Shown one piece after another: positions 1 to 64,000 of a DNA stretch of 64,000 bases. Origin of the DNA: Sphaerolaimus hirsutus (taxonomy: Eukaryota > Nematoda > Chromadorea > Monhysterida > Sphaerolaimidae); assembly GCA_964036195.1 (NCBI GenBank), contig OZ038460.1, positions 375,504 to 439,503 of the forward strand, in the 5' to 3' direction. The notes beneath the pieces are model-generated. The model saw only the letters and a program-made list of their open reading frames with translations, was not told the DNA's origin and made no database searches. The stretch's first letter is position 1. Each line of letters begins with the position of its first letter. A program made the translations under genes and the position numbers.

Positions 1-373
1 ACAATCACCCCCCCCTTGAAATACCCCCCCCCCAAATTGAGTGTAAACAGAACGTACATGACAAATACTGCAGTTTGTGTTCTGCGTAGTGCAGAACACA
101 CGTTAAAACAATGTCGGAATCATGTTAGAACAGTGTTTATACCATCTACGTACTAATATTAGTCTACAGAACCTTATAAATGGCGGTTTTTGTTGCATTT
201 TTCGACGTCTGCGTACGTTTCAGACGACAATTTCGTACTTGGTATTCAAAAATTTTCTTGTGAAATAATAACCCCCCCCCCTCGAAATACCCCCCCCTCG
301 TTTAACCCCCCCCCCCTCTCGGGACCACTATGAAACAATCACCCCCCGGGGGGTATTTCGAGGAAATACGGTA
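1..373. repeat. TA-MITE (TACCGTATT family), left end outside window
   Basis: The right terminus reads GAGGAAATACGGTA and ends at 373. The interior has C-rich runs and the core segment 'acgtacatgacaaatac' shared with copies at 19452, 27586 and 49682. The window starts inside the element. The family has inverted termini TACCGTATT...AATACGGTA and an apparent TA target, as in Tc1/mariner-like non-autonomous elements. Confidence 0.8.
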
Positions 374-1842
374 AAATAGCATAAAAATAACCAGGAACAC
401 ATCAACTACTCAATTTGATGATTAAAAAGCTCGAAAATTAGTGATTTATAACGAAAATTGGGGTAAAATTTCTCAAAAATGCCCGCTTTTACGTCTTCTG
501 GGGACAAAAGTAATTTACTCACGTTTACTCATGAGTAAAAGTTAAAAATACATACTTTATGTTTTCTGTACTCACCTGTGAGTAAATTATAAGTACTTTA
601 CGTTTAGGTACTTTCAGAAAAAATTCAGTACTTTTACAACTCTGCTTCAGACTCCTGCCACCAATTCATATAAATAACCGCAACTTCAAAACTCCATTTC
701 TTGACCATTTCTTAGCCGATTTAGCATGATCAGAATAACCTGGAGATAACATTTTTATTCTCAGGTTATTTGTTTTGAGGTTTTAAGGAGCTTTTGAGGT
801 GCATGCATTGTTATTTATGTGATTTTTTACCGTATATCCTTGAATAATACCCCAGGGGAGTTATTATTCCATCAGAAGTTTTGGTGGGGAGTTATTGAAG
901 GTGGTCACTTTCAACGTGGGAGTTATTGATTCTCTAGAACGTTCAGGAAAACTGTAACCAGCTTTTTTGACCCCCTTATCTCGGATCGGACCCCCTTCTG
1001 TTTTTTTCATCTGATAAGTATGTATTTATTGGGAAAATATCCGATGTTTGTCACTTTCTATCTGTCATAATGTCACTTTCTATGTCCCCTTAAAATACGT
1101 TTTCGGTACTGCTTTCGGTCGTGCTTTCATAAAGTACGCGAGTAAATGGGTCCCGGTATCTTTTCGGGAGGAAACGTAAACGTATACGTATTTATCGAGT
1201 AAACGTAAATACGTTTTAACAACTATGATTTAAAGGCACCCGGCAAATTTTTCAGTAAACACTTTCGGCATTGGCGCGGTGTGGCGCTGGCGCCAGGTCC
1301 ATTCACAGTAACTTTATGTGTTTGGTTTGGCGCTGGCATGAAGTGAGTTGGCGGCAGTTTTGGCGTGTTGGCGCCAAATCGGCAAGCGCCATGGCACGTT
1401 AGGCGCCATACCTTCGTAGAGTTTTAACGTGTTTGGGGTTGCTAAGAATTGGTTTTAGGTAGTGATTGTCGCAAATGATTTGAATCCCTAGATATTTAAA
1501 TCGTAGCTATTATATTTACATTATAGCTCTTGTAAAAGCTACATTTTTTCTAAATACTTCACATTCAAATGAGTCGACGCCACAGTCTACAGATGTTGAT
1601 TACTTCGAATACTTATTAACCGGTTTCCAATTTCAGCCAAATGTCGAAATGGCGTGTACGGTTCCATGGGAAATCAAGTAAAAATTCTGTGTAAAACAAT
1701 ATGCACCGGTGTGTGATGATTACTACTGGGCGCGCGTGATTGGCAGTAATTGATTGAATATTGATAAAACAAAAGCCGAAAAAGTTCGCTCGAACAGTGA
1801 AAATTACGCCAAAAATCGATTGATTTATCCACTTTAATCAAC
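374..1842. other. Region upstream of ground-like gene A, no gene seen
   Basis: AT-rich, no convincing exon. It holds decayed repeat pieces: a 'ttactcacgtttactcatgag' type stretch near 520-660 related to one at 43200-43300, a half terminus of the TACCGTAT MITE family near 830, and a GCGCC-rich palindromic fragment near 1260-1400. The promoter of gene A should lie in its last few hundred bases, but I see no element I can name. Confidence 0.5.
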
Positions 1843-3470
1843 ATGGTATGTCGGTTTTGTATATTTTTAATTTAAATAATTTTCATCAAATTTTATAATT
1901 CCATTTAATGTCGTTCAACTTAATAAAGTGATTTCATTAAAATACTCGAATTTTGCGATCGATCTAAACCTATCAAATCCATTGAACACAGCAAAAGCTC
2001 GTGAAGTGCGTGAAAGTTAGCTAGAGGCGCGTGAAACGGCGCGCTTTCACATGCTTCCATTAGGGTGTTGAAATTCATCGTGAAATGTGTAACATATATC
2101 ATCACAGACGCTTCACGCCCTTCACAAATTTCGGTAGACACTTCATGATGCCGGTGCTTTCTCCAAGGTAAAAATTAAGTAATTTATTTATGTAGCTAGA
2201 AGTGATTTATGGCGGCGCCGTAAAAACTGTTGAATGTCTCCACGAGGTAATGAATCACCCTGAATCACCATGGGTCTCGTGAAGCGTCGTGAAGAGTTAT
2301 TGCAACGTCAGATCACAACTCTTCAAACAAAAACTGAGGAAAAAAACCCAATTCAAACACACAACGCCCCAACCCAGTTCCTACGCACCAACTACCTACT
2401 ATTCACGCTGTGCACCCTGCTCACCTTCGGCGCGCTATTCGTGCCCACCGTCGATTCGTGCGGAGATGGCGCTGGAGGGGAGGGGGAGGGCGAGGGTGGG
2501 GGAGAGGGTGAAGGGGGAGGTTGGTTTGGGGGGTTGAGGGGGTTGGGAATTTTTGAAAAAAGTCTTTGTGGCTCTATAATTTGTATTTTAAAATATCAGA
2601 AAATGTTGAGAATATAAGATTTTTATTTATTTTTACCAGGGTTTTCCAGAGTAATTTACCGTATTTCCTCTAAATACCACCAGGGTTTTTTTTTCCAGAG
2701 TGAGAATTTTGAGGGGGGTTAAACGAGGGGGGTGTATTATTTCGACAGAAATTTTTTGAAATCCCGGTACTAAATTGTCATCTGAAACGTACGCAGACGT
2801 CGAAAAATGCAACCAAAATCGCCATTTTTAAGACTCTAAAGACTTGTATAAGTGTGTAGACGTAAACACTGTTACATAAATAACACAGTCATCGTTTTTA
2901 ACGTGTGTTCTGCATTGCCCGGATGACAAACCTCAGCCTTTGTCATTTACGTTCTCCATACACTAAATTTTTTTTGGGGGGGGGTATTTCGAGGGGGTTT
3001 ATAAGTTCATAGTGTCCATTTTGAGGGGGGGGGTATTTCAAGGGGGTTTATAAGTTCATAGTGTCCATTTTGAGGGGGGGGGGGTATTTCGAGGGGGGTA
3101 TTTTGAGGCGGGTATTTCGAGGGGGGGTATTTCGAGGAGATACGGTCAAACCGCATAAAAATCTACCATAACCTCAGAAATCAGCGCCAGCGATTATCCA
3201 GACTACGAATTTCTCTACAAAGATTCAGAAGCGCACGCTCTTTGCGTCGACGAAAAACTTCGCGCAGCCGTAGAAACCGAATTAAAGGCCCATTGGGATA
3301 ATCCGGCCGCGGCGGCGGAAAGTATCCAAATGAAAGCTCAGAGGACTTTTGGCAAGAAGTTTAATGTGTTTGTTAGCGAGTGTCCTTTTGGATTTACCAC
3401 TTGGCACTCGGGACCAATTTGCCATTATAAGAGCCATTCTGGACTGTGGATTTTGGGTTATATGGATTGA
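1843..3470 (+). CDS. Ground-like domain secreted protein A
   Basis: Three coding exons. Exon 1 is only the ATG (1843-1845), followed at once by the donor GTATGT. Exon 2 (2378-2519) opens with a signal peptide (FLRTNYLLFTLCTLLTFGAL), then SCGDG and a Gly/Glu-rich stretch. Exon 3 (3178-3470) holds the domain: CVDEKL, a helix-like AAAESIQMKAQ, FGKKFNVFVSECPF, then GPICHY, and a C-terminal LWILGYMD before the stop. The layout of signal peptide, low-complexity acidic spacer and Cys-containing domain with an FG..F/W.V core fits nematode ground-like proteins, which are related to hedgehog-like families and are secreted; their function is unclear. Intron phases agree (0, then 1). An ATG at 2270 keeps the same frame through exon 2 but would add about 36 hydrophilic residues made of repeat DNA ahead of the signal peptide, so I prefer the split start, which gene B shares. 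Intron 2 contains a MITE. Confidence 0.8.
2657..3146. repeat. TA-MITE (TACCGTATT family) in intron 2 of ground-like gene A
   Basis: Starts TACCGTATTTCCTC and ends GAGGAGATACGGT. The interior carries the family's 'acgtacgcagacgtcg' and 'aacgtgtgttctgcatt' segments in reverse orientation, with three near-repeats of a 'ggtatttcgaggggg' motif at the right end. Removing it leaves a normal-sized intron of about 170 bases. Confidence 0.85.
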
Positions 3471-3717
3471 TTTTGTTTGTCGCGTTTTTTTGGTATTTTA
3501 AGTGTATTTTATTTAATTTTTGTCATTTTTTTCTGCGGTATTTATGTGGCCTAAGTCTCGTCTGTGTTTGGCTTTCGAATTCATTTTCGCATACATACTT
3601 ACATATAAATATATACCCAATCCAAAGTTGTATTTATCTGTCCTATCATAAGTTTTTACTCAAAGACTGAAAAGCGTTGCCCTTCAAAATGTGTAAATAT
3701 TGACTGTTGCTTCCCAG

Positions 3718-3898
3718 GTGTCAATCCCAGACCCTGTAAAAAGCCCTGTAAAATATCAAATGTCATGCAAACTGTCAAAAGTCATGGAAAATTACCTGCA
3801 AAATGGCAACCGAGTAACATGACTTTTGACACTTTGCATGACATTTGACATTTTACAGGGCTTTTTACAAGGTTTTTTTACAGGGTGAGTACCCCCTG
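3718..3898 (+). repeat. Introner-family copy, intergenic
   Basis: Begins GTGTCAATCCCAGACCCTG after CAG and ends GAGTACCCC followed by CTG, so the flanks are CAG/CTG, one base off a perfect 3-bp CWG duplication. The interior is an imperfect hairpin of 'cctgtaaaatatcaaatgtcat' type repeats facing 'atgacatttgacattttacagg'. It lies between the two ground-like genes, where it does not interrupt a gene. Confidence 0.8.
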
Positions 3899-4035
3899 AT
3901 GGATTCCATTTGCCGCAATGATAAACATTTTTAATGAATGACGGAATCCAATATGTATGACGCCACCACAATGCGCGTAGGCACACCAGTTGACAATTGC
4001 TCAATCGTTAACTAAAAAATGTTTTGAATTTTACA

Positions 4036-4284
4036 TATACTCCAGTCACTTTACACCCTGCACGCGTGGTTCCCGCTGGAAACGTGCCAACAATTCTTTT
4101 ACGCATGCGAATTTCATACAAAGGTGATAAAAGCCATCTCCGTTATAACGCTATACGTTGACTTATTCACAACAATGATTTTTTCATCTTTTATGCAAAA
4201 ATCGCGTGCTTTATCACCATTGGCACGCTTCCAACGTGAGACATAAATAAGTGCGAGGGCAGAGTATCATGTCCGCCGAGTATA
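4036..4284. repeat. TATACTC-terminal MITE
   Basis: Inverted termini TATACTCC...CGAGTATA. The inside has 'cacgcgtggttcccgctgga' and 'gcgagggcagagtatcatg', shared with copies at 29367, 31183 and 39129. It lies just upstream of ground-like gene B. The termini suggest a TA target site. Confidence 0.8.
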
Positions 4285-4750
4285 CCTAGGTTTCAGTTGA
4301 CGTGTACGCATCACTTTTACTGTAGTTATCGTCAACACTCGCAAAGCATTTTAATCAATAAAAACATGTTTAATGCGGTTTTTCAGTTGACAGCTGTTCC
4401 GCCGTCAACTAAGGTGTGTGTACAGAAGTACCAATCAACCATCGTTCCCAATTCAATCGATTTCAACGGTTCCATTCCTCGAACCATGACGCGTTTGCGC
4501 GGCGACGCGCCGCCGCGCAAAACTCTGCACGCGGCCGCTTTTGTTTTAACACAACTTCGAACGTGAACCCCCAAAATTTGCCGTCTTAATGAAAAATAAT
4601 TTGCTCGCGTGAAAACTGGCCAGAAATCAGCCAAGTGTGAGTATACAACTTTGGTTGTAAAAAAGTCGATTTGGTCGCGTTACAATGACGGGTCAGGCGA
4701 AGGTTGAATAGATACTCCAAAAATTCTGGCAAGATAGGGATAGATCGATC

Positions 4751-7375
4751 ATGGTAAGTGCTATAATACTGTAGATTCGATTTTCATTTGATGATTTTTG
4801 GGTAGGCAACTATGTTGATGTATTTTTAGTTTTAGAGAAAAAAAGTGATGTTTAGATTCAGCTGTGGACAATTCGTCACGGACACACGTCGTCAAGTGAT
4901 CAGAGAATCGATGATTCAAAAAAGTGGCAAGTGATAAGAGAGCTAACAAGAAAATTGTTGTCGCTTCGCTCTGACCTGCCTTATACCACTTTATGAAACG
5001 CTGAAATAGCGCGAATCGACACCTTAATTTTGATAAAAACATTTCTCTTTATCTTCTATCCTAATCGATAACATAGCCAATAATTCAAGTACATACCTTT
5101 CAAGTACCTTTCAAGTATTTCAAGTACTTTCTAAGTATTTACTTCTCAACAACCCTTCAACTACCGCAAACTACCCCCCCCCCCAAAAAAAAAATCGCAG
5201 GGTCTCCAAAACCGTTTCACATGCCTGTTCCTTCTGCTCGCACTACTCTTGGCATGGTGCCAACACGGAGCACATGCCTGTGGAGATGATATGGGAGGTG
5301 GAGATGGAGGAGGGGATGGTGGAGATGATGGTGGAGATGGAGGAGGAGATGATGGTGGAGATGATGTGAGGGGTGGGGTTTGGGATTTTATTGTACATTG
5401 AGGAATGAGAAAAATGAAAAAAGAAAAAATGGATGTGTGAAGCTTGGTGAAGTGCTGTGAAGTGTACTGCTGACATGGGGGTATTGACATGAAGACACTT
5501 CATTACTCGAACCTTTGCAGAGTACGCTGCTTGGTTTGCAAATTGGTCTTCAACAAGGTTCTAAGTGCCTGATGCATTTACAGTAATAATAGGTGTCTGG
5601 ATGCACGGTGAAGTATCGTGAAATACCTCAGGCTGATGCTTCACGATCCTTCACTGGTGCATCATGAATATTTGCCTGAAGACACTTCATGCATTCCAAT
5701 ATGGTGCTGACGCTACCATCTATGCATCAGTGATGCATGTGGTATGGAAGGGGCACCATCAGTAAGTGGCTTCCACTAATTTAGAAGCGCGTGAAGTGAA
5801 CGTGAAGCTAGGTGAAGCATGTGGAAAACACTTCACCTTACATTTGTGATGTTGGTTGAAGCATGTGGAAGCGCACAGCTTCACATGCTTTCACACACCC
5901 ATTCCTTGGTGTGAATTTGATGATAGTGTGTAGAAGACACTTCACCCAAACTTTCATGAAGCATGTGAATTTTGCAGATGCAGCACCATACACATTCTCC
6001 CCAATTCCACTTTCACCCTTTTTGCTATGGCACCAGCAAGTCTAAAATTTTCAAATCACGAGTGTACAATTCAAGAGTGTACATTAAAACTGACACTGCT
6101 GACTTCAAAAGCCAAAAAATTGCACACCCACCTTGGTTGGCACTCTTCCAACAACCCCCAATTGCCCCCCAACCCCCAATCCCCCCCCCAACCCCCCAGG
6201 GAAACCAAGGCTACGAGGAGAGCGAAGTGGGCGACGAGGGTGGCACGGGCGACAACGGAGGGGAAGGCATGGAGGGCCAGGAACAGTGCTACGACGAAGA
6301 CGTCGGCGAGTACCTCATAGGGTGCGTCGTGGCCCAGCCTGAGGCGCCTGGCGATGCGGCAAAGGCCTGTCAGGATCAACTGGCTGAGGAGTTTGGTGGC
6401 AGGTGGCAGGTGGGTTGATGGGGGATGGTGGTGTTGCTGGTGGGTTGAGTGTGCTGGGCTGAGGGTTTTTTTGTGGCTCCGTTGTTCATGATGCAATTGA
6501 GTTGGCCCTGTGCCAGGCAAGGCGAGTACGCAAGGTAATGTAGATACCGTATTTGCTTGAATATTCCTCTCCTTGAATAATTCCCCCTCTTGTGTTATTC
6601 CCCTGTTTAACGTTCCCCTGTCTAAAAAATATCTCCCTTGAATAATTCTCACCTTTAGGCATATGAGTCTAATTTGTGTTTTTGTGTCTAATTTGAACAA
6701 AAATGGCATGTAGCTTGCTGCAAAAGGATACCTATTTAGATGTTTTTGGAGAACACATACCGTATTTGCTTGAATAATCCCCCTGAGGGATTATTATTTC
6801 GGCAGACTTTTTTGAGGGGGGAACTATTCAAGGGGGGGAATTATTCGAGGGGGGGAATTATTGTTTTGTCAAAATTTTCAAGCATGTTTCTATCAACACA
6901 TTTAATGAAATAAGCTTTATTTACACAAGAACGTGCCATTTTTGTTAATATTGGGCACAAACAACTGATCAAATCTTTAAGGGGGGGGATTATTCGAGGG
7001 GGGGAATTATTCTTTCCTCACTCGTCTTACACGGGGGGATTATTCGAGGGGGGGGGGGGGAATTATTCAAGGGGGGGAATTATTCAAGCAAATACGGTAA
7101 TTGAACAAATGTATTTACCTATACATAACATATGGTATTTTAGAAAGGGAAGTTATTCACATCCAGGAGGGTTCTTTTCTTCAGTCAGCTTACACTGATT
7201 AAATTTGCGTACTTTTGTAGTTAACCAATATTCTAGTGTCAACCCATTCCATTCACAGGTTGTAGTTGTGAACTGCGGCATGGTATTTGAGATCTACCAC
7301 TCTGGAAAAAGATGTCTGGTACAAGATATTGAAACTGAGTATGGAAAGATCCACATTTTGGGCTGGAAGGATTGA
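4751..7375 (+). CDS. Ground-like domain secreted protein B
   Basis: Four coding exons: ATG alone (4751-4753, then donor GTAAGT); 5201-5365; 6200-6409; 7259-7375. Exon 2 has the signal peptide FTCLFLLLALLLAW ending CQHGAHACGDD, then a Gly/Asp tract. Exon 3 continues acidic and Gly-rich and starts the domain (EQCYDEDVGEYLIGCVV, AKACQDQLAEEFGGRWQ). Exon 4 gives VVVVNCGMVFEIYHSGKRC and ends KIHILGWKD. All junctions are phase 0. It is a diverged paralogue of gene A: same split start codon, and the same ILG[YW].D C-terminus. Unlike gene A, it has an intron inside the domain, between the FGGRWQ and VVVV segments. Intron 3 (6410-7258) holds one complete TA-MITE and a half copy. Function beyond secretion is not known for the family. 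Confidence 0.82.
5440..5990. repeat. GTGAAG/CTTCAC repetitive element in intron 2 of ground-like gene B
   Basis: Dense short words GTGAAG and CTTCAC in both orientations (for example 'gaagtgaacgtgaagctagg', 'cttcacatgctttcac'). The same type of sequence lies at about 1990-2300 in intron 1 of gene A, so both paralogues carry the element in the gene body, though in different introns. It has no coding capacity. Boundaries are approximate. Confidence 0.6.
6758..7099. repeat. TA-MITE, 'TTGCTTGAATAAT' subfamily, in intron 3 of ground-like gene B
   Basis: Starts TACCGTATTTGCTTG and ends CAAGCAAATACGGTA. It resembles the copy at 8071-8405, including 'aacgtgccatttttgtta'. A separate half terminus (TACCGTATTTGCTTG) lies at 6544. 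Confidence 0.85.
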
Positions 7376-7737
7376 TTCATGATATTTGTATTCATAATAG
7401 TGGTATTTTTATTTTAAAAGTCATTTTTATGTTATTTAATTTTATATTTATTGTTGTAACCATTAAAAATCGACCTCTGAGAAATTACTGGACCTAAAAA
7501 CTAAATAATCACGTGAATGTCATAAACGAAATTACAACGAGCGCCAGTAAAAATGACGTCATGTGAGCAAAATTCCTGCCAACCCCATTGCAATATGATC
7601 TGCTGCAGACGCACATGAATTTGTTACTCAGCATTTGACAACGGGATCCAAACCACGAACTGCAAAAGAAAAAAATTAAAGGTGTACTCTAATAAACACA
7701 AATGACTTGTTGCTAAATGCCACTGACTTTCTACCTG

Positions 7738-7873
7738 GTGCCAGTTCCGCAAGTGGATAAGCGAAAGCGCAAGCGGCAAAAGCGACGTGAAATTGTTTTT
7801 CAACTTGACTTGCCATTTTACTTCACTTTTGCCGTTTGCGCTTTTACTCCTCCACTTGTGGAACTGGCCCCTG
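7738..7873 (+). repeat. Introner-like element, 'GTTCCGCAAGTGG' subfamily
   Basis: Starts GTGCCAGTTCCGCAAGTGG after CTG and ends CCACTTGTGGAACTGGCCC followed by CTG, giving a 3-bp CTG duplication. The inside is a short hairpin. It shares termini with the spliced copy in GNAT intron 1 (24123-24355). Confidence 0.8.
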
Positions 7874-8070
7874 ATCTAGAATATCCCTATGATATAATCC
7901 CCATGATGATGGTATAAAGTCTACCATATTCCATCTGAATAAAAAATTCAGCTTGGAAAATGGAAAGATAGGAATGAATGAAAAAGCACTATGGAAAAAA
8001 CAAATGGAATCTATCCAACTTTTTAAACAATAAGCCACTCAATTACTTAATTAAATAGCTTAATTATGTA

Positions 8071-8405
8071 TACCGTATTTGCTTGAATAATCCCCTGGGG
8101 GATTATTATTTCGCCAGACTTTTTGAGGGGGGAGTATTCGAGGGGGGGGGGGTTATTCAAGGGGGGAAATTATTATTTCATCAAAATTTTTGAGTATCTT
8201 TCTATTAAGTCATTCGATGAAATATGCATTTTTAACACAAAAACGTGCCATTTTTGTTAAAATTTGGCACAACTAAGTGAGCAAATATGTTTAATCGGGT
8301 GATCCAATGGGGTGAATTATTATTTCCTCACTCGTCTTACAGAGGGGGATATTTCGAAGGGGGGGAATTATTTAGGGGGGGGGAACTATTCAAGCAAATA
8401 CGGTA
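8071..8405. repeat. TA-MITE, 'TTGCTTGAATAAT' subfamily
   Basis: Starts TACCGTATTTGCTTG and ends CAAGCAAATACGGTA, with C/G-rich runs just inside each end. Confidence 0.85.
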
Positions 8406-8651
8406 ATAATTAAAATATCTATGCCACTGACCGCCTCCACATGTTGTACGACATTGCATCGCTCGCACAGCCGCGGTACGTATAACGCGTACCTGAAAAA
8501 TGTTAAAGTGTGTGTAAATAATTTTGTCATTCTCGAAATTAAATTTTCAGAATTTTCTGTACCCACCTGTTCTATAAGAAACTTTCAAACACAGGCCGGA
8601 TTGGCACCAAATAGTTCTGCAATTTCCCACTGAGCCGTACCAATTTGAAGT

Positions 8652-8851
8652 NNNNNNNNNNNNNNNNNNNNNNNNNNNNNNNNNNNNNNNNNNNNNNNNN
8701 NNNNNNNNNNNNNNNNNNNNNNNNNNNNNNNNNNNNNNNNNNNNNNNNNNNNNNNNNNNNNNNNNNNNNNNNNNNNNNNNNNNNNNNNNNNNNNNNNNNN
8801 NNNNNNNNNNNNNNNNNNNNNNNNNNNNNNNNNNNNNNNNNNNNNNNNNNN
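8652..8851. other. Assembly gap (200 N)
   Basis: A run of exactly 200 N bases lies between the two copies of the duplicated unit. Its round length suggests a fixed-size scaffold gap, so the true distance and content are unknown. Confidence 0.99.
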
Positions 8852-8939
8852 CAAGACAAATAAAATACCTAGGTAAATTGCTTTACTCTAGGTGTAAACT
8901 CGAATGAATTGTTGCTCTATGCCACTGACTTTCTACCTG

Positions 8940-9163
8940 GTGCCGGTTCCGCAAGTGGAAAAGTTAAGAGTAAAGAGTTAAGAGTTGAGTAAAATGACAA
9001 ATGACAAGTTATGAGTAAAGTTAAGAGAGAAGAGTTGAGTAAAACGACAAATGATTTTACTCAACTCTTAACTTTTAACTTTACTCTTAACTTATAATTT
9101 ATCATTTTACTCAACTCTTAACTTTTAACTCTTAACTTTTCCACTTGCGGAACCGGCACCTGA
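8940..9163 (+). repeat. Introner-like element, second copy in the duplicated unit
   Basis: Starts GTGCCGGTTCCGCAAGTGG after CTG and ends CCACTTGCGGAACCGGCAC followed by CTG. The interior is a long perfect-type hairpin built of 'aagagttaagagttgagtaa' words. It sits at the same position in its unit as the element at 7738, after 'gactttctacctg'. Confidence 0.8.
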
Positions 9164-9759
9164 TGTACCATATGATTGTGAAGTCTACCATATTTCATCT
9201 GAATAAAAAAATTTGCTTGGAAAAATAGGAATGGATGAAATTAACAGGAAACAAGTGGAATCTATCCTATTTTTTAAACAATAGTCCACTCGAATAGGTA
9301 ATTTTTCAATTAGGTATTTCATTAAATATCTTAATTATAAATAATTAAAATATCTAAAAAACTGACCGCCTCCACATGTTGTATGACATGGCATCGCTTG
9401 CACAGCCGCGGTACGTATAACGGGTACCTGAAAAATATTACAGTGGGTGTAAATGATTCTAATATCCTCAAAATTTTATTTTCTGAATTTTTTGAAGTCA
9501 CCTGTTCTATATGAAACCTTCAAACACAGGCCGGATTGGCACCAAATAGTTCTGCAATTTCCTACTGATCCGTACCAATTTGAAGTGCCCCTCGTGTCGC
9601 ACTCGTAGCACATCACTGGGCTGCGGTTGAGTGTGAAGGGTTTTTTTCGATGGGGGGTTAATTCAAGGGGTTGTCCTACGAATATACGGTATATGCATAT
9701 TTTTGTGAAACGCTTCACTACTATTCACTAGTGCATTTGTAGAAAGGGCGCACTCCCAG

Positions 9760-9918
9760 TGTTGCCGGCTACTAGTTGATTTGTAGTTTAAGCAGTGCAA
9801 GCAAGGGGGTTTTAGTCAGAACGTTTATTCATGTCAACCTCCCGATGCGTCTCACGGCCATACATAAATACCATCAAAACAGTCACAAAACAACGTGTGC
9901 ATTTCACCAGACATAACA
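9760..9918 (-). repeat. 3' LTR of the Gypsy element
   Basis: 159 bases; on the element's sense strand it starts TGTTATGTCTGG and ends CCGGCAACA (TG...CA). By eye it is identical to the copy at 17076-17234. Confidence 0.95.
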
Positions 9919-9933
9919 AATTCCCCTGTTTTC
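9919..9933 (-). promoter_or_regulatory. Polypurine tract of the Gypsy element
   Basis: On the sense (minus) strand, AAAACAGGGGAATT lies directly before the 3' LTR. This is the expected place and composition for the plus-strand DNA primer. Confidence 0.7.
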
Positions 9934-10010
9934 AAAAAACTAAATTTACGGGGGTATCAATTTAAGGGATATCCAATATCAGGGCTGCGCATTATCAACG
10001 CTATCAGAAA

Positions 10011-10879
10011 CTATATCCCCCTCCCCTGCTCAAAGTCTTCCTCGGGGAAATTTTCCGCTGCATTAATGTTTTCAGCGGGGGGTGCCAAATTTTTTGCACC
10101 TTTATTGCCAACCAATTTGGCAATTTTTTCATTAATATCGGAATGATCAGGTGGCAACAACGCCTGATCTTCATCATGAGCAATGGATTTTTCCAAACGA
10201 GTCTCCAAAATGGCAATACGTGCCTTTTGAACTTCACTATCACCACGCAACGTCAACAAATCACTTTCAAAAGCCCGAGAACTGTCCCGATAGAGTTTGT
10301 AGCGACGTTTGACCCGGTCGTACTTGTCGCGCAGCGTGTTGTAGTCCGCGTCGAAGTCCTTGCGCGCGTTAGAAAGCTTCTCCTTAAGCGACTTCTTGCA
10401 TTCGAGCAAATCACGTACGGCAGTGTTCTTGAATTGCAACTGACGACGCAGAGAACTGATAACCTGAAAAACGACAGAATTGTCAACTAGTAAAGCCACC
10501 TACAAGTAAACACCAATGACAAACGACAAATGAAACCCATCCAAACGTCCTGAACATCGAACCCTAAATACCGAATAAAATCGAGCCCTGACAAAAAATC
10601 GACAAAATGCGACAAAACGCCAGACAAAACAAACTACTTTGTCGACAACTTGTGACAAAGACATCAACAAAACATGGCAAAACAGACTTCCTTGTCGGCG
10701 ATTTGTTCCGCTTCAGTTTTGGCCTTCAACGTGAAGAACTTTTCAGCGTAATCAACCGGCGGAGCGGAAAAATGCATCGGGTTGGTAACGTGGCTGCCAT
10801 ATAGAGTAGCTGTCGACAACGGCAAACTGGGTCGACTCGCGGTAGTCGACCGCAACGAATTGCGAGCCAAAGGATTCAT
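10011..10879 (-). CDS. Gypsy element third ORF: spliced coiled-coil protein
   Basis: This lies between the pol stop and the 3' LTR, where env or accessory genes sit. Proposed exons are 10879-10688 (64 codons, from MNPLARNSLR to EQIADKE) and 10463-10011 (150 codons). Both ends are phase 0, with donor GAA|GTCTGT and acceptor TTTTTCAG. The second exon is a long charged helix with heptad character (VISSLRRQLQFKNTAVRDL onward, about 110 residues) and an acidic tail ending EEDFEQGRGI. No signal peptide or membrane segment is visible, so it is not an envelope protein. I do not recognise the family. The start could instead be at 10499 without splicing, but the spliced form joins two helical halves smoothly. 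Confidence 0.7.
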
Positions 10880-10975
10880 GTTTTGTTTACAACCGTAAAT
10901 ATTGATTTCACACGTTGCTATCAATTTGGCACGCAGCCGAATTACACGGAAAGGATGAGAGAAGTTCCTCGGAAG

Positions 10976-13900
10976 TCAAATGTTTGCTTCCGAGGAAGTA
11001 TCGCAATTGGATACCGGCAGGCGCCAAACAAATCTTTGTGCAACGGTAAATACGTTGCCATCATCGTCTCGAAGCAATAAAGTAGCAGAAGAAACCGAAA
11101 CCACAACAAACGGGCCATCAAACTTCGGCAAATTTTTCTCTGCAGACAAACGCCGTACCATCACCCGGTCATTGACATTAAATATGACAGCATGTTTTGA
11201 ATCAAAACGTTTTTTGTACAATGCCCTATTTTTATCACTCTGAGTGCGAGCGATAGAACGAGCTGCTTGCGGATCAATTTGACGAGCTGCCGAATAAAAT
11301 AAGTTCCAGTGGGGTAAATGCCCAAAAACAATGTAAAATGGGCAGCATCCCGTAGAGTGATTCATGGCCATGTTGCAGCGGAGCGTCGCCATGGGTACCA
11401 GGTGTGACCAATTTTGTCCCGGAAACTCTCTTTGAGAAAATAAAAGGGATTCCCGTAACGATCGATTGGCACACTCTACAATGCCATTAGCAGCAGGGTT
11501 ATGTGCCAATGTGGGAGAATGGGTCACTCCAAACGACTCACATAACTGCCTGAAATCAGCATTAACAAATTCTCTACCTCTGTCTGTCACAATGACCCGC
11601 GGTGCACCATAAATCATGAAAATTTGATTATACACTACGCGTGAAATCGTTGCTGCAGATAAGGAGCCTAACACGGCTGAGATCATGTACCGCGATAAAG
11701 CGTCAATCACAACCAAAACTTTTTTCTTCGAATTTTTGTCGAAAAACATGACGTCCATGTGAAAAATGTCAAAAGGTTGTGAAGGTGTGGAAATATCACC
11801 AAGCGGAGCAGTATTCACCCTATGAGCTTTATTCGTCATACACTCTGAACATTGTGCACAAAAGTTGATAATGTCCTGTTTCATGTTTGGCCATGCAAAA
11901 TAATTGCACAACAATTCGAGTGTCCGCGCCTGTCCACCATGACTGGCGTAAATGCCCATATGGGCTTGTATCAAACATGCATGCTGCCAAGCTTTTGGAG
12001 GCCAAATAGCTAAATGTCGAGAAGTCACCGGTGCCCGACAATATAAAATTCCATCAATGAGGAAAGCATCTTTCACCGAATCTGGTTCTTTTTTCAAAAC
12101 ATCAATTATTTCCTTCAAAGCATAGTCATCCTGTTGTATTTTTATCCAATCAATTTCGATATGTGTAGATAACAAAGGTTCCGCGCGGGCACAGACAACC
12201 TTATCTTGAATTTGACATTTCGTGTATAATCCAGAGACCAAATCAGATGGTAATTTCAATTCATCAACGCCGAATTCGCTCTCAGATATTGGATTTCGTG
12301 ACAAAGCGTCAGCGACGGCATTTTGCACACCTGGTCTATGGACAAAGCTGTGTACTTTATCCTGAACGAACATTGCCCAACGTTCTAATTTACTATAATG
12401 CGGGCTGCGTAACACCTGTTGTATTCCTGAATTATCCGTGATCACCGTCACTTTCTGTCCTTCAATGTAGTCAGCAAAGCGCCTCAAAGCCCAACAAATG
12501 CAAAGTGCCTCTAAAGCAGCAGCAGAATAAGATGTATGGGGATGTGACAAGCGCTTTGAAATGTACGACACAGGATGTAACTTGCCTTGCTTGTCATATT
12601 GAGAAAGAACTGCTCCCAAACCTTGGCAACTAGCATCTGTTTCTAGGATGAAACCGCGAGGGTCGTCGAAAACAGGATGTGCCAAAACTGGCGACGTCGA
12701 CAACATGTGTTTTAAAGTATCCCATGCAGTTAACATGTCTTCTGTCCATTCAAATGGAGTGGAACCGTTTTTCAGCACGTGACCCTTTAACACTGTGTAT
12801 AAAGGGGCGGAAATACGACTGAAACTCGGGATGAAATGTGAATAATAAATGCATTTGCCCAAAAAACGACGCAGATCCTGTTTTGTGTGGACTTTCGGCT
12901 GTTCAATGACTGCACGATACCGTGCCGGTGCTGGTGAAATACCATCGGCGCTTATCTGATGTCCCAAATATTTCAATGAAGTGGCGAAAAATTTACATTT
13001 TGCAGGTTGTATTTTCAGGTTGGCCCAACGCAGGCGATCAAACAATCTTCGCAAATGGGAAAAATGCTCCGAAACATGAAAACTACTGCACAAAATGTCG
13101 TCAATGTACGCCCGAACCCATGGAGATGACGGATTATCATTCAAACCACTTAATAACACGTTCATAAGCCTCTGGAAAGAAGCTCCAGCGTTCACAGTAC
13201 CGAATGGAAGTCGCGTATATCTGTACTGTCCCAAGCTACATACAAACGACGTGCGTTCCCGCGTCTGTTCGTCCGCAAGCGGGATATTGTAATAACCGTG
13301 CCGTATGTCAAGTGCTGAGAATATCTTTCGTCCTGAAAATTCTGACAACAATTCCCCAATACGTGGAAGAGGATATGAATCGATTTTGGTGATTAAATTT
13401 ACCTGCTTAAAATCGACACAAAACCTGAAATCAGAAGTACCCTTCGGAGCGATAGTGATGGGTGACGCCCAGGCCCCATCAGACGTCTCAATTATTCCCT
13501 CCTTAAGCATGGAAGCGATTGTTTTGTGTATGAACTCCCTTTTATTTCTGGGCTCATACCGAGCGGCCTGCTTGATCGGCGGTTGAGTAGGATCAGTGAT
13601 TATTTTGTGCGAAATGAGTGGCGTTTTACCCACATCGTAGTCACTACAACTGAAAACGTCGTGGAACTCCGAAATCAATTTGAAAAATTTGTCTTTATTT
13701 TCCTCGGAAAGCGGTATTTGGACATCTTGAGAAATTTTTGACCAAATATGCGTCGCGCGATCTTTAGGGTCAGTAGGAATATTTTCAACCAACACGGCTC
13801 TATTTTCTGGAGATAAAGGAGGCTCAGGCAATGTAATTGATGGAGCCATTGGAGTGCGGATCATGCCTGGCTCAATGCCAAATGACGACAAATACTGTGG

Positions 13901-16900
13901 TTCACTAAATAATGCCGCAAAATTTGCACCAGGTGAATAAATTGCCTTTTTATCCACAACATCACACTTCATGAGAGGTGTTTTGTCAGATAACTGGACA
14001 GGAAACAAATTTTCATTCACAAACTGTATCGAAAAACGTTGTGTACCATTCACAGGAACCAAGGTGTTGTGCATTGATAGACCAGTATATGGTACCTCCA
14101 CATTCGAACAAATCAGCACTGAGCTACGCCAATCCTTCCGAGACAAATGTTGAGGTTTTTGCAACATCGAAAAGCCCGTGGTTAGCGTACCATGAGCCGG
14201 TACAAACAGCGATTTTGTAGATGTAATAATTTTCGAGTAAATGGTGCGAAATCGATCCTCGTTTTCCACTACCTGTTGAGAAACCTGTGGACAATCCTGT
14301 GGCAACGTAGCTTCTGAATTTTTCTCAAGAATAAGAGGAATTAGCCAGCTCATGCGTAAAAATGGCATGACATCGGTGCCCAAAAGAATCTCGGTTAAGG
14401 CATCAGGATTTTTATTTACCAAAAATACCGTAAGAACTTTGCGTCGAACTTGGTCGATGGGCGAAATGTGCTCAACAAATAATCGGATTTCAAACAATTC
14501 CCCTGATGAGGTCGGACCATTCACTGTGTCCAGACAAACAGCTGATTTGGATAGTTGGGACACAAAATCAGTGTTCGATTTTTCTGAAATTTGTTTAAGA
14601 AGAGAAATAGGGATAAGCGATCTGGTGCAACCGCTATCCAATAAAACGCGGCATGGAATTCCCGCAATATTAACAGTTGAATAGACCAATGGGCCATTAG
14701 TAGATGCGAGTTTTACACACAATCGTTGGTTTTCACCAATAACTGTATGTGCAGAAATACCGGAATTCACCTGTCTCAAAACGCCAATTTTATTTTGAGA
14801 ATGAAATGTGCACAGAACTCCAGCAATGGGGTTGACATCAGTAGCAGAAACAACACACTCATCCAATTTTTCACCCAAATTTTTATCATCCAATTTTTCA
14901 CCATGCCGATTTTTATCATTCAAAACAATTTCACTCCCCGCGTTCGGTGGAAGCTGATGTATCGGCAAAGACGTTTTGGAAAAATTGTCCAATTCGTGTC
15001 CCGCATAACTCTGTGAGAGAATAGGTAATGCGTGAATGAAAGTGGAATTCCACCCAGCGAACGCACCGGGATCATCATTGTACAAGCGAGAAACACGGTG
15101 CTGGAATTCGGACACATACTCGGCACAAGGGTCATTTATATCATTTTCAACGTTCATTTCACACAAATCATTCATTTCTGAAGAATTATCGACTTCATCG
15201 ACATTTTGCTCAATGGATTTATCAACCTCGACGAAATTAGCCGCTTTAGCCATTGGTTGAGACCGAGGTACGGGTGCATCATGAGTTTGTTGCGGCCCGA
15301 AACGTTTAACGTGTCCAAATCCTTCCGATTTCATGCTAAATGGAACTGGTGGGGTGGAATTTGCACCTTGAATTATTTTGCCCATGCGGCACTGGCTGGT
15401 GCGATGCCCAAAGTGTCCAGGCCTGGGACACCAAGGGTCATTTGACTGCTGCAAAATTTGACGAACAACTGGAATCCGAGGCGGATTTTGTGATCTGATC
15501 GGATTTTGTGCCGGGGGTTTAACGAAGTCAGCGAAATAATCTTCAACAATTTGTAAAGCCCTGGCCAATGGTAGCGAATTGGAGGAAAACTGTTTTCGAA
15601 AATTGGCCATTACATATTTGTCAAAGCGTACGGTGTCATACCGTGACCAAAATTTTGCCGCAACTACACCCTCCACACATTCCCTAGAATTGTTGACGCC
15701 TGTTTTCAAATCTATTGGGACTTTAGACAACAATCGCAAATAGAAATCAGTCAAAGTTTCAACTCTTGTCATGGCTGCGTTGTCCCATTCCAACATGGTG
15801 TAACTCTTCGAACGATCTTTAAAGACATCAGCCAAAGATGACATAACCGTGGAAAAATCAGACAATTGCTCAGGTTTGAACAAAACATTCAACACTTTAT
15901 AGGCTTCGCCAGACAACTTCGTGGAAAAAACATCAGCCCAAAAATGCGACAATAACTCCGGAGTGGTAATTGACCTCGCCGTGGCTTCAACATTTCTCTG
16001 CCACTCAGAAAATTTTACAACCTCACCTTTACCCTTAAACGTTGGAATTTTATCAAGTAAATGGGGCTTGACAAGCATCCATTGGTGTAAAATGTCAACT
16101 GAAGTTGATTTCGCCATGGCTTGTGGTGCCCTAGCCATGCCCTGTAACAACCAATCATTTTCAGGCATGGTCGCCGATGGTGAATCGACTGTGGGTGGTG
16201 AATCGACTGTGGGTGGTGAATCGACTGTGGGTGGCGAAATATTGGTCGGAGCGACATTTTCGGGTGCGGTATCAACTGTTGGTGAATTCGAATTGGGGGA
16301 TGGTGAACTCAACAACGTCAACTGCGCCATAGCTTTTTCGAACATATCTTCCATGCGGGACAAATGAGAATCCAATGAAAAAACGTGCTCTTGCATTCCA
16401 TGATTTTCATGGATTGCATGATTTTCTTTGCCACAAACAGGCTGGTCATCTGAAGACAAAATCAAAGGCGACTCCATGACGTAATGCCGATTCGAAAAGC
16501 CATCGACAAAATCGACCTCCGACAAATATTTCCCTCCTGGGAACCGAGAAGATTGCACGAGAAAAGATGTCTTTGGTTGAGGAGTAATGTTGATCACATC
16601 GGAATGATGAACAGCGAAGGGATGTTTCCCCAGTTTGAAGTCATGAAGAGTGACAAATCTTGTTGCTGAAAAGCGAGGCGGTGGCCTTGAAAAATCGACC
16701 GTCGGAGAAACAACTGGAGAGCCTGACTGTGCAACCCGCAAAGGTGGCAAAACAAACTGTGGCACAGGGAAAGCGACACGACGCGAAACTGCCGTTTCAG
16801 ATGCTGAAGACAACTGGAGGACTTCATTGGCGGGTCGCCAGAATTCTTCACTCTGAACTAAAGGAGCTCTGTTGACATGAACGGCGTCACGTAAAGCGGC

Positions 16901-17017
16901 AGCTTCAAACTGTCTTTGAGCGGCTGAATCAAAGCGGAAACCCGTGATTGGGTTGATTGGGTGCGAGCGCGTATGCCTACGCCCTTCCACCCGCCGAAAC
17001 GATGAGGAATCAGACAT
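10976..17017 (-). CDS. Gypsy gag-pol polyprotein
   Basis: One uninterrupted frame; I place the start at the MSDSSSF methionine (17017), because the open frame upstream to 17116 runs into the LTR. Order along the protein, numbered from codon 17116: gag with a repeated SPPTVD stretch; a degenerate zinc knuckle near residue 560 (WCPRPGHFGH...C, first Cys missing); an aspartic protease with LLDSGCTRS near 824; reverse transcriptase with YIDD near 1334; RNase H with ETDAS near 1492; and an integrase with an HHCC zinc finger from about 1715, catalytic Asp residues near 1787 and 1842 (VTDRG) and Glu near 1879 (NGIVECAN). The domain order PR-RT-RH-IN defines Ty3/Gypsy. Gag and pol are fused without a frameshift signal. 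No chromodomain is seen after the integrase. Confidence 0.97.
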   Translation of the reverse strand: MSDSSSFRRVEGRRHTRSHPINPITGFRFDSAAQRQFEAAALRDAVHVNRAPLVQSEEFWRPANEVLQLSSASETAVSRRVAFPVPQFVLPPLRVAQSGSPVVSPTVDFSRPPPRFSATRFVTLHDFKLGKHPFAVHHSDVINITPQPKTSFLVQSSRFPGGKYLSEVDFVDGFSNRHYVMESPLILSSDDQPVCGKENHAIHENHGMQEHVFSLDSHLSRMEDMFEKAMAQLTLLSSPSPNSNSPTVDTAPENVAPTNISPPTVDSPPTVDSPPTVDSPSATMPENDWLLQGMARAPQAMAKSTSVDILHQWMLVKPHLLDKIPTFKGKGEVVKFSEWQRNVEATARSITTPELLSHFWADVFSTKLSGEAYKVLNVLFKPEQLSDFSTVMSSLADVFKDRSKSYTMLEWDNAAMTRVETLTDFYLRLLSKVPIDLKTGVNNSRECVEGVVAAKFWSRYDTVRFDKYVMANFRKQFSSNSLPLARALQIVEDYFADFVKPPAQNPIRSQNPPRIPVVRQILQQSNDPWCPRPGHFGHRTSQCRMGKIIQGANSTPPVPFSMKSEGFGHVKRFGPQQTHDAPVPRSQPMAKAANFVEVDKSIEQNVDEVDNSSEMNDLCEMNVENDINDPCAEYVSEFQHRVSRLYNDDPGAFAGWNSTFIHALPILSQSYAGHELDNFSKTSLPIHQLPPNAGSEIVLNDKNRHGEKLDDKNLGEKLDECVVSATDVNPIAGVLCTFHSQNKIGVLRQVNSGISAHTVIGENQRLCVKLASTNGPLVYSTVNIAGIPCRVLLDSGCTRSLIPISLLKQISEKSNTDFVSQLSKSAVCLDTVNGPTSSGELFEIRLFVEHISPIDQVRRKVLTVFLVNKNPDALTEILLGTDVMPFLRMSWLIPLILEKNSEATLPQDCPQVSQQVVENEDRFRTIYSKIITSTKSLFVPAHGTLTTGFSMLQKPQHLSRKDWRSSVLICSNVEVPYTGLSMHNTLVPVNGTQRFSIQFVNENLFPVQLSDKTPLMKCDVVDKKAIYSPGANFAALFSEPQYLSSFGIEPGMIRTPMAPSITLPEPPLSPENRAVLVENIPTDPKDRATHIWSKISQDVQIPLSEENKDKFFKLISEFHDVFSCSDYDVGKTPLISHKIITDPTQPPIKQAARYEPRNKREFIHKTIASMLKEGIIETSDGAWASPITIAPKGTSDFRFCVDFKQVNLITKIDSYPLPRIGELLSEFSGRKIFSALDIRHGYYNIPLADEQTRERTSFVCSLGQYRYTRLPFGTVNAGASFQRLMNVLLSGLNDNPSSPWVRAYIDDILCSSFHVSEHFSHLRRLFDRLRWANLKIQPAKCKFFATSLKYLGHQISADGISPAPARYRAVIEQPKVHTKQDLRRFLGKCIYYSHFIPSFSRISAPLYTVLKGHVLKNGSTPFEWTEDMLTAWDTLKHMLSTSPVLAHPVFDDPRGFILETDASCQGLGAVLSQYDKQGKLHPVSYISKRLSHPHTSYSAAALEALCICWALRRFADYIEGQKVTVITDNSGIQQVLRSPHYSKLERWAMFVQDKVHSFVHRPGVQNAVADALSRNPISESEFGVDELKLPSDLVSGLYTKCQIQDKVVCARAEPLLSTHIEIDWIKIQQDDYALKEIIDVLKKEPDSVKDAFLIDGILYCRAPVTSRHLAIWPPKAWQHACLIQAHMGIYASHGGQARTLELLCNYFAWPNMKQDIINFCAQCSECMTNKAHRVNTAPLGDISTPSQPFDIFHMDVMFFDKNSKKKVLVVIDALSRYMISAVLGSLSAATISRVVYNQIFMIYGAPRVIVTDRGREFVNADFRQLCESFGVTHSPTLAHNPAANGIVECANRSLRESLLFSQREFPGQNWSHLVPMATLRCNMAMNHSTGCCPFYIVFGHLPHWNLFYSAARQIDPQAARSIARTQSDKNRALYKKRFDSKHAVIFNVNDRVMVRRLSAEKNLPKFDGPFVVVSVSSATLLLRDDDGNVFTVAQRFVWRLPVSNCDTSSEANI

Positions 17018-17057
17018 AACAAAGTGACCCCTTGGACTCTGGGTAGCGTGAAGCTTG

Positions 17058-17075
17058 ATCCAGGTCGTCCACCAC
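17058..17075 (-). promoter_or_regulatory. Putative primer binding site of the Gypsy element
   Basis: One base after the 5' LTR on the sense strand comes TGGTGGACGACCTGG. TGG is what pairs with a tRNA CCA end. I cannot assign the tRNA. Confidence 0.5.
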
Positions 17076-17234
17076 TGTTGCCGGCTACTAGTTGATTTGT
17101 AGTTTAAGCAGTGCAAGCAAGGGGGTTTTAGTCAGAACGTTTATTCATGTCAACCTCCCGATGCGTCTCACGGCCATACATAAATACCATCAAAACAGTC
17201 ACAAAACAACGTGTGCATTTCACCAGACATAACA
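17076..17234 (-). repeat. 5' LTR of the Gypsy element
   Basis: 159 bases, identical by eye to 9760-9918. It lies upstream of gag-pol on the minus strand. Confidence 0.95.
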
Positions 17235-17466
17235 CCCAGACCCTGCAAAAAGCCCTGTAAAATGTCAAATGTCATGCAAAGTGTCAAAAGTCATGGAAAA
17301 AGCCCTGTAAAATGTCAAGTGTCATGCAAAGTGTCAAAAGTCATGGAAAATGCCCTGCAAAATGGCAACCGAGTTGCCATTTTGCAGGGCATTTCCCATG
17401 GCTATTGACACTTTGCATGACATTTAACATTTTGCAGGCTTTTTACAGGGTCTGGGAGTGGCACCA
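17235..17466 (-). repeat. Introner-family copy split by the Gypsy insertion
   Basis: The right remnant starts CCCAGACCCTGC at 17235 and ends GGGAGTGGCAC then CAG at 17466. The left remnant, GGGCGCACTCCCAG, is at about 9746-9759. Together they make one family member with GTGCCACTCC at the right end (minus strand) and GGAGTGCGCCC at the other. The interior repeats 'aagccctgtaaaatgtcaa' twice, then its inverted copy. Confidence 0.85.
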
Positions 17467-18797
17467 GCTCGCACTTCACCACTTTTCTTGTCACTTGTCT
17501 AATGTCTACTTGTTGAAGGTAAGACTTTTGAAAAGCTTCATATGTGTTACCGTCTATTTCTGTAACCATAACCGGAACCGGAACCGTAGCCGCCGTAATG
17601 CGCTCCGGCGACTTCTGAATCGATGATCGGTTTTGAACCACCAAACTCGGTAGAGTTGATTCAATAATTTTAAAATATCGACTGATGCCGGTTCCGCAAA
17701 TTGAGAAGTGAGAAGTGAAATGGTAAAAGGGAAGTGAATTGAGAAGTAAAATGGCAAAGTGAAGAGAAATTACTTTTTATTGTTACATATTTTTTATTTC
17801 GCTTTTGCCAATTTAGATACTTGCCATTTCACTTCGCTTTTGCCAACTTACTTCGCTTTTGCCATTTCACTTCTCACTTCTCAATTTGCGGAACTATCCC
17901 CTGGTGGTGGGAAAGCGCCATTGTCTGTGGCGCCCGACGCCATTTTTTTCTGGCGCTTTTCCATCACTAGCGTCATATTATTTTCCTGCATAACTCACGT
18001 TCGACTGTTTCCACGGAAGTTTCCACATTTTCACGTACCATCAAATTTTGATTATTGACAATCGATGGAAGAATGGTAAAAAGCAATGCTAAAATGGATG
18101 TAATATACTTCATTTTGGCGCTTTGGTTTATGTTTCAGAATGTCTGAACGATTTTTCTAGTTCAGATCTAACTTGACGTTTCACTGACATTCTTTTTAGA
18201 TTTTGTCAACTAAAGTAGACTAGACTTTACACATGAATACTATTTTTACTGAATCATGAGCTGAAATGCAATTGTAATGTAGTTTAGTGTGAAATGAATG
18301 ACACTGATTCAGTGTGTTAGCAGAATTGTACTTCACTTCAGAGTTGCGGGAAGTGTATTTACGCTTACCCAAAATACCCAGGTATTTGGGTATTTATATT
18401 TATATATTCATATAGGTAATAATTTAAATATATTATTTATACCTAAAATCATGTTTTTATAAAACACCCTTCTGCTATGTTACACTTTCCTGATGGAAAT
18501 AGGTACCTGGGTATTGGGAAAAAGTTGTAACAAAAACGTGACCACTTTACACTTTTGACAAAGCGTAAAACAGGGTCAAGTATTTTTCATTTTTACACTT
18601 AATGCTTTCTCTTATACCCTTTTCCTTGGTACTTACACTTTGGTATAGATACTCAAATTTTTGATGTATTCACATTCTATCATAAAAGTGTATTCACACC
18701 TACGCTTACGCTTTCCAAAAATACCAGTATTTTAGCAACTCTGCTTCACTACAACACATGACACACAGAAACAGTAAAACAATCACTTCTGGAACAA
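17467..18797. other. Repeat-filled intergenic region
   Basis: No exon recognised. It contains a 'GTTCCGCAAATTGAG' introner-like hairpin (17687-17905, CTG on both sides), a short GCGCC palindromic piece (about 17910-17970, ending CCATCACTAG), and a CAGAG hAT-type element at 18339-18743. Confidence 0.6.
18339..18743. mobile_element. CAGAG-family hAT-type non-autonomous element
   Basis: Ends CAGAGTTGCGG...GCAACTCTG, with 8-base flanks CTTCACTT and CTTCACTA (7 of 8 match). The interior is built of 'aagcgtaaatac'-type words, as in the copies at 26132 and 29074. No transposase frame. Confidence 0.75.
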
Positions 18798-19067
18798 TCA
18801 TATTGGAAAGAATTCATTCAAACAATACACTTTATCCATCTGTAATGCATTTTCTGCATAAATTCTAGCAGATAGTGTGCTATTCCTCTGTTCAAACTCT
18901 GTTAACGTCATTTCCAAATGTTTCAAGCAAATCTCCCCCATTATCCTCTGTTTAGCCAAAAATGGCACGTACAAGTGTGAATTTCTTGTCAAAAGTGACA
19001 CCAGGGATATGAAAAGATGTGCTGCTATCTGAAATGATAAATTTGGTTGGGAATGTTGACTGAGTGA
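18798..19067 (-). CDS. Terminal exon of an unidentified gene
   Basis: A 90-codon frame starting straight after a good acceptor (TATTTTTTACAG) and ending in a stop. It begins SLSQHSQPNLSF, continues HLFISLVSLLTRNSHLYVPF and KQRIMGEICLKHLEMTLTEF, and finishes DKVYCLNEFFPI. Composition and an amphipathic helical look argue for real coding, but I do not recognise the family. It could be the 3' exon of the GNAT gene, which lies upstream on the same strand, or a separate gene. The sequence before the acceptor is an introner-family copy (19104-19307). A shorter form starting after the internal CATTTCAG is possible. Confidence 0.55.
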   Translation of the reverse strand, partial: SLSQHSQPNLSFQIAAHLFISLVSLLTRNSHLYVPFLAKQRIMGEICLKHLEMTLTEFEQRNSTLSARIYAENALQMDKVYCLNEFFPI

Positions 19068-19103
19068 CTGTAAAAAATAATAAATTTCTTGATAAATAGT
19101 TTG

Positions 19104-19307
19104 GTGCCAGTCCCACGCCCTGTAAAGTGTAAAGTTAAGTGTCAATTGTCATACAAGTACAGTGTCATACAAATTTGTCAATTGTCATGCAAAGTGTCAA
19201 TTTTCATGCAAAGTTCGGTAATTTATATACCTTTATATTTTTATTGACACTTAACATGACATTTGACACTTGACTTTACACTTTACAGGGATTGGGACGG
19301 CCCCCTG
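19104..19307 (+). repeat. Introner-family copy
   Basis: Starts GTGCCAGTCCCACGCCCTG after TTG and ends GACGGCCCC followed by CTG. The interior is a hairpin of 'gtcaattgtcatgcaaagtg' words. It is antisense to the exon at 18798-19067 and does not end at that exon's acceptor. Confidence 0.75.
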
Positions 19308-19451
19308 AGCACGTGTCTCTGGCCAAAAGTTGGACAAATCAAAAAATAATCCACTATGTGTTGCTTATGTGGCACTGATAAAGATATATTTCGGAATTGA
19401 TCACTTGTCTAGTTAAATAATCTATAATCTAGGGCAGTTTGCAACTTAGCT

Positions 19452-19854
19452 TACAGTATTACCTCGAATTAACCCCCCTCGAAATACCCCCCTAAATTTC
19501 GGTTGGGAAATAATAACCCCCCCCCCCTCGAAATACCCCCCTAAAATTGAGTGTAACGTGAACGTACATGACAAATACCGCAGTTTGTGATCTGTACAAT
19601 GCAGAACACACGTTAAAACTGATTATTAAGTGACGTTAGGGATGGGTTTTTGTGTATATACAGTTATATATGCCTATAAACACATATACATCTATGTAAT
19701 TGTTCGATTTTTCTACGTCTGCGTATGGGGAATTTCCGAAAATTTCTGGCGAAATAATAGACCCCCCCTCGAATAACCCCCCTCGAATAATCCCCCCTCA
19801 AATTTTGCTGGCGAAATAATAAACACCCTGGTGGTATTTCGAGGCAATACGGTA
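19452..19854. repeat. TA-MITE, 'ACCTCGAATTA' subfamily
   Basis: Starts TACAGTATTACCTCG and ends CGAGGCAATACGGTA. The core is shared with 49682-50108 and 39660-40082 (for example 'acgttagggatgggtttttg'). Confidence 0.85.
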
Positions 19855-19858
19855 GATC

Positions 19859-21321
19859 TAAACACCTTCCCGGACAAGTTCACCACCCATTTTTTTATTT
19901 CACTTCGAATGCAATATCTTCGTCCATGGGGGTGTTATAAGGCTGAAACTTTGTATATATTAAGTTTTAAGACCCTCTTACTCCCCAACAATGGGCGGAG
20001 GTGCGGCGACTCACTACAGGGTGGGTCGCCCTATATGCAAAAATTTTTTGTGGCGTTTTTGGTGTCCCAAGCAAGTTCACCACCAACTTGATTAGCTACA
20101 CTTTGAAGGCTATATCTCCAGCTGTGAGGGCAGTAGAAAGCTGAAATTTGGGGGATGTGTTGCCAACAACCCCCCTCACAATACACCAGTGGGGCGGCTG
20201 CCGACGACCTGCTAAAGCATGGGTCACTGCATATAAATTTGATAATTTTTTTAAGAACAACCCAAGTGTCCCAAACAAGTTTGCACCCAACTGCATTATA
20301 AAAAAATGTTGTGAGAACATACCTGATATAAAATTGAATCAGATATGAACCCTAGTTCTGCTCATTACAGTTTTTTCAGTAGGGCACCCACCCTGTCCCA
20401 TAAACAGCAGATTGAAAATTTCACTTTAAACCAATTTTTTGTATCACACTTAAAAATTTGGTTTACAAAGTTCACTAGGGGAGGGTCTAAGGTTCAAAGT
20501 TATGTAAACAACATAACCTCTAAAATGCTTCCATAAGGAAATTTATTTCGGGTGAATGAAAAAGTGAAAATTTTGTCAAATGACTGACTGAACTTACTGA
20601 AATGACATCATTTTGACATCATAGAATTCACCCCAAGTAAATTTCCTTATGGAAGCATTTTAGATGTTATGTTGTTTACATAACTTTGAACCTTAGACCC
20701 TCCCCTAGTGAACTTTGTAAACCAACTTTCTAAGTGTGATACAAAAAATTGGTTTAAAGTGAAATTTTCAGTCGGCTGTTTATGGGACAGGGTGGGTGTC
20801 CTACTGAAAAATTTTTTTTTTGGCTGACATAGTGTTCCAACCCGATTCATTTTTATATTAGGTATGTTGTTGCAACATTTTTCAATGCAGTTGGGTGAGG
20901 AACTTTTTTTGGGACACTTGGGCTGTTTTTTGAAAATGGTTAACTTTATATGCAGTGACCCATGCTTTAGAGGGTCGTTGGCAGCCGCCCCACTGGTGGA
21001 TCGTGAAGGGGGTTGTTGGCAAGACATCCCCCAAATTTCAGCTTTATACCGCCATCACATCTGGAGATATGGCTCTCATAGTGTAGCCAATCAAGTGGGT
21101 GGTGAACTTGTTTGGGACACAAAAAATGCCAAAAAAATAGTTGCATATAGGGCGACCCACCCTGTAGTGAGTCGCCGCACCTCCCCCATTATTTGGAAGT
21201 AGAGGGGTCTTACAACTTTATATGTGCAAAGTTTCAGCTTTATAACACCCCCATGGACGGAGATATTGCATTCGAAGTGAAATCAAAAAATGGGTGGTGA
21301 ACTTGTCCGGGAAGGTGTTTA
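19859..21321. repeat. 1.46-kb palindromic element
   Basis: The left end TAAACACCTTCCCGGACAAG is the reverse complement of the right end. Arms of about 700 bases match through landmarks such as 'gcggcgactcactacagggt' and 'gaaatttggggga', meeting near 20590. No coding frame stands out; long frames are shadows of the arms. A second copy lies at 59196-61731. Confidence 0.85.
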
Positions 21322-21381
21322 TGTGCATCTCAAGTGAAGTTAAAGTACTAATGCTTCCTTTATGTTCATTGGAATATTTAC

Positions 21382-24300
21382 CTTTGTGAGCATTTTTGTG
21401 ATTTTCAATGATTTCTGTGATTTTTTGTGCTAGTGGTTCCCAGTTCTTATTACTGGAGTGGCTGGCTATTGAATTAAGTAATGGACAGACAAAAAAAACT
21501 TATAAATACACAGTCAAATGAAAACCTTATGATCATCAGCATACAAAGGCAAAATTCCATAATAGGATGTTATCGCTCTGATTGTGCCATATCCCACAAC
21601 CCTTCCAGTTAGTTTGTTAATAGCACACAGAGATCTTCCAATTATTAGCCCAGCATCTGATAATTGATTATCTATCATCCATTTTTTGTTGAAGGCAGTT
21701 CTGTTCAGCAGATGCATTCTGGGGGCACTCCCAGACCCTGTAAAAGACCCTGTAAAGTGTCAAACACCCTGTAAAATGTTATGTGTCATGTATAAGACCC
21801 GGTAAAGTGTCAAATGTCATGTAAAAGATCCTGTAATGTGTCATGTGTATTTATTATTTTATCGTATCCAAATCTTATGTCAAAAAGTAAGATTTTGATA
21901 CAAGGATGTAAGATTTGACACGATAAATAAATATTTGGATACACTTTACATGAGTCTTTTACATTACATTTGACACTTTACAGGGTCTTTTACATGACAC
22001 ATGACATTTTACAAGGTCTTTGACACTTTACAAGGTCTTTTACAGGGTCTGGGAGTGGCACCTGATGTCATAGTTGCTGACTTCATGGAAGTTGTGTTCT
22101 GTCACTGTGCTGGTTTCTATCCTGCAAAGGCAGTGAGCAGGGCCCAGATTTCAGGAAGGTATTTACCGTATTTCTTCGATTTTATTGACCGTCAATGTAT
22201 TGTTTCATAAGCTCTTTTTGGGGGCAATGTAAACGAGCACGGCAAAGTGAATAAGCATGGCAATGTATATTTCAGAGTGTATTTTTCATGTGCATTTGTA
22301 AAGTAAATTTGAATGTAAATTTGTAAATGATATCTTCAATGTAAACACCACTGTGCATTCAGCACAAATTAGGTAAATTGTCACAGCGGTAGAGTTGTTT
22401 GACTCTTTAAGTGACAAGCATAAAGGGATAAATCGGATAATGTGACATCTATATTTTCATTCGCCAATGTATTTGAACATGGCAATGTATTTTTCGGATG
22501 CCCCACAGACCCGGCAAAGTAAACGAGCAAGCCAATGTGAATGAACACGTCAATAAAATCGAAGAAATACGGTATACTAGTGCTACGCAGTTCAAAATTT
22601 TATTGGGAAGACACCCTATGCAGCAAACCTGACTGTCATGCAAGCTGCCGTCCCACTGCCCAGTGGATCAAAATTTGGCAGATGTACTGGACCAAATTTA
22701 GTTTCATTTAAATTAGGTCAGGCCTTAAGCGCATGCATTGTGTGTCCGGTGTTGTGATGTGAAAAGTGCCAGCACTATGGCGCCAAGCGCCAAAAGCGCC
22801 ATAGCAAAATGACGCCAAGCGCCAGAAGCGCCATGGCGCATATATGGGCATGGCGCCACAGCACAATAGCGCCAAGCGCCAAAAGCGCCATAGCAAAATG
22901 ACGCCAAGCGCCAGAAGCGCCATGGCGCTTATATGGGCATGGCGCCACAGCAAAATAGCGCCAAGCGCCAAAAGCGCCATGGCGCTTTTTGCTCTGGCGC
23001 TAGTAAAATTCCAGATTCAATTCTCAACCAAAATCGTTTTTATAGATTTTTCATATATATTTACACATCTTAATTTGTCAGGCGTGTAGGTAGAGCATAG
23101 TTTACCCGCATTCTCCGAGAATAAACCTCTCCCCAGGTGTTACTCAATTAATATTGACAAATTTTAACCCAAAAAACCTGTCGTCTCTGTATCGGTCCCT
23201 AATAGCATCTATCACTGAGGGTACAATAAACCCATAGCAGCTCAACTTTTTGTCTAGCCAAGTGTCAAATTTGAACCGTTCGATGGAGTGTTTCGTCGCG
23301 GAGCCCATAAATTTTTTGAGGCTAAAGAAAAATAGGTTTGATATCCTTTGATCGCGATAATCTTTTCGCACGATTATTTGATAGCCCCAGGTGATGCCGG
23401 CAAATGATGAGATCATTTCGGAAGTGAAGCCCATTGATTGAGCTGCGCGGGGACTTGAACTGGTGCATTTTTTACATTTTGCGTGACATTTTACATTTTA
23501 CAGGTGTTTTACATGACTTATCATGACATTTGACATTTCATAAGATGTTTTATAGGGTCCGGGAACTATACGTAGGAGTGCCATTATAGGGGGGGCAACC
23601 AAAATTGTGTCTCTTCCCATTTCGTTGTACGTTGCCGTTCGGCTATATTGGGATTTGGGGTCGGGTCGGGGCTATATCTAAATTTTTGTGTTTTCTGAAA
23701 TAATCCCCACGTTCCGAGATAATGGGGTGTATAAGAATGCATTTTTTGCATAGCCAATATGGCCGACCAAATTTAAAGCTCCATACCTCGATTGAATTGA
23801 TATGGAGCGTTCAACGCTTAAAATGTACGGATTGCATTAGTATTGTAGGATTAACCGTGTCTAAATTCATTACCCCTACGACAACACACTTGGACGTTTT
23901 TACGACACCAAAAAAAACTACCTAATTTCACTTACATCCACAACCGACTTCTATTTTCTAACAGTCGAAAACAGGACCAAATTGCATCTTCAAACCCCCC
24001 AAAAACTCACCAACACTCCTGTCAATATTCAATCCGCAATTCAACGCGTTCATGGCGACCACGTCACCAGAACCGTTTTTGGCCAGCTGCCATAACATCG
24101 GCGAGGTGTTAAAGAACAATCTCTGGAGCCAATTCCTCAAGTGGGCAAGTGACAAGGAATGTGGTAAGTTGTGAATATACCTATATTGTGATTAAACTTG
24201 AAGTGGGAAGGAAAGTGACAAGAAAATTTTGACACAAGTTATGAGTAGTTTCATTTACAAATTTAGGTAATTGGCAATTTTAACCTTTACTTCCACTGAT

Positions 24301-24526
24301 CACTTAACTTACCACTTACCACTTGTTGTCACTTGTCCATTTGAGGAAATGGCACCAGGTTGTGCATGCCCACTTCAAAGTGTTCCGTTTCGCAAAGTTT
24401 CTCCACTGAGTACATGTCATCTGTTTGCAGCAAACGAACTGTTATTTGCTCCCCCCGTGGTAAAGTGACCACTTTTGGTTGAAATATTGGGTTATCTGAT
24501 ATTATTTTGCCTTGGTTTGGATCCAT
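21382..24526 (-). CDS. GNAT-family N-acetyltransferase, two-domain type
   Basis: Exons on the minus strand: 24526-24356, 24122-24011, 23442-23178, 22121-22062, 21718-21526, and a likely further exon about 21470-21382. Phases agree at every junction up to 21526 (0, 1, 2, 2). The first part reads LPRGEQITVRLLQTDDMYSV, then IIVRKDYRDQRISNLFF, which fits the acetyl-CoA binding motif (YR..G/R-type loop, here without the usual Gly). The second part has TGRVVGYGTIR and GILPLYADD, typical of nematode GNAT proteins with a second acetyltransferase-like domain. Introns 1 and 4 are exactly one introner element each. The frame stops at 21514 if exon 5 is read through. The 21382 exon (PLLNSIASHSS, NWEPLAQKITEI, donor AAAG|GTAAAT) looks real, but its join is unresolved. 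The start is uncertain; substrate unknown. Confidence 0.78.
21719..22061 (-). repeat. Introner: intron 4 of the GNAT gene
   Basis: On the gene strand the exon ends ACATCAG and the intron is GTGCCACTCCCAGACCC...GGGAGTGCCCC+CAG, 343 bases, phase 2. The element is flanked by CAG on both sides. Inside are facing 'tgtaaaagaccctgtaaag' arrays and a 'tttggatac/atccaaatctta' hairpin. Excision joins YDIR to MHLL in frame. Confidence 0.88.
22164..22574. repeat. TA-MITE, 'CTTCGATTTTATTG' variant, in GNAT intron 3
   Basis: Starts TACCGTATTTCTTCGAT and ends ATCGAAGAAATACGGTA. The interior differs from the C-rich copies: words such as 'ggcaatgtatatttcagag' repeat in both arms. Confidence 0.85.
22745..23015. 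repeat. GCGCC palindromic hAT-type element in GNAT intron 3
   Basis: The left end is close to GTGATGTGAAAAGTGCC. The body is repeats of 'gcgccaagcgccaaaagcgcc', with a 74-base unit present about twice (22790-22960). The right end is not clear. Confidence 0.65.
24123..24355 (-). repeat. Introner: intron 1 of the GNAT gene
   Basis: On the gene strand the exon ends AACCTG, and the intron is GTGCCATTTCCTCAAATGG...CAATTC then GGCTCCAG, 233 bases, phase 0. It belongs to the 'TTCCGCAAGTGG' subfamily; the flanking triplets are CTG and CAG. Excision joins GMHNL to RLFFN. Confidence 0.85.
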
Positions 24527-24958
24527 TCTGCTGGGCTCTGTCGATTTTTTGATGAAATTATGATGGTGTACACATTTTGGAGTAATTTTGGCCTTGGAGG
24601 TGTTAAACGAGCGTTTCGCATTGCTTATCACTGCATAAATGTTAAATATTCATTGTTATCAGTGGGTTATTAAATGTTCATTGTTTACTATTTAGTAGAG
24701 TATGGCTACATTTTGTAGTAATTAGTATAATTTGACGCTTTTGTATATGTTTACAACCAATTGTGGGAGCCATCACCACAACAACTGCGTGTTTATCAAT
24801 TTCGATAAGCTTTTTTTGGCGTCAACCAATGCAATGACAACAGAACAGTGCATGACAAATTTTTAGAGGAAATTTTCGTCTGACCCAAACTGTCAAATGA
24901 CACTGAAAAAAGTTTACAAATGAATCCAAAACTGGGATTTAAAGTGGCGATAAGGTAT

Positions 24959-25216
24959 CTACCGTATTTCCTCGAATTACCCCCCGGGGGTTTATTTTTT
25001 CAGTGTGACAATTTTGAGAGAAAACCGTGAAAAATGCAACAATAACCACCATTTATAAGTTTTTACAGTAGATGGTAAAAACGATGTTCAAACGTAACAC
25101 AGTAAGTGTTTTGAATGTCTGTTATGCATTTCCCGGACCACAAATTCATAGTGCCCATTTTGAGGGGGGGGGGGGGGTATTTCGAGGGGGGGGGGGTATT
25201 TCGAGGAAATACGGTA
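24959..25216. repeat. TA-MITE
   Basis: TACCGTATTTCCTCG...CGAGGAAATACGGTA with long G runs inside the right end. It lies upstream of the GNAT start. The rest of 24527-26902 (apart from the hAT at 26132) shows only a broken copy ending 'gttgtacggta' near 25615 and AT-rich sequence. Confidence 0.85.
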
Positions 25217-26131
25217 GTTGGGAGATCCGATCCGATCCCATCTATATCATCGGTCATTTCAAGGGGGGGGGGATTATGTTTTCCTCATTATGTCGTCTTA
25301 CAGGGGGGAACTATTCGAGGGGGGTTAATCACTTTCCCTGTATCTCAGTACCATCAGTTTCTTTTTAAATATTGGTTCATTTGGGAAACAGTCACATATA
25401 CCAACGTTTTGAAGCCCTGAATTATCATTTTTCAGCAAATTAAATGTCCTTTAAATTGGCAAGCATTCATTTGCCATTTTACAGGGTCTGTGAGTGGCAT
25501 CTGATAGGGAACAAACAATCCACTACAATTCAATACAATTTCAACTGGGTTATTTTGAGGGTTGTGAATTTGACGGGGGTTAATTCGAGGGTGAAGTTAA
25601 TTCGAGGTTGTACGGTAGCTATCATTTATATTTAGTGCACTGACTAAAGTAAATGAGAACAGGTAAGACACATAGGTTGCATAAAAATAACCTGTGCCCT
25701 CGGTGACAAAACTATTTAGTCATCTGACAATTGAAGACATCAAATCATCTGTTAGAAATAAATAAGACACATAAAACGATCTTCGTCGGGTTTTATGTGT
25801 ATTTACACTAAAAAATATACTAATGTGATTGCAAATCCAATGGCAATAGCGCAATGAAAATATGTACACGCAATATCTTAAACTATACACTTTTAAAAAG
25901 TGTTGTAACCTTGACACTCAAACTTGACACACGAAATTTGATCTTTATTCAATTTAGCCAAAAAAATTGTCATGAAGAAAACAATACAAATTACATTTGC
26001 ATTAATATGGATTCCCACTTTGCTTCATTCCATGTTCGTGGGCAGATTTTTTATCCTCGAGAATCTGAATTTATTTTGACTTATGAATATTTTTTCTCAG
26101 AAATATCGACGAAAGAGACATCGGTTCATTC

Positions 26132-26773
26132 CAGAGTTGTTTAAATACCGGTATTTTTGGAAAGCGTAAGCGTAAGCGTAAATACACTTTCCAAATGTTG
26201 AGTATGGATACTGTAAGCGTAAGGTATTTTTAAAATACCTAGGAAAGCCTAAAAAAAAGCGTAAGCGTAAAATTTTTTTAGAAAGTGCTCTTGCTGTGGA
26301 GCATAGGAAAACACACTTGTCTAGGGACAGGGAGATTGGGGGTTACACACAAAATGCTCCAGCTATCTATTTATCCCATAGGTTGTTCAGCTATCGGTCC
26401 TGAGGCGCAACGATCTATCGATCTCCAACTCCCCAAAAATGTTTCAGCCATTTGGGTATCCTACATTCGGCTCTATCGAATTTGCTGACTTTATCGAGTT
26501 TGCTTTCATTGCCAACTTCTGGCATAAGTATAAGCTGAGCAGCATGTGTTTACCTAGTGTAACTAGCATCGCCATACTATAAAGCGGCTGAAAATATAGT
26601 GTACAAACCAATCCCGTTTGAAATTTTTTTACGCTTTTAGTACCCGGGTATTTCGGCCAGGAAAGCGTAAAGAAGCGTACAGGTATTTTAAGAAAGCGTA
26701 AGCGTAAGCGTAAGTATAAATACCCATTTACCCGGGTATTTCGGGTAAGCGTAAATACGCTTTCGCAACTCTG
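26132..26773. mobile_element. CAGAG-family hAT-type element with perfect 8-bp duplication
   Basis: Ends CAGAGTTGTTTAAATACC...TTTCGCAACTCTG. Both sides carry GTTCATTC (26124-26131 and 26774-26781), an exact 8-base target duplication as hAT elements make. The interior has 'aagcgtaagcgtaagcgtaa' words near both ends and no transposase. The flanking sequence is open in two frames across the joined site, so a first exon of the carboxypeptidase could lie here, but I could not fix one. Confidence 0.9.
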
Positions 26774-26902
26774 GTTCATTCGACAGCAATTCCGATTTCC
26801 GCCTCGACTTTCGCACAAATGTTTTTTATCCCTTGGAAGATGTTAGTTTTGATTTCTTAAAAAAATATAAAAAAATATTGGACACAACTCCAAAAATCAC
26901 AG

Positions 26903-29900
26903 CTTCAAAATGCGCTCCAAGCGGCTGCCAGACAATTTTTCGGCTGGATGGAGCTAACTGTTATTGGGAAATCGCACGAGGGAAATGATATCCATTTGGT
27001 GAAGGTGCATTTGAAATTTCATTTTTTTAAATTTGAATTGAAAAGTTTGCTCTCGACGTTTTTAGTGGTGATGGAAAAGCGCCATAAAAAATCGTACCTG
27101 GGGGCAGTCCCAAGCCCTGTAAAGTGTAAAGTAAAGTATCAAATGTAAAGTCAAATGCAAAGTAAAGTGTCAATCAAAACAAAAAAGAAAAGATTTTATT
27201 ACTGAACTTTGCATGACAATTGACAGTTTACTTTGCATTTGACTTTACATTTGACACTTTACTTTACACTTTACAGGGCTTGGAATTGGCACCTGGGGGC
27301 ACTCCCAAAGCCCGTAAAAAGCCCTGTAAAATGTCAAATGTCATGCAAAGTGTCAAAAGTCATGGAAAATGTCCCGCAAAATGCAACTCGGTTGCACTTT
27401 TGCAGGGCATTTCCCATGACTTTTGACACTTTGCGTGACATTTGACCTTTTACAGGGCTTTTTACACGGTCTGGGATTAGCACCAACCAGGCGTTGATTG
27501 CTTCATGATGCTGGCGCTTTGTGGCGCCTAACAGCAGCAAAAAGAATTCGCATTAGGTATTTTGTTCAAAATGCATATTTACGTTTACCGTATTTCCTCG
27601 AAATACCCCCCTTGAAATACCCCCCCCTCGTTTGACCCCCCCCCCTCCCTCTCGAGACCACTATGAAGCAATCACCCCCCCCCTCGCAATACCCCCCCCC
27701 CAAATTGAGTGTAAAGAGAACGTACATGACAAATACGGCAGTTTATGTTCTGCGTAGTGCAGAACACACGTTAAAACAATGTCGGAATCACGTTAGAACA
27801 GTGTTTATACCATCTACGTACTAATATTAGTCTACAGAACCTTATAAATGGCAGTTTTTGTTGCATTTTTCGACGTCTGCGTACGTTTCAGACGACAATT
27901 TCGTACTTGGTTTTCAAAAATTTTCTTGTGAAATAATAACCCCCCCCCCCTCGTTTACCCCCCCCCCCTCTCGGGACCACTATGAAACAATCACCCCCCG
28001 GGGGGTATTTCGAGGAAATACGGTACGTCGATTTCAACGTCAGTGTCCATCTAACAATTCAGTATACAACCTCAATTTTAGAATTTTAGAATTTCATGAT
28101 TCTACAAAATGTCCAAAATTATATCTAAATACTTCTAGGTCAACTCAAAAAGCGTCAACTCAAACAGACGGGCAGTGTTCATCGAATGCGGCGCCCACGC
28201 GAGGGAGTGGCTAGCTCACGCTTCCTGCATGTATTTGTTGCACACTATGCTCACTGAACCTGACCACAGGGGTTGGTTGGAATGGGGGGATGTATTTTTA
28301 CTCAATTAGATAGCTTTTATGGTGGAAATTTTTTAGCAGCTTTCGAGCGTTGAGCCATTTGAAACTCGTAAAAGATGAACGTTTACCAGTTTCAGCAGTT
28401 TCTCAGTTCACTTTGGCAGAGAGCCAAAAGTCGAGTAGAAAATATGTTCGGATGTGTCTCGCCATGTGCTTTTGAGGTTCCATTAGAAATTTCAACATCC
28501 CAACATCTTCTACCTAGATAAGTACAGACAACATTCTATTCGGCATCCGGTGTTATGTATTAGGATACATCATAGTAGTTATTCGGATACGAATGACGTA
28601 AACGCGCCATGGCGCCAAGGTCTGGACAGGATATTTCTCACATAAGTAGTCACTTCAAAATTCAAACCTGAACACAAACCAATTTGCAGATGCGCACAAT
28701 ATTCTTCTGGACGCCGATGTTTACATGGTGCCCATGCTAAATCCTGACGGCTACAAATACACCTGGACAACTGTATGTTACACTGTAATTGCCAGTGTCG
28801 CGAAACTAATTACTGTAATTACTTTGTGTTTAGAAAAACGCCATTTTGATCGTTAGCAGAAATGGTGACATTTTTATCGTTGGTTTACGAAACTAACTTG
28901 TAAGTACTATCTTAAGAGAAAACTGCCTTTTGATACAAAGGTTTATAGCTACAGTTACAGTTGAAATTACCCAGGCATTTAAACAAAAAGTACTCCCAAT
29001 TCAGTTTCAGTATGCTACTTCTTTGCCAAATGGGCAACCAAGGAGATTCAACCAGAATGGGTATCCCTGGGTACAGAGTTGGAAAAACGTATTTACGTTT
29101 ACCCGAAATACCCGGTTATTCGGGTATTTATACTTACGTTTACGTTTACGTTTTCCAAAAATACCATTACGTTTTGTTACGTTTTCCTGACCAAAATACC
29201 CGGGTACTAGGGAAAACGTAAAAAAAACTTATGATCGTTCACACGTGCACATGGTCAAATGGGCCGCACCATCTGCAGCCAACAATATTCTAATGTTTTT
29301 GCATAAACTTAACATGTATACATACAAAAAAACGATGTATGAAAAAAGTGACTGCACGCGTCCACTTATACTCGGCGTACATGATACTCTGCCCTCGCAC
29401 TGATTTATGTCTCGTGTTGGAAGCGTGCCAATGATTGTTAAATCATGCGATTTCCATAAAAAGATGGAACAATTATCGATGTGAATCTGTTAATGAATCA
29501 CATTAGAGCAACAATCAATTTTGTCATCTTTTTATGAAACTCGCACGCGTTAACCATCGTTGGCACACTTCCAGCGGGAACCACGCGTGCAAGGTGTAAA
29601 GTAACCGGAGTATACACATGGAATACTGGGTCCATATTCATAAATGTGTTCAAATGCTGAACACAGAAACCTTTTTGTTTGTGGAGCCTTGTGTTTATAA
29701 ATTTTTGTGATGAATTCCAACGACGCCACTTGCAACAACTGTGAGTAGCATACGTTTTGAAACTGGCAGGGTGAGTGCAAGCTCTGGTGCCAATCCCAGA
29801 CTCTGTAGAATGCACTGTAAAATGTAAAATTTCATGCAAATGTCATAACTCATGTAAAATGCCCAGCATTATGGCAAAGTTTTGCCACCTTCCAGGACAT

Positions 29901-32900
29901 TTTTCATGACTTAGACACTTTGCATGCCATTTAACATTTTACAAGGCATTTTACAGGGTCTGGGACTCACCCAGAATCACCAACGTAGTTGGATTTGGCC
30001 GCACTTACAACAGAAAGTGGTGCGGAATGGAGCGATTGACCCATCTAAATGTGAAAATAATGGTGTTTTCCAAAGCACAATGGCAAATACCTACTGTGTG
30101 TAAAAATTTTACGTTTACGTTTTTTTTACGTATTCCTTGGTATTTTAAAAATACCTTACGTTTTAGTATTTATACTTTTGATTTGGAAAAGGTATTTACG
30201 TTTACGTTTACGTTTTCCAAAAATACCAGTATTTGCACAACTCTGCCTGGGTATTCATCTAAATGAAAAGTGTTTTGGTAACTCAAAGTAGAGCACATCA
30301 TCGCAAACTTCAACTTAAAAAAAACTACAAAAAACGCTCTTAGGACCGTTTATGGCGCAAAAACAGGGCGCCAAACAATTGCGCCAAAAGTGACGCCAAT
30401 TGCTGCAGAGGCGTGGACCTCAATCGAAATTTCGCCTATAAATGGAGCGCGGCAGGAGAATCAGGTGCCACTCCAAGACCCTGTAAAATGTCCTGTAAAA
30501 TGTCAAATGTCTGAAGAGTGCCAAATGTCATGTAAAATGCCCTGGAAAATGGAAACTCGGTTTCCATTTTGCAGGACATTTTCGATGACTTTTGACACTT
30601 TACATGACATTTTACATTTTACAGTGCATTATACAGGTCTGGTAGTGCCTCCAGATCTGTCTCCGTGCAATGTGCTATATGCTGGCACTGGGCCAATGAG
30701 TGAGCCTGAAGTAAGGGCGCTGGGAAATGTATTGGAGACATTGAAGGGCAGAGTTAGGTGGGTTGTGGTGTGTGAATTGGGATTTTTGGATTTTTTTGAA
30801 CAGTTTTTGATGTTAGTTAAGCCGAGATTAGTGCTCAGCGTGAATTTGACGTAAAATGATGACGTAAAATTACGTCTTAAAGTTTATAAAATGAATGTGG
30901 ATGATGCTACAGGCCTACAATTTGTTGTGGATAATATATGAATCAATACCTCAATCGTGTCCGATAATGAGTGTTATCAGCCACAGCTAGAGCGAATTGA
31001 AAAATTCAATTTTTTACATTTTACGTCAGGGAACAAAGTTTATAAAATGTGAACTTTGTTTCCTGACGTAAAATGAAAAAAATTGAATTTTTCAATTCGT
31101 TCTAGCTGTAGCTGATAACACTCAGTATCTGACACAATTGAGATATTGATTAATATATTATCCATAAACAATTGTAGACCTGTATACTCGGCGAACATGA
31201 TACTCTGCCCTCGCACTGATTTATGTCTCGTGTTGGAAGCGTGCCAATGATTGTTAAATCATGCGATTTCCATAAAACGATGGAACAATTATCGATGTGA
31301 ATCCGTTAATGAAAAACATTAGAGCAACAATCAATTTTGTCATCGTTTTATGAAACTCGCACGTGTTAACCATCGTTGGCACACTTCCAGCGGGAACCAC
31401 GCGTGCAAGGTGTAAAGTAACCGGAGTATAGTATCATCCACACTCATGTAATTAATTTTACGACGTAATTTTACGTCATCATTTTAAGTCAATATCACGC
31501 TGAGCTCTAATCTCAGCTTAAAAGGTGCTAGGAAATGGGAATAGTATTGTTTTTCAACTGTTGTTCAAAGCGCGTTTACTTTTTTAGTCTAAAAATATGT
31601 AAAATAGGTATAACTCGGGCGACATCACAGCCTACATTTTTCCGGAGGAAACACTCCATCATGACGTCATACCGCAGTGAACTGCGGCTGACTGAACCGC
31701 ACTGCGGCCATGGAATAAATCGATGGTGGCATTTTGGGGGGGAGGGGTCTCCAGACTTTCGTCTCGTCCCATTCCAGCGTACATTGGCCGATTTTGATGC
31801 CTTTCGAGTATGTTGGGGTTTGGCGGCGGGGCTACGACTAAAATACCTCGAATAATCCCCCAGTCCCGAGATAAGGGTGCTCTATAAAAACATGGTCATT
31901 TTGCATGGCCGATCAGGCCAATTGACTTGGGAGCTCAGTAACTGTATTTAACCATTTCTGGGCCAATTTAGACCGTTGAACACTAAAAATGATCGGTGTA
32001 AGCTGTAGATTCCATTTTTGGGGTCGCGTCAGTGATGTCTATATTTCTTATGCCGATTTGACCTGGTTTTCAAACGCGAAAAGTAAATTGGTCTGAACAT
32101 GCTATCGTATACTTGAGACTGTGAGAAGTCGTATACCAAAATAATGAGTTCAATATCTCTTTCCAATCAAAAGTGATAGCACTTCAAACTTTTTCCTCCC
32201 ATCCACATAAATCACTGCATGAAGCCAGATGCACGCTACTTCAAAAGTCCATAGCTCGACCATTTCTTGGCCGATTTTCCTCAATGAACACTTAAAATGA
32301 TCAGAAAAACCTGAAGATTTGATTTTGATCATCAGTTTATTGAGATATTCAATCAGATTTCCCATACAATAAAACAACGTAAATTCTTGTGTGTAATTAT
32401 TATGATGATATAATATATAGATGAAATGACAATGAAAGTGAAATCTTCAGGTTTTTCTGATCATTTCAAGTGTTCATTGAGGAAAATCGGCCGAGAAATG
32501 GTCGAGCTATGGACTTTTGAAGTAGCGTGCATCTGGCTTCATGCAGTGATTTATGTGGATAGGAGGAAAAAGTTTGAAGTGTTGAATTTGAACTTTTGAT
32601 TGGAAAGAGATATTGAACTCATTCTTTTGGTATATGACTTCTCACAGTCTCAAGTAGACGATAGCATGTTCAGAAAAATATACTTTTCGCGTTTAAAAAC
32701 CGGGTCAAATCGGCATAAGAAATATAGACATCACTAACGCGACCCCAAAAATGGAATCTACAGCTTACACCGATCATTTTAAGTGTTCAACAGTCTAAAT
32801 CGGCCCAGAAATGGTTAAATACAGTTACTGAGCTCCCAAGTCAATTGGCCTGATCGGCCATGCAAAATGACCATGTTTTTTAGACCGCCCTTATCTTGGG

Positions 32901-34548
32901 ACTGGGGGATTATTCCTGGAATTTTAGTCATAGCCCCGCCCCCAAACCCCAACATACTAGAACGGCATCAAAATCGGCCAATGTACGCTGGAATGGGACG
33001 AGACGAAAGTCTGGAGACCCCCCCCCCTGAAATGCCACCTCCGATTTATTCTATGACTGTGGCCCTTCCAGGTGGCAATCCCAAGCCCTGTAAAGTGTCA
33101 ATTCAAAGCAAATTCAAATGTCAAATGTAAAGTAAAGTGTCAATTGTGTATCCAAATCTTATTTTTCATATCCAAATCTTATGTTTTGTATCGAAATCTT
33201 ATTTCAAAAATAAGATTTGGATACAAAAAACACAAGATTTGGATACACAAAATTGTGTATCCAAATCTTATTTTTTGTATCCAAATCTTATTTTTCGTAT
33301 CCAAATCTTATATTTTTCATATCCAAATCTTTTTTTGAAAAATAAGTTTTGGATACAAAAACATAAGATTTGGATACACAAAACTGTGTAGCCAAATCTT
33401 ATTTTTCATATCCAAATCTTTTTTCAAAAAATAAGATTTGGATACAAAAACATAAGATTTGGATACACAAAAATACGATTTGGATACACAATTGACACTT
33501 TACATAACATTTGACACCTAACTTTGCATTTGACTTTATATTTGACACTTCACTTTACTTTTGACATTTGACTTTGCATTTGACTTTACGTTTGACACTT
33601 TACTTTACACTTTACAGGGCATGCCCCCAGGACGCATGACGCCCTGTCTCTGGCGGATATTTCATCACGTTGTTTCATAAGTTTTTGGCTGGCTGTCTGC
33701 CAGCGGAAGACATAACTCGTATCTGTTTGTACAGTATCGTGTCTGCCGAGTATATATTTGAACACTGAGTATATTGTATCGAATTTCAAGCCCCAACCCT
33801 CCAGCCTCTACATAGCCGTGCATTGCTTCGGGCAAATGGTCATAATGCCCTACGGATTTTCGCGAGACATCAAACCGCGCTACTACAATTGGCTGAAACA
33901 CGTGGGCAAACTTGGCGCCAACGCCATGACTGGAAGATACAAAACAGTTAGAAGATATTACTTGGTCAATGCGATTAATCCGATTTTCCCAGGTGCGGTA
34001 GTTTTTGTGGGGCTGATTGAAGGGGACTGGGTTGGAATGGCGCCATTTGAAGGCGCCAAAGGGCGCCGCGTCATTGGCGCTTGGTGCCCTTTTTCTGTGG
34101 CGTCAGTGGCGCATGGCGTCCTATTTCTGAATAATGCCATAGCGCCCCTGGACCCTGGCCCACTTGGTCTACTTTTCTTGGCGCTTTTCCAACACCAGAA
34201 GGACGTCGCATTCTTTTTAAATATTCTCATTTTATCAAACTTTCCTAGTTTTTATTTGTAACTGTTGAAAGAAGTTTGGAAAGAAGAAGTACAACAAACA
34301 CCCAACCCCATCACTAACCCCCCCCCCCCTCAGACCCAAAGTCGGGCAGCAGCGTGGACTGGGTGTCCGGTTCCCTGTCCATCCCGTTCACCTACCTGAT
34401 CGAGTTGCGCCCCGCCGGCGTGTACACCACCGCCGGGTTCGTCGAGCCCGGCACAGAGGTGCCCTTGGCTGGCGAGGAACTCTTTGCCGGGCTGGGAGCC
34501 ATGTGGCAGGGTGTGAAACAGAGTAGTGTGCTGGGCAGGGGGAGGTGA
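26903..34548 (+). CDS. Metallocarboxypeptidase, M14A (carboxypeptidase A/B type)
   Basis: Seven exons: about 26903-27004 (5' edge uncertain), 28139-28271, 28690-28772, 30344-30464, 30655-30757, 33805-33992, 34334-34548; phases 0,1,0,1,2,1 all agree. The protein is a Zn-dependent exopeptidase that removes C-terminal residues, probably secreted. Motifs in order: IGKSHEGNDI; zinc ligands HAREW; VPMLNPDGYKYTWTT; DRLWRKNR; GVDLNRNF; NVLYAGTGPMSEPEVRAL; the third ligand in AVHCFGQ; SVDW; catalytic Glu in YLIELR. Val just before the DW suggests A-type (hydrophobic) specificity. The residue at the place of the flexible Tyr248 reads as Asp (FPDPKSGSSVDW), an oddity that rests on the exon 6/7 join. Signal peptide and propeptide exons upstream were not found. 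Intron 4 is an introner; the other introns are full of nested transposons. Confidence 0.92.
27099..27486 (-). repeat. Two adjacent introner-family copies in carboxypeptidase intron 1
   Basis: The first copy (about 27099-27293) starts GGGGGCAGTCCCAAGCCCTG after CTG and ends AATTGGCAC before CTG. The second (about 27296-27483) starts GGGGGCACTCCC and ends GGGATTAGCAC. Both have their GT end on the minus strand, antisense to the host gene, so they cannot splice as introns of it. They sit back to back at the shared CTG. Confidence 0.82.
27586..28025. repeat. TA-MITE in carboxypeptidase intron 1
   Basis: TACCGTATTTCCTCGAAATA...TTTCGAGGAAATACGGTA. Its right half is nearly identical to bases 1-373 of the window. 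Confidence 0.88.
29074..30245. mobile_element. Composite CAGAG-family hAT element in carboxypeptidase intron 3
   Basis: Ends CAGAGTTGGAAAAACG...TTTGCACAACTCTG, with an exact 8-base duplication CCTGGGTA on both sides (29066-29073, 30246-30253). It is 1172 bases because other elements are nested in it: a TATACTC MITE (29367-29614) and an introner-family copy (29787-29974, GTGCCAATCCCAG...CTCACCCAG). Near the ends are 'ttacgtttacgttttccaaa' words of the family. Confidence 0.9.
29367..29614. repeat. TATACTC-terminal MITE nested in the hAT element
   Basis: TATACTCGGCGTACATGATA...GTAACCGGAGTATA. Almost the same as the copy at 31183-31430, including 'gatttatgtctcgtgttgga'. Confidence 0.85.
30465..30654 (+). 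repeat. Introner: intron 4 of the carboxypeptidase
   Basis: The exon ends GAATCAG, and the intron is GTGCCACTCCAAGACCCTG...GGTCTGGTAGTGCCT+CCAG, 190 bases, phase 1. CAG lies on both sides. The interior is a hairpin of 'aaaatgtcaaatgtc' and 'gacattttacattttacag' words. Excision joins WSAAGES to DLSPCNV, which matches the spacing of M14 enzymes between the LNRNF..W and PC...YAG motifs. This is the clearest case, because the protein family fixes what the spliced product should be. Confidence 0.95.
30819..31520. repeat. Palindrome in carboxypeptidase intron 5, split by a MITE
   Basis: The arms 'gattagtgctcagcgtgaat' and its complement near 31500 flank inner arms around 'aattgaaaaattcaattttt'. 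A TATACTC MITE (31183-31430) sits near the middle. No coding sequence. Confidence 0.8.
31700..33064. repeat. 1.36-kb palindromic element in carboxypeptidase intron 5
   Basis: The left arm with 'ggtctccagactttcgtctc' is matched by the complement at about 33000-33020. The arms continue through 'ggagctcagtaactgtattt' and 'cagatgcacgctacttcaaa' and meet near 32380. A diverged single arm of the same type lies around 23570-23830. Confidence 0.85.
33072..33630 (+). repeat. Introner-family copy in carboxypeptidase intron 5, with TTTGGATAC hairpins
   Basis: Starts GTGGCAATCCCAAGCCCTG after CAG and ends GGGCATGCCCC+CAG, 559 bases, sense to the gene. It therefore has a complete GT...CAG set but lies inside a larger intron, 174 bases before exon 6. 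The middle (33150-33490) is an array of 'atccaaatctta' and 'taagatttggatac' words in opposite orientation. Confidence 0.85.
34030..34200. repeat. GCGCC palindromic element in carboxypeptidase intron 6
   Basis: 'ggttggaatggcgccatttg' at the left and 'ggcgcttttccaacacc' at the right, with GGCGC words between. It makes up about half of the 341-base intron 33993-34333. A long C run (34319-34329) precedes the acceptor. Confidence 0.65.
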
Positions 34549-35040
34549 TTTGATGGGGGTTGTTTGAGCGGGTGGAAAAGTGACGAAAAAAGTGGTGAGT
34601 GGTAGGTAAAGTGATTAGAGGTGAGTAGTAAAAAAGAAATTAAATAAATATCAGTAAATTTGTATGTGACTAGTATTTACTTTACAAATGTGATTGACAG
34701 ATGAATTATCACTTCACTATCTCTGACTACATTTCTTGTCACTACTCTATATCCTAAAATACTTATGTCCTATTTTGTTCTAGATTCTGCACATTATCCA
34801 TTCGTGTACATATTTGCAAAATAATTTCATCAATGATTGAATGCATTTAGTTTTGCTAGTTATTTTTCAATTTAAATACCTACATTATTGTCTTTCGTCT
34901 TTCGATAACATTTGTACATTTGTCTTTCGATTACTGTCGAATTCTGTTCGATTCTGTCGAATTTACGGTACCCGCATCGACATTCACAGCTCCATCGCAA
35001 AATAAACTAACACTTAAAATACCTGAAAAACACCCGCAAC

Positions 35041-36211
35041 CAACGATGGAAAAAACACAGAAATTGAACACAGAAACTCATTGAGTTTCTGTGTTTTTGT
35101 TTTACACAGAAACACGGAAACTCATAAATTTTGAAAAACTCAAAACTCAAATGAGTTTTTTTTTGGAGAACAGAGAAACACAGAAACACGGAAACACAGA
35201 AAAGTTTTTTGAGTTTTTGTGTTTTTTTTCAGCGAAGCGGTTGAATTCACATAAATTCAGTTAAACTAAACAAGATAAGATAAGCATCTATAGTATGTAA
35301 ATATGTACATAATGTGTTCATATTTTATAATGGTACAAAAAAGAAATTCAAGATGGCATGCACATCTCATGGTGGATTTGACAATTTAAGTTTTGACATT
35401 TAAGTATATCTTATTACCTTGAATTAACCCCCCCCCTGGAATTAACTCCTCTCAAAATGGACTGGTGAAATAATAAGCCCCGCCCCCCTCAAAATACCCC
35501 CCTCCGGGATGATGTACATCATGTATCCAATATACATGATGTATTTATTACTGCTAATTTGCATCGCAGCTACACATAGACTGTACTAGGTTGTGTAGCT
35601 ATCTACATGTTTATTTCAAATATATCCTGTTTGTTCACATTTATAACCTGTTTTGGGTACGTAAATGCCTACTATTTTCTATGATCCTTACAAAACTTTC
35701 TGACAAAATAATAATGCCTGTGGGGGTATTTCGAGGTAATATGGTAGTTGTAGTTCAAATCAAATCTGTAGTCTTCCATACAGTGCACATCCATTGATGA
35801 ATTTTGGAGTACTGCGTAAATTGTCATTTCTGGGCATTTTGTTGCTCGTGTTGTGATGTTGATGTCCTCATTGTGGACATTTTTATGGACTTTTTTGACA
35901 CTTGAATGAATACACAAATGTTATGTGGGGTCAAAACATGTGCAAAACCAATATTTTTTAAGAAAACCACTGTTTCCAGATCAAAATGCTGTAAATCAAA
36001 ATTTTTTGGGGAAAAACTCGATTTTTTTGGAAAAAAACTCGAGTTTTTATAGAAAAAAACTCAAAAAAACTCGAGTTTTTACAAAAAACACAGAAATAAA
36101 GACAGAGTTACTCAAGTTTTTTTTAGAAAAAAACTCAAAACACAGGTATTCATTTTTGAAAAACTCAAAACACAGAAACTGTTTTTTTTTTGGAGAACTT
36201 ACCCATCGTTG
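35041..36211. mobile_element. hAT-type element with CAACGATGG ends and 8-bp duplication
   Basis: Termini CAACGATGGA...CCCATCGTTG, flanked on both sides by CCCGCAAC (35033-35040 and 36212-36219), an exact 8-base duplication. Both ends are built of 'acacagaaac' and 'gagtttttt' words facing each other. A decayed TA-MITE (about 35413-35746) is nested inside. No transposase frame. Confidence 0.88.
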
Positions 36212-36551
36212 CCCGCAACTACCCGAACTTCAACCAAAATATCTACCTGCCTCCAAATAAAAAGCCTCTCCTGTCGCTGAAACACCCAAATCTGAAAACG
36301 TGCCCCCCCCTGTTTACCAACTCGAAGCCCATTGCTCATCTGGGGGGGGGGGGGGGGGGGTGCGGCAGCGAAATATCCTTACCTGTCACTTGCCGCCAGT
36401 GCGATGAACAGCTCAGTGCGGCCAGGTGTGCGCGCCTGTTCTGTTGGATTGGCTGGGTGGTGGATTTGGGTAGACTTATTCACCTAAATACACTTGGTTT
36501 TGGGTTGAGTTGGGAAGTGTTCGGATTGAGAGTGAGTGGCTGGTTGAACTG

Positions 36552-36894
36552 GTGGCAGTCCTGAGCCCTGTAAAGTGAACAGTAAAGTGTCTAATGTAAA
36601 GTAAAATGCAAAGTAAACTGTCAATTGTCATTCTCGGTGTCAAATGTAAAGTGTCAATTGTGTATCCAAATGTTTATTTTTGTATCCAAATCTTATTCCA
36701 AATCATAACGTAAGATTTCGATACAAAAACATAAGATTTGGATATAGAATTGACACTTTACTTCACATTTGACATGATATTTGACACTTTACATGGCAAT
36801 TGACAATTTACTTTACACTTTACTTTACATTTGACAGTTTGCATGACAATTGACACTTTACATAATGTTTTACAGGGCTTGGGACTGCCCCCTG
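36552..36894 (+). repeat. Introner-family copy
   Basis: Starts GTGGCAGTCCTGAGCCCTG after CTG and ends GGGACTGCCCC before CTG: a 3-bp CTG duplication. A 'tttggatac' hairpin lies inside. With CTG instead of CAG it has no 3' AG, and no gene is apparent around it. Confidence 0.85.
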
Positions 36895-37434
36895 CTCAGT
36901 TGTTCAGGGGTTGATTGGATGAATATGTTGTGGAAGTGCATCCCACCTAACATTGAAAAATTAAACTCTTTGGGAGATGAATATTAAAAAATATCAGAAA
37001 ATATTAACAACTTATTGTATATTTTTTATATTTTTGCCAGGATTTTCCAGAGAGATTTGATTATATGTTTTTAAGAGATTTTCGGAGATTAGATTGAATT
37101 ATATTTTTTCAAAATCATACAATTTTTCAGTGCCAATCCTAAGGTAATTCTGAGAATGAAAATACATGTCATTTATGAGTTTACTTGTAATTTAACCTAC
37201 CACTTATGAATTTACACGTTTCTTGTTTACTTACCACCGTCAAGGCATTTTTCCGCTTTATCTTGCACTACCGTAAACATTTTTTTCAAGGAAGCCATAG
37301 ATAAATTAGTTATCCTTTCTCTGTGCCGCTACATTTTCCTTTGTGGGCTGAAAATGAGTGGCTAATGAGTGGCAACACAAAAACGTCTATGCAACACATA
37401 GAGGAAGTTACCCCGCCCAGACTACCGTCTAGTG

Positions 37435-37575
37435 ATGTAAAATTGCCATGGCGCTGGCGCCTGGCGCTAGCGCCAAAGCAAAGAGCGTCGTGTCGTGGCG
37501 CTTCTGGCGCTTGGCCCCCTTTGTCGGAAAATCGCCATGCCATTTTTGGCGCTTGGCGCCAAAGTCCTGGCGCTT
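37435..37575. repeat. TAGTGATG/GCGCC palindromic element
   Basis: 'ctagtgatgtaaaattgcca' at the left and 'ggcgctttttacatcact' at the right, with GCGC-rich palindromic words between. I see no clean 8-base duplication here. Confidence 0.7.
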
Positions 37576-37837
37576 TTTACATCACTTTTTACTGACGTTC
37601 AATGAATAATGAGCAGACATTGACAGGGCTGCTCTCATCAGACACCTCCTCCGTTTGAAACATTGTGATTTTTCACGTAATGCTTTTAAAATCTGAACTG
37701 ATATTTGAATGCTTATTGAGATTTCTGTCTGTTCCATTACCAAAGCGTGTCATTTTAATTGTTGTATTAATTTTCAATACTGATGTATCTGGATACATGT
37801 AAATAGGTATACGCTACGAACAGGCAGATCAAGACAG

Positions 37838-38007
37838 GTTGCGATCCCGCACCCTGTAATGTGGCATGTTAAAGTGTCAAATGTCATGTAAAATGTCATA
37901 TAATTTTGTCAAATGTCATGCAAAATGTCAAAAGTTCAGTAATTAAAGCCTTTCGTTTTCTTTTGACACTTGACCTTACACTTCACAGGGTGCGGGACTG
38001 CGCCCAG
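37838..38007 (+). repeat. Introner-family copy with complete splice signals
   Basis: Starts GTTGCGATCCCGCACCCTG after CAG and ends GTGCGGGACTGCGCC+CAG. 170 bases, CAG on both sides. It would make a GT...AG intron if transcribed on the plus strand, but I see no exon on either side. Confidence 0.8.
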
Positions 38008-38929
38008 AACCACACCGTGCACACATTATGATGAACACAATTCATAGCTCGGAAAGCACACATCGCAAAGGGGGGCAGCTGTCCGGAAGCACCTAATTCA
38101 TCTCTCCGCGCAGCGAAAGGGCACCTATCATCGCGCATATACCACCCATTAGCGCACTCACCGCTCCGATCCGAAACGGTACCGGTGCGGCACATTTCGG
38201 TGCCTTAAATTTGCACGCGGCAACTTACGGTAGCGCACACCTGTTCAGTTTCAGGTAAGAGACCTGGCCGCGCGGCAGCTGTGGAATTTGAGCGCCACGA
38301 GGTGAGATTTATGTTTTCAGAGGCACTTTGAAGCGTGCTACGCGCACTGGGCGTCAACTGGTTTTCATGTCAACTCATGATTTTTGTTGACAAATTGTGG
38401 AGAATTGTCAAATTAACATGCGGCAAATGTCGAAAACGGATTAATATTGCTGTGTTCATTTGAACATGGTTCTGCGACCCTGTCAACTAAAATCTGAACA
38501 GAAACCAGTCGACCCAGTTGACACCCGATACGATTGTCAACTGGTGTGTGTGAGGCCTTTGTTGCGGCGTTCCGAGGCCGGGTTACATTTCGTTGACGCG
38601 GGTGCAGTGCGCCGCGGCGCCACCGAAACACTTGAATTGAAGTTTTGGCGCTATCGAGCTGCAGATTTTCACTGCTCATCTCACGATGAACGGCTTAGCA
38701 GCGTGCGCCCGCAAAAACATAGCCCCCCCCCCTCAAAACTTCACCGTGGGAAAGTCTAAAATGCCTGAAATGAGACACGACGGACTTCAATGACTAATAA
38801 TCGCATGTAGACGCCCACCAAACGAAATTCGGCAAGTTGGGGGGGGGCGACAAAACGCGCATGGGGGGGGGGGTGGACATCAAAGCCAACGCAAAGTGGC
38901 ATCAAAGAGAAATCTGGGGGTGCTTATCG

Positions 38930-39070
38930 CGGCCGCTTTGACGACTGTATCGGTTTGTAACACGCGCCGCGGCGGCACCGGCCGCGCGCTTCTGTTCCGG
39001 TCGCGGCCGCACCGGCGGCTAGCTAGCGCGCAGGTTTGGCGCGCCGCCGCGCCGCTCCGACGACAGAGGC
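38930..39070. other. CpG-rich patch 1.9 kb upstream of the Snail gene
   Basis: GC-rich sequence with many CG dinucleotides and several GCGGCCGC-type octamers, unlike the AT-rich surroundings. It could be a regulatory island or the remains of a GC-rich repeat. Confidence 0.35.
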
Positions 39071-39128
39071 GGGGAAGTTTGAGTTTTGTGAGTTGTTGAG
39101 TGGGGTGGAGAAAATTGTTGAAAAATGG

Positions 39129-39368
39129 TATACTCGGCCATGATACTCTGCCCTCGCACTCATTTATGTCTCACGTTGGAAGCGTGCCAATGATGATAAA
39201 GCATGCGATTTTTGTATAAAAGATGAAAAATCATTGTTGTGAATAAGTCAACATAGAATTATGAAAGAGGTGACTTTTTAAACTTTTTATTACAATCGCA
39301 TGCATAAAAAACGTTGGTACGCTTCCAGCAGGAACCACGCATGCAGGGTGTAAAGTGACTGGAGTATA
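39129..39368. repeat. TATACTC-terminal MITE
   Basis: TATACTCGGCCATGATACTC...GTGACTGGAGTATA, same family as 31183-31430. Confidence 0.85.
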
Positions 39369-39659
39369 AGTGTGTGAATTTTTGTCTTTTTGTAGGAGTT
39401 GATAGTGTCTTAGTGGTAACAAAAACGTGATGAAAGATTGATTCATTCATTGAGACTTAGCGTTCCAAAAATGGGTGTTTTTCATAAAAGATAATTTAAT
39501 ATATCTCAGAGAATCTCTCAAAAATCAAATATAATCAAGTATCTATGAACAAACACAGAGAAAATATAAATAAACAAAAAATATAAATAAATGATATTTT
39601 TACATTTTCTTCTCATAAAATAAATATAATTAATTTCTCCGTAAAAACCGTATAAAATG

Positions 39660-40082
39660 TACCGTATTACCTTGAAATACCCCCAGGGGGTTTATTATTT
39701 CGCCAGCAAAATTTGAGGGGGGGATAATTCGAGGGGGTTTATTCAAGGGGGGGTCTATTATTTTGCCAGAAATTTTCAGAAATTGCGCAGATGTAGAAAA
39801 ATCAAGCAATTACATAGATGTGTATGTGTTTTTAGGCATATATTATTGTATATACACAAAAACCTTTCCCTAACGTCACTTAATCATCAGTTTTAACGTG
39901 TGTTCAGCATTGTACAGATCACAAACTGCGGTATTTGTCATGTATGTTCACGATACACTCAATTTTAGGGGGGGGGGGGGGGTATTTCGAGGGCGGGGGG
40001 GTTATTATTTCCTCAGCCGAAATTTAGGGGGGTATTTCGAGGGGGGTTAATTCAAGGGGGGATAATTCGAGGTAATACGGTA
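39660..40082. repeat. TA-MITE, 'ACCTTGAAATA' variant
   Basis: TACCGTATTACCTTG...CGAGGTAATACGGTA; core shared with 19452-19854 in reverse orientation. Confidence 0.85.
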
Positions 40083-40217
40083 GTAACCAATCATTTTATT
40101 TTTATTTTATTTAAAACAATATAAATTTTCTGAGATTTTTGGAATGCTAACTGCTACTCCCAGCATTTACAATTAGCTTATCTACTAATGTTTTTTTAAA
40201 CTTCATGTCTGGAAAAC

Positions 40218-40442
40218 ATGACTTCATTGTCTCATAAAAAGTCATCATTTAAAAATTCTCAAACAACTAGCCCACACAAATATTTGGTCGATTTTCCGCC
40301 TGTGCCAATGCACAATCCCCACCAGACCACAACTCTGCGCGGTGAATACAATGCACCCATAAAGGTGTCAAATTACCTTAGAGCGGATGAGCGCCAAAGA
40401 TTGCTTCCTCCTGTTGTTCCTATCGCTACCATAATCATGTGA
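40218..40442 (+). CDS. Short uncertain ORF
   Basis: 74 codons from ATG to stop, outside any repeat I recognise. The composition is protein-like (SPHKYLVDFPPVPMHNP, GEYNAPIKVSNYLRADERQR), but it has no splice evidence, no known motif and no second copy here. It lies 480 bases before the Snail start. It could be a small gene, an upstream exon, or chance. Confidence 0.25.
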   Translation: MTSLSHKKSSFKNSQTTSPHKYLVDFPPVPMHNPHQTTTLRGEYNAPIKVSNYLRADERQRLLPPVVPIATIIM

Positions 40443-40917
40443 ATACGGGTCACTATTGTAAAAACTTTATTTGACACAAAAACTTTGGCTCTCGCAGTTG
40501 AAAACTATCATTCTACAAAAATATCCATCACGCAAAAATTCGCGTCCACACTGTATATCATAAATTACGGTACCCCTACCATAACCCATTTATGGCTTCC
40601 AAGTCAAGTGAAGTCAACTGCTCAAAGTCGGGCTAATAATGCGCCTGTTTTCGGCATTTCCCTTGCCGCAGTGTGCACACCTTGATGACGTATAATGGAA
40701 GCACCCCCCCCCCCCCCGCGTAAATGGGCGGACCCCGAAAATATTACTAACCTGTGCATTCACTTTGACTTTCACATTTGAGAAGCGTTCGGAATTTGGA
40801 TGCACTTTTGCTGTTCTGAGGATTAAAAGTTGAAAAGTGCTGAGAGTTGAAGCCGCCGCGACACTTTTGGACTACAAAATTACGGTAGATTTGTGCCGCG
40901 CGGCCCAAAACGTCATC

Positions 40918-43900
40918 ATGAGTCAGCGCCGCAAGCAGAGAAGCATCTTTACGAGTGCGTGGGAGTTTTTCACCGACATTTCACTTTTTTATATTTCAAA
41001 TTTTCCCCAAAAAACCCACCTCTGAAACTTCAAAACCCCTCGCAGAAATCGACGAACTAGCCTGCGGGCTGCGCCAAGCCAAAGTTCAACAACTGCAGCG
41101 GCAAGACACGCCGCCCGACCCGCGGCCGCACGCCGCCGCGCTGCACGAATCGCAGTCGAATGGCCCTTCAATTGTGACGCCGGTGCCTTTGCTCGGCTCC
41201 AATTCACCACCCGGTGACGCCGTCACTGGCGCCGGCGCCACGGACTCTGGCGCCAGCGCCATGCATTTGAGGATGACCGCGGCGGCCAATTTGCAGGCGT
41301 ACTTTGAGTGCGCCATGGCGCTGGCGCTCGCGCAACAGCAGCAGCAGCTGGCTGCAGCGCAGGTTGGATTATTTTTGAGTGTTTTTTTGTGCACACTATT
41401 AAGTGAAATCTCTGGTTTCTTATTCACATGGAATATGGTTGTGGACTGTAACACAATTGTGGCCTAAACCTCAAATTGAGTTCATGGAACATTGCACCCA
41501 TTCCACCATTCCAAAATCCACCCGAAACCCTCAGGCGACCACATCAATACCATCCCCGATCAAACCGACGCCAATCTCCACCTCCAGCAGCTCAACATCG
41601 ACACTTTTCCCCAGCCCCCTATTCAACCCGTTCGCCGCGCCGCAGCAACTTCTCGCCGCCGCTGCGGCTGCAGTCGCGGCGGCGGGAAATCGACCGGCCG
41701 CCGCGCCGCCGCTGCAAGTTCCTGCAGTCAGCGGCGCGCCGGCAGATGGACACATGCAGATGTTGGCCGCTTTTGCTGGAGCTGGGTGGGTGGATGGGGG
41801 TTTGGGGGGTTTGGGGTGGGATTTGGGGGTCAGGGGCGGTTGCAGAGCCTGTAAATGTCAAATAACATGCAAAGTGTAAAAAGTCATGTAAAATGCCCTG
41901 GAAAATGGCAAACATAGGCATGGCATGACATTTGACATTTTCAGGGTATTTTACAGGGTCTGGAACCGCCCCCAGGTACGAAATTGTAATAAAATGGCCA
42001 AATTGGCGACAATAAGGGCGATAGATAATTTTCAATCCGCTCACCCGAGCGATGCCATTTTTCGCGATTTTGGCTTAACTTTATGCGATAAATCCGCTAC
42101 CGGGTTATTATCCAAATCGTGATGAATATTTATTTGAATTTTTCCTAACACCGTTCCATTTCTGGCATCATCCAAATCAATTATCTCTACTCAGTAAAAT
42201 ATTTCGGTAGCATCGAGTTCACGACGAAATTTTTTATCTATCCATGCAACTCAGATCACTAAAACACCGCACCATCTAAGTCGTTAAAAGTTTAAAAAAC
42301 TTGAAAATGTCAATTACCCCCCCCCCCCCCCGCAGCCGGCGCCCAATACCATCGAGCACCACTCTATTCCATTCGCCGCCCACATCGACGGCATACGCGC
42401 ACCAGTTGACAAAAACGACTCGCCAGCAGCAATTGTCGGGCAACTCGGCCGCTGGCACCGCGCCAAGATTCCAGTGCACCGACTGCAGCCGGTCTTACAG
42501 CACGTTCAGTGGATTGTCAAAGCATAGGCAGTTCCATTGCGGCGCCCATAATAAGTTAGTGCGGTGAATTAGTTTTATCGGGGAAGGTAAAAATGGTTGG
42601 CAGTATCGATGGGAAATATCCATAGTCGTTTTAAAACGTACCGTATTTCCTCGAAATACCCCCCCCCTCGAAATACCCCCCCTCAAAATGGGCACCATGG
42701 ATTTGTGGTCCAGGAAATGCATAACAGACGTTCAAAACACTTACTGTGTTACGTTAGAACATCGTTTCTACCATCTACATCCTTATATAAGGCTGTAAAA
42801 ACTTAAAAATGGTGGTGATTGTTGCATTTTTAACGTTTTTCTCCCAAAATTCTCACTCTGAAACAATAAACCCCCGGGGGGTATTTCGAGGAAATACGGT
42901 ATTTACTTTATAGTAAAACGAGTAAATACGTTTACGTTTCATACGAAAAACGTTTCTGTACTCGCTCTTACGTATACTTTTGGAAAGTACGCGAGTACAG
43001 AAAACGTATTTCAGATAATCTTTTATATTGATTTTTAAGGCATACAAGGAAAAAAAACGAAAGTGCATGCTAAAAAATAGGCGAAAATAGCCTAAAATTC
43101 ATATAAAATTCAAAATTCATACACCTTTCTGGCCAAAAATTTGTTGAAAATAGGCAAAAATTCTGAAAATTAGTGATTGTAAGTGAAAATTGTGGGACAT
43201 TTCTCAAAAATACCCACGTTCACATTTTCCTGGGAAAAGTACGTTTACTCATGCGTAAAAGTAAAAAGTTACTTTACGTTTTCTGTACTCAGTAGTTTTC
43301 TTTTCAGTTGACGTGTCGCAGAACGACGTTCCAGTAAAAAGTTTTACGATCTTGAAAGTTTTATTGCAGCATGGAAATTTGGAAATCGTTCCGCGAAACG
43401 TCAACTACATTCTGAATTTACAACAAAACTAGTTGACACTGATGACGCTACTGCACCGGCAGTGTATAACTTGAATTTTCAGCATTACAGTGAATTGGGG
43501 TACTGTAACACTTTTTACAATGTGCTGTCCAATTAGCATTGAAAAATGGGTTACCTATTTGTAAAAAATATAATTAAAAATAATCTCAGAAAATCCTTCA
43601 AAAAGAAAATGGGTACAAAGGTAGCTATAATTAAATATCTCGAAAGAAACGCAGCGAAAATATAAAATATATACCTAGGTATCAATGAGATATTTTTCAT
43701 ATATTCTCCTCGTAAAATTACATTAAATCTCTCTGGACAAAATAAAATAAAATTAAAATAAAAATGAAAAAAATACAAATAAACATAAAATGTTTTAAAA
43801 AAATAACTATCCCTTGATTTTTTTCCACTCCCAATCCAACCAGTCCAACAACCACCCAAATACAACCCCCCCCCCCCCGCACAGACGCGCGTTCAGCTGC

Positions 43901-44644
43901 AAGTTCTGTCCCAAGCAGTACGGGTCGCTGGGCGCGCTCAAGATGCACATCCGGACGCACACGCTGCCCTGCAAGTGCCACGTGTGCGGCAAGGCCTTCA
44001 GCAGACCCTGGCTCTTGCAGGGCCATTTGAGAACGCATACTGGTGGGTGGGGGCTCCAAACTTTAGGGGGTGTTTTGGGGGGTTTGAGAGGGGGTTTTTG
44101 ATCAGTTTTTGAGGCATGTTTGTGCATGTTTTGGCTTGTCGGCGCTATTTTTGTTGCTGAAGACGCACTCAACGCTTATCTAATTGTTCGAAAAGCATTT
44201 TGAATGTTTACATTATTTTTGTTCACAAATCCTTGAAAAAAGCAAACTGCAAACACTGCAAAACTTTGATTTCAAATCACCCCCACCACACTATCCAACC
44301 CCTCCCACCCCCCACCCCAAACCTACACAACCCCCCACCCCCCACCCCAAACCCACACAACCCCCCCACCCCAAACCCACACAACCCCCCACCCCAAACC
44401 CACACAACCCCCCACCCAAAACCCACACAACCCCCCACCCCCAGGCGAGAAACCCTTCGGGTGCCCATCCTGCGGGCGGGCCTTCGCAGACCGCTCAAAC
44501 CTGCGCGCCCACCTGCAAACGCACAGCGAGGTGAAAAAGTACAGGTGTTCGAAGTGCGGCAAGACTTTCAGCAGAATGTCGCTACTCAGCAAACACGAGG
44601 GTGCCGAGGGGGGGTGCAGTGGGACTGCGGCTGGGGGTGATTGA
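40918..44644 (+). CDS. Snail-family C2H2 zinc-finger transcription factor
   Basis: Six exons: 40918-40954, 41046-41362, 41535-41785, 42336-42554, 43885-44042, 44445-44644; phases 1,0,2,2,1 agree at every join. It is a nuclear DNA-binding repressor type. There are five fingers: [19 protein letters not shown] (exon 4, last ligand Cys as in Snail), [55 protein letters not shown] and [19 protein letters not shown] followed by EGAEGGC. The [21 protein letters not shown] and [12 protein letters not shown] blocks are diagnostic of Snail rather than Scratch. The N-terminal half is low complexity: QQQQQ, a poly-Ala run and a TSSSSTST stretch. The start [12 protein letters not shown] lacks the SNAG sequence and resembles the RRKQ repressor peptide of SALL and BCL11 proteins. 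No PxDLS-type CtBP motif is seen. The assignment to Snail is firm; the first exon is less so. Confidence 0.93.
41832..41975 (+). repeat. Introner-family copy inside Snail intron 3
   Basis: Starts GGGCGGTTGCAGAGCCTG after CAG and ends GGAACCGCCCC+CAG, CAG on both sides. Its first bases are GG, not GT. It lies 47 bases inside the intron, so the host intron's own donor (GG|GTGGGT) is used and the element is a passenger. Confidence 0.75.
42639..42901. repeat. TA-MITE in Snail intron 4
   Basis: TACCGTATTTCCTCG...CGAGGAAATACGGTA, 263 bases, close to the copy at 24959. It starts 84 bases after exon 4. Confidence 0.88.
44277..44443 (+). repeat. C-rich minisatellite abutting the last Snail acceptor
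   Basis: About eight tandem units of roughly 20 bases, 'cccccaccccaaacccacac' type, run straight into the acceptor CCCCCAG of exon 6. The repeat therefore supplies the pyrimidine tract. Length polymorphism here could affect splicing of the last two fingers. Confidence 0.85.
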
Positions 44645-46719
44645 GATTGTGATTTTTGGATCAGGGGCTGGATTTGATTGAATGTGTTTAGGGTGCAAGT
44701 AGGGCGCCCGGCATCAGAGTGGGTGTATGATAGTGAATTGGGCAGTGAAATACGTTATTAGTCAGTGTGATCTAGGGATATTTATATACCAGAGGCCACT
44801 CCCAGACCCCGTTTAATACTCTGAAAAAGTCATGTAAAATAGTTTGAAAAATGTCAAATGTCATGCAAAGTGTCAAATGTCATGTAAAGTCTGGGAGTGA
44901 CACCTGCGGTCAATTTCGCCAACTTTCGCCATTTCGGTCAACAACCTGTCCACTTACGGAATTGGCGCCAGATTAAAAGTGTCTACCGTATTTCCTCGAA
45001 ATACCCCCAGGGGGTTTATCTTTTCCGAGTCTGATTTTTGAGGGGGGGGGGTTAAACCAGGGGGGTATATCGAGGAAATACGGTAATTGGCCCGAGGAAT
45101 TTTTACCATAAATTTCACTATTAGGTTTTTTAACGTATAAATGGTATACGCTACCTGACCTGATTTATTAGCAGACTCAACGTGTGGGGCTAATTACAGT
45201 ATTTATTATTTGTCTTTATTTTTTGCAAATATGCAGCGCTTTATTTTTTATTTGCAAGGAATTTGAATATATTTTCGCCATACGTTTTGATTCTCAGTGT
45301 ACTGCTCTTTGTCAGTATTTATCTGGACAAATTTTATCCATGACATTACTTTTTAGGTATTTATATAGGTACCTAGGTATAATGTTGTGTGACGGTACAA
45401 TCAGCCATTTTGTTGTTGTTTTAGGACAATATTTACCTAGGAAAATTTGAGGACCATACTAGCAAGTGAGACGTTTTCCTCCAAATGAATTTCTATTGAT
45501 ATTAGTTATTTATTTCATTCATATATATCTCATTGAAATCATACCTAGGTATGTACCTAGCGATGCATTTGCAGCATGCAAAATATTTACTATTTTACGT
45601 TGTTTTCGACATCACTTTTTGCCTTCTTACATTATTAATGATTAAAATTTATTTGTGCTAAAAGCACTACACTTGTTTACGACACCAGTGCTTTATTAAT
45701 ACATTTATTTGTCCTTCATATTGGACCATGCCTTTCACGTCGTTTAATTTTTTTGTCACACCATTTTTGCCAGCTTAATTATTTTCGCCATTTTATTTTC
45801 TCGTCCGAGTTTCGGCTGTTATAATGTCGAATTTGATGAAAGCAAAAAAATTGAGAGCGGAAGTATATTATGGTAATCTGAACAATGAAATAAATAACCA
45901 AATGCAGCTGTCGCGCATCCGTTCCGAACGGAATTAGCGTCAATATTTTTGCGGCAAAACGCCCCGCCGCTTCATAAATAAATATGTATATCCCGATTTT
46001 TGACGCGTTTCCGACCACCCGCGAAAATTTCGCGATGCCGACGGCCCGAAATTTGACAAATGGCATTTTCGCGTCGATGCGGCAATTTTTTTTTGAAGGG
46101 TGCTGCGCAATTTTTAGCACTTGAATTTATTTCAAACTGGCGGTGCCTAACCGGAAGGAGGGTTCACTTTGACACGGATATTTTCCGCGTCAATTGTTGC
46201 TTAATGAAGGCGAAATAAAAAACCAACTAAATATTTGAAGTGTGCAGAGTTGAGCTTTTTTCAGCGAACCTAAAAGATGCATAAACTGTCGTTTTAATCT
46301 ACCGTATTTTCTTGACTGAGCCCCCAGAGGATTTGACCCGGGAAAAACAGCAAAAAAACAATCAAATGGAAATGGACCAATAGTTCACGCATATGAAACG
46401 GCGCGACACATTTGAAACGTTTCAGTGCCCAATAAACTTGAAACATGAAAATGAAAAATATTATCATTTTCCTTGAAGTATTGCCATACAATTTTGGAGT
46501 TCATTTGGATCACTGCCAACTGTGCATTTGACGCGGCGCACGTTTAATAAAGTATCGCGTGTAGGGCTTCATTGGACTGTTTCATTGCAGAATTGTATAG
46601 CAATGAACCACTCATGTTTACTTAAAACGTCAAATTAATTAAAACATGCAATCCCAGTGTCCAAATTTTGAGGAGCCTTCCCTTTCAGAAGCTAAGCTAA
46701 TTCATTTCTGTTTTTAAAG

Positions 46720-47144
46720 TACCTGCCGTATTTCCTCGAAATACCCCCCCCCTCAAAATGAACACTATGAACTTATAAACCCCCCTCTAAATCCCCCCCC
46801 CCCACCCAGATATAGTGTATGTAGGACGTAAATGACAAAAGCTACGGTTTGATCCGTGAATCGCAGAATACACGTTAAAAACAATGACTGTATTATGTTA
46901 GAACAGGGTTTATATACCGTATAGGTACGGTATACAAGTCTATAGAGTCTGATACATGGCCGTTTTTGTTTCATTTTCCGACGTCTGTGCACGTTACAAA
47001 CAACAATTTAGTACTGGGATTTCGAAAAATCTCTGGCGAGATAATAACCCCCCTCGAAATACCCCCCTCGTTTAACCCCCCCCCCCTCAAAATTCTCACT
47101 CTGAAAAAAATAACCCCCTGGGGGTATTTCGAGGAAATACGGTA
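46720..47144. repeat. TA-MITE
   Basis: Left end TACCTGCCGTATTTCCTCG (slightly altered), right end CGAGGAAATACGGTA. The interior is related to 1-373 and 27586-28025. Confidence 0.82.
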
Positions 47145-48059
47145 ATTGGTGTTTATGACACGTCTCAATCTGATGACTATATTGAGGTATATTTATTAAT
47201 ATCATGACAAATAAAAAATAAAAAGTAATGAAAATAAGATATTTTTCCAACGTTGTGCTATGCCAATTTCAAAATATGTTTTGAAAATAAGTGATTAATA
47301 AGCATCATGCCCCCGTATCATAACTTCATTAAAAATTCACCTGCTAAAAAGTAAGACGTCTTACTCTCAACAAAATTTGACCATATAACTATCCCATCTA
47401 ACAACACCATCTAGCAGCAAAAATTTTTCAGTGGCAGGAGACAGTCCCGCAGCCTGTAAATTGTCAAATGACATGCCAAATGTCATACAAATTTGTCAAG
47501 TGTCATGAAAAATGTAAAAAGTTCAATAATGGGAGAAGACAACGATGGCAACCACTCGGGAGAAAAAACTTTCCCATTTTTATCTCAAATTTTCTTTTTC
47601 ATTTTTCGGACCAGTTTTGAGTTTTTTATGTTTTGGACGAGCTTCCAAGCTTTTTTCTAACTGCGTGGAATAAAAATTCTGAATTATTGTTTGCAACCGT
47701 TAGATGATTGAAAACGCAGGTGAACCTTCATTTTTAATTCGCTGGATGAGAAAGACTTTCTTTGACAAAAACAAATAGGTATCATGGCGTTATAAAAGCA
47801 TATTTTCATTTCACTACTGTGCCTACAACTAAACAAATAGAAAATAATTACAAACAACCCATTGTCCAATCCCAAACCGTGACAAGTGGCAAATTAAGAG
47901 GCACAGGTACTTCAGAATTTTCGCTACTTTGTTAACGTTTCGTTTCCAGTATTAATTGTCAATTGACGGGACAGGACAGGACATTTAAAATATTTAGCTG
48001 AACTTGTCTGAAATGTGTCAATTGAAAATACCTAGGTATGCGAATTCGTCGCTGAGGAC

Positions 48060-48397
48060 TAGTGATGTGAAAAGCGCCAGAACTTTCGCGCCAAGCGCCA
48101 AAAGCGCCATGGCGCTTTTCCGTCGCGTAGCGCCAAGCGCCAATGTCGCCTGAGCAAAATGGCGCCAAACGCCAGAAGCGCCATGGCGCTTTTTGCTCTG
48201 GCGCTAGCGCCAAGCGCCAGCGCCAGGCATTTTGTTCCTGGCGCCGGTCAAAAATAGCGCCATGGCGCTTTTCATGGGCATAGCGCCAAGCGCCAATGGC
48301 GCCACAGCAAAATAGCGCCAAGCGCCAACAGCGCCATGGCGCTTTTTGCTTTGGCGCTAGCGCCAGACGCCAGCGCCATGGCGCTTTTACATCACTA
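48060..48397. mobile_element. TAGTGATG-ended hAT-type palindromic element with perfect 8-bp duplication
   Basis: TAGTGATGTGAAAAGCGCC...GGCGCTTTTACATCACTA, flanked by CTGAGGAC on both sides (48052-48059, 48398-48405). The whole body is made of GCGCC-type palindromic words, which would fold into many small hairpins. It gives the superfamily (hAT) for the GCGCC elements all over the window. Confidence 0.92.
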
Positions 48398-49544
48398 CTG
48401 AGGACACGTAGAGGAAGTAAATATTATATTTATTTACCTAACTGAGAAAAACAGGAAATTGTAGAATCCAAACTTAATTTACCGACTGTAGAAGGACCAT
48501 AGAATAATTATTAATGACAGCCACAAAAAATATAGAATAAACATGAAATATGTTGCCCCAGTGTTGCGAATCGAATCTTTTCCATTTTTAGAACATCATT
48601 CAAATAGTAAAAAACCCGAGATTTAATTTGATTAAAAATAGTTTGATGATTATGAAAAGAACAATTCTTTCAATTCTTCAATAAAATCGAAGGCATTATA
48701 ACAAATTTACAATTTATCTCGTTATAAAATTCAAGGAATTATGGAAGGAAAAACAGATAATATTTCTCCCTGTGAAAACGCAACGATATTCTTTGGCTCA
48801 TACATCAGGCGTGCTGGCGCAGGTAAATGATTTTTTAAATTCGGCAAATTTTGCAAAGGTATAATAACTATTTAATTCACAATTTTGTGACGTGACTTTA
48901 TATACCTACGTATGAAGGTAATAGGTATTTATTTACTGGTTTAAGCGGGACCGTCAGAATTTGTGACATGGATGGAACGAAGGCTTTTAGACGCTAATTC
49001 AAACCGACTGTAAGTGCAAAATTTAAGAATGTTACCTATGTAAATTTCTATCTGGTGCCAGTACTGCACCCTGTAAAAGATCATGTAATATTTAGAATGC
49101 CATGTAGGTGTGTAAAATTCCATGTAAAATGTCATGTATGATTTAGAATGCAATGTGAAGTGTAAAATGCACTGTAATATTTATTTACAATCGACAAAAA
49201 GTAAAATTTCGTGACAATTTACATGACATTTTAATTTTTACATGACGTTTTACAGGGTAGGAGTTGGGAACTGTGCTCTCATAGCTGAGATGCTGAGACG
49301 ACTCGGCGGACAGCACACCTAGTATGAAAACCTACCGTAATTTAATGAATAAAATCTTGTGATAAATTTCGTAATTAATTATTCCATAGTAAAAAACGAA
49401 ACATTATGGTGAAAAACTGTTAAATTTTTGGTTCATTATTCAGATGGGTTACGGTAGGTTTTCATACTAAGTGTGATGTTCGCCGAGTATAACCCCTGTC
49501 AAATATTCATTCCGCTCTGGTATATAAATTCACTTGACTCCCAG

Positions 49545-52500
49545 GCATCTCCCTGTCACTGAGCACTTGTACAATTGGCACAAATATAATCCTAGCCATA
49601 ACTTTGGCCAAATGCAGAACACTCGACCAGTCCACCAGAATTTGCCTAGTGAACATGGCCATATCAGGTACCAGATGCAATTACCGTATTACCTCGAATT
49701 ATCCCCCCCTTGAATTAACCCTCCCTCGAAATACCCCCCTAAATTTCGGCTGAGGAAATAATACCCCCCCCCCCCTCGAAATACCCCCCGCCCTCAAATT
49801 GAGTGTAACGTGAACGTACATGACAAATACCGCAGTTTGTGATCTGTACAATGCAGAACACACGTTAAAACTGATGATTAAGTGACGTTAGGGAAGGGTT
49901 TTTGTGTATATACAGTAATATCTGCCAATAAACACATATAAATCTATGTGATTTTTAGATTTTTCTACGTCTGCGTATGGGGAATTTCCGATAATTTCTA
50001 GCGAAATAATAGACCCCCCTCGAATAAACCCCCCCTCGAATTATCCCCCCCTCAAATTTTGCTGGCGAAAAAATAAACCCCCTGGGGGTATTTCGATGTA
50101 ATACGGTAGAATGTACAACTGTGTTCACATGCTTACCATGTGATGACAAAAATGACAAGTTTTCGACTATTTTTCATTGTGAAAATTCAGCATTTGAATT
50201 ACCGCATTTCCTCGCAATACCGTTCTTTTTCTCACCAGCAAATTTTGAGGGGGAGGGGGTTTATTCAAGGGGGCTCATTTGAGGGAACTTCATTATTATG
50301 CACGAAATTCCACATGCTCAGATGTAGCAAAACTCAACGATGACAAATAAGTATTAGCATTTGTAGATATGTACACTGCCACACCCTGTAAAATGTCAAA
50401 TGTCATTTCAGGCATTGTGTACTGCAGCGTCAACTCACTGCGACAAATACATGAGATTGTAGTCGCGTATGTCATGGGAAGACCTTGTGATGTTATGGCT
50501 AGTTGTTGCGCTTTGAATTGAGCTGTCTACTTGTAAAAGTCGATAAGTCCAAATTTCCAACAATTAAGTCCAGAAACGCCATCTAGATCTGATCCTACCA
50601 ATATTTCATGATTTTTCCAATGTGACTTCGGGGGGACTTATTCAAGCAGTCACTTCTTTTACGTCAAAGTATGGAAAGCAATCAAGACTTCTATTTCACA
50701 CAGATGCAACGTAGCACCTGCGCACTGTTACAATGGCTGCACACTGGCTCCTATGTAGCCTTCATTATGGGCCTGGCACTGATCGCTATAGACAGGTGCC
50801 ACTCCCAGACCCTGTACAAGACCCTGTAAAGTGTAAAAGACCCTGTAATATGTCAAGTGAAAAGACACTGCAACGTGCAAAAGACCCTGTAAAATGTCAT
50901 GTGTTATGTAAAATACCCTGTAAAATGTCATGTGTCATGCGAAATACGATGTGAAGATTTGGATACAAAAACAACATTTGGATATGATAAAATAATATTT
51001 GGATACGATCAAAAAATATTTGGATACGATAAAATAATATTTGGATACGATCAAATAATATTTGGATACGATCAAATAATATTTGGATACGATCAAATAA
51101 TATTTGGATACATAGGACACTTTACAGGGTCTTTTACACAACACATGACATTTTACAGTGTCTTTTACACTTTGCAGGGTCTTTTACATGACACATGACA
51201 TTTTACAGGGTCTTTTACACTTAGAGGGTCTTCTACAGGGTCTGGGAGTGCCCCCAGGGGACATTTTACGTGGAAATTCGACAGCATCGCAAGTGGGCCG
51301 TACACCCAGCCGCAGATATTGACCGAGTTGAGGGACATGAAAGGCATGGGGAAGTGCAGCAGGTTTTGGTGCATCGGTATGTGCATACGATCGAATATTT
51401 AGCGTGTACATGCAAGAAATAGTGGCTCTAAGCACACTAGAATGTGGCCTAAACTTCGCAAACAGATACATCAACATCTGGGGTTTTGTAGATTTGGACC
51501 CCCGCGGGGGTTCATATAGATAGCAAATCGCTCCTCCGAAGGGATAGATAGCTGAAAAATTTTCTGGGGGGGTTGGGGGGGGGGTTTGGGGGATCAAAAA
51601 CGGAGGTCAAAAACGATACATCCTGGTCAATTCAAATGTGTTTTCGCATTTACCCGTTTCCGGAAATTCAGCAGTAAACTAGCATGTTAATAGTGCCACA
51701 TTAGACACAAATGAGGCTATCAGTGAACACTGAGCAGTGATCCTACAAGCGCCAAAACGAATGATGTAAAAGCGCCATAGGGTTGGCGCTGGCGCCAATT
51801 GAAAAAACGCAATGGCACTTTTATCGCTTGGCGACATATTCCTGTGGCGCCATCAGTGCCTGGCGCTGAGATTCAGAAGAGTTGGCGCTTTTTACATTAT
51901 TCGCCAAGTCCCTGAGGCCAGGGGCCAGATTTAATTCTCCCTACAGATTTGTAGGGTAGGGCGTACGCCCGATAGATTTTTATAAGCTCAGCCGCATCGA
52001 CGCACATGCACCGAGAGCAAGGCGGTTTGTAAAATATACGAAACCATCCCTTAACGGCGCCGATATTGCAATATGACGTAAATATATCGCTTCGATTTTG
52101 GCCCGGAAATCACTATTTCGTCATTTCTTGGCCGTCTGCCAATTCGCTTTTTATTTTATTTTGTCGGGCGGGTTACTCGCATAAGTCGCGCTTTTGTACG
52201 CTCGTGCATGCATTTCTTTCTTGTCGCTGCCCTCATGGTTTCGGTTGCAGACAGTGAACACTAAAAAAGTGACCACCTGACTACACAAAAGCGCGAATTA
52301 TGCGAGTAACCCGCCCGACAAAATAAAATAAAAAGCGAATTGGCAGACGGCCAAGAAATGACGAAATCATGATTTCCGTGCCAAAATCGAAGTGATATAA
52401 ACTGGTGGCAAATATAAATGGGAAATCAGGTACCTCATTTTTCATAACTATCTCACAGGAAAACGTGCAGCCCAATATGGCTGCCATTTGATGTGGGGCT

Positions 52501-55500
52501 GCCCACAACATTTGCCTACATATATGCCAAGTGGTACCCCCTGGCACCCCCCTGTTCTGCTGCTACAGATTGATGAATGTTTTTTTCCAATTTTTTTCCC
52601 GGCAAATATAAATGGGAATTTTCAAAAAAACACAAAATACAGCTGCAGTAAAGTGCACAGCCGATTTTTTTGTGTGCTGCCAACACAAGCAATGAATGCA
52701 CTTGTGTTGGGTTCTTTTCAAATAAAATAAAAGTTACTTATAGCTTTCCCACAGCCATATTTTGACTGCTGGTAAGTTGGGAGTATAATTTGGTCCCTGG
52801 TCCACTCACACCCACAAAACTTGCCCTCAGCAAGCAGGCATGGACCACAAAAACATGACAACAATGATTTTAAACTTTGTGATTATCAAAATTGTAGTTG
52901 TGATTGAAAAACTGTGATTTTCAATTTTCTGGGCATGACCTCTTCATTTGTTTATCCCAGTCACACTAGATACAGGGCACATTGCCCATTGGCCCCTATA
53001 GGTTTTTATCAAATAATTAGTGTCCACATTGGATGGGCACAAGTATTTTGTCATTTGTGTCAAGACACTGCAGGCGTCAGACATGCTGTCAGGCGAGTGC
53101 CCCCTCTACGCAGGGCCATTTTTATCATTGGCTATAAAAAATACTTTAATGCAAAAATGGAGCCCAGGAGCAGCCATATGTTGCCCCTGAAACCAAACAA
53201 GCCAATTCTGGCCCCCATGTGCTCCATGAATAGCTTAGGATAGTGGATTGTTCACTTTTTCAAACCTACGTTTTTCTTCAAAAAAATTTCATGTTTGATC
53301 AACAACGCCACCATTGTGTGGGGCTTCTGGGGGTTCTGACTGGGTAGAAAAGTTGCACATGATTACAATCTACCAATGTCAAAAAAACTTTTTGGTCTCA
53401 AATGTCCAGAAAAAAATTTATCAATAATTTTTGTTTCATCAGGAACAAAAATTTGTATGGAAGTTCCATTTACATTTGCCAGAAAAAAACATGAAAAAAA
53501 ATTTTTCTGCATCAAGGGTGGCTTGAGGGGGGTGTCCCCTAGGTTATATATAGTAAATACTTGGGGGCACCCTCACACAAGATGAAAGCCTAACAGCTTG
53601 CATGTGGGATTTGTAAAATACAATTAAGTGATTTTCCCGTTTATATTTTCCACCAGTTTACGTCATATTGATATCGGCTACCTAAAGGGATGGTTTCGTA
53701 TATTTTACAAACCGCTTTGCTCTCGGTGCATGTGCGTCGATGCGGCTGAACTTAAAAAAATCTATCGGGCGTACGCCCTACCCTACAAATCTGTAGGGAG
53801 AATTAAATCTGGCCCCAGGCGCTATGACGCTTTTTAAAGGCCTAGCGTCGAGCGCCAATGGCGCCATAGAGAAACGGCGCCAAGCGCCAGTCTTTGGTGA
53901 GCCGAAATATAGCTCAGCGATTTTACACTACTATTCACGAGTCCACCATTTACCCATTTGAGTACCTACGCCGTTATATTTCACATTTAAAGGAATTTAT
54001 CACATCACAAAACTTTCAGTATCGCCCTGGCTTATATCCACAGTGATCGTCAGTCACAGATACATCTACTACGCATTGTTGGCACCTGAGCTCGGTTCAG
54101 AAATTCTGACATTTTGCAGTAATTCACAGATCACTGGGTACCCAGGTGGCAGTCCCGCACGCTGTTAAGTGTAAAGTAAAGTGTCAAATGTTGTACAAAT
54201 TTGTCAAATTTCATTTCACACAAAATGTGAAATGCTCAGAGATGAACCGCTTCCGTTTTGCATTTTAATCGAGATTTTACTTGACATTTGACACTTTACA
54301 TCACTTTACAGGGTGCGGGACTGCCCCAGGAATAGATAGGTCACTTACACTGGCAGTGTTACTGATTGTGGTCGCATGTCTACTCGGCTACCCGGTGATT
54401 TTGTGGAGAAATGTACGCTTTCGGAACCAGTTCCATCAAAAGTCAGTTGGTCACGTTTTGTATTCATAACTCTATGCGAATTTGTCGCATACCAAACTTT
54501 TTGCCCCCCCCCTCCAAACAAAGTAGTGACTAGTAAGGACTCCTCACTGAGGAGAGTATCGTAAATGCATAATACAGGGGTTAATGCATGCAAAGCTAAT
54601 CATGCGTACATAATCATAATTGATGTCCGTAAAGAATAAAGAACTTTGACTGGAGCCTTGGAATTTCTATGGGGCCGATTTTAGTTGTAGTTGTTTTTGC
54701 GGTCTGTTTGAAATTTTGTATAATCACCTAAAATACCTACTAGGCAGTTTTTACAATGATAATTCAGAATACTGCGAAACCGGACCGAAGGTTCCGAGGA
54801 AAAGCCTGCTAGTTCTTCTAAATATAGTCGCATTTTGACCAGTCAGTATCAACACACATTTCCAACTGCCCTCTTCAGACCCCAATCACTCATACTACGT
54901 TTGAATCTCAAAAGGAGTCTATCATCGACCAGAGCTTTGTTGTGGGCATCTATTCTGCACGGATCAATGTCTGCCATAACACTGATATTGTATCGGTATA
55001 GTATGGAACTGGGACCAGGTAATGATGGGAAACAAAATGGCCAAAGATTTTTTTTGTCTTTTTTTTTGGGGGGGGGGGTTCCAACATAGAAAAAACTGTA
55101 AAACGATTCGAAAATTATGGTCCTTTTTTGGCATTTTCAGGTGAAAATGAATGCACTTTAAATGTAAGTAATGAAAAACAAGTGATGTTCTCGATGGCGA
55201 ATACAGAAAAATGTGAAAACGTGTCTGCGGCGACACTTTGGGAGCCGTCAAAAAATTACGACGTACAAAGTAGCCCAAAAAATACGAAAACAGAATTTCG
55301 GGAAATTTTCATGGAAACTTCCGAAAAATTCGAAAATTCGAAAAATATTTTCGGGGAAAATTTCGTGAAAATGCACTCTGACTAGCATTCACCCAATCCC
55401 TTTCGCGTAGGTCAACACGGTATTTATGCACACTTTCCAATATTTTTGGATATCGTCGCACAAACCTCCCCATTGGTAATTCCAATTGTGATAATATCAT

Positions 55501-55628
55501 CGATGGAAAATTTGAGGGTGGTTTTTAAGAGGATTTTCATGCGACAGAAAAATGTCGTGGTGTCTTTTCGATCGACGCCTACCGGTATGAAGGCACAGAA
55601 TATGTATTTCAAGTCGTATGGTTTTTGA
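49545..55628 (+). CDS. Seven-transmembrane receptor (rhodopsin-like GPCR), N-terminus missing
   Basis: Eight exons: 49545-49667 (TM1, GTNIILAITL), 50412-50491 (TM2), 50704-50795 (TM3), 51258-51376, 54020-54145 (TM4, SPWLISTVIV), 54330-54429 or -54441 (TM5, ending GYPVILWRNVRF), about 54879-55018 (TM6), 55411-55628 (TM7, SPLVIPIVIISS, then a cytoplasmic tail to the stop). Phases agree (1,0,2,1,1,2,1). In TM3 the Cys (STCALLQW) and the Asp of AIDR are 24 residues apart, the standard class A spacing. Odd points: DRG instead of DRY, an unusually long second loop, no CWxP in TM6, and SPLVIP where NPxxY is expected. The ligand is unknown, and such a diverged receptor may be chemosensory or peptide-binding. 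Introns 3 and 5 are introners. The first methionine lies upstream of 49545. Confidence 0.8.
49682..50108. repeat. TA-MITE in receptor intron 1
   Basis: TACCGTATTACCTCGAATTA...GATGTAATACGGTA. It begins 15 bases after the TM1 exon and fills more than half of the intron. Confidence 0.88.
50796..51257 (+). repeat. Introner: intron 3 of the receptor
   Basis: The exon ends ATAGACAG, and the intron is GTGCCACTCCCAGACCC...GGGAGTGCCCC+CAG, 462 bases, phase 2, CAG on both sides. The split codon completes the Arg of the TM3 DR motif. The interior has 'accctgtaaagtgtaaaaga' arrays, their complement, and six tandem copies of a 'atttggatacgatcaaataat' unit (50950-51115). Confidence 0.92.
51750..53835. repeat. 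1.9-kb nested palindrome inside receptor intron 4
   Basis: The outer arms, from about 51914 ('ccagatttaattctccctac') to about 53820, match over 'cgggcgtacgccc', 'gcatcgacgcacatgcaccg' and 'ggtttcgtatattttacaaa'. A second inverted pair lies inside (52128-52170 with 52315-52360). A GCGCC element (51760-51905) adjoins at the left and GCGCC remnants at 53818-53900. No coding sequence; the long frames here are shadows. Confidence 0.8.
54146..54329 (+). repeat. Introner: intron 5 of the receptor
   Basis: The exon ends TACCCAG, and the intron is GTGGCAGTCCCGCACGCTG...GTGCGGGACTGCCC+CAG, 184 bases, phase 1, CAG on both sides. It belongs to the 'CAGTCCCGCAC' subgroup. Excision joins ITGYP to GIDRSLTL at the start of TM5. 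Confidence 0.9.
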
Positions 55629-55663
55629 TTTGTTATTGATTAAGATTAAACATTGTGATCACT

Positions 55664-57716
55664 TTAGACATTAAAATACCATCTAAAAATTCTGCAACAG
55701 CACAGACAAAACCACAAAAACAAATAATTATCGCGCAATCTCAATGTACCATTATTTTTGAACTTAAAAACCTCTGTTCTTCTTTGTGGCGTTCGACTCA
55801 CTGAAATCTGGGACGCATCATTTTTAGATGTCGCAACATTTGGAACTTGAGTTTGCGATCTTGAAGTTGACATAAATGAAGTTGTACGAGTTGACGAAAA
55901 GCTGGCGGAGGTAGTTGACGTTGAGGGAACTTTAGTTGACGATTGTGTTGACGTGGATGAGCTCTGTGAGGAGGCAAAAGTTGCATTATGGCACTTAAGA
56001 AGTATTTCTTCTGGTGTTCCGCAAGTGGACAAGTTAAAAGGGCGGTAAGTGGTTATACTGTATTTGCTTGAATAGTACCCCCCCCCCTTGAATAATTCCC
56101 CCCCTCGAATAATCCCTTCCTGTAAGACGAGTGAGGAAATAATAATTTCCCCCCTCGAATAGTTCCCCCCTCAAATAAGTCTGACGAAATAATAATCCCC
56201 CAGGGGGATTATTCAAGCAAATACGGTATATTAAAGTGTGCTTGTAAATGGAACTGGAAAAATCACGAAATTCGCTCAGGGAAGTATTTATCTACACGTG
56301 TCCGGCAGAGACCGTGTATCATATTTATACTCCGCACTATACTCTAATAGAAGAGCGCCATATTTTTACCTGCCGGTCTATTGGAGGTGCCGTTCTATGG
56401 GAGGTGTCGTTCTATTGGTTTGTAAAATAAAATTTTAGAATATGATTAGAGCTCAATAAAATAGATTTTTTTCTCCAAAAAGTCATCGTCCCAAAGACCC
56501 CCGGCTAGTGATGGAAAAAGCGCCAGGACTTTGGCGCCAAACGCCATGGCGGTTTTCGGAAACCCAGCGCCAAGCGCCAATGAACCCAGAGCAAAATGGC
56601 GCCAAGCGCCAGAAGCGCCATGGCGCTTCTTGTATTGGCGCTAGCGCCAGCGCCATGGCGCTTTTCCATCACTACCCCCGGCACAGACAAAGTAAACACA
56701 AAAGTCACAATAAAATCAATCAATGTTCCTATTACGATACCTGCGAAATCGTACTGCTCATGGGAGTTGTCGTAAGCAATTTCTCTTCCTGTAAATCAGG
56801 TGTGATAGTCGGCAGGGGGGTGTAAACATGTGTCATTTGATCTGCTGCGAGCAGCAAATATTCCGCACTCTCCGGCCCCATATTCATTGAATGCACCTGA
56901 AAATGGTACAGTATATGTATATTTGATTCGGTAGATTGGACATATACCGTAAATCCTCGGATAGGTGCCAAGCGGGGGGGGGGGGGTAATTTTTTTTTTT
57001 GGGGGGGGGGGTGAAGTTGTCCTTTTTGTTGGAATCACCCGGAAATTTAAGTATTCATTTCACGAGCTGTCTCGCGTAACTAATCAATCCATTTTGTAAA
57101 CTATGCGACAATTTTCTCAAACAACCGCACAGGGGGAGTTATTCGAGAGGGAGTGACTTTTCTATCGCGCCAACAACAGCGGGGGGCTATTCGAGTATTT
57201 ACGGTAGCATAAAATCTACCGAAAGTATAGTTTTCAAGCAAATTAAACAAAAAACGACTACCGTAACCTTATATCGAATTGGCTTTCCATTGGGAAGACT
57301 TTTAGGTGGGCCAGATAAATGTGTCCCAGTGCCAAATTGTTCAAATCCAATGTGATCGACATTTTGGTGTGGACAATGATTTGAAGATGTTGTCATTTCC
57401 AAAATAGTTATCTCATTGTTGCATTGGTTGGAATCACGACAGAGAACATAGGTGGAACCTGGGGGATTATTAGTAATTAAATTTATTTAATTATCATTTA
57501 TTCTTAAATTTGAGCTTGTGAAGTGCGTGGTCAGTCCCGCACACTGTAAAGTGAAGTGCCAGTTAAAAAAAATTTTATCAGTGAAATTTTGACATTTTAC
57601 AAATTTGTATCTCATTTTACTCCACGTTTGACACTTGACTTGAGGTAAATATACACTTTACAGGGTGCGAGGCTGCCACCTGGATGCACACTTCCTCCAC
57701 ACACTTCCACTAGCAT
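55664..57716 (-). CDS. Unrecognised surface-type protein with Ser/Thr-rich stalk
   Basis: Six exons on the minus strand: 57716-57680, 57458-57268, 56896-56741, 56411-56370, 56291-56267, 56010-55664; phases 1,0,0,0,1 all agree. The product begins MLVEVCGGSVHP and then has a Cys-containing part (STYVLCRDSNQCNNEITI, SSNHCPHQNVDH). A linker rich in Thr and Pro follows, then a long Ser/Thr stalk (SSQSSSTSTQSSTKVPSTST) likely O-glycosylated, and a hydrophobic C-terminus (NYLFLWFCLCCC) before RIFRWYFNV. This looks like a membrane- or lipid-anchored extracellular protein, but I do not recognise the family. No clear signal peptide follows the first Met, so an upstream exon may be missing. Exons of 42 and 25 bases are small. 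The last intron is a decayed introner. Confidence 0.68.
56011..56266 (-). repeat. Introner carrying a nested TA-MITE: intron 5 of the surface-protein gene
   Basis: On the gene strand the intron starts GTGATTTTTCCAGTTCC and ends CACTTGCGGAACAC+CAG, the ends of the 'GTTCCGCAAGTGG' subfamily; the 5' end has drifted. A TA-MITE (56056-56228, TACTGTATTTGC...GCAAATACGGTA) has jumped into it. Without the nested copy the intron would be about 83 bases. Excision joins LSEF to QEILL, phase 1. Confidence 0.7.
56506..56674. mobile_element. TAGTGATGG-ended hAT-type palindromic element with perfect 8-bp duplication
   Basis: TAGTGATGGAAAAAGCGCC...GGCGCTTTTCCATCACTA, flanked by CCCCCGGC on both sides (56498-56505, 56675-56682). 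It lies in intron 3 of the surface-protein gene. Confidence 0.92.
56945..57206. repeat. TA-MITE in intron 2 of the surface-protein gene
   Basis: TACCGTAAATCCTCG...CGAGTATTTACGGTA, with long G runs. 49 bases from exon 3. Confidence 0.82.
57530..57679 (-). repeat. Introner-family copy at the donor of intron 1, surface-protein gene
   Basis: On the gene strand the exon ends ATCCAG and the intron opens GTGGCAGCCTCGCACCCTG, the family's GT end. The other end (GTGCGGGACTGACCACG) lacks the final CAG, and splicing appears to use a later acceptor (CCCCCCAG at 57459), 70 bases downstream. This may be an introner whose 3' site decayed and was replaced. Confidence 0.7.
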
Positions 57717-57949
57717 GATGAGATTGTTAGTGAAGAAAATTTCAGAGGCTTCTCAGGCTGTTGGCGCGCTTCCAAATTTCTTCCAGACTTCCACAATGCT
57801 GGCACTTCCACACACTAACAATACACACATCAGCAAAATTTTGCGAGCAGCACCACACTAAAGTGCATGAAGTGCGTCCACGAAACATGTCGTCAAGTGC
57901 TGTTAAGCACTTTCTTTAATTTTTAGGGTGATAAAAATTTAAGAAAAAA

Positions 57950-59093
57950 ATGCCAACCACCAAACCAACCAGCATCATAATAAACATGTCTATCATATCC
58001 GCCAGTGATAAACCAGCAGTCGATAATCGGTTGAAGCCAATCGATTTGCATCCAATATCTACATGCTGGCATGAAGCCAGCTCTCATCCTGGCGCCGTGA
58101 AAATGACATATGCCCTCGATGCACGCGCCAGATTTTATGTTGCAGTTGCATTGAAGCGTGGAAGCGGTCAGGTGGTCTGTGGGGGGTTCACTGGTTGGGG
58201 GGGGGTAAATATTAGGGTTCAAAAGGGACCGGTTTTTCGGGCCGGGACCGGGACCAAAAATTTTTCTTATCGGGCCGGGACTGGAGCATCGTACCGGAAC
58301 CGGGACTGGCTTATTTTTTATCGGGACCGGGACTGGGGTGTTGGGACCGGGACTGAGGCATCGTACCGGGACTGGCTTATTTTAGAGCGACCGGTGTGTC
58401 GGGACCGGGATTGGTATTTACCGTATATCCTCGAATAAGTCCCCCGGGGAGTTATTTTTTCGTCAGAGTTTTTGAGCGGGGAGTTATTCAAGGGTGGGGA
58501 GTTATTCAAGGGAGGGAGTTATTTTTTCCTCATAACTTTCAGGAAAACTTGCAGGTTGGTAGGTGTGTATACACTGCGTAATACACACTGTGGATCTGCT
58601 TTCGCTGCCGTATGCTAACATCCTTTGTATTTTTTGTCTCACACACTGCACTGCATTTGCATTTCGTTTTTTTCACTTGTTCCAGTATCCTCTCCACTCA
58701 TCACAGAGGGGGGAGTTATTCAAGGGTGGGGAGTTATTCAAGGGGGGGAGTCATTTTTTCGTCAGTGTTTTTGAGGGGGGAGTTATTCAAGGGTGGGGAA
58801 TTATTCAAGGGGGGAGTCATTTTTTCGTCAGTGTTTTTGAGGGGGGAGTTATTCAAGGGTGGGGAGTTATTCGAGGGGGGGGGTCTTATTCGAGGATATA
58901 CGGTATGTCGGGACCGAGACCGGTACCGCCTCAGCCCCAGAATTTTGCCGAACCATCTACCGGGGCTGTGGTCCCAATTGAACCCAATGAATATGTAAAT
59001 ATATATTTGAATATGCAAAACTGCTTTGACAATATCGTTAAAAATAACAGTGTTGAATGGCATTCTCGGTCAACGACGAGAAATGTCAGCTAA
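57950..59093 (+). CDS. Possible small two-exon gene
   Basis: Exon 1 57950-58171 (74 codons from ATG, ending RGSGQ, donor CAG|GTGGTC) and exon 2 58941-59093 (51 codons with stop, acceptor TCAGCCCCAG). Both are phase 0. Exon 1 includes SASDKPAVDNRLKPIDLHPI and ALDARARFYVAVALKRG; exon 2 includes VVPIEPNEYVNIYLNMQNCF. The minus strand of exon 1 is also open (a Cys-rich frame), so strand and reality are unsure. The intron holds a 'cgggaccgggac' simple-repeat tract (58215-58415) and a TA-MITE (58419-58905). No family recognised. Confidence 0.42.
58419..58905. repeat. TA-MITE, 'ATCCTCGAATAAG' variant with internal duplication
   Basis: TACCGTATATCCTCG...CGAGGATATACGGTA. Near the right end a unit of about 64 bases ('tttttcgtcagtgtttttga' with flanking G-rich words) occurs twice in tandem, after a related copy near the left end. 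Confidence 0.82.
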
Positions 59094-59195
59094 AAATAGT
59101 GCTGGTCATTTAAAGAAATGTTGTCAGGATAGAACAAATATTTAGAACTCTTCACCTTATAATTTGAAGCACCCGGTCGCTTGTGAATACTGGTG

Positions 59196-61731
59196 TTAAA
59201 CACCTTCCCGGACAAGTTCACCACCCATTTTTTATTTCACTTCAGATGCAATATCTCTGGCTATGGGAATGGTATAAAGCTAATATTTGGTGGGTATATA
59301 GTCCCAACATCCCGCTACCCCGTATCAATGGGGGAAAGTGCGGCGACTCACTACAGGGTGGGTCGCCCTATATGCAAACATTTTTTGTGGCTTTTTCTGT
59401 GTCCCAAACAAGTTCACCACCCACTTGATTGGCTACACTGCGAGGGCCATATCTCCAGCTGTGAGGGTGGTAGAAAGCTGAAATTTGGGGGATGTGTTGC
59501 TCACAACCCCCCTTACAATTCACCAGTGGGGCTGCCTGCCAGCGACCCACTACATCATGGGTCGCTGCATATAAAGTTGTTCATTTTTTTAAACAACCCA
59601 AGTCTCCCAAACAAGTTCGCCACCCAACTGCATTATGAAAAAATGTTGTGAGAACATACCTGATATAAAATTGAATAAGATTTTAAATCTAGTTCTGCTC
59701 ATTAAAATCTTTTTCAGTAGGGCACCCACCCTGTCACATAAACAGCAGACTGAAAATTTCACTTTATACCAATTTTTTGTCTTACACTTAAAAAGTTGGT
59801 TTACAAAGTTCACTAGGGGAGGGTCTAAGGTTCAAAGTTATGTAAACAACATAACCTCTAAAAATGCCTACACAAGGAAATTTATTTGGGGTGAATGAGA
59901 AAGTGGAAATTTTGTCAAATTTTGTTCCTGTGATGACGTGATTATGACATCATTATATTCACCCCAAATAAATTTCCTTATGGAGGCATTTTAGAGGTCA
60001 TGTTGTTTACGTAACTTTGAACCTTGGACCCTTCCCTAGTGAACTTAGTAAACCAACTTTTTAAGTGTGAAACAAAAAATTGATTTGAAGTGGAATTTTC
60101 AGTCTGCTGTAAATGGAACGGGGTGGGTGCCCTACTGAAAAAAAATTTTATGAGCAGAACTAGGGTTCAAATCCTACTCAATTTCATATCAGGTATGTTC
60201 TCACAACCTTTTTTATTATGCAGTTGTGTGGCAAAGGTCCCACACACGCTAGTTGACGCCAAAATTAGCGTCAACTCAGAGTCAACTGGTCAAAAATCCA
60301 ATTGACTCTGAGCCATTTACAATATGTATCCAAAAAATCCCCTTCTTTCATTCTACATCAATCAACTTCTCAATATTTCTTTTTTATTTATTTATTTAAT
60401 TAGATAGAGCGGACTGGAGCACAAGATATTGATTTTATTTCTCATACACCTAGGACAACCAAACCACGGATACGTCCTTCTGCACAAAACGTCTCAAAAA
60501 AATTATGTATGGGAGCGTCAAGACTTCAAAATATAAAAACTATTTATAATTACCGAAATATTTTCAAAAGCAGTTTCCCAATATTATCAATAATTGCGCA
60601 GATGTTTCACACGATTTTGCGCGCTTCGCTTTGGTGATTTTACGACTTTCCTTCCCTTGAGCGCATGGACACCTGGAATTATGGTGAGGTTTCGTTTCAA
60701 ACTTTTGTAAATCTATAATAAATAATAATGACCATGTCCCCAGAGTTGGTTGATTTCGAGCTGGTAAGAAAAACGTTCATATCGATACTATTTTCGGTCA
60801 ATTTTGTAGCTATCTATCAAGGTAAACTTATCTAGAGCAAAAAGATGGCTGGCAGAAGGATTCCTTCCCATTGTATTTACATGCAAATGTTCAGCGATGT
60901 TCATGACCTTTCAATACAAGGCCTGACCGTAAATCGTGCCCAAAATTTTGCCGTAATGCATGTTCAATCAGACGAAAACGTGTACAATTTTCCAGTGCAT
61001 GTGATGCGCAATTTGATGGACCCGCCTCAGAAGTGTGTCCTTAAACATCTAAGTATTTTTCACATTATTCACCCAAACCCCAAATATGATAGTGAATATC
61101 ACACAAAAGTTGAGCAGATGATCTAGTAATGCCCATAACCCACCTTGCAGTGATGCTGACATCCTTCTGTACAATGTAAATGGACATGTTGCCATGGTAG
61201 CCAGTGCTTTATCAACACAGGTAAAAAATTAAAAATAGTTATACTTAAAACAGTTGACTCTGAGTTGACTCAATCGACTTCTAAAAAGTAGCGTCAACCA
61301 CCGTGTGGAGCGCCAAACTTGTTTGGGGCACTTGGGTTGTTTAAAAAAAGAATCAATTGTACATGCAGCAATGCATACTGTAGTGGGTCGCTGGCAGGCA
61401 GCCCCACTGGTGAATTGTAAGGGGGGTTGTTAGCAACACATCCCCCAAATTTCAGCTTTATACCAGACTCACAGCTGGGGATACGACCCTCGAAGTGTAA
61501 CTAATCAAGTGGGTGGTGAACTTGTTCGGGACACCAAAAAAAATTGTTGCATATACGGCAACCCACCCTGCAGTGGGTCGCCCCACCTCCCCCCATTGAA
61601 GCAGAGTAGGGGGGTGTTACAACTTTATATATTCAAAGTTTCAGCTTTATAACACCCCCATAGACGGAAATATTACCTCTGAAGTGAAATAAAAAATTGG
61701 GTGGTGAACTTGTCCGGAAAAGTGTTTATAA
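59196..61731. repeat. Second copy of the 1.46-kb palindromic element, interrupted
   Basis: The left end 'taaacaccttcccggacaag' at 59196 and the complementary right end near 61731 match the element at 19859-21321 along both arms. The right arm is broken by a TIR element at about 60236-61305. Without it the copy would be about 1.47 kb. Confidence 0.85.
60236..61305. mobile_element. TIR transposon carrying a spliced gene-like fragment
   Basis: Ends in about 50-base inverted repeats: left CACACACGCTAGTTGACGCC, right complement CACACGGTGGTTGACGCTA, both followed by 'caactcagagtcaactg'. It interrupts the palindromic element. Inside, on plus, are short exon-like pieces: 60728-60763 (MTMSPELVDFEL, donor CTG|GTAAGA), 60836 or 60845-61126 (up to 93 codons, MAGRRIPSHCIYMQMFSDV...), and 61161-61220 (DADILLYNVNGHVAMVASAL, donor CAG|GTAAAA). 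The pieces do not make one complete protein, and I recognise no transposase, so this may be captured host sequence. Confidence 0.65.
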
Positions 61732-61889
61732 TGATCACGCTGCACGGCGCCCAGACACAAAAAAATGGAATTTCACAAAAATTTCTGGAGAAATAATAGG
61801 ACCCCTCGAATAAAACCCCTAGAATTCACTCCTCCAAACCCCCCGGGGGTATTAAAACAAATACGGTACACACCCAAACCAACCAGCAG

Positions 61890-62113
61890 GGGCCATCCTC
61901 CATCTACAAGCCACCACTGACAACACAAATTCAGGCATGCACAAATGCCCCTTGCAAACGTGCTGCACACTATGCAAAGCGCCGTTCAGCACCGAGTACT
62001 CGCTGAACTCGCGCTGGTCGACGCCCGAGCAGAACAACTCGGATCCGCGGCCGGACGGGGGCGAGAGGGAAAACGTGCACCCGTGGTGGTTTAGACACGT
62101 GCCTGGGGGGTGA
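61890..62113 (+). CDS. Terminal exon of an unidentified Cys-containing protein
   Basis: 74 codons after the acceptor AACCAGCAG, ending in TGA. It reads HKCPLQTCCTLCKAPFSTEY, then SRWSTPEQNNSDP and ENVHPWWFRHVPGG. Codon use is GC-rich and unlike the surrounding repeats, in line with the Snail and carboxypeptidase exons. A broken TA-MITE ends 21 bases upstream (about 61770-61868). No upstream exon was found, and I do not recognise the family. Confidence 0.5.
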
Positions 62114-62364
62114 TTGGGTTGTGTGATAACTGAGAATGAGGGACGATTTTGTCACTGTCAATTTAGGTGGGGGAGTTACCGTACCGTATTGTTTACCGCC
62201 GTTTCGGGATTTACCGTTTAACGATACCGACAAGCCGTCCAACTTACCGGTAAGGTCATAAACATGTCGGTTTCAAAATTACTGCGATGTCTACACAGAT
62301 TTTCAAATGGTGTCTAAGAGTGACACGGAACCATTTAGCTTAGCGTGTTGGCGGCAGCCCCGTC

Positions 62365-62622
62365 TAGTGATGGAAAACTTTAGCGTCAAGCGCCATGGCG
62401 CTTTTTCCAACCCCAGCGCCAATGGCGCCGGAGCAAAATGGCGCCAAGCGCTATTGCTTTAGCGCTAGCGCCAAGCGTTTTGTTCCTGCCGCCGGGCAAG
62501 AATAGCGCCAAGCGCCCAAAGCGTACTTCTGAAGCACCATGGCGCTTTTCCGAACCCCAGCGCCAAGCGCCAATGGCGCCACAGCAGTATAGCGCCAGCG
62601 ACATGGCGCTTTTCCATCACTA
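62365..62622. mobile_element. TAGTGATGG-ended hAT-type palindromic element
   Basis: TAGTGATGGAAAACTTTAGC...GGCGCTTTTCCATCACTA. Flanks GCCCCGTC and GCCCCGGT agree at 6 of 8 bases. Confidence 0.82.
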
Positions 62623-62787
62623 GCCCCGGTGGACAAAATGTTTTTAAAAAATTAGTATAAAATGTAAAATTTGTATTTATTGATGAATTAATAAATACAT
62701 TTATGTATTTATTTATGTAAAATATAGGATGCCCAGTGGTTAATATCCGATAGTTTTGTACTTTTACGCCCCCAAACCTTTACGGGG

Positions 62788-62973
62788 CTACAACACTGAA
62801 CCAAACAAATCAGAAAAAAACTCCATACCAGCGGCGGGCGGCGGCATAATGGGATTCTGAATCCCCGTGCAAGTGTACGGCCCGTTGTTCACGTTGCACC
62901 AACACAGCTGGCTCAGTGCCAAGCGCAAATTGGCAACTAGAACAGTTAAATGCAGCGCAGCGTGCGGCTGCAT
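62788..62973 (-). CDS. Possible small ORF or last exon
   Basis: 61 codons on minus from MQPHAALHLTVLVANL through QLCWCNVNNGPYTCTG and PIMPPPAAGMEFF to the stop. GC-rich and outside known repeats. A possible acceptor (GAGCCAG) lies before LCWCNV, so it may be a last exon instead of a whole gene. No family recognised. Confidence 0.33.
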   Translation of the reverse strand: MQPHAALHLTVLVANLRLALSQLCWCNVNNGPYTCTGIQNPIMPPPAAGMEFFSDLFGSVL

Positions 62974-63121
62974 TGTCAACTCGACGCCGGTCCGTCAACT
63001 CGTCAAGACCTGATCGCAAAAAAACCTTCTACAGAAAAAACGTGTCAAATGCACTTTTTCACGCGGCACACTTGTCAATTATCCTACATCAAATAGTCAT
63101 TCACACGCGCGCTGCACTATA

Positions 63122-64000
63122 AATTGGCAAGATGCCAGCGACACGCATTAGCAATGCATGCAAAGTCGTCGCGGCCGGGTGGAATGGATGGGCTGAATGT
63201 GCAATGATGTGTTCAATTTCGACTGCTGCTTGGAGGCTGCGCTAATGAGACTTACATCACGCTTTGAGGTTGGTCAAACCAATTAATCGACCTGTACGTA
63301 CAATTGACGATATTCAGCAAGGAGCTCAAGGCCATGTAAAATGTCAAGCAAAGTGTCAAGTCAAGTAAAATGTCAAATGACCGGTAAAAATAAAAGTATT
63401 TGACATTTCACGGGGTCTGGGAAATAGGGTAGTCGGAAGCACGCAGAACAATTCACAAAGAATGTGGAAAACAAGAGGTAAATAGTAGTGGAAAAAAGCG
63501 TATTCCGGAACCTAGCGCCACGACAAAATGGCGCCAGCGCCACGCACTTTTGTACCTTTCTCAAACGAGCGAAGAGCGCTATGCTGATTTTTATGGGCAC
63601 CCACCAAGCGCCACAATAGAATGGCGTCAAGCGCCATTGCGCCTTTTTTGAACTTTTACATAACAAAGCATAGGCGCCAATCTAAACCCTTTCAAGCGAC
63701 AAGTTTCTAACTAACGCTTTTTGAAATTCACGGTAAGCCTTTTACTTTTTATCTTAAGATTTTTTTGATTCTACAGGGTATTCGAAACGCTGTTTTTACA
63801 TTAGAAATATTTAGTTTGAACCCAGAATGGAAAAATTATCACAAAAATGTGTCTCTTAACTGGGCGAGGGGTTGATAAATCACATGAAATCAGTCGATAA
63901 TCGCAGCTTACAAATTTATTGGCCACATAAATACATGCGTAGACACGTTTTAATAGAACAAATGGGGGGACTTCTCAGCTTACGCAAAAAGTTTCAAGTT
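63122..64000. other. Right edge of window, no gene seen
   Basis: A degraded introner relative lies at about 63320-63425 ('aaaatgtcaagcaaagtgtc', 'acggggtctgggaaat'). A GCGCC-rich palindromic remnant lies at about 63500-63680. The last 300 bases are AT-rich without a feature I can support. Confidence 0.5.

Follow-up and report, generated by a model that had tools for sequence, protein, structure and literature searches.

Introners of algae, dinoflagellates and other eukaryotes were reportedly described by Huff et al. in 2016, and Henriet et al. are said to have shown in 2019 that introns of the tunicate Fritillaria borealis are of MITE origin. Among animals, introners have been found in just two groups, as stated in the available part of PMC9860276; in the main text, as far as available, the strings 'nematod', 'Harbinger' and 'PIF' do not occur. 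One introner class described in the same part, that of Chrysochromulina, brings a 5´ splice site of its own, the 3´ site coming from its TSD; these TSDs are of 4 bp, and the class has no TIRs. A group of transposons, NuwaI (PHIS), is defined by a CWG TSD and has TIRs usually beginning with GGG; hosts named in the excerpt of PMC4482050 are 12 bony fishes, a beetle, a crustacean, a mollusc and an anthozoan, with nematodes not reported there. No report of introners from the NuwaI group was found in the literature searched. Autonomous partners in this group are marked by a DDE transposase and a Myb/SANT protein.

Here we examined a window of 64,000 nucleotides (the whole stretch of DNA analysed), in which three neighbouring genes contain five introns (Table 1) that each consist of a single foldback element. 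With a probability of roughly 85%, these five are introners, each a MITE (a non-autonomous DNA transposon with foldback) that landed in a coding exon and that the spliceosome takes out. They make up 5 of the 17 introns modelled across the three genes. As two of the three genes lack a homologue, the models depend on open frames and on splice sites picked by eye, which speaks against the reading.

A preliminary description had assigned all five introns to one repeat family. This holds for four of them, distributed over all three genes; the intron at 24123-24355 belongs to another family, and its membership in the main one was rejected because BLAST finds no similarity between it and the 17 other copies. 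It has in common with the main family only the GTGCCA terminus and CWG-type flanks, its 5´ exon ends in CTG instead of CAG, and, its own inverted repeat aside, it matches the window elsewhere only over 49 bp, at 34573-34621. Intron numbering also had to be revised: the receptor introns counted before as 3 and 5 are the fourth and sixth of eight, and the carboxypeptidase intron counted as 4 is the third of five modelled. The exact coordinates given before stand, as does the statement that all five introns start with GTGCCA or GTGGCA on the sense strand and finish with CAG. Both splice sites coincide with element ends in 5/5 introns, which supports the introner reading, for two unrelated element families instead of one.

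Table 1. Host genes, element-derived introns and further two-ended copies of the main family in the window
Feature	Position	Strand	Details
GNAT-like gene (partial)	21517..24496	-	exons 24496-24356, 24122-24011, 23442-23169, 22121-22062, 21718-21517
M14 carboxypeptidase gene (3´ part)	28139..34549	+	exons 28139-28271, 28690-28772, 30344-30464, 30655-30757, 33805-33992, 34334-34549
7TM receptor gene	48741..55629	+	9 exons, 363 aa
GNAT-like gene intron 1	24123..24355	-	element 24126-24355 + CAG; second, unrelated foldback family; flanks CTG/CAG; phase 0
GNAT-like gene intron 4	21719..22061	-	element 21722-22061 + TSD CAG; phase 2
Carboxypeptidase intron	30465..30654	+	element 30465-30651 + TSD CAG; phase 1
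7TM receptor intron 4	50796..51257	+	element 50796-51254 + TSD CAG; phase 2, within Arg codon of Asp-Arg
7TM receptor intron 6	54146..54329	+	element 54146-54326 + TSD CAG; phase 1
Family copy	3718..3895	+	CAG left, CTG right; no recognised intron
Family copy	17232..17464	-	CTG left; right end degenerate
Family copy	19104..19304	+	TTG left, CTG right
Family copy	27101..27292	-	CAG both sides; adjoins copy 27296..27483 via common CAG
Family copy	27296..27483	-	TTG left, CAG right
Family copy	29787..29970	+	lies in an ordinary intron (28773-30343) of the carboxypeptidase gene; right boundary uncertain
Family copy	33072..33627	+	CAG both sides; inside carboxypeptidase intron 30758-33804
Family copy	36552..36891	+	CTG both sides
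Family copy	37838..38004	+	CAG both sides
Family copy	41833..41972	+	GGGG at each end
Family copy	44793..44903	-	CAG left, CTG right
Family copy	49055..49269	+	lies in receptor intron 48823-49544; right boundary uncertain
Family copy	57528..57679	-	CAG left, CGC right

That the main family is mobile had been claimed before and is borne out. Of its 17 two-ended copies in the window, four are whole introns and 13 lie outside recognised exons, where the same CWG flanks recur. When termini were collected with a consensus blind to the flank, CAG or CTG stood immediately 5´ of 24 of the 32 found (background 0.0265, p about 1e-31), a chance match at 16126, in a Gypsy ORF, being included and scored as a miss. 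When the seven listed termini that belong to the four introns of the main family are set aside, CWG still directly precedes 18 of 25. Identical CWG triplets on both sides were seen in 8 of the 18 two-ended copies (the 17 of the main family and 24123-24355).

The two ends of the elements are not alike. Left ends read GTG in 16/18 copies, and right ends, read inwards, GGG in 10/18. Twelve of the 13 non-intron copies of the main family start with GT at the end labelled left, and at most one of the 18 copies has GT at both ends, which means that the donor moves along with the element. The copies have the marks of MITEs: they are 111-556 bp long, have TIRs, strong foldback and a TSD, and are devoid of coding capacity. 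Foldback was stronger than in shuffled sequences in all 18 (z from -4.5 to -26.4). We considered a strand-specific RNA hairpin, to be expected under selection on the RNA, and rejected it, as the left-to-right strand folds better in nine copies and not in the other nine; since folding has no strand bias, we treat foldback as a property of the DNA. No transposase domain was detected in ten further stretches tested against Pfam, which speaks against the reading; Rfam at gathering thresholds gave no match in the window, and a tRNA search with bacterial settings found none. The terminus pattern had no exact match in viral_contigs or genome_contigs, two collections unlikely to include an animal and from which records close to the window are possibly omitted.

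In-frame rejoining, also noted in the preliminary description, was found for 5/5 introns, in the phases listed in Table 1. By itself this is weak proof, since removal of any TSD-making insertion restores the frame; it is the intactness of the genes and the GT-AG ends that carry the introner case. With the element introns removed, stop-free frames of 263 (GNAT-like), 280 (carboxypeptidase) and 363 (receptor) codons result. If a single intron is retained, stops appear in the frame: 24 for intron 24123, 12 for 21719, 10 for 30465, 3 for 50796 and 6 for 54146. The ten stops in the carboxypeptidase element mean that it must be removed from the message, if the gene works.

As judged by homology, only the carboxypeptidase is confirmed among the three predicted host genes. 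Its model, although missing the N-terminus, matches PF00246 in Pfam with E=3.3e-64, and its alignment with carboxypeptidase O (PDB 5mrv) runs across the element junction with a one-residue gap. A motif C-x(5-10)-CC-x-G-(V/T/A)-D-x-NRN, present in the window protein, occurs in two of the 120 homologues listed (of 2332), both from Caenorhabditis; this shared cysteine motif suggests a nematode host. Another motif, E-L/M-R/V-P, was rejected as nematode-specific, being present in 8 of the 120 listed homologues, including an anthozoan and a rotifer. The receptor reaches E=0.0054 with 7tm_1, which fails the Pfam cut-off, and has no homologue at E<=0.001. The same search gave none for the GNAT-like protein, which matches Pfam Acetyltransf_18 below threshold only and whose N-terminal half alone has no Pfam match. 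Its PDB matches (E 1.8 and 2.3) were discarded, and another Pfam family for the whole protein was set aside as below threshold (E=0.015).

These data bear on the most serious alternative, that ordinary MITEs have inserted in exons of dying or dead genes and stay unspliced, the frames rejoining merely via target duplication. It agrees with the rejoining itself, expected of any such insertion, and with two of three genes lacking a recognisable homologue. We nevertheless regard it as improbable. The exons have remained stop-free over their whole length though copies of the family are just 64-82% identical, two genes (GNAT-like and receptor) are open despite two insertions apiece, and the carboxypeptidase motifs HAREW, NRNF and IELR are all intact. 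The identity range comes from nine copy pairs whose alignment covers 80% or more of the longer copy, and it leaves room for insertions of some age. On the introner reading, the introns would have been gained recently.

Splicing in the cell, exactly at element ends, is what we infer from the sequence. We compared all GT/AG pairs that lie no more than 40 nt from the ends and leave the complete frame open: just one pair, the element ends, recurs in each of the five introns; that this pair keeps frames open at all is due to the target duplication. In single genes the frame also stays open with several inner GT/AG pairs, such as +18/-18 in the carboxypeptidase intron and in the receptor intron at 54146, and shifted pairs with unchanged message length exist in two introns. 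As far as the frame goes, such pairs may be used in single introns. In the carboxypeptidase, inner pairs would add residues where the alignment with carboxypeptidase O has only that one-residue gap. Against the reading, the donor GTGCCA fits the usual consensus poorly beyond position +3. A bolder idea is that the inner terminal motif CTGTAAA, together with its reverse complement TTTACAG, could serve as an additional donor and acceptor whichever way the element lies, about 36 nt then staying in the message.

Could the elements have landed in older introns and now fill them entirely through decay or sliding? The copies at 29787-29970, 33072-33627 and 49055-49269 do sit within larger introns, but in 5/5 cases considered here there is zero leftover sequence: the last three bases of the exon are the first triplet and the last three of the intron the second. 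Five such exact coincidences from secondary insertion are very unlikely, and we give this explanation very little credence. Least credible of all is spread by RNA reverse splicing, the route proposed for fungal introner-like elements, instead of DNA transposition: the elements do seem to be spliced as units, but TIRs, CWG flanks and copies on both strands outside recognised exons speak against it.

We return to introners of transposon origin, for which the following course can be proposed. A transposase with a CWG target, presumably of NuwaI type (PIF/Harbinger-like PHIS superfamily), would insert the element at CAG and duplicate this triplet. The left end would bring the donor GTGCCA or GTGGCA right after the first CAG, and the right end (TGCCCC and variants) would lead into the second CAG, supplying the acceptor AG. 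Excision from GT through the second CAG would then yield the original mRNA, unchanged in length. The CWG target word includes the proto-splice site CAG, so nematode coding exons might offer ready-made landing sites for introns, with two unrelated miniature families of one genome each putting GT at one end to make use of it; we hold this broader proposal to be evenly balanced between true and false.

A study of how nematode introns are gained and lost considers, in the part available, why source sequences of gained introns have escaped identification (PMC9169325). One window here displays an intron source, its target word and both splice sites, and 5 of the 17 introns modelled are such elements. 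On the broader proposal, they could be the missing source of gained nematode introns, and the process would run at genome scale. If confirmed, the CWG target would link transposase target preference to the old proto-splice-site idea and make intron gain in animals directly testable, transposition assay included.

Comparison with known systems places the elements as follows. The fungal introner-like element, having neither TIR nor TSD, is not matched, since TIRs and CWG flanks are present here. Amoebophrya introner elements, in the excerpt of PMC7789003, share inverted repeats able to join exon borders as a hairpin and short direct border repeats, but were defined there chiefly among introns of non-canonical type, and IR motifs specific to a family were not detected, whereas here termini and target are nearly constant. 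Fritillaria borealis offers the parallel of animal intron gain via miniature transposons; in the source as far as available, it has the smallest reported share of canonical introns, the non-canonical ones being mostly AG-A(N), while all five introns here are GT-AG. With known introners in general, the elements share the nature of non-autonomous DNA transposons turned into introns. With the Chrysochromulina class, as partly available, they share an element-borne 5´ site and a TSD-derived 3´ site; they differ by 3-bp CWG flanks, by a long foldback, by a signature of PIF/Harbinger-like type and in probably coming from a nematode. From NuwaI, in the portion of its description available, they differ by the left terminus GTG and by foldback through most of the element, and they share with it CWG target duplication. 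The GGG start usual in NuwaI TIRs is seen at the right end of 10 of the 18 copies. Introners as such are already known; the probable host phylum, nematodes, and the transposon group look new.

Three host genes, encoding a GNAT-like protein (minus strand), an M14 carboxypeptidase and a 7TM receptor, were reassembled exon by exon after the five intervals had been read. Their modelled parts contain 4, 5 and 8 introns, respectively, and in five of these 17 introns both borders coincide precisely with those of a foldback element to which one triplet is added. The spliced models (263, 280 and 363 codons) are free of stops, so that the in-frame rejoining in phases 0, 1 and 2 claimed in the preliminary description is borne out.

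Positions of the element introns and of other features in the window
Feature	Position (strand)	Phase	Stops if retained singly	Remarks
Intron, GNAT-like gene	24123-24355 (-)	0	24	second family
Intron, GNAT-like gene	21719-22061 (-)	2	12	main family
Intron, carboxypeptidase gene	30465-30654	1	10	main family
Intron, receptor gene	50796-51257	2	3	main family
Intron, receptor gene	54146-54329	1	6	main family
Tandem main-family copies	27101-27483 (-)			two copies, one CAG common to both
Main-family copy	41833-41972			between apparent C2H2 gene exons
Match to second family	34573-34621			49 bp, 82%
Gypsy-type LTR retrotransposon polyprotein	10976-17131 (-)			open frame 2051 aa; RT, RNase H, integrase domains (Pfam)
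C2H2 zinc-finger gene exons	41000-44650 (+)			zf-C2H2 (Pfam)
TACCGTATTTCCTCGAAATACCCCCC-like foldback repeat	e.g. 27587-28025, 46728-47143, 49683-50109, 39661-40088			by eye; poly-C/G tracts, several copies
GCGCCAAGCGCC/ATGGCGCTTTT repeat	e.g. 22770-23010, 48060-48400, 56510-56680, 62370-62625			by eye; ends GTGATGGAAAAGCGCC-like

Among the three predicted genes, homology confirms the carboxypeptidase alone (PF00246 in Pfam, E=3.3e-64; 2332 related proteins). It aligns to carboxypeptidase O across the junction GES/DLSPC with a gap of one residue. The window's carboxypeptidase contains C-x(5-10)-CC-x-G-(V/T/A)-D-x-NRN, and among the best 120 of the 2332 proteins two share this motif, from C. 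briggsae and C. elegans. We regard a nematode host as probable, although the top three of the 120 by score are from arthropods (38-42% identity), which speaks against too simple a reading. The receptor matches 7tm_1 at E=0.0054, under the Pfam cut-off, and a protein search gave no homologue at E<=0.001. For the GNAT-like protein, E against Acetyltransf_18 (Pfam) is 0.14 as a whole and 0.024 when a C-terminal piece joined by hand is used. The N-terminal half has no Pfam match, and no homologue of the protein appeared in the protein search. Both of these models rest on an open frame joined by eye, GT-AG having been chosen for ordinary introns too.

A terminus consensus blind to the flank recovered 32 termini in the window, 24 of them directly after CAG or CTG (CWG), where the background frequency is 0.0265 (p about 1e-31). 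Once the seven termini listed for the four introns of the main family are set aside, CWG precedes 18 of 25. The 18 two-ended copies measure 111-556 bp and together make up 6.6% of the window; eight have the same CWG triplet at either side, and the remaining ten show CAG/CTG mixtures or a changed or decayed triplet. BLAST links 17 of them into one foldback MITE family, and 13 of these are not introns, in agreement with the mobile relatives outside exons described earlier. The exception is intron 24123-24355. The assignment of all five introns to one repeat family thus holds for four of them and fails for this one. Since it nevertheless has the GTGCCA start, foldback (z=-6.5) and CTG/CAG flanks in common with the main family, two unrelated families possess the same splice-making type of end. 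The second family has a sole further match in the window beyond its own inverted repeat. The tandem main-family copies look as if one had inserted at the other's target duplication. The C2H2 gene whose apparent exons surround another copy has last fingers that look Snail/Scratch-like.

Sense insertion at a CAG would yield exon-CAG/GTGSCA...TGCCCC-CAG/exon, the donor GT being part of the element and the acceptor AG part of the duplicated target. Among the 13 non-intron copies of the main family, 12 likewise have GT at the start of the end oriented as left; this choice of orientation favours GT, yet at most one of the 18 copies has GT at both ends. Several donor/acceptor pairs up to 40 nt from the ends keep single genes open, and the element ends alone do so in all five cases. 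One of the receptor insertions (50796-51257) interrupts the Arg codon of the Asp-Arg motif (GAC AG/G). That introns enter at proto-splice sites is an old proposal, which this insertion and those at other CAGs would fit. The elements also carry CTGTAAA as an inner terminal motif, which together with TTTACAG, its reverse complement (e.g. 22039-22045 and 21738-21744, minus strand), looks like a second donor and acceptor that could serve in either orientation. In the receptor intron 49668-50411, the 3' end falls in an apparent main-family fragment (50370-50411), its splice site TCATTTCAG lying about 40 nt inside.

The serious alternative is that the elements are unspliced insertions in dying genes, because removing any insertion with its duplication gives back the reading frame. 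Against it, the exons of all three models are without stops, two of the genes bear two insertions each, the carboxypeptidase motifs are intact, and the copies have diverged (64-82% identity in the nine pairs whose alignment spans 80% or more of the longer copy). Nested insertion into old introns does occur elsewhere in these genes (copies at 29787, 33072 and 49055), but those copies have surplus sequence on either side.

The left and right termini of the elements are not alike, and in the five element introns folded alone the first two to four bases are unpaired. Exposure of the donor by the hairpin is a suggestion only, since its base partly re-pairs in both introns tried (n=2) when exon flanks are added. 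The strand reading from left to right end folds no better than the opposite one.

According to PMC4482050, NuwaI elements form a group within the PHIS (PIF/Harbinger-like) superfamily that is defined by its CWG target duplication; their TIRs usually start with GGG, and they are known from 16 animal genomes, none of them nematode. Read inwards, the right end starts with GGG in 10 of our 18 copies. By inference, the elements would belong to NuwaI. Our literature check, mostly at index level and with thin coverage of subscription journals, found no description of introners in nematodes, nor of introners from a CWG-targeting (NuwaI) transposon. Why the source sequences of gained introns remain unfound is discussed in PMC9169325. 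PMC9860276 counts 27,563 introner introns, spread over 175 of 3,325 genomes; only two groups of animals are among them. One introner class described there brings its own 5' site and recruits its 3' site from the duplicated target; the class of mechanism proposed here is therefore already known.
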